46,685 bases of DNA. It comes from a virus. Shown here piece by piece: positions 1-46,685 of the stretch (position 1 is the first letter of the stretch; each line of letters begins with the position of its first letter). Under the pieces are notes generated by a model. That model was not told where the DNA came from. It saw nothing but the letters and a program-made list of their open reading frames with translations, and ran no database searches. Both the position numbers and the translations under genes were made by a program. Location: IMG/VR virus record IMGVR_UViG_3300030106_007250, positions 32,984 through 79,668 of that record, one strand, 5' to 3'.

Positions 1-1
1 C

Positions 2-286
2 CAGCACCTAGATTTTCTTTCAGATCACGAAAAAGACGTATTTAAAACTTTTGGAGAGATTTCTCAGAAAGAAATAGTAATACAGGCGGCGCAAAGACAA
101 AAATATATTGATCAGGGACAGAGCTTGAATGTGATGATTTCCCCGAAATGCCCACCTAAACAAGTGAGCGAACTTCTTATTTTTGGTTGGGAACAAGGTG
201 TAAAGAGTTTTTATTATCAAAGAAGTGCTAATCCTAGCCAAGAATTAGCTAGATCAATATTAAATTGTTCCTCTTGCGAGGGGTAA
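2..286 (+). CDS. nrdA: Ribonucleoside-diphosphate reductase large subunit, C-terminal part (5' truncated)
   Basis: The frame is open from base 2 and ends at TAA 284-286, giving the last 94 residues of a protein that begins outside the window. It carries the end of the class I ribonucleotide reductase barrel: a PKCPP segment, then FYYQRSANPSQELARS, which matches the conserved C-terminal YYQRS region. The final residues NCSSCEG supply a CxxC pair, as expected for the swinging redox cysteines that re-reduce the active site. Known role of the family: reduction of ribonucleotides to deoxyribonucleotides, which supplies phage DNA synthesis. The small subunit is not in the window. Confidence 0.87.
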   Translation, partial: QHLDFLSDHEKDVFKTFGEISQKEIVIQAAQRQKYIDQGQSLNVMISPKCPPKQVSELLIFGWEQGVKSFYYQRSANPSQELARSILNCSSCEG

Positions 287-306
287 TTCCCTTTCTAGTT
301 TTTTTC

Positions 307-311
307 GTGTA
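307..311 (+). promoter_or_regulatory. GTGTA motif 17 bases before a start codon
   Basis: GTGTA followed by G lies 17 bases upstream of the ATG at 324. The same pentamer stands 14-17 bases before six other start codons in this window, in intergenic DNA. I infer a phage promoter element of the -10 type; no -35 box is visible here. Confidence 0.4.
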
Positions 312-323
312 GACAGTCTTACT

Positions 324-443
324 ATGACTGACCCAAACACCATAAATAACGAGGAAATCAAGATTCCTGATGATAATTTTGAAACTGACGAGACACTTGC
401 CTATATATTAGGCCGTATCAGTGAAGAGATTATTGAGGATTAG
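324..443 (+). CDS. Small acidic protein of unknown function
   Basis: This 39-residue ORF starts MTDPNTINN and ends EEIIED; it is strongly acidic and has no membrane segment or cysteine. It sits 37 bases after the reductase stop and has a GTGTA motif 17 bases upstream, the arrangement seen before other genes here. There is no Shine-Dalgarno sequence. Coding status rests on position, an ATG start and composition only, and no family is recognised. Confidence 0.45.
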   Translation: MTDPNTINNEEIKIPDDNFETDETLAYILGRISEEIIED

Positions 444-472
444 TTGACAAACACTAAGAGTAATTCTACAAT
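444..472 (+). promoter_or_regulatory. Sigma70-type promoter
   Basis: TTGACA at 444-449, a 17-base spacer and TACAAT at 467-472 form a near-consensus sigma70 promoter. Transcription would begin near 479. It precedes the glycan operon, but a terminator hairpin stands between it and the first gene, so its product is either a short RNA of about 65 bases or an attenuated operon message. Confidence 0.7.
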
Positions 473-478
473 AGGACA

Positions 479-545
479 GGTCGAGGATTTACTTCCTTGA
501 GGTCATAGTAGACCTCTGGGTCTGACACTAGGCCCAGAGGTTTTT
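479..545 (+). ncRNA. Short leader RNA with mutually exclusive hairpins (attenuator or small RNA)
   Basis: Between the promoter at 444-472 and the ATG at 546 two hairpins compete. One pairs GAGGTC (499-504) with GACCTC (511-516). The other is the terminator, whose left arm begins at 513 and so overlaps the first. Forming the first would disrupt the terminator. This is the usual logic of an attenuator or riboregulator for the operon that starts at 546. A free-standing small RNA is the alternative. No known riboswitch family is recognised. Confidence 0.5.
513..545 (+). terminator. Intrinsic terminator abutting the start codon of the glycan operon
   Basis: CCTCTGGG (513-520) pairs with CCCAGAGG (533-540); a T-G and a C-G pair can extend the stem to 10 base pairs around an 8-base loop. 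TTTTT (541-545) follows, and the ATG at 546 comes directly after it. Besides stopping transcription, the stem would sit against the start codon in any read-through message, and no ribosome-binding sequence is visible. Confidence 0.8.
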
Positions 546-2093
546 ATGTCTAAAATACTGTCCATTCATCTTGGCCACGACTCTAATGTCACTTTTCTAG
601 ATACAGAGTCTGAAAATATATTAATATTAGAGCTAGAAAGGCTCTTTGAGGAAAGATACTATAAAATTCCAGACGAGCAGCAAGAATTTGATATAGTTAT
701 TGGGGAAATACTCGATTTTTTTAAAAAGCAAGGGATAGAAAATAATTTTGACATATTGGTTGTTAGCAAAGACAATCCTAAGTTAAATTTTCTCAAGATA
801 GACTATAAAAGGTTAGAATATTGTGATCACCATCTTGGTCATGCTATAGGCGCTTTTTGTTTATCTGACTTTAATGATAGTCATGTTCTATCATATGATG
901 GATCAGGCAATGATGGTTGCTTTAATTACTACAAATTTTCAAATAAAAATTTTGAGATCATTAAAAAGTTGGACACCAATATAGGGTGGGGTTATCAGGC
1001 TTTATCGAGATATGTTTTAGATGTTTCGCTTAAAACAAAAAACGATTTGGCTTTAGCTGGTAAGTTGATGGGTTTTTCTGGTTATGGAGAACCCATGTCT
1101 CCTGTAAAAAAGATAATGAAAAAGTTTATGGAGACTTATTTTATTAACCATGATCCAGAAATATATCGTCAATTTTTTGCCTCTATAGGTATTCCCAGTG
1201 AACACCTCGTTCTACGCAACGCCATAGGCGCATGTTTTGCAGCCACAATACAGCAAGCTTCAGAGGAACTGGTCTTAGAGTTTTTTGAAAAAGAAGGTGT
1301 CCCAGAAAATCTATGTCTAACAGGTGGGTGTGCTCTAAATATTTTAATAAATCAAAATTTTAGAGATTTAGGCTATAATTTATTTATACCTCCAAATCCT
1401 AGCGATTGTGGATTATCTCTAGGATATGCTCTTTACGGAGACTGGCTAATAACAAGGCAATTTAGAAAACTAAAACCAATCACTTACTCTGGTATATGTA
1501 TACAAGATTTGCATAATTTGGAAAAAATTAAAACAGAGCGCAAAAATTCGACTGTCAATTTAGATAACTTAGCTGGACGATTAAAATCTGGAGAAATAAT
1601 TGGAGTTTGTAGAGGAGGGTCTGAAGTAGGACCGAGAGCACTAGGAAACAGATCTATTTTGTGCGATCCTGTCTTTCCTGAAATGAAAGACATCTTAAAT
1701 AGAAAAATAAAAAAGAGAGAGTGGTATAGACCTTTTGCTGGAGTTTGTCGCCTAGAAGACGCACACAAGTTCTTTGAAATAGATAAAAATCAAGAATGTG
1801 ACTTTATGGTTTATTGCCCAAGAGTAAGAGATGAATATAAAGAAGCCTTAAAATCTATAACCCATATAGACGGAACATGTAGATTGCAGACAGTTACAAG
1901 AGAACAAAACCAGTTTATATATGATTTATTGAGCCAAGAGTGTCTAAGTGAAACTCCAGTTCTACTAAATACTTCTTTTAATATCAACGGAAAACCAATC
2001 TTATCAAAAGTAGAAACAGCTTTAGAGATTTTAGATGAAACAGAAATAGATGCAGTGGTAATTGAAGATACTATATTTGAGTCGAATGATTAA
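546..2093 (+). CDS. NodU/CmcH/TobZ-family O-carbamoyltransferase
   Basis: A protein of 515 residues, close to the family's usual 540-600. Family members transfer the carbamoyl group of carbamoyl phosphate, via carbamoyl-adenylate, to a hydroxyl of a sugar or natural product. Visible landmarks are the N-terminal GHDSN segment, DHHLGHA near residue 95, DGSGNDG, the LTGGCALN motif, PPNPSDCGL, and the C-terminal VGPRALGNRS and RPFAGV motifs. This is the full two-domain layout (Kae1/YrdC-like N part, carbamoyltransferase C part). It is the first gene of the glycan operon and overlaps the next gene by 8 bases. Expected role: carbamoylation of a glycan on the virion or host surface. Confidence 0.88.
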   Translation: MSKILSIHLGHDSNVTFLDTESENILILELERLFEERYYKIPDEQQEFDIVIGEILDFFKKQGIENNFDILVVSKDNPKLNFLKIDYKRLEYCDHHLGHAIGAFCLSDFNDSHVLSYDGSGNDGCFNYYKFSNKNFEIIKKLDTNIGWGYQALSRYVLDVSLKTKNDLALAGKLMGFSGYGEPMSPVKKIMKKFMETYFINHDPEIYRQFFASIGIPSEHLVLRNAIGACFAATIQQASEELVLEFFEKEGVPENLCLTGGCALNILINQNFRDLGYNLFIPPNPSDCGLSLGYALYGDWLITRQFRKLKPITYSGICIQDLHNLEKIKTERKNSTVNLDNLAGRLKSGEIIGVCRGGSEVGPRALGNRSILCDPVFPEMKDILNRKIKKREWYRPFAGVCRLEDAHKFFEIDKNQECDFMVYCPRVRDEYKEALKSITHIDGTCRLQTVTREQNQFIYDLLSQECLSETPVLLNTSFNINGKPILSKVETALEILDETEIDAVVIEDTIFESND

Positions 2094-2964
2094 AATATTA
2101 ATAACAGAGTCTGGTGGACCAGCCGCAGTAGGTTTAATTAAATCTATTAAAAAATCAAATCGAGAAGCTTATATTTATGCTGTTGACTGCAATGAATTAT
2201 CTGCTGGAAATCTTTTAGCAGACGAGTCATTCACAGTTTCTAAGTCCACGGATGATAATTATATAAAACAATTAATGGAAATTGTCAGCAGAAAGAAAAT
2301 AAACTTAATTATTCCGACAGGAGAGAATGACTTAGAAAAAATTTCTTTTAGCAGAGAAAAATTCAAAATGATTGGCTGCAAAGTATTTTGTTCTGACACT
2401 TTTGTTATTCACACTTGTCAGCAAAAGTATAGATTTTATAATTACCTCAAAAGTAAAGGAATAAATTTACCAAGAACCATTAGAGGACCATTTATAGAAA
2501 AACCAATAACTGGGAGCGGAAGTAGAGGGATTAAGATAACAGACTCTAGAGAAAAAATAATACAAGAGCATATCTCAGGGAAAGAATACACTGTTGATGT
2601 ATTTTGTGATATGCATAGCAACATTCTCTCTCATGTCATAAGAGAGAGGGTTGCCGTCAAAGCGGGTATTTCAGTTATAGGTAAAATTAAAAAAAACAAA
2701 AAAATAACAGAACAGGTCGCAAGAGTCGTAAAAGAATTAAAGATAAAAGGTCCATCATGTATGCAATTTATATTGAATGAGTTTTCAACACCATACCTAA
2801 TAGAATGTAACCCAAGACTAGGGGGAGGAACTTATATTTCAACTTTGGCAGGAGTAAACTGTGCAGACATTTATTTTGATTTATTAGAGAATAAGATACC
2901 AGAAATTAAAGAACCTAAAGAAATTACAGTAACAAGATATTTTGAAGAAATTGTAAAAGAATGA
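2086..2964 (+). CDS. ATP-grasp family ligase (carbamoyl-phosphate-synthase-like)
   Basis: A protein of 292 residues. I chose the ATG at 2086, which overlaps the upstream stop by 8 bases (ATGATTAA), over one at 2062; from here the protein reads MIKILITESGGPAA, the usual N-terminal Rossmann start of CarB-like ATP-grasp proteins. Other landmarks are a GSGSRG glycine loop, the segment QEHISGKEYTVDVF, and LIECNPRLGGG with the metal-binding Glu-x-Asn. ATP-grasp enzymes couple ATP to carboxylate-amine ligation. Its place beside a carbamoyltransferase hints at a role in supplying or modifying a carbamoyl or aminoacyl group; that link is inference. Confidence 0.78.
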   Translation: MIKILITESGGPAAVGLIKSIKKSNREAYIYAVDCNELSAGNLLADESFTVSKSTDDNYIKQLMEIVSRKKINLIIPTGENDLEKISFSREKFKMIGCKVFCSDTFVIHTCQQKYRFYNYLKSKGINLPRTIRGPFIEKPITGSGSRGIKITDSREKIIQEHISGKEYTVDVFCDMHSNILSHVIRERVAVKAGISVIGKIKKNKKITEQVARVVKELKIKGPSCMQFILNEFSTPYLIECNPRLGGGTYISTLAGVNCADIYFDLLENKIPEIKEPKEITVTRYFEEIVKE

Positions 2965-3587
2965 AGCTACTAGGATTTAATAATGCTTTATGTTTATCAC
3001 CACATCCAGATGATGTGGAATATAGTATGTTAGGCTCTATCACCAAATATACGGACACATTTTTTGATGTTTTCTGCATGAGCAATGGTGGAGACTTTGA
3101 TAGCTCGACTTCTCAAAATAGATGGGAGGAAAACGACAGGATTTACAAAACAATTTATAATGCTGATTTACACTTAAATGAGTCTTCATTTATAAAAGAT
3201 AACAATGAAGATTATTGGGTAAACAAAATAGAAAACCTATTTTTAAACCAATCAAAATATGACTGTATTTTTATACCAACCTCTACTGATTCTCATTTTG
3301 AACATAAGATAGTAAACAATTTAGGACCAGCTTTGGCTAGAGATAAAGCGTTAAGTATTATTGAATATAGAACCCCAAGCACATTGGATGAATGGACACC
3401 TAATTTTTTCTCAGACATAACAGAAACATATAATTCAAAAATAAATTTATTAAAGCTATTTGAAAGCCAAAAAGATAAATGGTATTTTAAAGAAGATGTT
3501 TTATTATCATTTCATTCAAACTACCCTTGTCACAAGAGAGGGTTAGAAAAAGTTGAGTCTTTTAAAATTAAACAATTATTAAAATAA
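2961..3587 (+). CDS. PIG-L/LmbE-family N-acetyl-sugar deacetylase
   Basis: A protein of 208 residues with the diagnostic zinc-binding motif SPHPDDVEYSMLG near residues 13-25 and a later SHFEHK histidine segment near residue 113. Known family function: zinc-dependent removal of the acetyl group from N-acetylglucosamine-type sugars. The start overlaps the previous stop by 4 bases (ATGA), so translation is probably coupled. Phage glycan operons would use such an enzyme to expose an amine for further decoration. The sugar substrate cannot be read from the sequence. Confidence 0.85.
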   Translation: MKLLGFNNALCLSPHPDDVEYSMLGSITKYTDTFFDVFCMSNGGDFDSSTSQNRWEENDRIYKTIYNADLHLNESSFIKDNNEDYWVNKIENLFLNQSKYDCIFIPTSTDSHFEHKIVNNLGPALARDKALSIIEYRTPSTLDEWTPNFFSDITETYNSKINLLKLFESQKDKWYFKEDVLLSFHSNYPCHKRGLEKVESFKIKQLLK

Positions 3588-4354
3588 TGTCACTGCCCCT
3601 TAACTTAATTATTTTTTGCACCACTATGGCCAAAAAATGCTATGGAGAAAATAGCAGTGAATATACTTATTCTCGCGTTATAGACTCATTATTTGATCAA
3701 GTTGATCCTGATATATTTGCGAACAAGGTTCTTCACTTAAAGTCCAGACCACAAGAAGAATCTAAATCAAAAGAAATTAAAGATTTTTGCGATTCCAAGG
3801 GTGTTAGAGTTATAGAAACAAAACAAAACTTATCTCATCATAGCGAAAATATACAAAATCACTCTGCTGAATATTTTAAAGATATATTTAAGGCATATTC
3901 TGATCCTGATGTTAGAAAACAAAAATATTCACTTTGGCTTGAAGATGATTTTATTTTAAAAAGCAAAGAGAATACTGTGGAAGAGTCTTTTAATTTAGCC
4001 ATAGATTATCTTAATGATAGACCAGATCAGTTGACTGTAAGATATAATCAATCAAATCACGACACTGACGCGACAAAAGAATATAAAAATAAAGATTACT
4101 TTATACACTCTGACGCAATATATGTGCAAGGCGAAACATATACGCCTTGGGGTCCAACTTTCACATTTCAGCCCAACATTAGTAGAACATCAGAAATCTT
4201 TACAAGTTGGAGGTCTGCTCAAATGCACCTAGACAAGCTAGCAGAATATCACTGTGAGTTAATGTCTGGAGATCTACTAAAAAATTTTTCCCTATCAAGG
4301 ACTCCATTCTCATTTTTTAACCCTGAAAAAATTCACTCAGAGCACATAGGATGA
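3587..4354 (+). CDS. Putative glycosyltransferase-like protein
   Basis: A protein of 255 residues starting at the ATG fused to the upstream stop (TAATG). No family is firmly recognised. The core contains SLWLEDDFIL, an acidic cluster after a hydrophobic strand that resembles the metal-binding DxD region of GT-A folds. The N-terminal strand LNLIIFCTTM also fits a GT-A nucleotide-binding start. The neighbours on both sides are glycan enzymes, which supports the reading. It ends by overlapping the next gene by 4 bases. It could instead be an accessory protein of the same glycan pathway. Confidence 0.5.
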   Translation: MSLPLNLIIFCTTMAKKCYGENSSEYTYSRVIDSLFDQVDPDIFANKVLHLKSRPQEESKSKEIKDFCDSKGVRVIETKQNLSHHSENIQNHSAEYFKDIFKAYSDPDVRKQKYSLWLEDDFILKSKENTVEESFNLAIDYLNDRPDQLTVRYNQSNHDTDATKEYKNKDYFIHSDAIYVQGETYTPWGPTFTFQPNISRTSEIFTSWRSAQMHLDKLAEYHCELMSGDLLKNFSLSRTPFSFFNPEKIHSEHIG

Positions 4355-5187
4355 AAACAAAAAAAATATGGTTTATAGGGGTGACTCACGAAGGAAACGC
4401 CAAACACTTAAAAGAATTAATTGATCCAATTAAAGATTGTTTTGACGGGTTAATTTGGACTTTCCACTACCCACTGGATGATGGATATGATTATCTAGAA
4501 TCAGTTAAAGGTGAAGGAGAGATAATTAAATCTAACTGGTGCAATAGACTAGATTATAGCAGAAATCATTGTCTCTATCAGGGTCCGATGCAAATAGGAG
4601 ATTGGTTTTTTACAGTGGATTGTCATGAAAGAATGTCCCGCGATTTTGCACAATCACTAAGAACAGTTTCTGACTCTTCTGACGAGAATGGAATAGATGG
4701 GATATTTTTACATGGAAAAAGATTCGCGGCAAAACTAAAAGAAGAAACTGAATTTTCGGGAAACCCGCACGAAGGAATCAGGGCAATGACAAGAGCTATA
4801 GAAATAACTAAAACAGATTATTGGAAAGACTCTTTTTTTAAGAATATCAGACAAGACTCAAGAGATAAATTCGCGATATTCATGTCTGCCATGAAATATT
4901 ATATATTTCCTCAGACAAATCACTTATTATTGCACTTTGAAAATGACCGTGAACTCGTTAGGGCGAGATACAAAACTAGGTCTCGATTCTTATCTGAAAT
5001 CACAAGATTAGGATATAATCCTTATTGTCTAGATTCTGTTAAATCTTGCATACAAAAAGAACTAACAGAAGAACTTAGAGAATGTATAAATTCTGAAAAA
5101 ATTTTAAATGACTGGTATAGATATGAGTTCTTGGGAGCTAGAGACCTAATAGACCAGCACGACTTCAAACTAATTAAACAAATATGA
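4351..5187 (+). CDS. Family 2-like glycosyltransferase, divergent
   Basis: A protein of 278 residues. It opens KKIWFIGVTHEGNA and has the paired motifs LDYSRNHCL and GDWFFTVDCHERMS. These align with the ARNxAL and DWxxxLDxDE blocks of GT2-type glycosyltransferases, except that the acidic DxD is replaced by Asp-Cys-His-Glu. The likely fold is GT-A with an altered metal site. The start overlaps the previous gene by 4 bases and the end overlaps the next by 4, so it belongs to the same coupled operon. Donor and acceptor are unknown. Confidence 0.58.
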   Translation: MKTKKIWFIGVTHEGNAKHLKELIDPIKDCFDGLIWTFHYPLDDGYDYLESVKGEGEIIKSNWCNRLDYSRNHCLYQGPMQIGDWFFTVDCHERMSRDFAQSLRTVSDSSDENGIDGIFLHGKRFAAKLKEETEFSGNPHEGIRAMTRAIEITKTDYWKDSFFKNIRQDSRDKFAIFMSAMKYYIFPQTNHLLLHFENDRELVRARYKTRSRFLSEITRLGYNPYCLDSVKSCIQKELTEELRECINSEKILNDWYRYEFLGARDLIDQHDFKLIKQI

Positions 5188-5978
5188 TATCTCTTTACAC
5201 AACGGCTTTTAATTTAAAAAATTTTAACATAAACTTTGACGATGCTTTCTCTAATTGGCTTTGTTATGTAGATGAAATTACGATAGGAACCCTTAGGAGC
5301 GAGCATGAGCAAGTGCGCGATCTTGTTGTCAAAAGCGAATATTACGACTCTGAAAAAATAGGAGTGGTATCTAGGCATCTAGACATATATGATGATATAT
5401 ACTGGGACGGTAAGCTTAAAGATGCCGCACTAAAGAATTCTCATCACGATGTAGCATTACAAGTTGACTTAGATGAAAGGATATCTGGAGATATAGCGGG
5501 TTTTGAATTTCTTTCAGATGAAATTGTAGACACGGACTTCCCTTGTAGTGTTATGATTCCATACTTAAATCTATATCAAGACATGGATCATTTTTTAGAT
5601 ATTGGCTATAAGTGGTATTTACACACAAGAGAGGGAACAAATAGAGGTCCAGTTAACTTTGCACTAAAAGAAGATGGTTGTTTTGACCCAGAGAAAAGCG
5701 ATACATGCGAGCTTATTGATGATGAAGGAAACATTATTCCAGCAATATCAAAAATCCCCTTTGGCGATAACCAACCTAAAATAATTCATCTAGGCTTTCT
5801 AGACTTAGAAAGAAGAGCTAATCTAAACAAGAAATTCTGGAAAGACATATGGTCTAAAAGAAAGAGTCTGAGCCAGAAAAAAGAAGTAGAAGCTACAGAT
5901 GTATTAACTGATGCCTCTGAATTTAAACCCGCCACTATTAAACATAATTTACCACAACCCCTTTGGCCTACGTTATGA
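5184..5978 (+). CDS. Glycosyltransferase-like protein (GT-A type)
   Basis: A protein of 264 residues opening MISLYTTAFNL, a typical first strand of GT2 enzymes. It contains AALKNSHHDVALQVDLDERI, in which VDLDE stands at the expected metal and nucleotide-sugar binding position. The C-terminal third (FGDNQPKIIHLGFLDLERR) ends in the histidine segment common in this group. It is tightly coupled to both neighbours by 4-base ATGA overlaps. The sequence resembles the preceding and following genes only in overall plan, so the run looks like several different transferases rather than recent copies. Confidence 0.6.
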   Translation: MISLYTTAFNLKNFNINFDDAFSNWLCYVDEITIGTLRSEHEQVRDLVVKSEYYDSEKIGVVSRHLDIYDDIYWDGKLKDAALKNSHHDVALQVDLDERISGDIAGFEFLSDEIVDTDFPCSVMIPYLNLYQDMDHFLDIGYKWYLHTREGTNRGPVNFALKEDGCFDPEKSDTCELIDDEGNIIPAISKIPFGDNQPKIIHLGFLDLERRANLNKKFWKDIWSKRKSLSQKKEVEATDVLTDASEFKPATIKHNLPQPLWPTL

Positions 5979-6742
5979 AAAAATACGGAATAATATACTG
6001 CGGATATAATACAGAAGACTATGTGGTCGAATCAATTGAACCGTTTTTAAAAAGGGATAATCATGTGGTGTCTGCGGTCTCTGTTCCATTTAAGGAATAT
6101 AGAGGTATAGATGACTTTCACGATCATACCACAGATATTCTAAGAGAACTTGTAAATCAAAAAAAACTTAAATATTTAGTAGACAAACCTCGATATGTTA
6201 CAGAAGCAGAAGCTAGAAATTTGGCTTTGTTTCATCTAAAAAAATACAATATAGATTATATATGGTTAATTGATTCTGATGAATTTTACACAGAAGAACA
6301 TATTGAAAAAATTGAAGACTATGTAGAATCAAGCAATAAAAATTTATTTAAAATATCATTAAAGAACCATGTCTTTGATTTAGATCATTATTTAGAAGAA
6401 CCCTTCTGTCCTCCTAGAATTTTTAAAACAAACATTAATAACAATCTTTTTCTAGAGGGCTTTTATTGGGATAATGATATGTGTTACAAAACTAAAGAAG
6501 ACAATAACGGTCTGGTGAGCTATGAAGCTATAGAAGAATTAGAAATTATCCCAAAAGAGGTCGCCTATATACCACATTATACTTGGCTTAATGATAAGAT
6601 AGGTAAAAGAAAAGTAGAATATCAACACAAACATTTTGGACATTGCAGCTACAAATGGAACGAAGAAAAGGGATGCATAGAATTTGATGAGAGCTTCTAC
6701 AAAAAACAAAACCTGCCAATTCCAAAAGTAAAAAATGTATAA
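5975..6742 (+). CDS. Family 2 glycosyltransferase
   Basis: A protein of 255 residues from the ATG at 5975, which overlaps the upstream stop as ATGA; an in-frame ATG 12 bases earlier is less likely. It shows TEAEARNLALFHL followed by YIWLIDSDEFY, the classic ARNxAL and LxDSDEF pair of GT-A enzymes, with the metal-binding DSD near residue 100. A histidine-rich IPHYTWLND segment lies towards the C terminus. Known chemistry of the family: transfer of a sugar from a nucleotide donor. It overlaps the next gene by 8 bases. Confidence 0.75.
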   Translation: MKKYGIIYCGYNTEDYVVESIEPFLKRDNHVVSAVSVPFKEYRGIDDFHDHTTDILRELVNQKKLKYLVDKPRYVTEAEARNLALFHLKKYNIDYIWLIDSDEFYTEEHIEKIEDYVESSNKNLFKISLKNHVFDLDHYLEEPFCPPRIFKTNINNNLFLEGFYWDNDMCYKTKEDNNGLVSYEAIEELEIIPKEVAYIPHYTWLNDKIGKRKVEYQHKHFGHCSYKWNEEKGCIEFDESFYKKQNLPIPKVKNV

Positions 6743-7556
6743 AAAAAGATTATTAGTTGGGATGTGTTCTTGGAACAACCCAAAACTATTAAAAGCTACA
6801 GTAGACTCTCTTTGCGAAAGCTTGGATTTAAGCAAAGACGGGATAGCGGTGACCCTGAATCAATCTGACTCAGAATCCATTGAATATTTATTAAATTTAA
6901 AAATACCCTTTGTTAGTCTTCCTGAAAATAGAGGGGTGTTAGCTATAGACTATCTAAAACCTTTTGCTGAAAATTCAGAATTTTTCATGAATTCTAACGA
7001 TGATATGATTTTTCACGAAGGCTTCGCGGAAGAGGTTTTATCTATAATGGAAAATCATTACCCATGCTCTGTTTCTGTTACCTGTTTGGAAAATTTTAAT
7101 TCAAACAACCCTTGCGTTGTTGTCGATGAAGAATTGCTAGACTTTAATGATGTAAAATTCCAAGAATTATTTAAGGAAAAAGCAAACAAGGGTCTCTACA
7201 AAAGAGATTCGATGATATCCTCTTTCTCTCACCCCATTTGTGTTAAGTCTTCTGACTTTATAAAAACAGGAGGTTATTCGGGGTATTGGGATATGGATTT
7301 CTTTACTGGGTATGCTAGAGATTGTATGTTTCCATATGAACTTTTACAAATTCATGGAGGGAATTTTAAGTTCATACAAACAAAAAAATCTTGTGTGTTT
7401 CATGCTTCAGGCGCTACTATGGCGAAACTAAAAGAAGAATTTGATCCCAAGCAATGGGAAAGACAAAACGGACATGAGGCTTTTCGCAAAAGAACAGGAG
7501 TGTATCCTGATGAATTTCAAAGAAGAATAAATTTATTTTCTACCATTCAAGAATAA
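6735..7556 (+). CDS. Glycosyltransferase, paralogue of the gene at 29892
   Basis: A protein of 273 residues opening MYKKRLLVGMCSWNNPKLL. It has a GT-A-type core with FFMNSNDDMIFH (acidic NDD at the metal site) and GGYSGYWDMDFF, followed by a late histidine-containing VFHASGA. Its first 110 residues are very similar to the protein at 29892-30695, and the similarity continues to the C terminus, so the two are paralogues about 23 kb apart. The start overlaps the upstream gene by 8 bases. The role is probably transfer of one sugar of the phage-made glycan. Confidence 0.7.
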   Translation: MYKKRLLVGMCSWNNPKLLKATVDSLCESLDLSKDGIAVTLNQSDSESIEYLLNLKIPFVSLPENRGVLAIDYLKPFAENSEFFMNSNDDMIFHEGFAEEVLSIMENHYPCSVSVTCLENFNSNNPCVVVDEELLDFNDVKFQELFKEKANKGLYKRDSMISSFSHPICVKSSDFIKTGGYSGYWDMDFFTGYARDCMFPYELLQIHGGNFKFIQTKKSCVFHASGATMAKLKEEFDPKQWERQNGHEAFRKRTGVYPDEFQRRINLFSTIQE

Positions 7557-8503
7557 TGAGCAAGATATCTAACAAAAGAATTTTTATAAGTGGTGGGGCA
7601 GGTTATCTTGGTTCTAATGTTGTAGAAAAGTTGTATAATGAAAATGAAATTACAATTTTTAGCAGAGACGAAGCAAAGCATTACTTCCTAAAAAAAAGAT
7701 TTCCTAAATTAAATTGCGTAATAGGAGATGTTAGGGATTTAAGCTTAATGGACAAGAGTTCTAAAGGTCATGATATAGGAATTTTTACAGCAAGCTTAAA
7801 GCAAATTGAGGCAGTAGATCAAAATGTAGAAGAAGCTAATAAAATTATTGTTCACGGAGGTATTAATAGTCGGATAATAGCTGAAAATAATATGGAGGCT
7901 GCGTGTTTTATCTCAACGGATAAATCTAGAGCGGCTACTACTTTATATGGAGCAATGAAGTTTGTTGCTGGGGAGGCTTTTATAGTTAATGCAGAGTCGC
8001 AAGCTACTAGGCTGTCAACTGCAATATACGGCAATGTTGCGAACTCTACAGGTAGCGTCATTCCTCTTATTTGGGACGCTATTAAAAGGAATTACACCCT
8101 CACACTTTATTCCGAAGAAATGACACGCTTTCTCATTTCTATAGAAGAAGCGGTTTCTCTAATTGAATTTGCCTTAACAAAAACAGGATACAATGTTATC
8201 CCCAGAGCTAAAAGCGTCTTAATTAAAGACTTGTTTGAAATTTATTCTGAAAAGTTTGGCCTTTCCTACAAAACAGGAACACCCAGAATTTCTGAAAAGA
8301 TACATGAAATCATGATATCGTCAGAGGAGATCCCTAGAACAAAAGAGGTGGGTGATTACTATTTAATGCACTATAGAGATGTATACAATCAAACCAACTT
8401 TCCCAATAGCGAGTTTTCTAGCAGAGATTGTGTTATAAGCAAAGCAGAATTAAAAAATTTACTAGAAGAAAAAAATTATTATGAACAGGACAAGGGACTA
8501 TAA
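7556..8503 (+). CDS. NAD-dependent sugar-nucleotide dehydratase/epimerase (PseB/CapD-like)
   Basis: A protein of 315 residues of the extended short-chain dehydrogenase class. The NAD-binding motif GGAGYLGSN is at residues 14-22, and the block FISTDKSRAATTLYGAMK has the STDK and YxxxK signatures of the UDP-GlcNAc 4,6-dehydratase (PseB/FlaA1) group. Those enzymes form 4-keto-6-deoxy sugars. The usual STDKA-P-N context is changed (SRAATT), so the substrate may differ. The start is fused to the previous stop (TAATG) and the end overlaps the next gene by 23 bases. Confidence 0.75.
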   Translation: MSKISNKRIFISGGAGYLGSNVVEKLYNENEITIFSRDEAKHYFLKKRFPKLNCVIGDVRDLSLMDKSSKGHDIGIFTASLKQIEAVDQNVEEANKIIVHGGINSRIIAENNMEAACFISTDKSRAATTLYGAMKFVAGEAFIVNAESQATRLSTAIYGNVANSTGSVIPLIWDAIKRNYTLTLYSEEMTRFLISIEEAVSLIEFALTKTGYNVIPRAKSVLIKDLFEIYSEKFGLSYKTGTPRISEKIHEIMISSEEIPRTKEVGDYYLMHYRDVYNQTNFPNSEFSSRDCVISKAELKNLLEEKNYYEQDKGL

Positions 8504-9677
8504 ATACTTTGAGAATTCAAGAATCTCAGATAAACCTTCACAAGTTTTTTTGGAATCAAATATTCCTTTAGCGGGAGGTTTTTTAAGAAAAGATCAAAAA
8601 GAGCTAGATAAAACTTATCCCCTGACTTTATCTTTCTGCGAAGAGAGTGCCTCTGTTCAAGTTAATGAATCAGTTGATCCCAAAATATTATTTAAAAAAT
8701 ATCTTTACAAGACTGGGGCGATAAAAACACTAGAAGATCATCTAAGATATTCAGCTAATATAATTAAATTGCATTTAAAGTGCCAAAAGATAGCGGATCT
8801 TGGCTGCAACGATTTTACTTTTCTTAAGAATTTTTTAGGCACTTCTGAAAAGATAGTAGGAATAGATCCAAGCGATGTTTCAAAAAACAATCAAGTAGAA
8901 GGGATTGATTTAGTAAATGATTTTTTCTCTTTTGAAAAATCTGAGGAAATAAAAGAACAACACGGTGCTTTTGATGTAGTTTTCACCAGTAATAATTTTG
9001 CTCACATAGAACAAATTCAAAACTACGCTAAAGGCGCGGCTAACCTTTTAAGCGATGAAGGGACTTTTGTTTGCGAAGTCCACTGGTTAGGAACAATTAT
9101 AAAAAAGATGCAGTTCCCATTTATTTACCATGAACATCTGTATTACTACACACTAAAGTCTTTACAGCTTTTACTAAGCAAATTTGGACTGCATATCAAC
9201 AGTGTTCAAGAAATTGACATACACGGGGGGTCTATTAGAATCTTTGCATCTAAAAAAAATGCCTTAGAAGGGTTTAGTGTTCTAGAACTCTTAGAGAAAG
9301 AAAAGAAAATGGGCTTGTATGATTTTGAGACCTACAAAAATTTTGCATCAAAGATATATAAATTAAAAGACAAAACAAAGAAGTTCTTTTCTGACGCAAA
9401 GAAACAAAATAAAAAGGTTTATGGATATGGAGCATCAGGTCAGGCAAATACTTTAATGAGCTTCTTTGAGATAGAGAGAGAGGATATGCCATATATAATT
9501 GACGACTCTCCTCTAAAAAATGGTTTGCTAACTCCTCGAAATCATATAGAAATTAAAAATCGGGATTTTCTGCGAGAAAATCAACCTGACTACATTTATG
9601 TTTTAGCTTATACTTTTTTTGAAGAGATAAAGGCTAAAAACTCCGATCTAGACGTTTCTTGGTTTTGCCCAATATGA
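8481..9677 (+). CDS. Sugar C-methyltransferase, TylCIII-like, with a decayed zinc domain
   Basis: A protein of 398 residues with the three-part plan of NDP-hexose C-methyltransferases. The N-terminal region keeps PLAGGFL and YPLTLSF but lacks the cysteine pairs that normally hold zinc: YKYF stands where CxxC is expected and only one cysteine remains. The central SAM-binding domain has IADLGCNDFTFL near residue 110. The C-terminal Rossmann-like domain has YGYGASGQANTL and YIIDDSPLKNG. The family methylates 4-keto-deoxy sugar nucleotides, which fits the dehydratase upstream and the reductase downstream. It overlaps both neighbours. Confidence 0.8.
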   Translation: MNRTRDYKYFENSRISDKPSQVFLESNIPLAGGFLRKDQKELDKTYPLTLSFCEESASVQVNESVDPKILFKKYLYKTGAIKTLEDHLRYSANIIKLHLKCQKIADLGCNDFTFLKNFLGTSEKIVGIDPSDVSKNNQVEGIDLVNDFFSFEKSEEIKEQHGAFDVVFTSNNFAHIEQIQNYAKGAANLLSDEGTFVCEVHWLGTIIKKMQFPFIYHEHLYYYTLKSLQLLLSKFGLHINSVQEIDIHGGSIRIFASKKNALEGFSVLELLEKEKKMGLYDFETYKNFASKIYKLKDKTKKFFSDAKKQNKKVYGYGASGQANTLMSFFEIEREDMPYIIDDSPLKNGLLTPRNHIEIKNRDFLRENQPDYIYVLAYTFFEEIKAKNSDLDVSWFCPI

Positions 9678-10453
9678 AGGTTTTATTATTAGGTCATAAA
9701 GGTATGCTCGGGCATACTGTTTTAAAATACTTATTAAAAAACAAAGTTTCAGTCGAGACTACAAATGCCAAATGGCCAGAGGATAAGTTTCTTTCGCATA
9801 TATCTAAGTCTAATGCAGATGTAGCAGTAAATTGTATAGGAGCTATAACTCAAAAAAACTATAAAGAAAAAGATTTATATTTAATAAATTATTTTTTGCC
9901 CATTTATATAAGAAAGCATTTTAAGGGGAAATTAATACAACCTACCTCTGATTGTGAGTTTAAAGGCAAAAATACAATTACCTTTGACGGGTATACAAAA
10001 GAATGCAAGAGAGATGCAGAAGACGCATACGGCAAAAGCAAATCTTATTGTTCTGAATTTCTTTTAGAGCAAAAAAACTGTCATTTAATCAGAACTTCTA
10101 TAATAGGTCCAGAATTAATTGGATCAGACAGTTTGTGGGAATGGTTTTTAAGCAGAAAAGAGCAATCCATTACTGGTTACGCTAATCACTTTTGGAATGG
10201 CATAACAACTTTAGAGTGGGCTAAAGTTTGTTTAGACATCATAAAAGAGCGAGAAAAGAACAAATTTATTCAATTAGGCACGAAACCTATATCTAAGGCG
10301 ACTCTGCTTGAAAAATTAAATTTTAATTTTAATCTCAAAAAACACATAGACTACAAGTTCAGTGGAGATAAAGTAATCAACAAATGTTTGAAAAGTGATT
10401 ATGATCTACCTAATATAGATAAACAAATAGAAGAATTTTTAAATTGGCAATGA
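9674..10453 (+). CDS. RmlD-like dTDP-4-dehydrorhamnose reductase family protein
   Basis: A protein of 259 residues from the ATG at 9674, which overlaps the upstream stop (ATGA); I rejected the ATG at 9659. The N terminus MKVLLLGHKGMLGHTV is the Rossmann motif of RmlD-type reductases, NCIGAITQ is the usual mid-domain strand, and AYGKSK supplies the YxxxK catalytic pair. Family role: NAD(P)H-dependent reduction of a 4-keto group on a nucleotide sugar. It would act after the 4,6-dehydratase and methyltransferase of the same operon. It is slightly shorter than usual. Confidence 0.8.
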   Translation: MKVLLLGHKGMLGHTVLKYLLKNKVSVETTNAKWPEDKFLSHISKSNADVAVNCIGAITQKNYKEKDLYLINYFLPIYIRKHFKGKLIQPTSDCEFKGKNTITFDGYTKECKRDAEDAYGKSKSYCSEFLLEQKNCHLIRTSIIGPELIGSDSLWEWFLSRKEQSITGYANHFWNGITTLEWAKVCLDIIKEREKNKFIQLGTKPISKATLLEKLNFNFNLKKHIDYKFSGDKVINKCLKSDYDLPNIDKQIEEFLNWQ

Positions 10454-11490
10454 AAAAAGTAATTATCACAGGCGTTACGGGACAAGACGGTAGTCATATG
10501 ACAGACTACTTAATTAACAATACAGAACACACAGTCATTGGGGGAGCGCGTAGGCTTAGTGTTAAAAATCACGACAACATAGAACACATTTTGGGCAACC
10601 CAAGATTTTTCTTAATTGATTTAGATGTTACTGATGCTGAAAACATTGATAGGGTCATCTCTGAACATAAGCCCGACTATTTTATAAATTTTGCAGCGAA
10701 TTCATTTGTGGGAACAAGCTGGAAGATGCCAGTTAATCATATGCAAACAAACTGTATGGCCGTGCTCCACCAACTAGAAGCGATACGCAAGCATGTTCCA
10801 CATTGCAGATACTACAACGCAGGTAGCTCTGAAGAGTTTGGGGATGTAGTTACAGCACCTCAATCAGAAGAACATCCTTTGCGCCCCAGAAGCCCATATG
10901 GAGCGGCTAAATGTGCGGCTAGACACCTAGTAAAAGTATATAGAGATTCTTACAATTTGTATGCGGTTCAGGGGTGGCTTTTTAACCACGAAGGAACAAG
11001 AAGGGGTGCTGAGTTTGTCACAAGAAAAATTACCCAAAACGTAGCGCGTATTGCCAATGAGTTTGCCCACAAAGAAAATTTTGAACCCTTAAAATTAGGG
11101 AATGTAGATTCTAAAAGAGATTGGAGTGACTCAGAAGATTTTGTTAATGGAATTTGGCTAATGTTAAATCAAGATAGAGACAGCGTAGACGATTATGTTC
11201 TATCTTCTGATGAAACACATACAATTAGAGAGTTCGTTGAAGAAGCTTTTAATTTTGCTGGGTTTCACAGATCAATGTGCAGATGGGAGGGAGAGGGTGA
11301 TGCCACTAAATATTATCACGGAAACGATCTTCTAATGGAGGTTGACCCTCAGTTTTATCGCCCAGCAGAAGTGGATTTACTTTTAGGAGATTCGACAAGA
11401 GCGAGAAGGGAGCTTGGCTGGAAACCCAAAACAACTTTTATTCAGTTAGTCGATAAAATGGTTAAACATGACATGGAGCTATTGACTTAA
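10450..11490 (+). CDS. gmd: GDP-mannose 4,6-dehydratase
   Basis: A protein of 346 residues from the ATG at 10450 in an ATGA overlap, a typical Gmd length. It has the NADP motif GVTGQDGSH at residues 8-16, FINFAANSFVGTSW, the catalytic GSSEEFG with Ser/Glu, and SPYGAAKCAARH carrying the YxxxK pair. FNHEGTRRG matches the conserved FNHESPRRG of this enzyme. Known reaction: GDP-D-mannose to GDP-4-keto-6-deoxymannose, precursor of fucose, rhamnose, colitose and perosamine. It is the last gene of the glycan operon and ends just before the promoter of the replication operon. Confidence 0.93.
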   Translation: MKKVIITGVTGQDGSHMTDYLINNTEHTVIGGARRLSVKNHDNIEHILGNPRFFLIDLDVTDAENIDRVISEHKPDYFINFAANSFVGTSWKMPVNHMQTNCMAVLHQLEAIRKHVPHCRYYNAGSSEEFGDVVTAPQSEEHPLRPRSPYGAAKCAARHLVKVYRDSYNLYAVQGWLFNHEGTRRGAEFVTRKITQNVARIANEFAHKENFEPLKLGNVDSKRDWSDSEDFVNGIWLMLNQDRDSVDDYVLSSDETHTIREFVEEAFNFAGFHRSMCRWEGEGDATKYYHGNDLLMEVDPQFYRPAEVDLLLGDSTRARRELGWKPKTTFIQLVDKMVKHDMELLT

Positions 11491-11509
11491 CTCCACATGC
11501 AGTTATACT
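11482..11509 (+). promoter_or_regulatory. Sigma70-type promoter of the replication operon, apparently leaderless
   Basis: TTGACT (11482-11487), a 16-base spacer and TATACT (11504-11509). The -35 box lies inside the 3' end of the dehydratase gene. Only 6 bases separate the -10 box from the ATG at 11516, so the predicted first transcribed base is at or within a base or two of the start codon. The other well-formed promoters in front of genes here have the same geometry. Confidence 0.75.
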
Positions 11510-11515
11510 GACTGT

Positions 11516-11959
11516 ATGCCAAGAGGTAAAAAGTCATGTCCATCCTGTAATGCTCTACTCGGAGCACGGGTTAAAGTTTGTGATTGTGGTCATGAGTTTT
11601 TGCCAAAAGCAAAAAAACAAGCAAAGCCCTTTTTTAAAGAAAGAAAGGAATTTTTAAAACGTATGCTTGGCGGCTCAAAGCCTACAAATTACGTTTTTGA
11701 AATGTCTACTGTGACAAAGATTTTTGCACAGTTTGAAAACGACCTAGATTTTCTAAGCAAGGTTAAAGCTCCCTTTGAATTAAAAGGCACTATTAAATAT
11801 TTTTTAACCAAAGATGGAAAGGAATATTTAAGCAAAAAATACAAGGAATTCAACTACAAGCCCCCAGAGAAAGATAAATTTGTTGACACGGGCGTAAAAG
11901 TTGGAGAAGATACTGTAAAGAAAAAGACTAGAACACTAAGAGATTTTTTAAATGACTAA
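11516..11959 (+). CDS. Zinc-ribbon protein of unknown function
   Basis: A protein of 147 residues. The N terminus holds a short zinc ribbon (CPSC near residues 8-11, CDCGH near residues 23-27) followed by a lysine-rich linker. The remaining 110 residues are charged, contain VTKIFAQFENDLDFL and end FLND, and match no family I know. It is the first gene of the replication operon, directly ahead of the recombinase, whose start overlaps its stop by 8 bases. A role as a small DNA- or transcription-binding factor is plausible but not shown. The promoter geometry implies a leaderless start. Confidence 0.7.
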   Translation: MPRGKKSCPSCNALLGARVKVCDCGHEFLPKAKKQAKPFFKERKEFLKRMLGGSKPTNYVFEMSTVTKIFAQFENDLDFLSKVKAPFELKGTIKYFLTKDGKEYLSKKYKEFNYKPPEKDKFVDTGVKVGEDTVKKKTRTLRDFLND

Positions 11960-13076
11960 AATGAAGAAGAAAAGCGGATCAAAGGACTATACAGAGGCAT
12001 TCCTCAAATCAAACAAAGACTACCACTACAATTTAGAAGAGGGGGCAGAACCATATCTAGTGTCGAGTGGGTCTATGATTCTTGATCACGTTTTGGGTGG
12101 TGGTTTTGGTTCTGGCTTGCATAGGTTTATTGGAGCTAACGAAGGGGGTAAAACAAATGAAGCCCTGCATGTCATGCACAACATGCTTAAAAGCGTAGAA
12201 AATTCTAAAGGGCTTTTTGTAATGGCTGAAGGAAGACTAAGCCAAGAAATCAAAGATAGAGCAGGTATTAAGTTTGTTCACTCAGCAGAAGATTGGGATG
12301 TGGGGACATGCCTAGTTCTTGAGTGCCATATCATGGATACTATGATTGATTTCCTCAGAGGTTTGCTAAAGAACAATCCAGACAAAGAGAAATTCTGCAT
12401 TGTAATTGACAGCATGGATGGACTAATCACAAAAGAAGATTTAGAAAAAGGTTCTTCTGATGCTAGAAAGGTAGCAGGGGGAGCTTTAATGACCTCTGAC
12501 TTTTTGAAGAGGGTGAGTCTGGGCATGAGCAAGTTTGGACACATGTGCATTATGATTTCTCAAGTTAGATCAAGCATTACTACCAGCATGTATGCCAAGC
12601 AAGATCCAAACAATCAAACAGACAGCAGTGGTGGAAATGCAATCTTGCATTACCCAGATTGGATTCTCCAATTTAAAAAACAAAATAAAGGAGACAAGAT
12701 TCTAGAGAAGCCAACAGAACAAATTACGCCAGATAACAAGATTTATGGACATAACGCCAAGGTTCTGATCTTGAAATCAACCAATGAGGCGACAGGTCAA
12801 ATTGTAACCTACCCAATAAAGCATGGACGGAAAAATGGCAGGTCTATTTGGCTTGAGAGAGAAGTTGTTGACATGCTACTTATGTGGGGTTACCTAGAGA
12901 AATCAGGAGCTTGGATTAAACTGGATGAAAAGGTAAAAACTTACCTGAAGGAGAATAAAATCGAAACAAAAGATTCTTATCAAGGAATTAAAGCTGTGTA
13001 TGAGTTTTTGGAGTCAGATGAAAAAATCACCTCACTTCTTGTTGACTTTGTAAAAGAAAATATTCTTAAGCAATGA
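11952..13076 (+). CDS. RecA/UvsX-like recombinase
   Basis: A protein of 374 residues, the usual size for phage RecA-type recombinases. Walker A is GANEGGKT at about residues 61-68, Walker B is FCIVIDSMDGL, and a MISQVR strand matches the RecA core near loop L2, preceded by GGALMTSDFL. Known role: ATP-dependent strand exchange and recombination-dependent replication. Two starts are possible; the ATG at 11952 overlaps the upstream stop by 8 bases, and an in-frame ATG follows at 11961. The next gene, a nuclease, overlaps by 4 bases, which suggests joint repair or recombination work. Confidence 0.87.
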   Translation: MTKMKKKSGSKDYTEAFLKSNKDYHYNLEEGAEPYLVSSGSMILDHVLGGGFGSGLHRFIGANEGGKTNEALHVMHNMLKSVENSKGLFVMAEGRLSQEIKDRAGIKFVHSAEDWDVGTCLVLECHIMDTMIDFLRGLLKNNPDKEKFCIVIDSMDGLITKEDLEKGSSDARKVAGGALMTSDFLKRVSLGMSKFGHMCIMISQVRSSITTSMYAKQDPNNQTDSSGGNAILHYPDWILQFKKQNKGDKILEKPTEQITPDNKIYGHNAKVLILKSTNEATGQIVTYPIKHGRKNGRSIWLEREVVDMLLMWGYLEKSGAWIKLDEKVKTYLKENKIETKDSYQGIKAVYEFLESDEKITSLLVDFVKENILKQ

Positions 13077-13489
13077 TATTTTTGTGTTCCAATGGTCGAG
13101 AGAGAAAAATAAAAAATGTCAGTAAGTATCTTATTGATTGGGACTCTGGTTGTAAAAGCGGAATACAGAAAGATGTAAAAAATCAAATAAAACCATATTG
13201 GTTCGCAGATGTCGTCTTTGAAGAGTTTCCTGTAGCTGGAACCAGAATGAGCCTAGACTTTTATAACTCTACACAAAAAATAGCTATAGAAGTAGACGGA
13301 AACCAACACTATAGGTATAATCAGTTTTTTCATTCCAATTCTAGGCAAAAGTTCCTGCATCAGTTGCATAGAGATGAAAAAAAAGAATACTTTTGTGAAA
13401 TTAACAATATAAAACTAATAAGGGTTTTAGAATCAGATGTATTAGATTCAAAAAAATACCCTAATAGCTTACTAAAGCTTTTGAAATGA
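13073..13489 (+). CDS. Small PD-(D/E)xK-type endonuclease
   Basis: A protein of 138 residues. The core reads SLDFYNSTQKIAIEVDGNQH: an acidic residue, then a beta strand with ExDG and a histidine, as in very-short-patch-repair-like and DUF559-type nucleases. A later block (FLHQLHRDEKKEYF, then INNIKLIRVLESD) matches the R-D-x-K helix and final strand of that fold. It probably cuts DNA. Being coupled to RecA upstream, it may resolve or process recombination intermediates; a homing nuclease is the alternative, but it is neatly woven into the operon. Confidence 0.65.
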   Translation: MIFLCSNGRERKIKNVSKYLIDWDSGCKSGIQKDVKNQIKPYWFADVVFEEFPVAGTRMSLDFYNSTQKIAIEVDGNQHYRYNQFFHSNSRQKFLHQLHRDEKKEYFCEINNIKLIRVLESDVLDSKKYPNSLLKLLK

Positions 13490-13722
13490 AATTAGAAGAA
13501 GAAAGCGGTAATAGCGGAGGGATTCCTCAATCATTACTAGATAAAATTTATGATTCAACTGGATCTGCAAATGGTGGCAATAGAGGGTTTATTTTACTTT
13601 ATGTCAACAAAGAAGGCTGTCCGACCATGACAAGTAAAACAGAGAACCCTTGCGTTCAAATGGCCTTGAGTAAATTGATAGAGATGGCGACAACAAGCAA
13701 AGAGGATGATTTTAGCTTATGA
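13486..13722 (+). CDS. Small protein of unknown function
   Basis: A protein of 78 residues starting MKLEEESGNSGG, with a central hydrophobic strand RGFILLYVNKEG and an acidic tail KEDDFSL. It overlaps the nuclease upstream and the helicase downstream by 4 bases each, so it is certainly within the coupled replication operon. The acidic C-terminal tail ending in Phe-Ser-Leu recalls partner-binding tails, but no family is recognised and no function is claimed. Confidence 0.7.
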   Translation: MKLEEESGNSGGIPQSLLDKIYDSTGSANGGNRGFILLYVNKEGCPTMTSKTENPCVQMALSKLIEMATTSKEDDFSL

Positions 13723-15257
13723 TATTTTCCTATGATCTAGAGAAGAAAGTCCTTAGTGGCTTATTACAGCACCAACATAAATGGGAAGAGGTATCTAGTT
13801 TTCTAAATGAGAGTGATTTTTATTCGGAGGACTCTAAGGTAAACGTATCAATATTTAAATTATTAAAAAATGCTCTTAATAATGCAGAAGATATTGATGA
13901 AACTATTTTAGTCCAAAGAATCCAACAGCTTAAAGCAAGCTTTCCTGACAGTATTGACATAGGAGAATATATTTTCTCCCTAGCTTTCTATAAGATTACA
14001 GAAAAGATTTTAATTTCCTCTGTAAAAGAGCTTAAAAAATACACTGCTCGCAGGGAGATATACAATAGCTGCAAGAAGGTTGCTTCATTTGTAAAAAGTG
14101 CCGATCCCAACTTAAAATATGGAGAACTGATAGAGCAATCAGATCAACTCTATAATAAAAACATAAAAGACTTTGAGATGACAGAAGTTGGACCTGTCAA
14201 CCTCTTTGAGATGATGGAGGAGGTTGTGGAGGAAAGAGGTAATAATCCAGTAGATGACTTCGGAATGCTTGGCCCTCATCCTAGAATGAATGAAATGTAT
14301 GGTTCATTGCTACTCGCTGGCAATATATCAGTGATTGTAGCTCGCTCAGGGGTAGGTAAGACAAACTTCTGCATGGATTTTACGACAAAGGCATCTGCTG
14401 AACATGATGTCCCTGTGCTTCACTTTGACAACGGTGAAATGAGTGAAGAAGAGCTTATTTTCAGGCAGTGTTCTGCTATGACAGGTATACCTGTTTGGCT
14501 TTTGCAGACAGGCAAGTGGAGAACAACAGCATACAAGGACTGGTCCGTAGACGAAGTGGTTGCAAAGGTTAGGTCTGCTTGGTCAAAAATAAAAAACATG
14601 AAGTTTTATTATGAGAATGTGGCTGGTCTGTCTCCTGACGAAATGTGTTCTCTCTTAAAGAGATTTTATTTCTCAAAGATTGGCAGAGGCAACCCACTTA
14701 TTTTTAGCTTTGATTATATTAAAAGTGATTTTGGTAGCATCGGAAAAGTTGACGGTTGGCAACAAGTTTCCTACATGGTTCACAAGTTCAAACAAACAAT
14801 TCACCGCGATTTAGCTTTTGATGGCAAGCCTTGCGTATCAATGATCACTTCTGTGCAATCTAATAGGCTTGGCATTACTAACAATAGAAATGCTGGTTCA
14901 ATTGTAGATGATGAAAGCGTGGTTTCCTTATCTGACGGCATTACTCAATTTTGTTCTCATTTATTTCTACTTCGAAGAAAAGTCGCAGACGAAATCCATG
15001 AGGAAGGTTCTAACTTTGGAACTCATAAATTAATAAACCTTAAGTCTAGGCATTTAGGAAAGAGCGCATTAAGGGCGATACATCCAGTAGAAATGCCAGA
15101 CGGGACAAAGAAGCAAAATTTTATTAATTTAAATATAGAAAACTTTAGAATTACTGAATGTGGAGACTTGCAAGATGTGGTGGATGCATTCAATGGAGAA
15201 GGCGTAGAGGTTAGAACAAACGAGGTAGAAGAAATACCAATCAACCTTAGAGACTAA
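13719..15257 (+). CDS. DnaB-like replicative DNA helicase
   Basis: A protein of 512 residues with an N-terminal DnaB-like helical domain (EKKVLSGLLQHQHKWEEV) and a C-terminal RecA-type motor. Walker A is ARSGVGKT at about residues 207-214, the conserved FDNGEMSEEEL follows at H1a, Walker B is LIFSFDYIKSD, and SLSDGITQFCSHLFLLRR matches the sensor region. Known role: hexameric 5'-3' unwinding at the replication fork and partnership with the primase. It is directly followed by that primase with fused stop and start (TAATG). Confidence 0.86.
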   Translation: MIFSYDLEKKVLSGLLQHQHKWEEVSSFLNESDFYSEDSKVNVSIFKLLKNALNNAEDIDETILVQRIQQLKASFPDSIDIGEYIFSLAFYKITEKILISSVKELKKYTARREIYNSCKKVASFVKSADPNLKYGELIEQSDQLYNKNIKDFEMTEVGPVNLFEMMEEVVEERGNNPVDDFGMLGPHPRMNEMYGSLLLAGNISVIVARSGVGKTNFCMDFTTKASAEHDVPVLHFDNGEMSEEELIFRQCSAMTGIPVWLLQTGKWRTTAYKDWSVDEVVAKVRSAWSKIKNMKFYYENVAGLSPDEMCSLLKRFYFSKIGRGNPLIFSFDYIKSDFGSIGKVDGWQQVSYMVHKFKQTIHRDLAFDGKPCVSMITSVQSNRLGITNNRNAGSIVDDESVVSLSDGITQFCSHLFLLRRKVADEIHEEGSNFGTHKLINLKSRHLGKSALRAIHPVEMPDGTKKQNFINLNIENFRITECGDLQDVVDAFNGEGVEVRTNEVEEIPINLRD

Positions 15258-16303
15258 TGGATTACAAAGAGGTCTTGGAAAACCTTGGGTATCGCCTCAA
15301 GGATCATGGCTCATACTGGAGAACTAACGCAGTATATAGGGCTGGAGACAATTCCACAGCACTTCAAATCTACAAGGACACTGGAGTCTGGAAAGATTAT
15401 GTAGAAGACTCTCAGTTTATGCCTTTTGAGGCTCTCCTCCAAAAAACCCTAAACACAAAAGACCCCAATACAGTAAAGCATTATTTAAAGGACAATGGTG
15501 TAAATATAGGGGCGAGAATAAAACAAAAACACTTATTGAAAGAGGAGAAAACATATCCAGCTAAAGTTCTAACAAAGCTTTTACCTCATCACGACTTTTA
15601 CCTAGAGAAAGGGATCAGCAAGGAAACCCTTGAGGATTTTAAGTGCGGGTTAGCCATGTCTGGCAAGATGTATCAAAGGGTCATATTCCCGATTTTCAGG
15701 AAAGACGGCAGAATACATGGATTTTCTGGTAGAAAGGTCACTAGCGATGATAGACCTAAGTGGTTACATATGGGCAAGTCTTCAGCTTGGTTTTTTCCGT
15801 ATTATAATATTGATAAAGTCCAAAAAGCTATAGAAGAAAAAGAAGCGGTTCACATTGTAGAGTCCGTAGGCGATTGTCTCTCTCTATACAATAACGGCAT
15901 AAAAAATGTTCTAGTTTCCTTTGGTTTAAACATTTCTCCAAAATTTATAGCAAGACTATCTTTATTGCCTATAAAAAAAGTTTTTGTGTCCTTCAATAAC
16001 GATCATACATCTTCTGTCAATAGAGGGTTTGAAGGAGCAATTAAATCTATTTTTAAATTGGCTGAGTCGATTGATTTTGACAAAATATACTTTATTCCAC
16101 CCGAGCAGAATGACTTTGGGGAAATGTCTAAAGATCAAATAGAAAAATACGCTTCAGATTGCTATAATATACAACATCAAGAATCCATAGGGCAAGTTAT
16201 TGAAATTGCTAAAAAAATGGATAGTAGAGGTATAAACAAGAACTTTTCTTCTTCTCTTAAAAAATTAATAAAGAAGAACAACTTTCATTATGGAGGCTTC
16301 TGA
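15257..16303 (+). CDS. DnaG-like DNA primase without zinc-binding cysteines
   Basis: A protein of 348 residues. The N terminus keeps the outline of the CHC2 zinc-binding domain (WRTNAVYRAGDNSTALQIY, then GVWKDY) but has none of its cysteines or histidines. The core has RVIFPIFRKDGRIHGFSGR, matching the RNA-polymerase basic motif, and a TOPRIM part with HIVESVGDCLSLYNNG and VSFNNDHTSSVNRG in place of the usual EGxxD and DxD. It makes RNA primers in partnership with the adjacent helicase. It lacks a recognisable helicase-binding domain. The end overlaps the next gene by 14 bases. Confidence 0.8.
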   Translation: MDYKEVLENLGYRLKDHGSYWRTNAVYRAGDNSTALQIYKDTGVWKDYVEDSQFMPFEALLQKTLNTKDPNTVKHYLKDNGVNIGARIKQKHLLKEEKTYPAKVLTKLLPHHDFYLEKGISKETLEDFKCGLAMSGKMYQRVIFPIFRKDGRIHGFSGRKVTSDDRPKWLHMGKSSAWFFPYYNIDKVQKAIEEKEAVHIVESVGDCLSLYNNGIKNVLVSFGLNISPKFIARLSLLPIKKVFVSFNNDHTSSVNRGFEGAIKSIFKLAESIDFDKIYFIPPEQNDFGEMSKDQIEKYASDCYNIQHQESIGQVIEIAKKMDSRGINKNFSSSLKKLIKKNNFHYGGF

Positions 16304-17330
16304 AAATAAACCGCTTTCAGCATCACGAATAAAGACACTCCAAATGTGCTCTTGGCAGTATTGGTGTAAATATCACCTTAAACTTCCTGATAAGTCTAAC
16401 GAAGGCAGTTTACGCGGAACCATTTGTCATGCTGTTTTCGAAAATCTAGGAAACCCAAAACACAAAAAACACTATACTCGCATAATTAAAACTCAAAACG
16501 CTTTCGCCTCACCTCCTGTAAAAAGGATGATAGAGGCATATGCTAAAAAGCATAATATAGACGATTTTGAGAATATGGATTTGATAAATCAAATGACCGT
16601 AGAGGGTCTTAACTATGACTTCTTTGGAGACAAAGAGGGGAAACCAACCAAATCTATAAGCGAAAAAGATTTTGATATATCTGTAAACGAAGAAGGGAAA
16701 AATTATCGTATACTTGGGTTTATTGATAAACTTTTTTTATTCAAAAGAAAAAAAACTGCTCTCATAAGAGACTTTAAAACGTCTAAGCAAATCTTTTCTG
16801 GTAAAGAGTATACTGATAACATGCAAAACTTAATGTATTGCTTAGCAGTTAAACACTTATATCCAGAATTTCTTAAGAGAAAAATGGAGTTCTTGTTTGT
16901 CAAGTTCGACTGCAATAACGATGGATGTTGTGAAATGGAACCACTACCCGATGACGAGTTAGAGGGTTTTGAATATTTCTTAACAGAAGTTCAGCAGATT
17001 ATTAATAATTTTAATGAAGTTTCAGCATCTAAAAATTTAGCTTACGATAAAGGCTATCTAGGTAGAGATGATGGGTTTGCTGGTAGGGTAGTTTGTGGCA
17101 GAGCAGAATATGCAGGGCAACTGAAGAAAGATGGAACTCCAATGTGGCATTGTCCTTTTAAGTTCCCTAGAGAGTTCTATGCTTTAGTGGACAAAGATGG
17201 CACTAGAGTCGCATCAGCGGATTTCAAAAAAGACCTAAAAGACAAGCAAAGCAAGGGTTTGAAAATAGAAAAAGTCAAATATGAAGGATGTCCTGCTTTT
17301 TCATTTGACAAGCCAATGGAACTTCTGTAA
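16290..17330 (+). CDS. RecB/Cas4-like PD-(D/E)xK exonuclease
   Basis: A protein of 346 residues. SASRIKTLQMCSWQYW opens the fold; RGTICHAVFE supplies the GxxxH motif, GFIDKLF the catalytic aspartate, LIRDFKTSK the D-x-K motif and MQNLMYCLAV the QxxxY motif. All catalytic positions of the RecB/Cas4 nuclease class are present in order. Cysteines are scattered, but no clear four-cysteine iron-sulphur cluster pattern is seen. There are no Cas1 or Cas2 genes or CRISPR repeats nearby, so this is a replication or recombination nuclease rather than a CRISPR component. Confidence 0.83.
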   Translation: MEASENKPLSASRIKTLQMCSWQYWCKYHLKLPDKSNEGSLRGTICHAVFENLGNPKHKKHYTRIIKTQNAFASPPVKRMIEAYAKKHNIDDFENMDLINQMTVEGLNYDFFGDKEGKPTKSISEKDFDISVNEEGKNYRILGFIDKLFLFKRKKTALIRDFKTSKQIFSGKEYTDNMQNLMYCLAVKHLYPEFLKRKMEFLFVKFDCNNDGCCEMEPLPDDELEGFEYFLTEVQQIINNFNEVSASKNLAYDKGYLGRDDGFAGRVVCGRAEYAGQLKKDGTPMWHCPFKFPREFYALVDKDGTRVASADFKKDLKDKQSKGLKIEKVKYEGCPAFSFDKPMELL

Positions 17331-17339
17331 AGTGCAGGA

Positions 17340-18038
17340 GTGATTCCTTTATTTAAAAGCACGTTTAGCATAGGTCGATCCTTACTCAGAGTAGAGGATC
17401 TTATTGACATTGCTCAAAGCGGAGATGTCAAGAAGATGATATTAGTAGAAGACAACTTCTACGGATTTAGGGTTGTTAATAAAGCGTTCCTCCACGCTGA
17501 AATCCCTATGGTTTATGGAGTAAAAGTTCCCGTTGTTCAGTCAAGCATTACTGAAAAGACAAGTAAATTAATTTTTTTCCCCAAAAACAACAAAGGAGTG
17601 CATGTTGTTAGAAAACTTTATACCAAATGTTTTACCAGTGTGGGGGAGTGCCTAAATTTATCAGATCTAGGAGAAGGAGAACTTGATGATGTAAGCATTG
17701 GAGTTCCATTCTACGATTCATATGTATTCAACAACATCTTCCATTTTGGAATGTGCGATCTATTTTTAGACAAGTATGATCATTTTTACATAGAAGAATC
17801 TAATAACCACCCATTTGATTTTCAGATAAGTGCAGCACTCAAGAAACTAAAAGTCAAAACAGAAAAGTGCAAAAGCATATATTACAGAAATAAGGATGAC
17901 TTTGAAGCATTCCAAATGTATAAAGCTGTCTGCAACAGAAAGCAGGGAAGAGTGCCTACTTTCAGCAATCCTCGTCTTAATGACTTTGCCTCCAATGAAT
18001 TTTGCTACGAATCATATTTAGAAAATGTTGCCAAGTAA
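17340..18038 (+). CDS. Stand-alone PHP-like N-terminal domain of DNA polymerase III alpha, degenerate
   Basis: A protein of 232 residues with a GTG start at 17340. The segment FKSTFSIGRSLLRVEDLIDI aligns with the HxHxxYSxxDG start of DnaE, and AEIPMVYGVKVPVV aligns with the GIKPIIGVE strand. The metal-binding histidines are gone (KST replaces HxH). Its last 45 residues (KDDFEAFQMYKAV onwards) match the DnaE stretch that leads into the polymerase core. The exonuclease and polymerase core follow in overlapping genes, so this is very probably a structural alpha-subunit piece encoded separately. The assignment rests on alignment by eye. Confidence 0.66.
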   Translation: MIPLFKSTFSIGRSLLRVEDLIDIAQSGDVKKMILVEDNFYGFRVVNKAFLHAEIPMVYGVKVPVVQSSITEKTSKLIFFPKNNKGVHVVRKLYTKCFTSVGECLNLSDLGEGELDDVSIGVPFYDSYVFNNIFHFGMCDLFLDKYDHFYIEESNNHPFDFQISAALKKLKVKTEKCKSIYYRNKDDFEAFQMYKAVCNRKQGRVPTFSNPRLNDFASNEFCYESYLENVAK

Positions 18039-18639
18039 TCAAAAATATTTAGTATTCGATACTGAAACAGAAGGTTTAAATTTATTCTCTTCTAAAACAT
18101 GGCAGCTATCTTGGATAGTCTGTCAGGGAAACAAGACATTAGAAACTCATGACGAGTTTATAATTCACAAAGAATTAAATATCCCTGAAGTAGTCAAGAA
18201 GATCACGGGGTTTAATTGGGATACTTATAACAGAAAAGCTAAACCTTTAGACGAGGTTTGGAGCAAGTTCGAAAAGTATATATTTGACCCTCAATACATT
18301 GTAGTGGGACAAAACCTTTTAGGCTTCGATGTTTACATGCTTGCTGTATTACAAAGGCTGTTGGGTCAAGAGCCAGATTATTCTTACTTGCCTCGTATTT
18401 TAGACACAAGAGCTTTAGGCAAAGCTTACAGAGAAGAGTTAGAAAGACCCAAGGGTAACTTGCTGAGTTGGCAATATAAGATAATTAACGACAGAAGACT
18501 CAAGGCAAAGGTTTCTCAAAACCAACTTCTAAAGTTTTTCGACATAGATTTTGATGAGAGTAAATTACACAATGCTCTTTATGATATTAAGATGTGTTAC
18601 CAAATCTTTCTGAAACTCAAGAAATACATGGACCTGTAA
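18025..18639 (+). CDS. DnaQ-like DEDDh 3'-5' proofreading exonuclease
   Basis: A protein of 204 residues. YLVFDTETEGL gives the first Asp-Glu pair near residues 12-14, VVGQNLLGFDVYML the second aspartate, and LHNALYDIKMCY the terminal His-x5-Asp. This is a complete DEDDh set, so the enzyme should be active. It stands between the PHP-like piece (14-base overlap) and the polymerase core (TAATG), the position expected for a proofreading subunit. The gene order PHP, exonuclease, polymerase matches the domain order of PolC, although the polymerase motifs look DnaE-like. Confidence 0.87.
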   Translation: MLPSNQKYLVFDTETEGLNLFSSKTWQLSWIVCQGNKTLETHDEFIIHKELNIPEVVKKITGFNWDTYNRKAKPLDEVWSKFEKYIFDPQYIVVGQNLLGFDVYMLAVLQRLLGQEPDYSYLPRILDTRALGKAYREELERPKGNLLSWQYKIINDRRLKAKVSQNQLLKFFDIDFDESKLHNALYDIKMCYQIFLKLKKYMDL

Positions 18640-21197
18640 TGTTTGAAGATTTTACACCATACGATGATTGTGAACCTGCGGGAGTTGAGCTTCCTAAAAC
18701 AATCGTTGACCCTGCTAAGCTAGAAGAAATAGGGCTTGGTCCCGATAGTTCTACAAAAGACATTCTATATGAATTAACCAGAAAAGGTTTGCGTGATAAA
18801 GGTATCACAAAATATGAAAATAAAAAAGTTTATTTTGATAGAGCAAAGCAAGAGTTAGAAACTTTTGAAGAGCTTGGTTTTACAGATTATATCTTACTTA
18901 ACTGGGATGTTTTAAATTTTTGTCATGACAACAATATTCCAACTGGTGCTGGCCGTGGTTCTGCTGCTGGCTCTCTTGTTCTATATCTGCTCGGAGTAAC
19001 AAACATTGACCCAATCCCCCACGATTTGTTTTTTGAGAGATTTGTGTCTAAATCTAGAGCAAAGAAAGTCACTGATAAAAGAGGTAAAGAGTTTCTAGTT
19101 GGAAGCCTTTTACCTGATGTAGATTCAGATATTTCTTACGAGCAAAGGTATAAAGTCATTCAATATATTGAGCGCAAGCACGAAGGAAAGACTGCTAAAA
19201 TACTAACCTTTAACACCTTTAGCGCCAAGCTGTGCATAAGAGAGGCTACGAAATACTTTGATGAAGTAAAAGAAGACCAAGCTAATCAAGTATCAGACAT
19301 GATACCTAAACTGCACGGCAATGTGTTTCCCTTAGAGCAAGCCAGAGAAGAAAGCGGTAAATTTAAAAGATGGGTAAGAGACCACAAAAGGACTTTTAAA
19401 AATGCATTAAAAATAGAGAACTTACCTAAGAATACTGGAGTTCACCCATCTGGCATAGCAATCTGTTCTGAGAAAATAGAGAACGTAGTCCCATTGCAAA
19501 AAACTAAAGATGGAGATTTAGTGACAGGTTACGACATGTCAGATGTTGCTGACCTAATGGTTAAGTTTGACATTCTTGGCTTAAGAACACTAACTATTGC
19601 TCATAAAACCTGCGAAAAAGTTGGTATAAAAATTGAAGATGTAGATCCTAATTCTCAAATTATTTACGATATATTACAGGATTTCAGACATCCTGTAGGT
19701 CTTTTTCAGATATCGGCTGAAACAAACTTTAAGGTATGTAGGCAGATCAAGCCAGATGACTTAAATGAACTTTCTGACGTTGTAGCCCTAGCTCGACCAG
19801 CAGCACTTGAGTTTGTTGACACATATAGAGATAATAAAAACAACTCATTAGTGCAGGAAATACATCCTGAGCTAGACAAGATACTTTCTTGGTCAAAAAA
19901 TGTTATCCTGTATCAAGAGCAATTGATGCAGATAGCTCACAAAGTTTTCGGCCTCACTCTTGAAGAAGCGGAGGTGTTAAGGAGAATTGTTGGCAAGAAA
20001 AAAGTTGATGAAATGCCTAAGTGGAAAGATAGGATTTATGAAGCCGCTCGTTCTAGAGAACTGACTGATCAGATAGCTGACTTTTATTGGAATTCATTGA
20101 TAGCCGCTTCCCATTATTCTTTTAACAAATCTCACAGCTTTGCTTATGCAGATTTAGCCGCTAAAACAGTTTTTCTAAAACATAACTATCCTAAAGAATT
20201 CTTTCTTTCTGTTCTTGAGTGCGCCGAGTTTGACCCAGAACCATTAACTACTATATCTGGGGTTAATGAAGAGTTAGAGGATTTTGGAATTAAGATGCTT
20301 CCTCCTTGCTTATTTAAATCAGATTTTGATTTTAAGATAGAAGGGCAAGACATTAGATACGGATTAAATAGTATTAAAGGAATCTCTCTTAAAGCAATGG
20401 AGAGTCTTGTAGAGTTCAGAGGGATAGAGTTTTCAAACAAATATGAGGTATTTCTAGCTGCCAGACAGTGCGGTATCAACATCTCTGTGCTTGCGGCTTT
20501 AATCCAAGCTGGAACGATGGACCATGCGGGAACTAATAGAACCCGCATGGTCCTAGAGGCACAAGCATTCAACCTTCTTACAGACAGAGAAAAAAGAAAC
20601 TTTTGCAAGATAGGGGAAAGGTTTGGATATGATATACTTGATGCAATATCAGAGGTTATAGGCAAGGAAATTTTAGGAGATGACAACAAGCCTATCATGT
20701 CTGAAAAGAGATTTAAAACATTTAAAAGTAAGTTTGATCAGTATAAAAAAATATATTCTCAAAACAGAAAGCATGAGATGTTTGCCAAGTGGAGATATGA
20801 AAGCTCGCTACTTGGCTATAGTTATTCGCATGATTTAAGAGAGTGTTTTAAAGAGAGATATCCCAACCTCCAAGACCTAAAAGTTGTTTCAGAGTTACCT
20901 GAAAGAGAAAAATTTCAAGTTGCGGGAGAGGTAAAAGATTTTTTTACAAGAACCTCTCAAAACGGTAATAAGTATATGATAATATCTCTTGCGGATAATA
21001 CAGCTACTAAGAACTTCCTATTCATGGATACAAGCAGAGGTAATAAACTAACAGATTTTCTACAGTATAATAAATTGAAAAAAACCCAAGTTATTATTGT
21101 AAATGGCTCTAAAAGTAGAGATAGCTTCTTTGTCGAAACAATCAAACCTATTGATACCGACATTTACATGAAACTGAGGGAGGTTAAAAGTGATTAA
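18639..21197 (+). CDS. dnaE: DNA polymerase III alpha subunit, catalytic core (no PHP domain)
   Basis: A protein of 852 residues from the ATG at 18639, fused to the upstream stop; the in-frame ATG 45 bases earlier lies inside the exonuclease gene. Palm motifs are present: GAGRGSAAGS near residues 103-112, PDVDSD near 159-164 (catalytic aspartates) and VKFDILGLRTLT near 310. Finger motifs YQEQLMQIA, LRRIVGKKK and NKSHSFAYA follow. A C-terminal OB domain begins at FQVAGEVKDF. The PHP domain and the tau-binding end are absent, hence a length well below the 1,160 of E. coli DnaE. It is the main replicase. Confidence 0.93.
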   Translation: MFEDFTPYDDCEPAGVELPKTIVDPAKLEEIGLGPDSSTKDILYELTRKGLRDKGITKYENKKVYFDRAKQELETFEELGFTDYILLNWDVLNFCHDNNIPTGAGRGSAAGSLVLYLLGVTNIDPIPHDLFFERFVSKSRAKKVTDKRGKEFLVGSLLPDVDSDISYEQRYKVIQYIERKHEGKTAKILTFNTFSAKLCIREATKYFDEVKEDQANQVSDMIPKLHGNVFPLEQAREESGKFKRWVRDHKRTFKNALKIENLPKNTGVHPSGIAICSEKIENVVPLQKTKDGDLVTGYDMSDVADLMVKFDILGLRTLTIAHKTCEKVGIKIEDVDPNSQIIYDILQDFRHPVGLFQISAETNFKVCRQIKPDDLNELSDVVALARPAALEFVDTYRDNKNNSLVQEIHPELDKILSWSKNVILYQEQLMQIAHKVFGLTLEEAEVLRRIVGKKKVDEMPKWKDRIYEAARSRELTDQIADFYWNSLIAASHYSFNKSHSFAYADLAAKTVFLKHNYPKEFFLSVLECAEFDPEPLTTISGVNEELEDFGIKMLPPCLFKSDFDFKIEGQDIRYGLNSIKGISLKAMESLVEFRGIEFSNKYEVFLAARQCGINISVLAALIQAGTMDHAGTNRTRMVLEAQAFNLLTDREKRNFCKIGERFGYDILDAISEVIGKEILGDDNKPIMSEKRFKTFKSKFDQYKKIYSQNRKHEMFAKWRYESSLLGYSYSHDLRECFKERYPNLQDLKVVSELPEREKFQVAGEVKDFFTRTSQNGNKYMIISLADNTATKNFLFMDTSRGNKLTDFLQYNKLKKTQVIIVNGSKSRDSFFVETIKPIDTDIYMKLREVKSD

Positions 21198-23529
21198 CTT
21201 ACCCTTAACCCCTCATTTAGAGGGTATTCTTGAAAAATCAAAAGACCTTTCTCTGATTCTTAAGAGAAATGGAGTGGACGTTGATTTATTCCTTCACTGC
21301 TTCTTAAATGATCTTAGTCAGTCCTGTAAGTCCATATTTAAGGCTGTTAATATTGACGTTAAAGATATACTTAAGGAGTCTAGACTAGTCTTGAGTAGCA
21401 AAAGGGAAAATAAAACTCCTACTAGAAAAATAAAAACAGATGTAAGAAAACTTTTATTAGCGGCTGAAGATTTAGCAAAAGTAAATTTTGATTTAGATTA
21501 CATTTCTCCAGAAATAATCTTACTCGCCTTTCTTGATGACTCACATTGCCCAAAGGCGTTTAAAAAATTATACCCGAAAGGAGATAAGGAAGCGGATTCT
21601 ACTGTTTTCGCGATCATAACAGAATGTTCCCTAGCTGTAAAAGATTTCGAACCCGACAAGATTACAAACATAGATACAGAAACTCCCGAAGACTGGATTG
21701 ACATGTTTGATAAAAACGAAATTCTTTCTCAGTTCGCGGAAAATTTAAACTTAAAGGCTATTAATAAAGAGTTTGATAAGATTGTAGATTTTGACGGAAA
21801 AATTGACGAGCTAGCCACTATTTTATGCAGAAAAAAGAAACCTAACGCAATTCTTGTTGGTCCAGCAGGAACAGGTAAAACCACCTTAGTAGAAGGTTTG
21901 GCTCAAAAAATAGTAGAGGGGGATGCCCCAGAACTTATTGCTAATAAAGTTATATATTCTGTTAGTTTATCTAGTATGGTGGCTGGCACTGAATACAGAG
22001 GTCAATTTGAAAAAAGGTTAGAAGACTTTGTTAATGAGGCTAAAAAATATACCAACCTTATTCTTTTCATAGACGAGGTTCACACACTCATAGGAGCAGG
22101 AGGTGCTAACAACAATTCTTTAGAAGCTTCTAATATTCTAAAGCCAGAATTAGCAAGAGGCACAATAAGCTGCATAGGTGCGACTACTATTAACGAGTAT
22201 ACAAATACTATCAAAAAAGATACCGCATTAGATAGAAGGTTTGAAAGAGTTATTATAAAAGAACCCTCTAAGTTTCAAATGCAGGAAATCCTTCCGACAA
22301 TTATTTCACATTACGAAGATTTTCATGGAGTAGAATACAGTGAAAACTTTCTTAATAATATAATTGATTTTTGTGAAAAATATATTCCCAATAAGTTTTA
22401 TCCAGACAAGGCTATAGACATCATTGACCACTGTGGTGCTCAAGCTAAAGTCAGTTTTTGGCACTTTACTCCATCAATCAAATCCATACAATTAGAGACA
22501 GTGGAGGCGGCTCTACACCCAAAGAAAGACCATGCCATATTACTTGAAAAACTAAATGAGAGCTTAGAGAAATGGTCAGGAGAGATGGATGACAAGAAGC
22601 CTAAGGTAAAACTACAACACCTAAAAGACTTCTTCGACAGAAAAAGAAATCCCTTAAATAAAAAATCAAATATTGATAAGGTCTTTTCTTGTCTGAGTAA
22701 TTCTTTAGTTGGTCAGTCCAAACTCTTAGAAAACTTAAAAAATAAATTAATTCTTTCGGGTGTGGGTATTAAGAAAACTGATAAATTTAGCTCTCCAGAT
22801 TGCTTCGTTGTTAGCGGTCCTGTTTCTAGCGGGAAGTCTTACTTTGTAGATTTATTAAAAAGCTCTTTAGAAAAATGCGGAATCAATGTGCTTTCATATA
22901 GTGGGGTTCATTTTGCTGATACTTTTGCCCCTCACAAGGTCGCCACTTCACAAGGAAACAATACTTCTCTTTGTGAAAAAGTTCTAATATCACCAAATAG
23001 CGTCATAATCATAGATGATTTTCACAAAGTTGATAACTCAGCTATTCCTTTATTTAATCAAATTTTTAAACACGGGAAGTTCCAAATGAATAATGGAGAT
23101 GTGGCTGATTTTACTAACTGCAAAATATTTCTTACAAGCTCCATCTCTAGTAGCCAATCCTCTATGGGCTTCCAAGGAGCCTCTTCCAATAAGGATAATT
23201 TAATTATCCACCCAGATATTCTATCTCTTGTAGATGAATCTTTTCCGCTGACTGACCTAGATGAAAAAGGTTTGAGGAGACTCTTGTGGATGAAATTAAA
23301 AAGATTAAAAAATACATTACAAGATAATGATATTTGTCTAAGCTTTACATTTGGATACATTAAAACAATCATAGAAAACCTATCTAAAGCAAAAAACAAA
23401 ACAGAAGCTTTAAATAAAAAAATATTATCAGAGATAACACCCTTGGTTTCTGAATGTATTTTAAGTGGTCAAAAAAATATTCAACTTTCTGTTGACAAAA
23501 TTACAAAGCCAGTCGATCATACTGTGTGA
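21190..23529 (+). CDS. ClpA/ClpC-like double AAA+ unfoldase
   Basis: A protein of 779 residues with a GTG start that overlaps the polymerase stop by 8 bases. Clp_N-like repeats occupy about residues 1-125. D1 is canonical: Walker A GPAGTGKT near 224, Walker B LFIDEVH near 293, sensor GATT and arginine segment DRRFERV. D2 has Walker A GPVSSGKS near 543, but Walker B reads IIIDDFHK (Glu to Asp), and the usual NRxD arginine is replaced (SLVDESF). A Met-Gly-Phe tripeptide near 659 sits where ClpA/ClpC carry their IGF/LGF ClpP-docking loop. No ClpP is encoded here, so use of host ClpP is inferred. Confidence 0.88.
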   Translation: MINLPLTPHLEGILEKSKDLSLILKRNGVDVDLFLHCFLNDLSQSCKSIFKAVNIDVKDILKESRLVLSSKRENKTPTRKIKTDVRKLLLAAEDLAKVNFDLDYISPEIILLAFLDDSHCPKAFKKLYPKGDKEADSTVFAIITECSLAVKDFEPDKITNIDTETPEDWIDMFDKNEILSQFAENLNLKAINKEFDKIVDFDGKIDELATILCRKKKPNAILVGPAGTGKTTLVEGLAQKIVEGDAPELIANKVIYSVSLSSMVAGTEYRGQFEKRLEDFVNEAKKYTNLILFIDEVHTLIGAGGANNNSLEASNILKPELARGTISCIGATTINEYTNTIKKDTALDRRFERVIIKEPSKFQMQEILPTIISHYEDFHGVEYSENFLNNIIDFCEKYIPNKFYPDKAIDIIDHCGAQAKVSFWHFTPSIKSIQLETVEAALHPKKDHAILLEKLNESLEKWSGEMDDKKPKVKLQHLKDFFDRKRNPLNKKSNIDKVFSCLSNSLVGQSKLLENLKNKLILSGVGIKKTDKFSSPDCFVVSGPVSSGKSYFVDLLKSSLEKCGINVLSYSGVHFADTFAPHKVATSQGNNTSLCEKVLISPNSVIIIDDFHKVDNSAIPLFNQIFKHGKFQMNNGDVADFTNCKIFLTSSISSSQSSMGFQGASSNKDNLIIHPDILSLVDESFPLTDLDEKGLRRLLWMKLKRLKNTLQDNDICLSFTFGYIKTIIENLSKAKNKTEALNKKILSEITPLVSECILSGQKNIQLSVDKITKPVDHTV

Positions 23530-23690
23530 AAGGTTTGGTAGCAAAGAAAATTCGTAAACTTATTGGATATGACAAAAATAATGACAATCCAGTTCAAAGA
23601 AAACTTTACAAGAAACTTAAAGGGCAGTATCTTGCTCTAGGCGCGAAAAGATTTTGGGAAAGCGTCGAAGGAAGATTTAATAACAAATAA
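23526..23690 (+). CDS. Small basic protein of unknown function
   Basis: A 54-residue protein with a GTG start at 23526 that overlaps the unfoldase stop by 4 bases (GTGA). It begins MKGLVAKKIRKLIGY and contains RKLYKKLKGQYLALGAKRFW; it is strongly basic and has a hydrophobic-aromatic end. The overlap and the exact fill of the gap before 23697 support coding. The charge suggests nucleic-acid or membrane contact, but no family is recognised. Confidence 0.65.
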   Translation: MKGLVAKKIRKLIGYDKNNDNPVQRKLYKKLKGQYLALGAKRFWESVEGRFNNK

Positions 23691-23696
23691 TAAATT

Positions 23697-23915
23697 ATGA
23701 GTGAAGATAACACTAAAGAAAAAAGTGACTGGAGTAAGCGCGAATTAGGTGCTCTCTGGAGAGTTGACGGACAAAAACAGTCGTATTATAGCGGCACCAT
23801 TAAAGATGCTGATGGCAATCAGGTCAAGATTGTCTGCTTCCCTAATTCCTTTAAGGAAAAAGGTTCCAACCAGCCTGACATCAGGATCTATGCTAGCAAG
23901 GAGGAAAACGAGTAA
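23697..23915 (+). CDS. Small conserved-type protein (DUF736-like)
   Basis: A 72-residue protein. The pattern DWSKRELGALWRVDG, YYSGTI, VKIVCFPNSFKEKG and QPDIRIYAS resembles small proteins widespread in phages and plasmids, in which a KREIGALW opening and an F-N-K-x-PD-x-R-x-Y ending are shared. They are probably compact beta proteins. Biochemical function is unknown. It is separated from the previous gene by six bases without a clear ribosome-binding site, and is followed by a gene with a strong one. Confidence 0.7.
   Translation: MSEDNTKEKSDWSKRELGALWRVDGQKQSYYSGTIKDADGNQVKIVCFPNSFKEKGSNQPDIRIYASKEENE
23898..23904 (+). promoter_or_regulatory. Strong Shine-Dalgarno site
   Basis: AAGGAGG lies 10 bases before the ATG at 23915. 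Such a strong site is rare in this window, where most starts overlap a stop codon or lack a leader. It suggests high independent translation of the small gene at 23915. Confidence 0.7.
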
Positions 23916-24139
23916 TGACTGATGACGAAGAAAAAAAACTCAGCGCCCTACTCACCTCAGAGATGGTTTCTAGGGTTACATTGGCTGAATCTATTAATAT
24001 CATCCACAGCATGGCTGTTGGAGAAGTAAAAGCTAATTTGGAGAAAATGTCTGAAGAAGAAAAGAAGTCTGCTTTAGAGGAATTGACCACCAAAGCTGAA
24101 GAAGCCATAAAAAAAACGAAAGCAGAACAGGTAGAATAA
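23915..24139 (+). CDS. Small helical acidic protein of unknown function
   Basis: A 74-residue protein opening MTDDEEKKLSALLTSEM. It is almost wholly alpha-helical in character, with a charged, coiled-coil-like second half (SEEEKKSALEELTTKAEEA). Start and upstream stop share a base (TAATG), and a strong ribosome-binding site precedes it. It looks like a small scaffold or adaptor-type protein, but nothing identifies it. Confidence 0.7.
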   Translation: MTDDEEKKLSALLTSEMVSRVTLAESINIIHSMAVGEVKANLEKMSEEEKKSALEELTTKAEEAIKKTKAEQVE

Positions 24140-24144
24140 GTGTA
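24140..24144 (+). promoter_or_regulatory. GTGTA motif 16 bases before a start codon
   Basis: GTGTA follows the stop codon of the previous gene directly and stands 16 bases before the ATG at 24156. No -35 sequence is evident. If it is a -10-type element, the transcript would start at or very near the ATG. Confidence 0.45.
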
Positions 24145-24155
24145 AAACACTAAAA

Positions 24156-24713
24156 ATGCCTTATTCAGTTTTTTTTGTTGATCAAAAGCTCCGTCAAAGC
24201 CTTTCCTTTGATGCGGATATCAAATTCCCTAATAGTTCAGAATACACTAAAAAAATATGGGTTTTGAAGGAATACAGGAAGGCGAACGGAGAAATTGATT
24301 TAGTTGAAAAAAAGTCTGAGGAAAAATTTGCCAAAACTTACTCGTCTTTTTCGATAGCAAAATCCTTCAAGGGGGATGAGCTTATTGTCGAATTAATTGA
24401 AAATATTAAATTTTCTGACAGTTTTGATTATTTTTCAAAAGCTGAGCTAGAGCGAGATACAGGAGACAAGGAACTAGACAAAATACTTTCTTATATTAAT
24501 AAGTCAGAATCTCCACACAATGCTATAGTTTCTTTAATTTTTGGCTCTACAGAGTTTGACACAGAACTTAATGAAGAGCAAAAAACAACTATTCAGGAGT
24601 TATTCGGACTAACTTCACCCCTTCCTAAGTTTGGTGATTTTAAGCATGATCAAGATTGTTCTTATGTAAAGGATAAGCGGGAGTGCGACTGTAGGTGCAG
24701 TGACAACAAATAG
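24156..24713 (+). CDS. Protein of unknown function with a cysteine-rich tail
   Basis: A protein of 185 residues starting MPYSVFFVDQKLRQ. The body is acidic and mixed alpha/beta in character, and the C terminus has a cysteine cluster (CSYVKDKRECDCRCSDNK) that could bind metal. It is preceded by a GTGTA motif rather than a ribosome-binding site. The following epimerase begins inside its 3' end with a 14-base overlap. No family is recognised. Its position at the end of the replication block and before the sugar gene gives no firm hint. Confidence 0.65.
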   Translation: MPYSVFFVDQKLRQSLSFDADIKFPNSSEYTKKIWVLKEYRKANGEIDLVEKKSEEKFAKTYSSFSIAKSFKGDELIVELIENIKFSDSFDYFSKAELERDTGDKELDKILSYINKSESPHNAIVSLIFGSTEFDTELNEEQKTTIQELFGLTSPLPKFGDFKHDQDCSYVKDKRECDCRCSDNK

Positions 24714-25542
24714 AGTATTAATAACTGGGGCGGGAGGATTCATAGGCGGCACACTTGCCGCTTATTTAGATCATAGAGGTTACGAGGTAACAAAGTTTGA
24801 TATAAATCTTGGTAACTCAGGTTTTCCTGACTTAGCGAATCAAGATATAGTTATACATCTTGGCGCAAACTCTAGCACCACTGAAACTAATCTCCAAAAA
24901 ATATTGGAGCAAAATTTTGAATATTCAGTGGATTTATATGAAATGTGCGAGCTTTATGAGATCAAATTTCAATATGCTAGCAGTGCGGCGGTTTATGGGA
25001 CATCAAAAACATTTAAAGAGAGCAATTTCTGCAAACCTCTTAGTCCTTATGCTTTTAGTAAATATATGTTTGATTGTTGGTTAATGAATCAACAGTATCC
25101 CTATCAAGGTTTCAGGTATTTTAATGTTTATGGTTTTGGAGAAGACAAAAAAGGCGATCAAGCCAGCCCTGTTTTTAAATTTATTAAGCAAGCTTTGTCT
25201 AGTGGAGAGATAAAGATTTTTGAGAATAGCGAAAAATATAAAAGAGATTTTATATCTGTAGAAGATGTTTGTGAGATACATTACAGGATGCTCCAAAGCC
25301 CATCTACAGGTATTTTCAATATAGGAACAGGCAATCCTATTTCTTTTAGAGATGTAGCAGATATAGTTAAAGCAAATGCTCACTGCACAATAAAAGAGAT
25401 ACCAATGCCCAAAGAGTTAAAGGGACAATACCAAAAGTTTACTAAGTCTGATAATTCAAAAATACTGGAAATTATAGGGGAATATGACTGGAAAAGTGTA
25501 AAAGAGTATGTAGAAGAGAATATTGATGTTTTCCTTAATTAA
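24700..25542 (+). CDS. hldD: ADP-L-glycero-D-manno-heptose 6-epimerase-like protein
   Basis: A protein of 280 residues with a GTG start overlapping the previous gene by 14 bases. NAD motif GAGGFIGGTLAAYL, then VIHLGANSSTTETN, YASSAAVYG and SPYAFSKYMFD. The LGA-SSTTE block and the YASSAAxYG/YxxxK pair are characteristic of HldD (RfaD). Known reaction: conversion of ADP-D-glycero- to ADP-L-glycero-D-manno-heptose, the last step of heptose activation for lipopolysaccharide. The two HldE half-enzymes lie 6-8 kb downstream. It is slightly shorter than the usual 310 residues. Confidence 0.82.
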   Translation: MTTNRVLITGAGGFIGGTLAAYLDHRGYEVTKFDINLGNSGFPDLANQDIVIHLGANSSTTETNLQKILEQNFEYSVDLYEMCELYEIKFQYASSAAVYGTSKTFKESNFCKPLSPYAFSKYMFDCWLMNQQYPYQGFRYFNVYGFGEDKKGDQASPVFKFIKQALSSGEIKIFENSEKYKRDFISVEDVCEIHYRMLQSPSTGIFNIGTGNPISFRDVADIVKANAHCTIKEIPMPKELKGQYQKFTKSDNSKILEIIGEYDWKSVKEYVEENIDVFLN

Positions 25543-25792
25543 ATCTGTTTTAAAATCAATTGAGCTATTTTTATCTTTAAAAAATAAGACTTTCTACCTA
25601 CAATTAAAACGAGACCATGAAGAAGAAAGAAAAAGAATTATTCAAGAACTTGAAGACATTAGGTCTAATGGCGGTGATGCCGACCGTGCTGATCTCCTGC
25701 GCGACGAACTCATCCGTGAAGACAACTCCTTTAAACATCTATCAACCTTCTACTCTCAGTTTGACAAAAGGGATTCCAATAGAAACAAGTAA
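25526..25792 (+). CDS. Putative inner-membrane spanin-like protein (encloses the lipoprotein gene)
   Basis: An 88-residue protein from the ATG at 25526; an upstream TTG is less likely. An amphipathic or weakly hydrophobic N-terminal helix (FSLIKSVLKSIELFLSL) is followed by a charged helix (KRDHEEERKRIIQELEDI), like the coiled-coil part of i-spanins. A lipoprotein gene begins inside it in the +1 frame, the classical Rz/Rz1 layout. The membrane anchor is weaker than normal for an i-spanin, so function rests mainly on architecture. It overlaps the epimerase stop by 17 bases. Confidence 0.55.
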   Translation: MFSLIKSVLKSIELFLSLKNKTFYLQLKRDHEEERKRIIQELEDIRSNGGDADRADLLRDELIREDNSFKHLSTFYSQFDKRDSNRNK

Positions 25793-25886
25793 AGGGATTT
25801 ACACCCCTCAAAACGATGAAATTTGGCATTCTGATGTTAGATTTAGGAGGTTAGAGAGACAGCTTTATTTCCCTAGCGGAAAATAA
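25617..25886 (+). CDS. Outer-membrane lipoprotein, probable o-spanin (Rz1-like)
   Basis: An 89-residue protein translated in the +1 frame relative to the gene around it. The signal sequence ends in a lipobox, VLISCA, with the lipidated cysteine at residue 28 after a hydrophobic GLMAVMPTVLIS stretch. The mature part is about 60 residues and contains several prolines, like known o-spanins. Known role: together with the i-spanin, fusion of inner and outer membranes at the last step of lysis in Gram-negative hosts. Holin and endolysin genes lie 1.4-2.3 kb downstream. Confidence 0.68.
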   Translation: MKKKEKELFKNLKTLGLMAVMPTVLISCATNSSVKTTPLNIYQPSTLSLTKGIPIETSKGIYTPQNDEIWHSDVRFRRLERQLYFPSGK

Positions 25887-25896
25887 ATGCTTTTAA

Positions 25897-25901
25897 GTGT
25901 A
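25897..25901 (+). promoter_or_regulatory. GTGTA motif 15 bases before a start codon
   Basis: GTGTA stands 15 bases before the ATG at 25912, in the only gap between the lipoprotein gene and the next ORF. TAGATT within it could be a -10 box 6 bases before the start codon. No -35 box is visible. Confidence 0.42.
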
Positions 25902-25911
25902 GATTGTAGTA

Positions 25912-26202
25912 ATGGCATATATTGACGACATCCCTATTAGAGACAGTATTCATACTGATTTTGCAGTAGGTAGTGGTGTATGGCAGAAATATCGCGCAGT
26001 TTTAACTGGTCAATTTCTTAGTGGAGGGGGCGCTGGCGCTACAGGAGATAGATATTCTGAATTCACTAAAGATATACAGGAGTATAATAGAAAAATAGAC
26101 ACACTTAGTGGACATTGGAATGATACAGGATTATTCCTTGATCCATATAACCAAGGTTTTAGATACACAGGCACAGGAGATTTTAGAGTTTGGCCAGTTT
26201 AA
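25912..26202 (+). CDS. Protein of unknown function, glycine-rich centre
   Basis: A 96-residue protein opening MAYIDDIPIRDSIHTDF. The centre has a glycine and alanine run (FLSGGGAGATGDRYSEF), and the end is aromatic (YTGTGDFRVWPV). There is no signal peptide or membrane segment. The composition recalls small virion or tail-associated proteins, but no family is recognised. It is an isolated gene with a GTGTA motif before it and a sigma70-type promoter directly after it. Confidence 0.62.
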   Translation: MAYIDDIPIRDSIHTDFAVGSGVWQKYRAVLTGQFLSGGGAGATGDRYSEFTKDIQEYNRKIDTLSGHWNDTGLFLDPYNQGFRYTGTGDFRVWPV

Positions 26203-26204
26203 TG

Positions 26205-26232
26205 TTGATTTTTAATATTATTATTTTATAAT
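26205..26232 (+). promoter_or_regulatory. Sigma70-type promoter, leaderless geometry
   Basis: TTGATT (26205-26210), a 16-base spacer and TATAAT (26227-26232), continuing as TATAATACT. Seven bases separate the -10 box from the ATG at 26240, so the message should begin at the start codon. Confidence 0.75.
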
Positions 26233-26239
26233 ACTGCAT

Positions 26240-26446
26240 ATGAATACTACAATTGAATTCTCAGATGAGGAGATGAATGCACTTATTAGCCTTTTAGATG
26301 TAGCTGTAAGATCACAGGGGCTGAACGTAGCACAAAACGCATTAGTTTTAGCCACTAAAATCAGAGAATCTGCCAGAGGCATTGATAACACTCCTATTAC
26401 ACAGGACGATAACCCTGAATTTGCTGAGCCTGTAGAGGCTGTCTAA
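26240..26446 (+). CDS. Small helical protein of unknown function
   Basis: A 68-residue protein starting MNTTIEFSDEEMNALISLLD. The first 45 residues form probable amphipathic helices (ALVLATKIRESA), and the tail is acidic and proline-containing. The plan resembles small phage proteins of unknown role that begin with an EFSxxE-type helix. It has its own promoter with a leaderless layout and is followed by the separate promoter of the outer-membrane barrel gene, so it is probably a single-gene unit. Confidence 0.62.
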   Translation: MNTTIEFSDEEMNALISLLDVAVRSQGLNVAQNALVLATKIRESARGIDNTPITQDDNPEFAEPVEAV

Positions 26447-26474
26447 TTTTTTTTATTTCTCGATAATTTTTCCC

Positions 26475-26503
26475 TTGACTATTACAATTCTGTAATATAT
26501 ATT
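26475..26503 (+). promoter_or_regulatory. Sigma70-type promoter of the outer-membrane protein gene
   Basis: TTGACT (26475-26480), a 17-base spacer and TATATT (26498-26503). Six bases separate it from the ATG at 26510, again leaderless. Together with the terminator at 27208-27237 it defines a single-gene transcription unit. Confidence 0.72.
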
Positions 26504-26509
26504 CAATTT

Positions 26510-27181
26510 ATGAAGAAACTAATTCTTACACTACTGGGCGCTTCAATTATTAGCGCAGCCTCTGCTACCACTGTAGCAACGGATTTGTCCGTTGAAGGTG
26601 GGGCATCAATTTCAAACTTTAGCACCGACAGGGGTCTAGCAACAAGAGAAGATTCTATTGGCGTTTCTCTCGCCCTATCTACCGCTCTGGGAGGGGGAGA
26701 TCTTTCATTTGGCGCATCACTTTTCGACACTGACGGTGGTGGCGAGATGGACTTTGGAGCTAGCTACAGCCTTGGGGTTGATCTTTTCGGTCAAAACATT
26801 GGCTTGACTGCCGCTCTGAAAGACACTGAGTCTATCTTTGGAGACAGAGAAGAGCTATCTTTGACTGCTGACTATACTTACATTGCAGATTTCTCTGTTG
26901 GTGTTTGGTATGAGGATAATAATGACTGGTTTGGAGTTGAGCTTGGAGTCTCATATGATTTTGAGACACCTGTTGAAAATCTTACCGTAAGTCCTTTTAT
27001 CACTGTAAATATTGCAGAAGAATACGAAGCACTTGAGCTTGGCGTTAAGGCAAATTACGTTTTAACAGAAGACATTTCAATTGTTGGAAAAGTTTCCTTC
27101 AATGATAACGACTTTGAAGGCTCTTCTTTTGAAGTAGATGAAGAATGGATTGTTGGAGCAGGATTGTCATACAAATTCTAA
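26510..27181 (+). CDS. Outer-membrane beta-barrel protein with signal peptide
   Basis: A protein of 223 residues. The signal peptide MKKLILTLLGASIISAASA probably is cut after ASA near residue 19. The mature part alternates hydrophobic and polar residues in about eight to ten strands separated by acidic turns, and ends GLSYKF; a terminal phenylalanine is the signal for Bam-dependent barrel insertion. It resembles small porin-like or Lom/OmpX-like barrels. Encoded by a phage, it would change the surface of the infected cell, for instance blocking superinfection or altering uptake; which of these cannot be told from the sequence. Confidence 0.8.
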   Translation: MKKLILTLLGASIISAASATTVATDLSVEGGASISNFSTDRGLATREDSIGVSLALSTALGGGDLSFGASLFDTDGGGEMDFGASYSLGVDLFGQNIGLTAALKDTESIFGDREELSLTADYTYIADFSVGVWYEDNNDWFGVELGVSYDFETPVENLTVSPFITVNIAEEYEALELGVKANYVLTEDISIVGKVSFNDNDFEGSSFEVDEEWIVGAGLSYKF

Positions 27182-27207
27182 TTTAAATTACTTTTAAATA
27201 CAAAATT

Positions 27208-27237
27208 AAAAAGCCACCTGCACGGGTGGCTTTTTTT
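27208..27237 (+). terminator. Intrinsic terminator after the outer-membrane protein gene
   Basis: AAGCCACC (27211-27218) pairs with GGTGGCTT (27225-27232) across a 6-base loop; flanking A and T runs extend the stem, and seven T's end at 27237. The A-rich left side means it could also work on the other strand. It is the clearest factor-independent terminator in the window. Confidence 0.9.
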
Positions 27238-27242
27238 GTGTA
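27238..27242 (+). promoter_or_regulatory. GTGTA motif 17 bases before the holin start
   Basis: GTGTA begins immediately after the T-run of the terminator and 17 bases before the ATG at 27255. Since the terminator blocks read-through, the lysis genes need a promoter here. No TTGACA-like -35 is present, so this is a good single place to test the motif as a promoter. Confidence 0.5.
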
Positions 27243-27254
27243 GTAATTAATTAC

Positions 27255-27572
27255 ATGGAACCTGAAAAGTCTTTAATCAAAGAATTCCTCAATGGAGGTT
27301 GGTTAGTCCCGCTTGTAGGTGCTGCTGCGATGTTTGCTAGGCTCTTATCAGGTAATAATGGATTAACACTTAAACAACAGTTTAAAAGGGTAATTACAGC
27401 AGCCCTCGCTGCTGGCATAGCTTGGTTTGTATTAGAACAAACAGATGTATCATCCTTAACGAAGGCAATCACTTACGGTATTATTGGTGTAATAAGCCCA
27501 GAGGTTATCAGTGGTATAGTAAGGCTAGGTGAAAAATTCGCCAAGAACCCAGAAAAATTTCTTAAAAAATGA
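27255..27572 (+). CDS. Phage holin-like membrane protein
   Basis: A 105-residue protein with hydrophobic stretches at about residues 15-30 (GGWLVPLVGAAAMFARLL), 47-63 (ITAALAAGIAWFVL) and 70-90 (AITYGIIGVISPEVISGIV), followed by a basic tail. The layout fits class I phage holins, which form membrane lesions that release the endolysin and set lysis time. The next gene starts within its stop codon (ATGA), and the endolysin is two genes on. Confidence 0.75.
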   Translation: MEPEKSLIKEFLNGGWLVPLVGAAAMFARLLSGNNGLTLKQQFKRVITAALAAGIAWFVLEQTDVSSLTKAITYGIIGVISPEVISGIVRLGEKFAKNPEKFLKK

Positions 27573-28174
27573 GACCTAAATTTATTGTTTATTGTTTATC
27601 TGCTATCTGTCTGGCCTTTGGTTTCAAAGGTCTTCTGCTTACTGAAAACATTCAAAACACACTAAAAGAAAATGCCCGACAATCAGAATCTTCCATTATG
27701 GAGATTGGCATGTGCTTTGATTGGTATGGGGTCATCATTGTAGATTCGGTCGTAAAAACCTCTCATGGGGTCATAACTCCAACAGAAATGGTAGAGACCT
27801 TAGAAGAGGAGAGGGTATATAAGGATGAATATTTAGAAGGTTATAAGAAGGATATAACCCCAAAAGAGGTTGAGTATGCAGATTTTGTATTCAAACAAGA
27901 AAAGAAAATAAATCTTTATGTTAATCAATTAATTGAATGGGGTAATACAAACAATGTTGAATTGATTAAAGCATCAGTTCCTACGATGTATGAGATGACT
28001 GACCCCACAATAGAAGCCATCAACAACATCATGGATACAAAAATGTATTACAATGAGGAACAAGCTGCGATTTTAAATGAAAAAATAACTGACTACAAAA
28101 ACTTCATGATACTAACAGTTGTTCTATGTATCGTGATGTCTGTGTGTGCTAGTTTTAGCAGAAGGTGTTCATAA
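27569..28174 (+). CDS. Two-pass membrane protein of the lysis cluster, unknown function
   Basis: A protein of 201 residues with an N-terminal hydrophobic segment (FIVYCLSAICLAFGFKGLLL) and a C-terminal one (FMILTVVLCIVMSVCASF) enclosing about 140 polar, acidic residues. With the N terminus inside, the central part would face the periplasm. It lies between holin and endolysin and overlaps both, so a role in lysis control or superinfection signalling (antiholin-like) is a reasonable guess. No family is recognised. Confidence 0.6.
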   Translation: MRPKFIVYCLSAICLAFGFKGLLLTENIQNTLKENARQSESSIMEIGMCFDWYGVIIVDSVVKTSHGVITPTEMVETLEEERVYKDEYLEGYKKDITPKEVEYADFVFKQEKKINLYVNQLIEWGNTNNVELIKASVPTMYEMTDPTIEAINNIMDTKMYYNEEQAAILNEKITDYKNFMILTVVLCIVMSVCASFSRRCS

Positions 28175-28794
28175 TGAATTTTAAAGGCAAAAAAGAAGTA
28201 GTAAAAGCTGTGCAGAAACTCCTCGGAGTCTCTGCTGATGGTGCTGATGGACCTGTAACTTGGAATGCTATTTTAGCCAAACTGTCTACAAAAAATCCTG
28301 TAGCCTCTGGTGGGAGTGTAGTAGAGAAAATGGTTCGTTTAGCTAGGGAAGAAATAGGAGTCTCCGAAGTTGACGGTAGTAATTGTGGACCAAGAGTAGA
28401 TGAATACAAAGCTGCCACATGGTTAGATGCTGATAAAGGCTGGCCTTGGTGCGCTGCTTTTATTTGCTGGTTAGTAAGAGAGGCTATTGAGGAGGAGGAC
28501 GTTAAATTCAAAAGACCCAGAACTGCTGGGGCTTGGGATTTTGAAAATTGGGCCAAACAACAAAGCACAAATGGAGTCGAGCTTCGCAAGCCTACAAACG
28601 AAGATATTAAAGCTGGCGATATAGTTGTTTTTACCTTTTCTCATATTGGATTAGCTGTAAAGGACGCAGACTCAAGTGGTTATGTGGTCACTATTGAAGG
28701 CAACACAAATGGTGCTGGTAGTAGAGAAGGTGGTTCAGTTTTAGAGAAAAAGAGACACGTTTCTAAGATTAGAAGCAGGATAAGAATTCTTTAG
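28174..28794 (+). CDS. CHAP-type endolysin
   Basis: A protein of 206 residues from the ATG at 28174, fused to the upstream stop (TAATG); a GTG nine bases earlier is less likely. The N terminus (VVKAVQKLLGVSADGADGPV) looks like a short peptidoglycan-binding repeat. The catalytic part has GWPWCAAFICWLV with the nucleophile near Cys93, HIGLAV with His near 157, and TIEGNTN, the CHAP amidase/peptidase set. Known role: cleavage of peptide cross-links or stems of the cell wall at lysis. It has no signal peptide, so it needs the holin. Confidence 0.84.
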   Translation: MNFKGKKEVVKAVQKLLGVSADGADGPVTWNAILAKLSTKNPVASGGSVVEKMVRLAREEIGVSEVDGSNCGPRVDEYKAATWLDADKGWPWCAAFICWLVREAIEEEDVKFKRPRTAGAWDFENWAKQQSTNGVELRKPTNEDIKAGDIVVFTFSHIGLAVKDADSSGYVVTIEGNTNGAGSREGGSVLEKKRHVSKIRSRIRIL

Positions 28795-28814
28795 ATTTTT
28801 AGCATAGTCTAATA

Positions 28815-28830
28815 TATAATCTGGTATATT
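28815..28830 (+). promoter_or_regulatory. Probable promoter with an extended -10
   Basis: TGGTATATT (28822-28830) is an extended -10 element whose TATATT (28825-28830) ends 7 bases before the ATG at 28838, the leaderless spacing seen elsewhere. A TATAAT also lies at 28815-28820. No convincing -35 box precedes either. Confidence 0.5.
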
Positions 28831-28837
28831 AGCTCTA

Positions 28838-29128
28838 ATGCAAAAAGTCAAAATTAAAGTAAGCAGGTATGACATCTTTGATTATGTCACTAGTCGGTCC
28901 ACATTTGATCCTATTGAGAAATGCATTGACCCTTTAAGATATGAAGTTTTTGATACTTTTATTTACGATAATAAAGACAAAAAAAACATAGAGCAGGGGG
29001 ATAAGTTCTGTAAGTTTGAGTGGGAAGTAACAAAGCTTAGAAATAACGCTAGGCATATGATGCCTGATGAGATAGATAGGTTGTGCGAGGAACTAGAAGA
29101 AATAGCGCCAACTGATTTAAAACTGTAA
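28838..29128 (+). CDS. Small protein of unknown function
   Basis: A 96-residue protein beginning MQKVKIKVSRYDIFDYVTS. It is charged, with two cysteines and an acidic helix at the C terminus (DEIDRLCEELEEIAP). The downstream oxygenase starts directly after its stop, so the two share a transcript. No motif identifies it; a partner or substrate-presenting role for the oxygenase is only a positional idea. Confidence 0.6.
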   Translation: MQKVKIKVSRYDIFDYVTSRSTFDPIEKCIDPLRYEVFDTFIYDNKDKKNIEQGDKFCKFEWEVTKLRNNARHMMPDEIDRLCEELEEIAPTDLKL

Positions 29129-29899
29129 ATGAAAGTTAACACATCTGAAGTTAAGTCTTTTGACAATCCATACCCTATTTGGATTGTAGATAATTTACTA
29201 CCTATTGATTTAGTTAATACTCTGAAGTCTGATTGGCCTGATATAAAATCAGACTTATGGCACGGTGGATTCGAAGATATTAATGGAAAGAAAAATATAT
29301 TAGAGCAAGGAATGATAGCTATAAGCGATTTGGAAAAAATGCCAGACACTATCGCCAAAACAATCACTTCTTTCCATACGCCAGAATTTGTAAAGCACAT
29401 AGAAGAAATTACGGGTATAGAGGGTCTTTTAGTAGACGAAAGCTTAAGGTGGTCTGGTATTAGAACAATGCTCCCTAATGCCTTCCAACTAATACATAGT
29501 GATGCTAGAAAACACCCAGAAAACGGTTTAAGAAAAGAACTAACCTTGCTCTTTTATATAAATAAAGAGGATTATAACAAAGAAACAGACGCTGGGTGCC
29601 TTGAAATATGGGACGACGAAATGCAGAATAAAGTTTTAGATGTCGAACCATTAAATAATCGGTTATTGATTTTTTTGAACTCTGACACATCTTATCATGG
29701 AGTTCCAGTAGTCAAAAGCCAGCGAAACACAATAACCTTTAGTTTACTTAAAGAAGGGAATTCGTTCGATAGAAATAAAGCTCTTTTTGTGGCAAGGCCA
29801 GAAGATAGTGAAGAAGTCTCTAAGCTAGGCAAAGAAAGAGGTTTCCTGAAAGACAAAGGTAAACCAAAAACCTTGGACGATTACAAAAAAAATGCATAA
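29129..29899 (+). CDS. 2-oxoglutarate/Fe(II)-dependent oxygenase (prolyl-hydroxylase-like)
   Basis: A protein of 256 residues. The iron triad is visible: His123 and Asp125 in LIHSDARKHP and His190 in SYHGVPV, with Arg199 (KSQRNTITFS) as the 2-oxoglutarate anchor. Strands LTLLFYIN and GCLEIWDDEM between them match the double-stranded beta-helix of P4H-type enzymes. Known chemistry: hydroxylation of a protein or small-molecule substrate. The following gene, a glycosyltransferase, overlaps it by 8 bases, which suggests that a new hydroxyl group is then glycosylated, by analogy with collagen-type modification; this is inference. Confidence 0.85.
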   Translation: MKVNTSEVKSFDNPYPIWIVDNLLPIDLVNTLKSDWPDIKSDLWHGGFEDINGKKNILEQGMIAISDLEKMPDTIAKTITSFHTPEFVKHIEEITGIEGLLVDESLRWSGIRTMLPNAFQLIHSDARKHPENGLRKELTLLFYINKEDYNKETDAGCLEIWDDEMQNKVLDVEPLNNRLLIFLNSDTSYHGVPVVKSQRNTITFSLLKEGNSFDRNKALFVARPEDSEEVSKLGKERGFLKDKGKPKTLDDYKKNA

Positions 29900-30695
29900 A
29901 AAAAGACTCTTAGTTGGCATGTGCTCATGGAGCGCACCAAAATTACTGAAGGCTTGTGTAGACTCTCTAGTAGAAAGTTTAGATATGGATAAAGACGGCA
30001 TTGCCGTTGTATTGAATGAAGCTGACGAGGAATCAGTTAAATATCTACACAATTTAAAAATACCGTTTGTTGCGGTGGCTGAAAATAGAGGGGAACTAGC
30101 GATTGATTATTTAAAGCCCTTTGTAGAGAACAGTGATTACTTCATAAATTCTAATGATGATATGATTTATCATGCTGGCTTTGCTGATGATTTAATATCT
30201 ATTATAGAGGAGAATTATCCCTGTTCAGCTTCTTGCGTCTTGGTCGAAAACTTTAATAGTAATAACCCTTCAGTCTACGTTGACGAGGAGCTTACAGATT
30301 TTTATGATTTAGACATACAAAATAAATACAAAAAAAATGCCATAGAGGGCAAATATAAAAGAAGCCACAAGACCTCTGGATACATGCATCCAATTTGTGT
30401 TACGTCTAAGGATTATTTGCAGTCAGGCGGGTATTCAGGCAATTGGGATATGGACTTTTTTAGCGGTTATGGAAGAGATGATATGTTTGCCGCTACTTTG
30501 TATAGCTTACACAAAGGAAACTTTCGGTTTATTACTTCAAAAGACTCCTCCGTTTATCACGCCAGTTCAGCTACTAATATCAGAAAACCTCAAAAATTAA
30601 GGGAGCAAAGCAACCAAGAAGCCTTCACTAAAAGGTGTTGCATGACAATACAACAGTTTAAAGGGGTTGTTAAAGTAGGCTCTCTTATTGAGTAA
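29892..30695 (+). CDS. Glycosyltransferase, paralogue of the gene at 6735
   Basis: A protein of 267 residues opening MHKKRLLVGMCSWSAPKLL. It has the same core blocks as its paralogue: FINSNDDMIYH at the probable metal site, GGYSGNWDMDFF, and a late VYHASSA. Similarity is strongest over the first 110 residues, where most differences are conservative. It overlaps the oxygenase gene by 8 bases, so the pair is translated together. The second copy may serve a different acceptor from the one in the main glycan operon. Confidence 0.7.
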   Translation: MHKKRLLVGMCSWSAPKLLKACVDSLVESLDMDKDGIAVVLNEADEESVKYLHNLKIPFVAVAENRGELAIDYLKPFVENSDYFINSNDDMIYHAGFADDLISIIEENYPCSASCVLVENFNSNNPSVYVDEELTDFYDLDIQNKYKKNAIEGKYKRSHKTSGYMHPICVTSKDYLQSGGYSGNWDMDFFSGYGRDDMFAATLYSLHKGNFRFITSKDSSVYHASSATNIRKPQKLREQSNQEAFTKRCCMTIQQFKGVVKVGSLIE

Positions 30696-30721
30696 AATTA
30701 ATTCCCTTCAAAATTTCGATG

Positions 30722-30748
30722 GTGTAATATAGATTATAATCATATAAT
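30722..30748 (+). promoter_or_regulatory. Probable promoter region with GTGTA and two TATAAT boxes
   Basis: GTGTA (30722-30726) is followed by TATAAT at 30735-30740 and again at 30743-30748. The second box ends 5 bases before the ATG at 30754, matching the leaderless spacing. No good -35 box is seen. Confidence 0.5.
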
Positions 30749-30753
30749 TTATT

Positions 30754-30942
30754 ATGGACACAATCATTCAATTGATTCAGGATAACCCTTGGTGGGGTGT
30801 AGTAGCTTCTGCTGTTGCCCTCGCTTCTGCCATTACCGCAGCGACCCCTACTCCTAAAAAGGGAACTTTTTGGGCTAAAATCTATGCACTTATTGATTGG
30901 GCTGCTTTAAATATTGGTAAGAGTAAAGATAAGGGAGAGTAA
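30754..30942 (+). CDS. Small single-pass membrane protein
   Basis: A 62-residue protein starting MDTIIQLIQDNPWWGVV. A hydrophobic segment (WWGVVASAVALASAITAATP) is followed by PTPKKGTFWAKIYALIDW and a charged tail. Similar short proteins with a TPTPKxGT turn occur in phages, often annotated as holin-like or hypothetical. It is a single gene between two promoters. A second holin or pinholin role is possible, but the main holin candidate is at 27255. Confidence 0.6.
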   Translation: MDTIIQLIQDNPWWGVVASAVALASAITAATPTPKKGTFWAKIYALIDWAALNIGKSKDKGE

Positions 30943-30951
30943 TTTTATTCC

Positions 30952-30979
30952 TTGAATAATCCTTATAACAGGCTATAAT
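30952..30979 (+). promoter_or_regulatory. Sigma70-type promoter of the heptose genes, leaderless geometry
   Basis: TTGAAT (30952-30957), a 16-base spacer and TATAAT (30974-30979) continuing as TATAATACT. Seven bases separate it from the ATG at 30987. It would drive the coupled run from the cupin to the HAD phosphatase. Confidence 0.75.
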
Positions 30980-30986
30980 ACTCTAG

Positions 30987-31361
30987 ATGAGTATTGAGCC
31001 TGTTTTTAGTCGTTTAGAGGTCCATCCTAAGGGTTGGGGTGATGAGCTTTGGATAACAAACAACGACAAATACTGTGGCAAAATTCTACAATTCAATAAG
31101 GGATCTTCGTTTTCGATGCATTACCACATCAAAAAAGAAGAGACTTGGTGTGTCACTAAAGGAAAGCTAAAATTAGAATATTTTGACTTAGAACAAGCGG
31201 ATAGGTTAAGTAAAATATTAAATCAAGGAGATGTTGTTCATTTAGCTCCATGTATTCCTCATAAACTGACAGCGTTAGAAGATTCTAGTGTTTTTGAAGT
31301 TAGCACTCAACACTTCAACGAAGATTCATATAGAGTCGAGAAAGGAGCTTCTCAAAAATGA
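30987..31361 (+). CDS. Cupin-fold sugar-phosphate isomerase-like protein
   Basis: A 124-residue single-domain cupin. KGWGDELWITNND is followed by the metal-binding FSMHYHIKKEETWCV (two His and a Glu) and by PHKLTALEDSSVFEVST, as in the C-terminal cupin of type II phosphomannose isomerase. A role in mannose- or heptose-phosphate metabolism fits the gene it is coupled to (heptose kinase, 4-base overlap). It is shorter than a full isomerase, so it may be a sugar-binding or regulatory variant. Its promoter gives a leaderless start. Confidence 0.7.
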   Translation: MSIEPVFSRLEVHPKGWGDELWITNNDKYCGKILQFNKGSSFSMHYHIKKEETWCVTKGKLKLEYFDLEQADRLSKILNQGDVVHLAPCIPHKLTALEDSSVFEVSTQHFNEDSYRVEKGASQK

Positions 31362-32104
31362 AGTTTTTAGTAATAGGGGAGACTTGTAGTGATCGCTTTT
31401 GCTATGGATCTGCTAATAGATTATGCCCCGAAGCTCCCGCTCCCGTCTTCACCCCTAAAGACGGTATAAATAATTTGGGGATGGCTACAAATGTCTATAA
31501 GAATCTTTTAGCTATAGAGAAACAAATAAATAAAAATGTCCCATTTAATAATACAGTAGAATTATTGACAAACAATCCAGAGGGCCATAAGACAAGGTAT
31601 ATAGATTTAGCTTCTAATCAAATGTTTTTGAGAGTCGATACAGACACTTATCCACATTGTGGTCAATTGCCAGAAGATATAGAAAAATATGACGCTGTTG
31701 TTGTCTCTGATTACAACAAAGGTTTTTTAAGACCAAATGACTTGAAAGATATAGCTTTAAGAAGTCAACTTTCATTTTTGGATACTAAAAAAAGATTTAA
31801 TCCAGAGTGGGCTGATTATTTTACATTTATAAAAATAAACGAAAAAGAATATGAGGAGAATGGCTGGAAATATTCTGCTGACAACGTAGTTGTCACAAAG
31901 GCTGAAAGGGGTTGTTGGTATAGACAACAAACCTTCCCCTTAAAAAACCCCTCAGAGGTCAGAGATGTTTCTGGTGCTGGCGATACTTTTTTGGCAGCTT
32001 TTTCATATTCTTACACATTAAAAAGAAACATTAAATCGGCGATTATATTCGCTCAAAATTGTTGTCAAAAAGTTATCAAAAAGAAAGGGGTGACCACGAT
32101 ATGA
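31358..32104 (+). CDS. D-glycero-beta-D-manno-heptose-7-phosphate kinase-like protein (HldE kinase half)
   Basis: A 248-residue PfkB-family sugar kinase. VIGETCSDRFCYG opens the fold; RLCPEAPAPVF matches the RISPEAPVPVV block typical of the RfaE/HldE kinase domain; VVVSDYNKGFL and the catalytic DVSGAGDTFLAAF close it. It is about 70 residues shorter than the bacterial domain, mostly in the N-terminal lid. Known reaction: phosphorylation of heptose 7-phosphate at C1. It is translationally coupled (ATGA) to the matching nucleotidyltransferase, which bacteria often fuse to it. Confidence 0.83.
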   Translation: MKFLVIGETCSDRFCYGSANRLCPEAPAPVFTPKDGINNLGMATNVYKNLLAIEKQINKNVPFNNTVELLTNNPEGHKTRYIDLASNQMFLRVDTDTYPHCGQLPEDIEKYDAVVVSDYNKGFLRPNDLKDIALRSQLSFLDTKKRFNPEWADYFTFIKINEKEYEENGWKYSADNVVVTKAERGCWYRQQTFPLKNPSEVRDVSGAGDTFLAAFSYSYTLKRNIKSAIIFAQNCCQKVIKKKGVTTI

Positions 32105-32607
32105 AACATGATAAAATATTTTCTTTTGAAGAAATTAAGAGAGAAAGATTATTTGCAAGAGAAATTGAAAAATGTGGAATAAAAAAGTTTTTTATTTTTA
32201 CAAATGGATGCTTTGATTTATTTCATTCAGGTCACGCTAGCCTTTTAAACGCTATGAAGAATGCCTGTAGTTTAAATTCTAAACTAGTTGTAGGCATTAA
32301 TAGCGATGCTAGCGTTAAATCTATAAAAGGAGAGGGTAGGCCAATTTTATCTGCGAAACAAAGAGCTTATATAGTGGCCTGTCATCAAGCTGTTGATTAT
32401 GTATTCATCTTTAATACAAAAACTGTCGCTAAGCAGTTGAAGGAACTACAACCAGACTTTTGGTGCAAGGGCGGCGATTATGATGAAGCGTCATTGAATA
32501 AATCAGAGTTAAAAGCAAAGGGTAATGCAATTTTAAAAGTCATTCCCTTCATTGACAATATAAGCTCAACAGATATAATAGATAAAATTCAAAATGAAAC
32601 CAGTTAA
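32101..32607 (+). CDS. Heptose-1-phosphate adenylyltransferase-like protein (HldE nucleotidyltransferase half)
   Basis: A 168-residue protein from the ATG at 32101 (ATGA overlap); an upstream in-frame ATG lies inside the kinase gene. FTNGCFDLFHSGHASLL carries the HxGH signature of cytidylyltransferase-fold enzymes, and GINSDASVKSIKGEGRPI, QRAYIVA and DFWCKGGDYD match the RfaE domain II group. Known reaction: ATP plus heptose-1-phosphate to ADP-heptose. With the kinase upstream and the HldD-like epimerase at 24700 it gives the activated sugar for heptose transfer. Confidence 0.86.
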   Translation: MKHDKIFSFEEIKRERLFAREIEKCGIKKFFIFTNGCFDLFHSGHASLLNAMKNACSLNSKLVVGINSDASVKSIKGEGRPILSAKQRAYIVACHQAVDYVFIFNTKTVAKQLKELQPDFWCKGGDYDEASLNKSELKAKGNAILKVIPFIDNISSTDIIDKIQNETS

Positions 32608-33361
32608 GTATATTCCTAATAGCACGGAGATGCAGGACTTATCAGCTTTGGTTCTGCTAGGCGCGGGGACCGAAGAGTCTAAAAATACATTTTTAGATAT
32701 TGGATGCCGTCACGCTAAAAAGGGTAACAATAGTTTACTTCTTGAAGAAAGTGGTTGGTCAGGTATTTGTGTTGATATAGAAGATTTTTCACAAGAGTAT
32801 AAAGAAAAAAGAAAAAGCCCTTTTTACAAAGTTGATGCTACAGGAGATGAATTTATTAATATTTTAAAAGAACATTTCCCCACAAAATTTATACACTATA
32901 TATCTTTAGATACTGATGAAGCTTCACTGGCTATCCTAGAAAATATTCTAAAAAATAATTTCATGTTTGCCTTTATGACATTTGAGCATGATTATCACTA
33001 TGTTTTATCAGATGAAAGGGGTTCATATTCAAAAAATTATGAAGGATGGCGGGGCGTTAGCTGCGATTCTAGAGAAAAAGAAAAAATTGAATCTTGTAAG
33101 TTTAAATCTAAACATCTCTTAGAGAGGAGTGGCTATAAAACTCTTTTTGAAAATGTGTGTATTCACTCCAAAGACACAGGAAATTGGTTACATCCTATGG
33201 AAGATTGGTGGGTAAATCCGAGTTATTTTAATAATTTTTACATGAATTACTTGGAGTCAATCGCTAGCAAGAATATACATTTTGAAGATTGCTTTAAACG
33301 AATAACTATTTCAAGAGAGGTTTCATACGAGGTTCAAGAGATACAAGGAGGAATACAATAA
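32594..33361 (+). CDS. SAM-dependent methyltransferase-like protein (FkbM-type)
   Basis: A 255-residue protein. FLDIGCRHAKKGNNSLLLEE is a clear SAM-binding motif I near residue 32, followed by SGICVDIEDF at motif II and by HYISLDTDEASLAILENI, which resembles the FkbM group that methylates sugars. The C-terminal part (NWLHPMEDWWVNPSYF) is unassigned. It overlaps the adenylyltransferase by 14 bases and lies within the heptose cluster, so a glycan O-methyltransferase is the likely role. Confidence 0.7.
   Translation: MKPVKYIPNSTEMQDLSALVLLGAGTEESKNTFLDIGCRHAKKGNNSLLLEESGWSGICVDIEDFSQEYKEKRKSPFYKVDATGDEFINILKEHFPTKFIHYISLDTDEASLAILENILKNNFMFAFMTFEHDYHYVLSDERGSYSKNYEGWRGVSCDSREKEKIESCKFKSKHLLERSGYKTLFENVCIHSKDTGNWLHPMEDWWVNPSYFNNFYMNYLESIASKNIHFEDCFKRITISREVSYEVQEIQGGIQ
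33345..33351 (+). promoter_or_regulatory. Strong Shine-Dalgarno site
   Basis: AAGGAGG lies 11 bases before the ATG at 33363. It is one of only two such strong sites noticed in the window; this one lies inside the end of the methyltransferase gene. Confidence 0.65.
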
Positions 33362-33362
33362 A

Positions 33363-33704
33363 ATGAAAACATATATCGTAGATATTGATGGCACTATTTG
33401 CCGACATGAAGATCAGAGCGCACCTTACGATCAAGGCAAGCCTATAAAAGAAAGAATTGAGTTTTTTAATAAACTCTATGATGCTGGTCATACCATTATC
33501 TACTGGACAGCAAGGGGAGGCTGGTCTGGGAAAGATTATTCTGAGCTTACTAAAAAGCAGTTAGATGAATGGGGTGTTAAAAGAACAGAGTTAAGGATGG
33601 GCAAACCTCCTTATGATTACTGGATTGATGACAGGGCTTATAATGTAAATGATTTTTTTATGGTAGATACGAGGACAGGTGAAACAGAATCAATGACTTT
33701 ATGA
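33363..33704 (+). CDS. HAD-superfamily phosphatase (EcbF/BcbF-like)
   Basis: A 113-residue protein. Motif I is YIVDIDGTICRH (nucleophile Asp8, acid Asp10), motif II is IIYWTARGG, and motif IV is DYWIDDRAYNVNDF. The compact size and the closing IDDRA match capsule-biosynthesis phosphatases of the EcbF/BcbF type. In the heptose cluster it could replace GmhB, the phosphatase that removes the 7-phosphate between the two HldE steps, but it lacks GmhB-type sequence, so that is a suggestion only. Confidence 0.78.
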   Translation: MKTYIVDIDGTICRHEDQSAPYDQGKPIKERIEFFNKLYDAGHTIIYWTARGGWSGKDYSELTKKQLDEWGVKRTELRMGKPPYDYWIDDRAYNVNDFFMVDTRTGETESMTL

Positions 33705-34234
33705 TATCAGACAAAGCTAAAAATATGTCATCTGCTGGGCATATTAAAAAATCAATAAATACTGGCCATGAAGGTCAACAAAGATTCTACGACTCTTGTA
33801 GAGCAGCAGGTAAAGAAATTAAGAAAACAAGTCAGCATGATGATATAAAAAATCATACGGACTTCGTAGTGGATGGTGTGGGATTTGACGTTAAGGGCTT
33901 AAAACAGACCCAAAAAGAGGGTAAAGTCGTCTTAGAAATAAAAAACGTGCAAGGTGAAATGGGGTGGTGTAATGGGGAGCAAAAACCAGCGTGGATCGCT
34001 TTCGACTATGGTGCTTTCTTTCTATGTGCCAAAAATGACGATTTATTTGATTTGGCTAATACTTGTGATTGGACTGATAAAGTTACCAATTTTAAAGATT
34101 CTTTGTATAAAGGATATACAAGAAAAGGTAGGGAAGACTTAATGACCACTGTTTATTTATATGATATATTAAACACTTGTGAACATTGGTTCTTACCATA
34201 TGAAGAATACCGTTCCCCTATGGAACTTTTATAG
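33701..34234 (+). CDS. Putative nuclease-like protein of unknown function
   Basis: A 177-residue protein whose start overlaps the HAD gene by 4 bases. The central DGVGFDVKGLKQ followed by VVLEIKNVQGEMGW gives a D-x-K and E-x-K arrangement like restriction-endonuclease-type folds. The rest (WIAFDYGAFFLCAKND, then HWFLPYEEYRSP) is unassigned. The fold is suggested only by motif spacing. It closes the heptose transcript; the next gene begins 14 bases later with a GTGTA motif. Confidence 0.5.
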   Translation: MISDKAKNMSSAGHIKKSINTGHEGQQRFYDSCRAAGKEIKKTSQHDDIKNHTDFVVDGVGFDVKGLKQTQKEGKVVLEIKNVQGEMGWCNGEQKPAWIAFDYGAFFLCAKNDDLFDLANTCDWTDKVTNFKDSLYKGYTRKGREDLMTTVYLYDILNTCEHWFLPYEEYRSPMELL

Positions 34235-34238
34235 TGTA
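34234..34238 (+). promoter_or_regulatory. GTGTA motif 14 bases before a start codon
   Basis: GTGTA overlaps the last base of the upstream stop codon and stands 14 bases before the ATG at 34248. There is no -35 box and no ribosome-binding site. Confidence 0.45.
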
Positions 34239-34247
34239 AACAAAAAT

Positions 34248-35528
34248 ATGCCATTGCCGACTCCCAGAAACAATGAAAAGCGCAGTGATTTTATAGGTCG
34301 CTGCGTCTCAGACTTAACCGATAAAAAAGAATTTAAAGATAACAAACAGCGGGTGGCTGTTTGTATGAACATTTTCGAAGATGCTGAATCAAAAGCTTCT
34401 GTAGTATTTGATGATGGGGAAGATACCACTCTTTTTTTTAGTGAGGCAGCTAACGAAAATAAAACTCTTAATAAACCCTTTAGAACCCCCAAAGGTCCGA
34501 AAAAGTTCTCTGTTTATGTAAAAAACGAAAAAGGAAACGTGGTTAAGGTAAACTTCGGTGACCCCAATATGGAAATTAAGAGGGACGACCCAAAAAGAAG
34601 GAAGGCTTTTAGAAGTCGTCACAATTGCGATAACGCTGGTCCTAAATGGAAGGCTAGATACTGGTCTTGTAAAATGTGGAGCAAGAAGAGCGTTACAAAT
34701 ATGACAAAAGGCTCTGAAGATTATGAGTGGGATGGTGAGACCTTTTTTAACCATGAAGATTTGCTTAGAGAATGTCCCGCTTTAGCTGAAGTTTCTGAAG
34801 CTGCAAAAAGGAGGGGACCAAAGAGTGGAGCACAAACCCCCGCAGAACCAAGCGAAAGAAAAAAGGGTTCTAAAAGAAACCCAAAAGGAAGCGCAAAAAA
34901 GGGTGGTGGCAAAATTACATTCAGTGAAAAAACTACAAATACTTTAAAAGAAAAGGTAAAAGCTCACAATGCCAAGTATTCTAAAAAGGTTACTTTAGGC
35001 CAACTCAAAAGAGTTTATAGGCGCGGTGCTGGTGCTTTTAGCACATCTCACCGTCCAAATATGTCTCGTCATGGTTGGGCTATGGCAAGGGTAAACACAT
35101 TCCTCAAGATGATGAGGGGAGGAAAGGTAAAAGAATCATATAGAAAAGCAGACCAAGATATAGCGAAAGCTGCTTACGGGGATAAAAAGAAAAAGTCTTA
35201 TGGATCTCCTGATGCGAATGATCATTACTTCGACAGCAAAGAGAAAGCTATGAAAGATGCTGAAAAGATGGGTTTGAAAGGAGTTCATACTCATAAAACC
35301 GAGGATGGCAAGACTCTTTACATGGCTGGACCCAACCATGAAGCTTTTATGAAGCGCCACAAAGAGATTCTAAAAGAAAAAGAGAAATCTGATAGCAGTC
35401 TCTGGGAGAACATCAGAAAGAAGAGGGAAAGAATCAAGAGGGGTTCTGGGGAAAAAATGAGAAAGAAAGGTGAAAAGGGCGCTCCTACTGAAGAGCAGGT
35501 AAGAAAAGCTAAGGGAAAAGGTGGATGA
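34248..35528 (+). CDS. Multi-domain phage protein of unknown function, lysine-rich
   Basis: A protein of 426 residues. I chose the ATG at 34248 (MPLPTPRNNEKRSDFIGRC), the usual opening of this phage family, over one at 34179 inside the previous gene. At least three modules are visible: the opening FIGRC/QRVAVC segment; KKFSVYVKNEKGN to WKARYWSCKMW near residues 85-145; and KRVYRRGAGAFSTSHRP with HGWAMARVNTFL near residues 255-290. A charged tail carries a YFDSKEKAMKDAEKMGLKG repeat-like part. These modules occur singly in phage proteins near structural genes. A virion or prohead role is likely but unproven. Confidence 0.7.
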   Translation: MPLPTPRNNEKRSDFIGRCVSDLTDKKEFKDNKQRVAVCMNIFEDAESKASVVFDDGEDTTLFFSEAANENKTLNKPFRTPKGPKKFSVYVKNEKGNVVKVNFGDPNMEIKRDDPKRRKAFRSRHNCDNAGPKWKARYWSCKMWSKKSVTNMTKGSEDYEWDGETFFNHEDLLRECPALAEVSEAAKRRGPKSGAQTPAEPSERKKGSKRNPKGSAKKGGGKITFSEKTTNTLKEKVKAHNAKYSKKVTLGQLKRVYRRGAGAFSTSHRPNMSRHGWAMARVNTFLKMMRGGKVKESYRKADQDIAKAAYGDKKKKSYGSPDANDHYFDSKEKAMKDAEKMGLKGVHTHKTEDGKTLYMAGPNHEAFMKRHKEILKEKEKSDSSLWENIRKKRERIKRGSGEKMRKKGEKGAPTEEQVRKAKGKGG

Positions 35529-35569
35529 GGATAAAACAATCTGCGGTCTGCGGATATTAAAAATTAATT

Positions 35570-35734
35570 TTAATTAGTAAAGCGCGAAACAAAATACGCC
35601 ATACTAATTAACAAAACCAATAAAATTAAAGGTGTTATTGGTGGTTGGTTTGATCTACGCCAATCTCTAGCCTCACGTTTTGTGTGAGGTCTTTCGGTAA
35701 CCCTGCTTGTAGGGTAATCTTCTTCTATTGTCAT
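35570..35734 (-). CDS. Small single-pass membrane protein on the minus strand
   Basis: A 54-residue ORF running leftwards from the ATG at 35734 to the TAA at 35570. The N-terminal 33 residues are polar and arginine-rich (TKREARDWRRSNQPP), followed by one convincing hydrophobic segment (PLILLVLLISMAYFVSRF). This positive-inside layout is typical of a type II-like small membrane protein. No other gene occupies the space. It is the only leftward gene in the central region, which may mean a separate expression time. Confidence 0.55.
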   Translation of the reverse strand: MTIEEDYPTSRVTERPHTKREARDWRRSNQPPITPLILLVLLISMAYFVSRFTN

Positions 35735-35821
35735 TCACTAATCCTATACAGGTGTAATAAAATATAGGCAGGAATAGTTTTGTTTCAGTTTTGTCACTCA
35801 AACCTAGCAAGTCACAAATAT

Positions 35822-35850
35822 TTGAAATAAGTGTAAGTATTTTATATTAT
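35822..35850 (+). promoter_or_regulatory. Promoter of the fibre operon, leaderless geometry
   Basis: TTGAAA (35822-35827), a 17-base spacer and TATTAT (35845-35850), ending 7 bases before the GTG at 35858. A GTGTA motif (35831-35835) lies within the spacer, so both motif classes coincide here. Confidence 0.62.
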
Positions 35851-35857
35851 TATTAAA

Positions 35858-36190
35858 GTGAAAACCATCGTTAAAAAGGTAGTAAGACTGGAAACAAAGC
35901 GACATGACTTTGATAATGATTTTGCATATATTGAAGTTTGGCGTAATAGCACGTTGAAAGACTGTTATTTCGCTGAAAAACAATATCTATGGCCTGATGG
36001 TTCTCTAAAAAAAGAAGGCACAAAATACTTCCATTCGCCTCTTCATGGTGGAGATATAGAGAAAGAGATCAAACCGTTAAATTATTCAAAATTTCAGTGG
36101 TTTGACCGTTTATTTTATCTTGATGAGGATGGCAATGTCCAACAAATTGATTCTGGTGGATCTTCCTCATCCAATGGAGAGGGAGATTAA
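35858..36190 (+). CDS. Small protein preceding the giant fibre, unknown function
   Basis: A 110-residue protein with a GTG start (MKTIVKKVVRLETKRHDF). It has a beta-rich middle with aromatic residues (YLWPDGSLKKEGTKYF, FQWFDRLFYLDEDGN) and a serine/glycine-rich acidic end. Its stop is fused to the ATG of the fibre gene (TAATG), so the two are co-translated. A small tail or fibre-attachment protein is a plausible guess from position; no family is recognised. Confidence 0.65.
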   Translation: MKTIVKKVVRLETKRHDFDNDFAYIEVWRNSTLKDCYFAEKQYLWPDGSLKKEGTKYFHSPLHGGDIEKEIKPLNYSKFQWFDRLFYLDEDGNVQQIDSGGSSSSNGEGD

Positions 36191-39100
36191 TGGCAACTAA
36201 CCAATTTCCAGAACCAGAAGAAGATGCTGAAGAAAATGAGTTCACCCCTCACGATCTTCGGCATTACAACTTAGATGACCCCACTTCTGATAGTCATGTC
36301 ACAATAGATCAGACAAGACCATTTGCTCCAAATATAAGGCACAATGTTGACGAAAATAATGATATTATAGGCTATGAGTGCCTATTTAATCAAGCTTATA
36401 TATTTAATACAGTTTCTGAAAATCAATGGCAGGGTGATGGCACTCCTATTCAGGGGATGAATTACATCCATGATTTAGAGATTGGTGAGCATAAAAAATA
36501 TTATGTTGAAGTTATCTTAGATGCTGAAAACTTCTTAATAAGTGGAGCTACTTTCACTGGATATCATGCGGATGGAGATCAACCAACTAGCAGTTTCCCA
36601 GAGATTATATTTGAGCAATTACAAGATGCTGATGTAGAAAAGACTGTCTTTACTGGGTATCTCCCTGTTTTAGAGTTAAATGATGGATACATTGAAAAAC
36701 TAAATTTAGCTGACAATATAATTCTTTCAGATAGGCAACATAAACAGCTAGGGATATCAAGTGGCTGTAACAGCGCCCACATTCTCGTAAGTGGAGAGAA
36801 GGATAATGAGTTTTTCCCAGTTAGACATAGAGCAATATCAGGTGGCTCAGGAGTTACCGTTGAAGAAACAGACAAATATATAATCATCCATGCTTCAGGT
36901 TCTGGTGCCTCAGGTGATTGGTCTGGAGAAAACGTAGGGTATCAAGGTGTTGGGGTATATAACGAATACACTCTGATGCCATCAGAGTTCCATAAAATTT
37001 ATGGGGATGAAGCTGACAGCAACATACATGTTGATATGATAGCTCATGCTCAAGGGGACTACATTAAAGTATCAGCAGAATATGATAACTGTAGCAACAC
37101 TTTAGCAGATGCGGATCACTGGGCTTACAAAGAAACTGCTGGTGGAGAAGCGCGTTTTAGAGGATTAAAAACTGGTGACGGTATCAAGTTTACTAAGGAT
37201 GTAGATCACGAAACTAATTATTGCACCTCAACAATTTCCGCTAGAATCGAAAGTTGCGGGAGTGCTAATTGGGAGGCTTTTAAAGGATTTGAAGCGGGTA
37301 GGGCTAAGTTTAGGGGATTTAATCAGGGATGTGGAATAACCTTCGCTGATGATGATGGTTGTGTTGCAACTATAAAAACACAGTTAAAGAATTGTGATGA
37401 CCCTTCTGATTCTTACCTACCATATAAAGGTTGCGCTGATGGTTTCGAACAGTTTCATCCTCTTTCCGTAGGCAGTGATGATGAATTAAACTTAACAATT
37501 ACTGCTAACGGAAGCTGCGGTTACACAATCGCGGGGAGTTGTTGCACTTCCTCTGACGATTACTATATATCTGATTATTTAATCCATACTAGTGACACAA
37601 ACACTAAGATGGGTTTCCCAGCGGATGATACAATAGATTTTTATACTGCGGGTTCTGCAAGAATGACCATCAAGTCAGATGGTAAGATAGGAATTGGTTC
37701 TGCTGTCCCAAGTCACACTCTCACAGTGGATGGCTCCATAGGAGGAAGCTCTTTTGGTATATCTGATGGCAAAGCTGTATTAATTGATGGTAGCCCAAGT
37801 GATGACCAGTATGCTCGCTTTACTGCTAACGGTCTTGAAGGACGTTCTGCAAGTGATGTTCGTAGCGATCTTTCTTTAGGATCGCTTGCTACCCTTAGTG
37901 CGGTCGATGCTGATAGCGTCACCGTTTCAAACTTGGAGGTCGATAACCTTAAAGCCTCCACACTCGTAACGGAGTCCGAGGGTATCGGATCTAACGACAA
38001 CGATACGACGATCCCGACTTCGGCGGCTGTTAAAGATTACGTTGATAACAACGATGGAAATGTTTATGTATCGAGCGCAGCGTTCGGAACCTCTGACGGA
38101 GTTCTTACGCTGACTCGCACCGACTCTGCAACGGTAACCGTCGATCTCGACGGGAGATACCAAGACGAGATTACGTCTTCCAGTCGATTGAACGCGAACC
38201 TTGTCGGAGATGGTAGCATATCAAATACAGAGTTCGACTACCTCGACGGCGTATCGTCGAATATCCAAAACCAGTTGGATGCTAAGCAAGCGACAATAAG
38301 TTCCTCTAGTCGTTTGAGTGCGACATTAGTTGGAGCGAACGGAAACGTATCAAATACGGAGTTCGGTTATCTTGACGGCGTTACCAGCGCGATCCAGACG
38401 CAAATAGACGGCAAGCAAGCTTCTCTTACGTTCGGTATTGCAAGCGGCAATACCGTCAAGATGGCATCCTCTGCGAGTGATGATGAATTTGCTCGCTTTA
38501 CCTCAACGGGTCTTGAAGGACGTTCTGCAAGCGATGTCCGTAGCGATCTTTCCTTAGGATCACTCGCTACTCTTAGTGCGGTCGATGCCGATAGCGTCAC
38601 CGTTTCAAACTTGGAGGTCGATAACCTTAAAGCCTCGACACTCGTAACGGAGTCTGAGGGCATCGGGTCTAACGATAACGATACGACGATCCCGACTTCG
38701 GCGGCTGTTAAAGATTACGTTGATAGTAACGATGGAAATGTTTATGTATCGAGCGCAGCGTTCGGAACCTCTGACGGAGTTCTTACGCTGACTCGCACCG
38801 ACTCTGCGACAGTAACCGTCGATCTCGACGGGAGATACCAAGACGAGATTACGTCCTCCAGCCGATTGAACGCGAACCTTATTGGTTCCTCTGGAAACGT
38901 ATCAAATACGGAGTTCGATTACCTTGACGGCGTAACCAGTGCGATCCAGACGCAGTTGGACGCGAAACTTTCTACATCTGGTGGAACACTTGGTGGCAAC
39001 CTTGTAATGGGGGCCAATCAATTAAAGTTTGCTGACGATGGGGATATTTTCATGGGAGATAGCAATGATTTTCATCTCTACCATAATGGGAGTCATAGTT

Positions 39101-42100
39101 ATGTAATAGATAATGGTGAAGGAGGCTTATACCTACAAACAAATGGCCCTGCTATTTACTTACAAGATACAGATGGAAACGCATTAGCTCAGTTCACTGA
39201 TGGCGGTGCTAACTTCTTGATGTATGATGGATCGACCAAGCTAGAGACCACAAGTGTGGGAGCCAAGATAACGGGGTTATTAAATGTAGATACTGTTAAT
39301 AATAACGCAAACAGCGCAAATATAATTTACCGCCAAGGCACATCGACTATTGTAGGTAATAATGCAGATGCTTTAGTTGTTTTAGACGCAGGTAAAGTAG
39401 GTATAGGCTCAACTAGCCCAGACTTTAAACTAGAAGTAATAGCAGACGATACTTCGGGAGTTATGTCTGTAAGAAATGCCTCTAACGCAAGAGACACTTT
39501 CCGCTCGGAAAATGCTGCTGGAACAAGAACTGTTAATATTGGCAATGATAGTAATGGTCATGGTCTTGTTTTAGTAAGAGACAATGCTGGGACCATAACT
39601 AACTATATAGCTGGCAATGGAGATTCATATTTTAATGCTGGTGACGTTGGTATAGGAACAACTAGTAATAATGCTGGCATAGGCTTACAGCTTCAAAATG
39701 GTGCTTTCTATGTTTATGATGGAGATATAAAAGCAGATAATATTAATGCTGGTTACTTTGCTTCTAGTAGAAATTTAGAATTACAAGGAGGGTCTGCTGC
39801 TGGGGTCAAACTCATGTCAGGATCAACCGTTGTTTTACAAACTACATCAAGTGCAGTTGGTATAGGTGAAACGGCCCCTTCAGAAACATTAGAAGTTGCA
39901 GGAAATATTTTAGCTAAAGATAGTGGAGTTTTAGCTGGAGTAAATGGTGCCAAAGATGGCTTTATATTCCACGACCTCGCCACTGGTGGCGGTGACTATT
40001 GGGGATACAAAGGATTCACCAGTTCATCAAGACTTTCAATAGTAACTGATGGGGTAGAAAGATTGACTGTTGATGCTAATGGTAGAGTTGGCATAGCAAA
40101 TACAGCCCCGTCTTCTTATACCCTTACAGTCGATGGATCAATAGGAGGAACAGCGTTTGGGATATCAGACGGCAAAGGAGTCTTGGTTGATGGTAGCCCA
40201 AGTGACGATCAGTATGCTCGTTTTACTGCAAATGGAATTGAAGGACGTTCTGCAAGCGATGTTCGTAGCGACCTTTCTTTGGGGTCGCTCGCTACCCTTA
40301 GTGCGGTCGATGCCGATAGCGTCACCGTTTCAAACTTGGAGGTCGATAACTTTAAAGCCGCGACAATCGTAACGGAGTCTGAGGGTATCGGGTCTAACGA
40401 TAACGATACAACGATCCCGACTTCGGCGGCTGTTAAAGATTACGTTGATAGTAACGATGGAAATGTTTATGTATCGAGTGCAGCGTTCGGAACCTCTGAC
40501 GGAGTTCTGACGTTGACTCGCACCGACTCTGCAACGGTAACCGTCGATCTCGACGGGAGATACCAAGACGAGATTACGTCTTCCAGTCGATTGAACGCGA
40601 ACCTTATCGGTTCCTCTGGCAGCGTATCAAATGCGGAGTTCGATTACCTTGACGGCGTTACCAGTGCGATACAAACTCAGTTGGATGCGAAACTTTCCAC
40701 ATCTGGTGGAACTCTATCTGGAAACCTAAGCATCGACGGCGATCTCACGCTTCAGGGTGGACACAACTTAGAGGTTAATAACAGTGATATTCTTCTTACG
40801 GACAACCAAGGTGCCGCCCTTGAAGTAAAAGAAGGAAGTAATCTTTATCTTCGCTTTGTAACCACTAATGGCTCCGAAGAAATACAGATTAACCAAGATA
40901 CAAATATTGCTGGAAACCTTACGCTAGGGGGAGGTAATACAGTCGATGGTCGTGATATCTCTGCTGATGGAACAAAGCTCGACGCTCTAGATGATGAGCT
41001 TCAAAACCTTTCGTCTGCGGAGATCGACTACTTGGAAGCGTTGTATGCGACTGGCGTTACGAGCGCGGAGTTCGATTACCTTGACGGCGTATCGTCGAAT
41101 ATCCAAACGCAGTTGGACGCGAAGCAAGCGACAATAAGCGCCTCTAGTCGATTGAACGCGAACCTTGTCGGAGATGGTAGTATATCAAACACAGAGTTTG
41201 ACTACCTCGACGGCGTATCGTCGAATATCCAAAACCAACTTAACGCAAAGCAAGCATCTCTTACGTTTGGTATTTCTGACGGCAACGTAGTCAAATGCGG
41301 AGGTTCTGTTGCTGATAATGACTTCCTTAGAATTGATGGAACCGAAGTAGAAGGTCTCACAGCAGGAGAAGTTAAGACCGCGCTTAGTTTAAATAATGTA
41401 GAAAACACTGCAATCTCTACGTTTAGTGGGTCTAGCAACATTACAACTATAGGTTCTGTATCTAGCGGTGAATGGAATGCAACAGCTATCGCAGATTCTT
41501 ATATTTCTTCCGCAAGCACTTGGAACGGTTATAGCACTTCAAAACAAGATACGATTACGTCTGGCAATAGACTAAATCCTAACCTTATTGGGTCAGGAAA
41601 CGTGTCACTCGCGGAGTTCGATTATCTTGATGGCGTTACCAGTGCAATCCAAACTCAGTTGGATGCGAAACAAGCTACGATAAGCTCTTCTAGTCGTTTA
41701 AGTGCGACCCTAATCGGAGACAATGGAAACGTATCGAATACGGAGTTCGGCTACATTAACGGTGTAACTAGCGCAATCCAAACGCAACTCGATGGGAAGC
41801 AAGCAACAATAGGAGACGGTGACTTAACGATAGCGAGAACGAGCGGTTTGCAAACGGCGCTTGATGCGAAGCAAGCGACAATAGACTCCTCTAGTCGCCT
41901 AAGTGCTACTCTAGTCGGTGCCAATGGAAACGTATCAAATACTGAGTATGGATATTTGAATGGCGTGACCAGTGCAATTCAGACGCAGTTAAATGATCGC
42001 TACACAAAGGGCGATATCCAGACGTTCATAGATAACTCTTACATTTCTAGCGAAAGTGCGAGTGACCTTGCTGTTGGTTGGTATACCATTGCTACTAATA

Positions 42101-43461
42101 CGGGTAATAGAGCTACAGCTAGGTTTGGTATTTGGGATACAGATAGTAGCCGACACCAGAGTGTAACTTTTTATGCAGCACATAAATATGGCAACGCATC
42201 AGCCGACACAATTACTGTTTTAGATACTTCCCACTTCGGCACTAGTCCTTTCCGTTACATAAGAATTAAAGCGGGTGGAACTTATGATGGTGCTGCCCTT
42301 CAAGTATATATTGATAACGCTCAGAATGCGCTAAATGCAGCTATCCTTGGAGATAACTTTCAATCTGATAGTTGGGTTCTTTGCGATTTTATTCCAGATG
42401 CTGATACCCCACCACTCGTAAGTAATTACGGCTCTTTTACTGAAAGTTCTAGGATTGATTTAGATGAGATTGCACAAGGTGGTTTTGCAACCACTGGACC
42501 CATCTATGCTGACGGAAACACAAGCCAATACAAAGTCCTTACTACTAATGACTTCGGCATCTCTGATGGAAATGCGGTAAAATGTGGAGGCTCTGTTGCT
42601 GACAATGATTTCCTCAGAATTGACGGCACTGAAGTAGAGGGTAGAACGGCTTCACAAGTTAAAGATGATCTAGGTCTTGGCTCTAGTGATGATGCTTCAT
42701 TCGGGTCTTTGACTATTGATAGTCTTACCCATATTGACACTGATGGGACTTACGGAGCTTCTTATGGAGCGATTGGTATCGGAACCTCAAACCTAACAAA
42801 CGGTCATCATAGAATATTCGCTAAGTCTTCTGACCATATGTATTTTGCTGCCGCTAGCAGTAAAGGGTTTAGGTTTAGGCCAAATGGAGGTTCTACAACT
42901 GCTTCCGCTGGCATCAGCATTAACTCATCAGGTTATCTGGGGATCGGGACCACTAATGCTTCTAATTACATTGATGTAAATGGAGGTATTGCTATTGGCG
43001 CAAGTTATGTAGGAGCATCAGCCCCAAGTAATGGCGCAATTATAGAAGGTAATTTAGGAGTGGGATATAGTAGTCCTTCCTATAAGCTTCACGTTAATGG
43101 CTCTATTGTTGGTTCTTACAAATCCTTCTTGATTGATCACCCAACAAAAGAAGGCAAACAATTAATGCATTCTTGCCTTGAGGGGCCAGAACATGGAGTT
43201 TATTTAAGAGGTCAAAGTGATTTAAATATAATTAAAATGCCAGATTACTGGAAAGGTTTAGTTCACATAGACACAATGAGTGTGACTCTCACAGCAATCG
43301 GGCCTAATCAAAACATTTATGTTGATTCTATAGCGGAAAATGGCGATGTAGCCGTGGGTTCAAATACAGAAGAACCGCTTAATTACTTTTATGTTGTTCA
43401 CGCAGAGCGTAAAGACATAGATAAGCTTGAAATAGAGATACCCAATTCAGAATTCGGTTGA
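36190..43461 (+). CDS. Giant tail-fibre-like structural protein
   Basis: A protein of 2,423 residues. The first 500 residues are unique and beta-rich, with repeated cysteine-containing segments. From about residue 490 it is built from modules: several VGIGxxxPxxxLxV repeats, nine copies of an EFDYLDGVTSAIQTQLDAK-type unit, and three long repeats containing TTIPTSAAVKDYV, a block common in marine phage fibres. The C terminus (FLIDHPTKEGKQLMHSCLEG, then PDYWKGLV) matches the conserved end of many phage fibres. Known role of such proteins: trimeric host-receptor-binding fibres. No autoproteolytic S74 motif was seen. Confidence 0.85.
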   Translation: MATNQFPEPEEDAEENEFTPHDLRHYNLDDPTSDSHVTIDQTRPFAPNIRHNVDENNDIIGYECLFNQAYIFNTVSENQWQGDGTPIQGMNYIHDLEIGEHKKYYVEVILDAENFLISGATFTGYHADGDQPTSSFPEIIFEQLQDADVEKTVFTGYLPVLELNDGYIEKLNLADNIILSDRQHKQLGISSGCNSAHILVSGEKDNEFFPVRHRAISGGSGVTVEETDKYIIIHASGSGASGDWSGENVGYQGVGVYNEYTLMPSEFHKIYGDEADSNIHVDMIAHAQGDYIKVSAEYDNCSNTLADADHWAYKETAGGEARFRGLKTGDGIKFTKDVDHETNYCTSTISARIESCGSANWEAFKGFEAGRAKFRGFNQGCGITFADDDGCVATIKTQLKNCDDPSDSYLPYKGCADGFEQFHPLSVGSDDELNLTITANGSCGYTIAGSCCTSSDDYYISDYLIHTSDTNTKMGFPADDTIDFYTAGSARMTIKSDGKIGIGSAVPSHTLTVDGSIGGSSFGISDGKAVLIDGSPSDDQYARFTANGLEGRSASDVRSDLSLGSLATLSAVDADSVTVSNLEVDNLKASTLVTESEGIGSNDNDTTIPTSAAVKDYVDNNDGNVYVSSAAFGTSDGVLTLTRTDSATVTVDLDGRYQDEITSSSRLNANLVGDGSISNTEFDYLDGVSSNIQNQLDAKQATISSSSRLSATLVGANGNVSNTEFGYLDGVTSAIQTQIDGKQASLTFGIASGNTVKMASSASDDEFARFTSTGLEGRSASDVRSDLSLGSLATLSAVDADSVTVSNLEVDNLKASTLVTESEGIGSNDNDTTIPTSAAVKDYVDSNDGNVYVSSAAFGTSDGVLTLTRTDSATVTVDLDGRYQDEITSSSRLNANLIGSSGNVSNTEFDYLDGVTSAIQTQLDAKLSTSGGTLGGNLVMGANQLKFADDGDIFMGDSNDFHLYHNGSHSYVIDNGEGGLYLQTNGPAIYLQDTDGNALAQFTDGGANFLMYDGSTKLETTSVGAKITGLLNVDTVNNNANSANIIYRQGTSTIVGNNADALVVLDAGKVGIGSTSPDFKLEVIADDTSGVMSVRNASNARDTFRSENAAGTRTVNIGNDSNGHGLVLVRDNAGTITNYIAGNGDSYFNAGDVGIGTTSNNAGIGLQLQNGAFYVYDGDIKADNINAGYFASSRNLELQGGSAAGVKLMSGSTVVLQTTSSAVGIGETAPSETLEVAGNILAKDSGVLAGVNGAKDGFIFHDLATGGGDYWGYKGFTSSSRLSIVTDGVERLTVDANGRVGIANTAPSSYTLTVDGSIGGTAFGISDGKGVLVDGSPSDDQYARFTANGIEGRSASDVRSDLSLGSLATLSAVDADSVTVSNLEVDNFKAATIVTESEGIGSNDNDTTIPTSAAVKDYVDSNDGNVYVSSAAFGTSDGVLTLTRTDSATVTVDLDGRYQDEITSSSRLNANLIGSSGSVSNAEFDYLDGVTSAIQTQLDAKLSTSGGTLSGNLSIDGDLTLQGGHNLEVNNSDILLTDNQGAALEVKEGSNLYLRFVTTNGSEEIQINQDTNIAGNLTLGGGNTVDGRDISADGTKLDALDDELQNLSSAEIDYLEALYATGVTSAEFDYLDGVSSNIQTQLDAKQATISASSRLNANLVGDGSISNTEFDYLDGVSSNIQNQLNAKQASLTFGISDGNVVKCGGSVADNDFLRIDGTEVEGLTAGEVKTALSLNNVENTAISTFSGSSNITTIGSVSSGEWNATAIADSYISSASTWNGYSTSKQDTITSGNRLNPNLIGSGNVSLAEFDYLDGVTSAIQTQLDAKQATISSSSRLSATLIGDNGNVSNTEFGYINGVTSAIQTQLDGKQATIGDGDLTIARTSGLQTALDAKQATIDSSSRLSATLVGANGNVSNTEYGYLNGVTSAIQTQLNDRYTKGDIQTFIDNSYISSESASDLAVGWYTIATNTGNRATARFGIWDTDSSRHQSVTFYAAHKYGNASADTITVLDTSHFGTSPFRYIRIKAGGTYDGAALQVYIDNAQNALNAAILGDNFQSDSWVLCDFIPDADTPPLVSNYGSFTESSRIDLDEIAQGGFATTGPIYADGNTSQYKVLTTNDFGISDGNAVKCGGSVADNDFLRIDGTEVEGRTASQVKDDLGLGSSDDASFGSLTIDSLTHIDTDGTYGASYGAIGIGTSNLTNGHHRIFAKSSDHMYFAAASSKGFRFRPNGGSTTASAGISINSSGYLGIGTTNASNYIDVNGGIAIGASYVGASAPSNGAIIEGNLGVGYSSPSYKLHVNGSIVGSYKSFLIDHPTKEGKQLMHSCLEGPEHGVYLRGQSDLNIIKMPDYWKGLVHIDTMSVTLTAIGPNQNIYVDSIAENGDVAVGSNTEEPLNYFYVVHAERKDIDKLEIEIPNSEFG
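37831..38202 (+). repeat. Fibre repeat copy 1 (372 bases, in frame)
   Basis: First of three near-identical 372-base units (124 codons) within the fibre gene, starting at GGTCTTGAAGGACGTTC and ending at GCGAACCTT. Differences from the other copies are mostly at third codon positions. Codons such as GCG, TCG, GAC and CGC are much commoner here than in the AT-rich genes around. Confidence 0.88.
38509..38880 (+). repeat. Fibre repeat copy 2 (372 bases, in frame)
   Basis: Second copy, the same length and phase as copy 1 and separated from it by 306 bases of related EFDYLDG-type units. Protein-level changes are very few, for instance Asn to Ser in the DYVDNND/DYVDSND segment. Confidence 0.88.
40234..40605 (+). 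repeat. Fibre repeat copy 3 (372 bases, in frame)
   Basis: Third copy, 1,353 bases after copy 2, with unrelated glycine-rich fibre sequence between them. It keeps the same GC-rich codon choice. Small protein changes occur (IEGRSAS for LEGRSAS, FKAATIV for LKASTLV), so it is a slightly older or separately drifting copy. Confidence 0.86.
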
Positions 43462-43485
43462 TAAACAATAGGTGTAGCATATAAT
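43458..43485 (+). promoter_or_regulatory. Sigma70-type promoter, leaderless geometry
   Basis: TTGATA (43458-43463), a 16-base spacer and TATAAT (43480-43485) continuing as TATAATACT. Five bases separate it from the ATG at 43491. The -35 box overlaps the fibre stop codon. A GTGTA motif lies at 43472-43476 within the spacer. Confidence 0.76.
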
Positions 43486-43490
43486 ACTAT

Positions 43491-44183
43491 ATGCTAGATT
43501 GCGTGTTCTTAATACCCATTGATCATAGAGGAATCCAAGGAAAGTTATTTCATCAATACCTAGAGCTACAATCTTGGTGTGAAAAAAACAATTCTGCTAT
43601 TTTTACCTGCAATGGTTTATTTCTTAATTTCGCTAGAAACTTTTTAGCTACAGCGGGTAGAGGTTATGCTGATACAAGACCACCTAATGCAAAGTGGCTA
43701 TTCTGGATTGATTCCGATATTAAGTTTAGTATTGATCAAATAGAATACATGATGAATATACCAGACGATTACATGTTTGTTACTGGTTGGTATAAGTCGG
43801 ATCATGGAGATAAAGCTATGGTAGGGAATTGGGACGAGGACTTTTTTAGAAAGAACCTTCAAATGCCCTTCACCTCTGCTAAGTGGCTAGTAAAAATAGC
43901 AGAAGAAGACCCTAAAAGAATTGTTCAAGTTGATTGGTGTGGGTTTGGATTTACAAAAGTTCATAGAGAAATTTACGAACAAATGGAATACCCATATTAC
44001 CCACTCAATCACGCCCATATTACAGATTGCGACTCTCCAATCAAAAAAGGAGAGAAGTTTGATGTGCGTGACTTAAGTTTTGAAGATGTTAGTTTTTGCA
44101 GAAATTGCTTCGAAAAAACAGGAATAAAGCCTTCTGTAGTGCCTAAAATAAGAGTAGGTCACCTAAAATCATATTTAGTGTAA
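43491..44183 (+). CDS. GT-A-type glycosyltransferase-like protein
   Basis: A protein of 230 residues. NFARNFLATAGRGY is followed by AKWLFWIDSDIKFS, matching the ARNxx and LxIDSD motifs of GT2-type enzymes, with the metal-binding DSD near residue 82. VDWCGFGFTKVHREIYEQM and LSFEDVSFCRNCF give the acceptor-side acidic pair, and the C-terminal histidine is in VGHLKSYLV. It is encoded directly after the fibre gene with its own promoter, so glycosylation of the fibre or another virion protein is an attractive inference. It could also act on host surface sugar. Confidence 0.7.
   Translation: MLDCVFLIPIDHRGIQGKLFHQYLELQSWCEKNNSAIFTCNGLFLNFARNFLATAGRGYADTRPPNAKWLFWIDSDIKFSIDQIEYMMNIPDDYMFVTGWYKSDHGDKAMVGNWDEDFFRKNLQMPFTSAKWLVKIAEEDPKRIVQVDWCGFGFTKVHREIYEQMEYPYYPLNHAHITDCDSPIKKGEKFDVRDLSFEDVSFCRNCFEKTGIKPSVVPKIRVGHLKSYLV
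44178..44182 (+). promoter_or_regulatory. GTGTA motif 17 bases before a start codon
   Basis: GTGTA overlaps the last two codons (GTG TAA) of the glycosyltransferase gene and stands 17 bases before the ATG at 44195. A TAATAATACC stretch after it resembles the TATAATACT boxes of other promoters. Because it doubles as a codon pair, this instance is weaker evidence. Confidence 0.38.
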
Positions 44184-44194
44184 ATAATAATACC

Positions 44195-44626
44195 ATGTCA
44201 GAACCAATCCCAAGAGATGAACCATTTGTGGTTCCAGCAAAACCAGAAGAAACATTTGATTCTGTTTGGTTGCGTAGTATTAATATTTATGTCCCAAATA
44301 CCGCAGAGGCAGATCCTATGGGCGGTAGCGTGGATATTGAAATGATTCCCTACGATGGAGAAGCTGAGAGAGTCCTAGTCACTCCTGATGCAGAAGGAGC
44401 AGAGTATATAAGAGTTCCAAATAGAAACAGAGAATTAAAAGGCCCGTTCTGGCAAATGATTAATGAAGTTCCAGAAGCAGCACTTGCAATGAACGCCATC
44501 ATAGCAGCTATCCCTGCTATCAGGGCATGGACTCAAGAGGAACAACCTCCTGAGCCTCCCCCAGAGGAGGATGACGCTACTGAGGAACAAGACCCTTCGT
44601 CTGGAGAAGACGAAGATAATGCCTAG
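44195..44626 (+). CDS. Acidic protein of unknown function, possibly virion-associated
   Basis: A 143-residue protein starting MSEPIPRDEPFVVPAKPEE. The middle is beta-rich (VWLRSINIYVPNT, SVDIEMIPYDG), a small hydrophobic helix follows (ALAMNAIIAAIPAIRAW), and the tail is a run of Glu, Asp and Pro. It resembles small phage tail or neck accessory proteins in composition only. Its last 50 bases overlap the end of the convergent minus-strand gene, and a perfect 8-base-pair hairpin lies in the overlap. Confidence 0.65.
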   Translation: MSEPIPRDEPFVVPAKPEETFDSVWLRSINIYVPNTAEADPMGGSVDIEMIPYDGEAERVLVTPDAEGAEYIRVPNRNRELKGPFWQMINEVPEAALAMNAIIAAIPAIRAWTQEEQPPEPPPEEDDATEEQDPSSGEDEDNA

Positions 44627-45302
44627 ATTCCTTATATCTAACATCAGGTCTACCAGCGAAGTGCATAATATACGGTTGGTTTTTTGAATTAACCATCGCC
44701 TTTTTTTCTGCTGAAAAAAAATGTTGTAGTCTCAAATAAGGTATAATCTTTGATATACTATTTATATCATCAACATTATCTTTCACAAATCCTCTAATTA
44801 AACCTTGGTCTTCAATCCAATTATCTTTTGGGCATAAGACACCGTTTTGGTATTTGCTTCCACAATATTTATTTTTTAAATCTTCTGAGCAAGCCCACTT
44901 CTTCACTATATTTATAACTCTCTGAGTATTTTTTAATATTAAAACCCCTGAGTTTATTGCGGGAGGGCTTAACTGACTATGATCTGCGCTAAATAGTATC
45001 TCCTTATTATCATATTCATTAATAATTTTTTCTATACGAGGAGAGTCAAAGTAAAAATATGCGTCTGCGTCCATCCAGACAATATAATCATATTTTTCTA
45101 TGTGTTTTAATATCAAAGGGAATCTTTCCCAATGGGGGCTTCTAGGAGGAACCGTGCTATAATGCTTGTCCCCATAAGTCCTGATAGAAGACTTTATTAA
45201 ATCATAATCATACTTATCACAGTAGGCTTTATTTATTTTGTAACAATTCCTACCGTAATAACTTACAGCATCATCAAACCACATTAATACAGCTATCTTC
45301 AT
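44577..45302 (-). CDS. GT34-like (galactosyl/mannosyl) glycosyltransferase
   Basis: A protein of 241 residues. YDYDLIKSS, then HWERFPLILKHIEKYDYIVW followed by MDADAYFYFDS, gives the W-K-x-x-L and WxDADA motifs of the GMA12/MNN10 (GT34) family. AINSGVLILKNTQR is the conserved NSGVFLxRN block, and DQGLI with a later YIMHFAG completes the fold. Known family role: transfer of galactose or mannose from a nucleotide donor. The start overlaps the gene to its right by 4 bases (ATGA read leftwards). The last 50 bases overlap the convergent gene at 44195. Confidence 0.82.
   Translation of the reverse strand: MKIAVLMWFDDAVSYYGRNCYKINKAYCDKYDYDLIKSSIRTYGDKHYSTVPPRSPHWERFPLILKHIEKYDYIVWMDADAYFYFDSPRIEKIINEYDNKEILFSADHSQLSPPAINSGVLILKNTQRVINIVKKWACSEDLKNKYCGSKYQNGVLCPKDNWIEDQGLIRGFVKDNVDDINSISKIIPYLRLQHFFSAEKKAMVNSKNQPYIMHFAGRPDVRYKESRHYLRLLQTKGLVPQ
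44595..44615. terminator. Perfect hairpin inside the overlap of two convergent genes
   Basis: CTTCGTCT (44595-44602) pairs exactly with AGACGAAG (44608-44615) around a 5-base loop. It sits near the stop codons of both facing genes. No T-run follows on either strand, so it is not a classical intrinsic terminator; it may stop both transcripts or protect their 3' ends. Confidence 0.42.
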
Positions 45303-45628
45303 AAACTATCTTTTAAATATTTTAATTCTTTAACTTGCATTATTAAAGACATTGCATTCGTGCAGCATATACTATCAGTGATAACAGTCAATGGGTAGTT
45401 ATATTCTGTATCTATTCTGATCCCAGCTTCTCTGTCTTCGGGGCAAATAATATCAGAGACGCAATCGTAATAACCTTTTTTCTTTAAGATTTTAAAATAG
45501 TAATCTCTTTGATCTTTTTGAGCTTCGATTAAGACATCCATCTCCAAATAAGACTTAGCAGTCATAGACAAATACCTAAAATATAACCCTTCGTTTAAAG
45601 TTAAATCAGATACTACTATTAAACTCAC
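45299..45628 (-). CDS. Small protein of unknown function
   Basis: A 109-residue protein with a GTG start at 45628. It reads MSLIVVSDLTLNEG at the start, has a helix YFRYLSMTAKSYLEMDVLIE, and ends CCTNAMSLIMQVKELKYLKD. A mid segment, GYYDCVSDIICPEDREAGI, resembles the end of HAD-like or polynucleotide-kinase-like domains, but catalytic motifs are missing. It is coupled to the glycosyltransferase gene (4-base overlap), so a helper role in glycan transfer is possible. A GTGTA motif lies 14 bases before its start. Confidence 0.6.
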   Translation of the reverse strand: MSLIVVSDLTLNEGLYFRYLSMTAKSYLEMDVLIEAQKDQRDYYFKILKKKGYYDCVSDIICPEDREAGIRIDTEYNYPLTVITDSICCTNAMSLIMQVKELKYLKDSL

Positions 45629-45637
45629 ATTTATTTT

Positions 45638-45642
45638 TACAC
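45638..45642 (-). promoter_or_regulatory. GTGTA motif (minus strand) 14 bases before a start codon
   Basis: On the minus strand GTGTA is followed by an A-rich stretch and then the GTG start at 45628. Distance and flanks match the plus-strand examples, which shows that the motif follows gene direction. Confidence 0.45.
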
Positions 45643-45680
45643 AAATAAATGTCTAATCGTAAACTCTAAAGCCAATCTCA

Positions 45681-46643
45681 TTAATTTTGAGATTTGCGAT
45701 AAAACTCACGCATTTCACGCATATTGGTAATATTTACCCCAGCTTTATCCGCTTCAATCACCAGATCAAATGTGCTTGAGGCTTTGAAAGTCTCTCCTGT
45801 GGGTAGCTTTATTAAACCTCCCTTATTGTCTGACATTTGTCCATCTATCTTGATTAGACAGTTATGCCACCAACGGACTTTATCTAAGTTAAGAAGGTTT
45901 TCTGTGTGACGGGGGCATATATTACGAATATTAATTCCGCGAGGATTATAAGTGCATACTAGAGGAATTGTAGTTAATTCTGACTCGTAGTTTTCAATTG
46001 TTATTTGGTGCGCGTCACCCCAAACAACACCATACTCGCAGTTGTGAGAGGTTATGTTTTCTAACCGAATAGATAAAACCCTTCTTTCGCCAAGCTCAAA
46101 GGCAGTAGATCCTTCTCTCGCAAACGAGTCATCACCACCTACAGCAGCATCACTAAAAACATCCCTAACTGCATATGTGTCTCCCCCCAATCTAAGCCCA
46201 ATGGAGTTCTCTCCAAAACCACGGACAATTAAATTATATATGCCAGCAGATTGTTGCGCTCCACGAAAATAAACGCCATTTAAACCATCTTTACTTTGGA
46301 CATGGATTTTATTGATTCCCGACCCAAAATTACTGTAATAAGATCTTGAGTTAGACTTATTCCATTTTAAAACCCAATCTCCATTAAAATTTTCAGTAGC
46401 ATAAAAACCACAACTACTACCAATATGATGTTTAGCTTTAAATTCTCCATTTAACTCAACGTGACTGCCTACATTAAAAGTCCTGTTTAAAGGGTAAGAA
46501 TCAGTAAGCACAATTGTTCCACTTCTTTGCCTACTGCCAGATTTATTTAGTTTGTTTTGTATCTTTTCAAAATAACCAGTCCAGTCACCATCAATAACTT
46601 CTGCCTCCACTTCCTCCTTAAGAGGTATGATAATTTTTTTCAT
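45681..46643 (-). CDS. Beta-helical tailspike-like protein
   Basis: A protein of 320 residues from the ATG at 46643; a TTG two codons earlier is less likely. After a short charged N terminus it has the repeating short-strand pattern of right-handed beta-helices: GTIVLTDSYPLNRTFNVG, GVYFRGAQQSAGIYNLIVRG, LSIRLENITSHNCEYGVVWG and QITIENYESEL. Such folds occur in tailspikes that bind or cut host polysaccharide. No pectate-lyase catalytic set is obvious. It has no signal peptide. The leftward genes 45628 and 45302 follow it. Confidence 0.7.
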   Translation of the reverse strand: MKKIIIPLKEEVEAEVIDGDWTGYFEKIQNKLNKSGSRQRSGTIVLTDSYPLNRTFNVGSHVELNGEFKAKHHIGSSCGFYATENFNGDWVLKWNKSNSRSYYSNFGSGINKIHVQSKDGLNGVYFRGAQQSAGIYNLIVRGFGENSIGLRLGGDTYAVRDVFSDAAVGGDDSFAREGSTAFELGERRVLSIRLENITSHNCEYGVVWGDAHQITIENYESELTTIPLVCTYNPRGINIRNICPRHTENLLNLDKVRWWHNCLIKIDGQMSDNKGGLIKLPTGETFKASSTFDLVIEADKAGVNITNMREMREFYRKSQN

Positions 46644-46669
46644 CTTCAATGATCTCTACTACCTTCAAA

Positions 46670-46674
46670 TACAC
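46670..46674 (-). promoter_or_regulatory. GTGTA motif (minus strand) upstream of the tailspike gene
   Basis: GTGTA reads leftwards 31 bases before the ATG at 46643, farther than in most examples. The window ends 11 bases beyond it, so the rest of the promoter region cannot be judged. Confidence 0.3.
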
Positions 46675-46685
46675 AAACAAAATAT

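Follow-up and report, generated by a model that had tools for sequence, protein, structure and literature searches.

Why would a phage place its promoters so close to its genes that the messenger RNAs should begin at the start codon itself? The question is raised by a stretch of 46,685 nucleotides (hereafter the window), which corresponds to bases 32984-79668 of a 79,668-base IMG/VR viral record, the remainder of which was also read. An initial annotation had pointed out six sigma70-like promoters ending 5-7 nt before ATG or GTG, together with two sites with weak -35 boxes (28825 and 30743), and all eight are present with the boxes and spacers described (Table 1). Our analysis suggests that they belong to a wider arrangement. 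Judging from the sequences compared, it is highly probable that a whole phage clade expresses its promoter-led genes from leaderless or near-leaderless messages, using one host-type promoter class (class A) and one class probably read by a phage sigma factor (class B), both set in register with the start codon and without Shine-Dalgarno (SD) sequences. The earlier interpretation was right in its core and is too narrow.

The phage clade to which the record belongs is uncultured and mostly marine. Encoded in the record are a DnaE-type DNA polymerase, a DnaB-like helicase, a primase and a UvsX-like recombinase, as well as a ribonucleotide reductase, a tape measure protein, a holin-like protein and a CHAP protein; the proteins scanned did not include a phage RNA polymerase. 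When the window's first 25 kb were compared with phages by megablast, nothing matched. Cultured phages matched the polymerase at only ~26-31% identity and no close cultured relative turned up; a polymerase search of IMG/VR returned 76 loci with 38-97% identity. The polymerase genes (17340-21197) are split into a 232-aa ORF that matches the beginning of the polymerase family, one for an exonuclease subunit and an 867-aa DnaE-like ORF. Among bacterial genomes, the polymerase had matches of 49-69% identity on three contigs that look phage-like, two of them in Flavobacteriales MAGs and the third in a Bacteriovorax MAG. We dropped these contigs as host evidence, the two assignments being inconsistent and possibly due to binning errors; in the three MAG genomes, perfect class A sites were not notably enriched. 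The signal-peptide protein at 26510-27181, which resembles a small outer-membrane beta barrel and is conserved in 18 relatives, was tried as a host tracer and found no relative in bacterial genomes or among PDB sequences. The pelagiphage HTVC008M is likewise annotated with a porin.

Table 1. Promoter elements of the window and the predicted sigma factor gene (window coordinates unless marked as record; class A, sigma70-type; class B, GTGTAA-type).
Feature	Position	Strand	Start codon and distance	Remarks
Class A, TTGACT-16-TATACT	11482..11515	+	6 nt before ATG 11516	Zinc-ribbon protein heading the replication operon
Possible class A, TTGACA-17-TAAAGT	17305..17339	+	6 nt before GTG 17340	
Class B, GTGTAA	24140..24155	+	10 nt before ATG 24156	RGTGTAAgacac block retained in most relatives shown
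Class B, GTGTAG	25897..25911	+	before ATG 25912	
Class A, TTGATT-16-TATAAT	26205..26239	+	7 nt before ATG 26240	
Class A, TTGACT-17-TATATT	26475..26509	+	6 nt before ATG 26510	Outer-membrane-like protein
Terminator T-run (27231-27237), then class B, GTGTAG (27238-27243)	27231..27254	+	ATG 27255; 17 nt between T-run and ATG	Holin-like protein
Class A, extended -10, TGG TATATT	28823..28837	+	-10 at 28825-28830, 7 nt before ATG 28838	Weak -35
Class B, GTGTAA	30722..30727	+	26 nt before ATG 30754	Secondary spacing class; short AT-rich leader
-10 box, TATAAT	30743..30753	+	5 nt before ATG 30754	Weak -35
Class A, TTGAAT-16-TATAAT	30952..30986	+	7 nt before ATG 30987	Cupin; retained in nearly all homologues
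Class B, GTGTAA	34234..34247	+	8 nt before ATG 34248	
Class A, TTGAAA-17-TATTAT	35822..35857	+	7 nt before GTG 35858	GTGTAA at 35831-35836 within spacer; no homologue of the gene found in the comparison with relatives
Class A, TTGATA-16-TATAAT	43458..43490	+	5 nt before ATG 43491	GTGTAG at 43472 within spacer
Class B, GTGTAA	44178..44194	+	11 nt before ATG 44195	
Class B, GTGTAA (45642 to 45637)	45629..45642	-	8 nt before GTG 45628	
Predicted sigma factor, 198 aa	record 29802-30398	-		Lies ~2.6 kb before the window begins; sequence has the pattern of regions 2 and 4 of sigma factors

Sigma70 sites (score at least 10/12, spacers of 16-18 nt) were sought upstream of every called gene. The record contains 11, compared with 1.5 in shuffled sequence, and nine of these lie at a gap of 5-8 nt from the start codon, compared with 0.16 ± 0.41 in 200 dinucleotide shuffles (maximum 2). 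Related IMG/VR phages (2019 genes) repeat the pattern, with 150 of 253 sites at this gap against 3.65 ± 1.35 in shuffles, so that the spacing noticed earlier stands far above chance in the record and in its relatives. The mode in relatives is exactly 6 nt (77 of the 150 sites). As the -10 box of a sigma70 promoter usually ends at -7, this spacing would put +1 on the A of the ATG. TTGAC has a peak of its own at the distance that corresponds, 28-33 nt before the start, and some relatives have class A sites that match the sigma70 consensus at 12/12; class A thus has the canonical layout of TTGACA and TATAAT separated by 16-18 nt. The case for it rests on position, since bare promoter-like matches hardly exceed chance (51 over positions 23000-36500, against 42.8 ± 6.1 expected). 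A perfect 12/12 site (TTGACA-16-TATAAT, 32552-32579) also occurs within a gene, 14 nt before ATG 32594.

No single repeated gene accounts for the peak, since 45 gene families carry class A at a gap of 5-8 nt, compared with mostly 0-3 families at single gaps off the peak. The largest caveat on the count is the family of window gene 17340, which supplies 31 of the 150 sites in relatives (~119 without it) and has its -35 box in conserved coding sequence; for this reason the site before GTG 17340 is doubtful and may be a coding coincidence. Relatives in which the promoter sequence has changed retain the spacing, for instance before 11516 (in many homologues, including distant ones), 26240, 28838 (where the slot is occupied by TATAAT, 6 nt before the start) and 30987. 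The promoter spacing of record gene 8130 is also retained, with a start that varies between GTG and ATG.

Such proximity could simply reflect compaction, in which case promoters would crowd against the ATG for want of intergenic space and produce ordinary short leaders free of any selection at the level of translation. The genomes are indeed compact, with a median gap of 30 nt upstream of class A genes. Nevertheless, both classes peak at the same distances whether the free space is 60-100 nt or exceeds 100 nt (where more than 60 nt lie free upstream, 21 of 44 class A sites are at a gap of 5-8 nt), which argues against crowding as the cause. Moreover, two other compact phages lack the pattern: the 50 kb analysed of T4 and of HTVC008M contain eight and two good sigma70 sites, respectively, none at a gap of 5-8 nt, and SD words precede 61% and 42% of their leading genes. 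We therefore regard compaction as quite improbable. In two IMG/VR samples, 14% and 19% of the non-seed sigma70 sites among the matches listed fall at this gap, compared with 59% in the clade. Between samples drawn at gap 6 and at gap 16, 69% and 30%, respectively, of the seeding ATGs open an ORF, again among the matches listed. These samples indicate that single leaderless genes are common in phages and that their clade-wide use is not.

The initial annotation had extended the arrangement to early and late genes alike. Its systematic character stands, but class A genes are mainly replication, nucleotide-metabolism and accessory genes, and late-type genes carry a second element that had been missed. 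Unbiased k-mer counting upstream of start codons gave GTGTA(A) as the top 5-mer. In relatives, GTGTAA has a sharp peak 8-10 nt before the start, with 144 sites at a gap of 8-11 nt compared with 1.9 ± 1.3 in shuffles. The element is found on 42 gene families, only one of which also carries class A. In every relative read, it is found ahead of the tape measure gene and of record genes 5527 and 6865, and elements of this type also precede the holin-like gene, window gene 24156 and the ribonucleotide reductase. Replication-type genes are also included, so that the label 'late' is partly a guess. The product of gene 24156 was considered, by its size, as a gp55-like sigma and rejected, as no domain was found in it.

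If the ATG is +1 and the gap is 9 nt, GTGTAA has its TA at -12/-11, in the same register as that of TATAAT. The motif is short, and a -35 partner was looked for and none was found, although the predicted sigma described below retains region 4. A second, smaller peak at a gap of 23-28 nt implies leaders of ~15 nt on some class B genes, such as record gene 5527 and window gene 30754 (whose element, GTGTAATATA at 30722, is retained in most relatives), and thus not every message is strictly leaderless. Gene 5527 (record 5470-5527) carries two copies of GTGTAA ~10 nt apart, conserved in relatives and followed by a short AT-rich leader, possibly a dual or strong late promoter.

One may ask whether GTGTAA is a promoter at all, rather than a non-SD ribosome-binding element acting in the RNA at a fixed distance, or the operator of a repressor. 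The spacing of 8-11 nt resembles that of an SD sequence, and some copies are palindromic: before the tape measure gene (record 9787-9802), the element lies within the palindrome GTGTAATTTACAC, or a similar one, in several relatives, where it could form an operator or a dyad for a dimeric regulator. However, GTGTAA has no evident complement in the anti-SD sequence and is found mainly on genes that have room upstream (12-24% of them, depending on the spacing class), being rare on overlapping inner genes (27 of 1278), as would be expected of a promoter. In addition, it stands immediately behind terminators, at points that call for a promoter, and its distribution covers the whole clade that encodes the sigma factor. 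Taken as an RNA signal or operator, GTGTAA is therefore improbable. At 20 loci, a terminator hairpin with its T-run adjoins GTGTA and leaves only 14-20 nt before the ATG, several of the hairpins being unrelated. Leader length is then physically limited, whatever is assumed about promoter recognition.

The record encodes a predicted sigma factor (Table 1). The NCBIfam sigma70-ECF model matched it with E=1.8e-6 at 27.7 bits, below the curated cut-off of 42.9, and there were profile matches to region 2 of ECF and SigA sigmas. Pfam detected no sigma domain in this protein, which therefore appears to be a divergent member of the family. The AlphaFold2 model has two confident helical domains (pLDDT 82); its top 50 PDB matches were nearly all sigma factors, as were most matches in viral libraries. 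Regions 2 and 4 in order and the fold place the protein in the sigma70 family, with an NCBIfam score below the cut-off. Of 20 long related records, 19 carry a single copy of the gene (a 57-kb record is the exception), and GTGTAA-N8-11-ATG occurs in 20 of 20 records (the present one and 19 of those long records), with 238 sites compared with 46 for the reversed pattern. A homologue in one relative (positions 1567-2149) has a frameshift, either a sequencing error or a broken gene. In many relatives, a conserved class A-type promoter, TTGATTTTT...TATA(T/G)T, precedes the sigma gene, consistent with a cascade from host sigma70 to the phage sigma and on to the GTGTAA genes.

We infer from this co-occurrence that the phage sigma probably reads GTGTAA. 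Host sigmas could instead read both classes, GTGTAA being recognized through an alternative host sigma or an activator, and the messages would still be leaderless. The pairing of sigma and motif is one of co-occurrence only, which leaves room for such a scheme. Yet the sigma gene is kept as a single copy in nearly all long records, and the gene sets of the two classes are almost disjoint, as expected if two forms of the polymerase act during each infection. On balance, recognition of both classes by host sigmas seems unlikely, and we retain the phage sigma as the probable reader of class B.

Leaderless messages should also lack ribosome-binding sites, as the initial annotation had predicted. 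SD words are indeed absent where the promoters lie, and the conserved spacing throughout the clade predicts messages with no leader or almost none. On the leading genes of transcription units of the clade, SD words reach 0-4%, at or below the local control, compared with ~35% in IMG/VR samples (among the matches listed) and with the higher values given above for T4 and HTVC008M. A peak of G at -8 to -11, present in T4, HTVC008M and an IMG/VR sample, is missing in the main lineage. At promoter-led units of the clade, the -10 element is positioned so that +1 would fall at the start codon, and the upstream sequence is free of SD. Inner genes gave a first impression of keeping SD; with proper controls, the main lineage has 9% compared with 8-9%, and only two distant groups retain some, weak SD use.

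Start codons might also have been misassigned, with true starts lying further downstream, behind normal leaders with SD. Gene callers take the longest ORF, and one start in the window is wrong: the ORF at 34179-35528 likely begins at ATG 34248, which stands directly behind GTGTAA in a context shared by homologues, rather than at GTG 34179. The correction thus moved the start onto a class B site. More generally, mismatches against homologues are distributed over the three codon positions as 375/248/629 just after the start and 620/696/675 just before it; protein-like codon bias sets in at the assigned ATG and is not seen upstream, which supports the start codons and suggests that translation begins there. 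Start codons are also retained in nearly all homologues, and general misassignment is extremely improbable.

The following scheme would account for these observations. In each promoter-led unit, the first transcribed base would coincide with the start codon or lie no more than a few bases from it, and the promoter-proximal gene would be translated from a leaderless or near-leaderless mRNA without SD. Class A (TTGAC-N16/17-TATAAT-N6-ATG), with its canonical sigma70 match, would serve replication, nucleotide-metabolism and accessory genes together with the phage sigma gene. The phage sigma would then direct the host RNA polymerase to class B (GTGTAA-N8-11-ATG) for expression of the tape measure, holin, ribonucleotide reductase and other middle or late genes. 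Downstream genes of operons, which mostly overlap, may be read by coupling or by SD-independent initiation. It is tempting to go further and suggest that the whole clade has abandoned SD, with every promoter-led gene leaderless, host sigma70 acting early and a dedicated phage sigma later, and inner genes read by coupling; our judgement on this stronger statement is evenly divided.

The ingredients of this scheme are familiar. Phage sigma factors are common, the cI mRNA of lambda is leaderless, and so are the later transcripts of the Thermus phage P23-45. Leaderless genes are established in bacteria such as mycobacteria (PMC4633059), and one phage study describes phage transcripts as often leaderless (PMC5312081). 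The clade shares with lambda cI and mycobacterial leaderless genes a +1 at the start codon, the lack of SD and an ATG or GTG start. There, however, leaderless expression concerns one phage gene or a fraction of the transcriptome, whereas in the clade it would be the rule for both promoter classes, and in the main lineage even inner genes have SD motifs at close to background frequency. Phage P23-45 shifts the host polymerase from -10/-35 to extended -10 promoters (PMC7403470). Unlike the clade, it combines extended -10 promoters with a sigma-remodelling protein, gp39, and has no GTGTAA peak; our own count found high SD use, and simple scans for sigma70 and TGnTAnnnT sites gave no peak near its starts, so that it was uninformative as a positive control. 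Late transcription in T4 (sigma gp55, TATAAATA) resembles the predicted scheme in that a phage sigma and a short, -10-only late promoter replace those of the host type. T4 nevertheless keeps SD-bearing leaders, whereas the clade has GTGTAA and a predicted sigma with regions 2 and 4; the element enriched in the clade is GTGTAA and not the gp55-type TATAAATA. Jumbo phages with their own RNA polymerases, such as AR9, also have separate early and late promoter motifs, but differ by that polymerase; the leaders of AR9 measure 26-491 nt (PMC5312081). In the open-licence literature, we came across neither GTGTAA late promoters nor a clade in which two promoter classes in start-codon register go together with loss of SD. 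Leaderless genes and phage sigmas are already known; the clade-wide combination is, within that literature, new.

Leaderless translation in bacteria has usually been studied gene by gene or as a minority of a transcriptome. The clade offers a natural system for ribosome starts on leaderless messages, for what makes a host permissive to them, and for the speed or selectivity that a phage may gain. The fixed spacing yields start codons and promoters directly from sequence, which improves the annotation of an uncultured group, and leads to a predicted recognition site for a family of phage sigma factors as yet unstudied.
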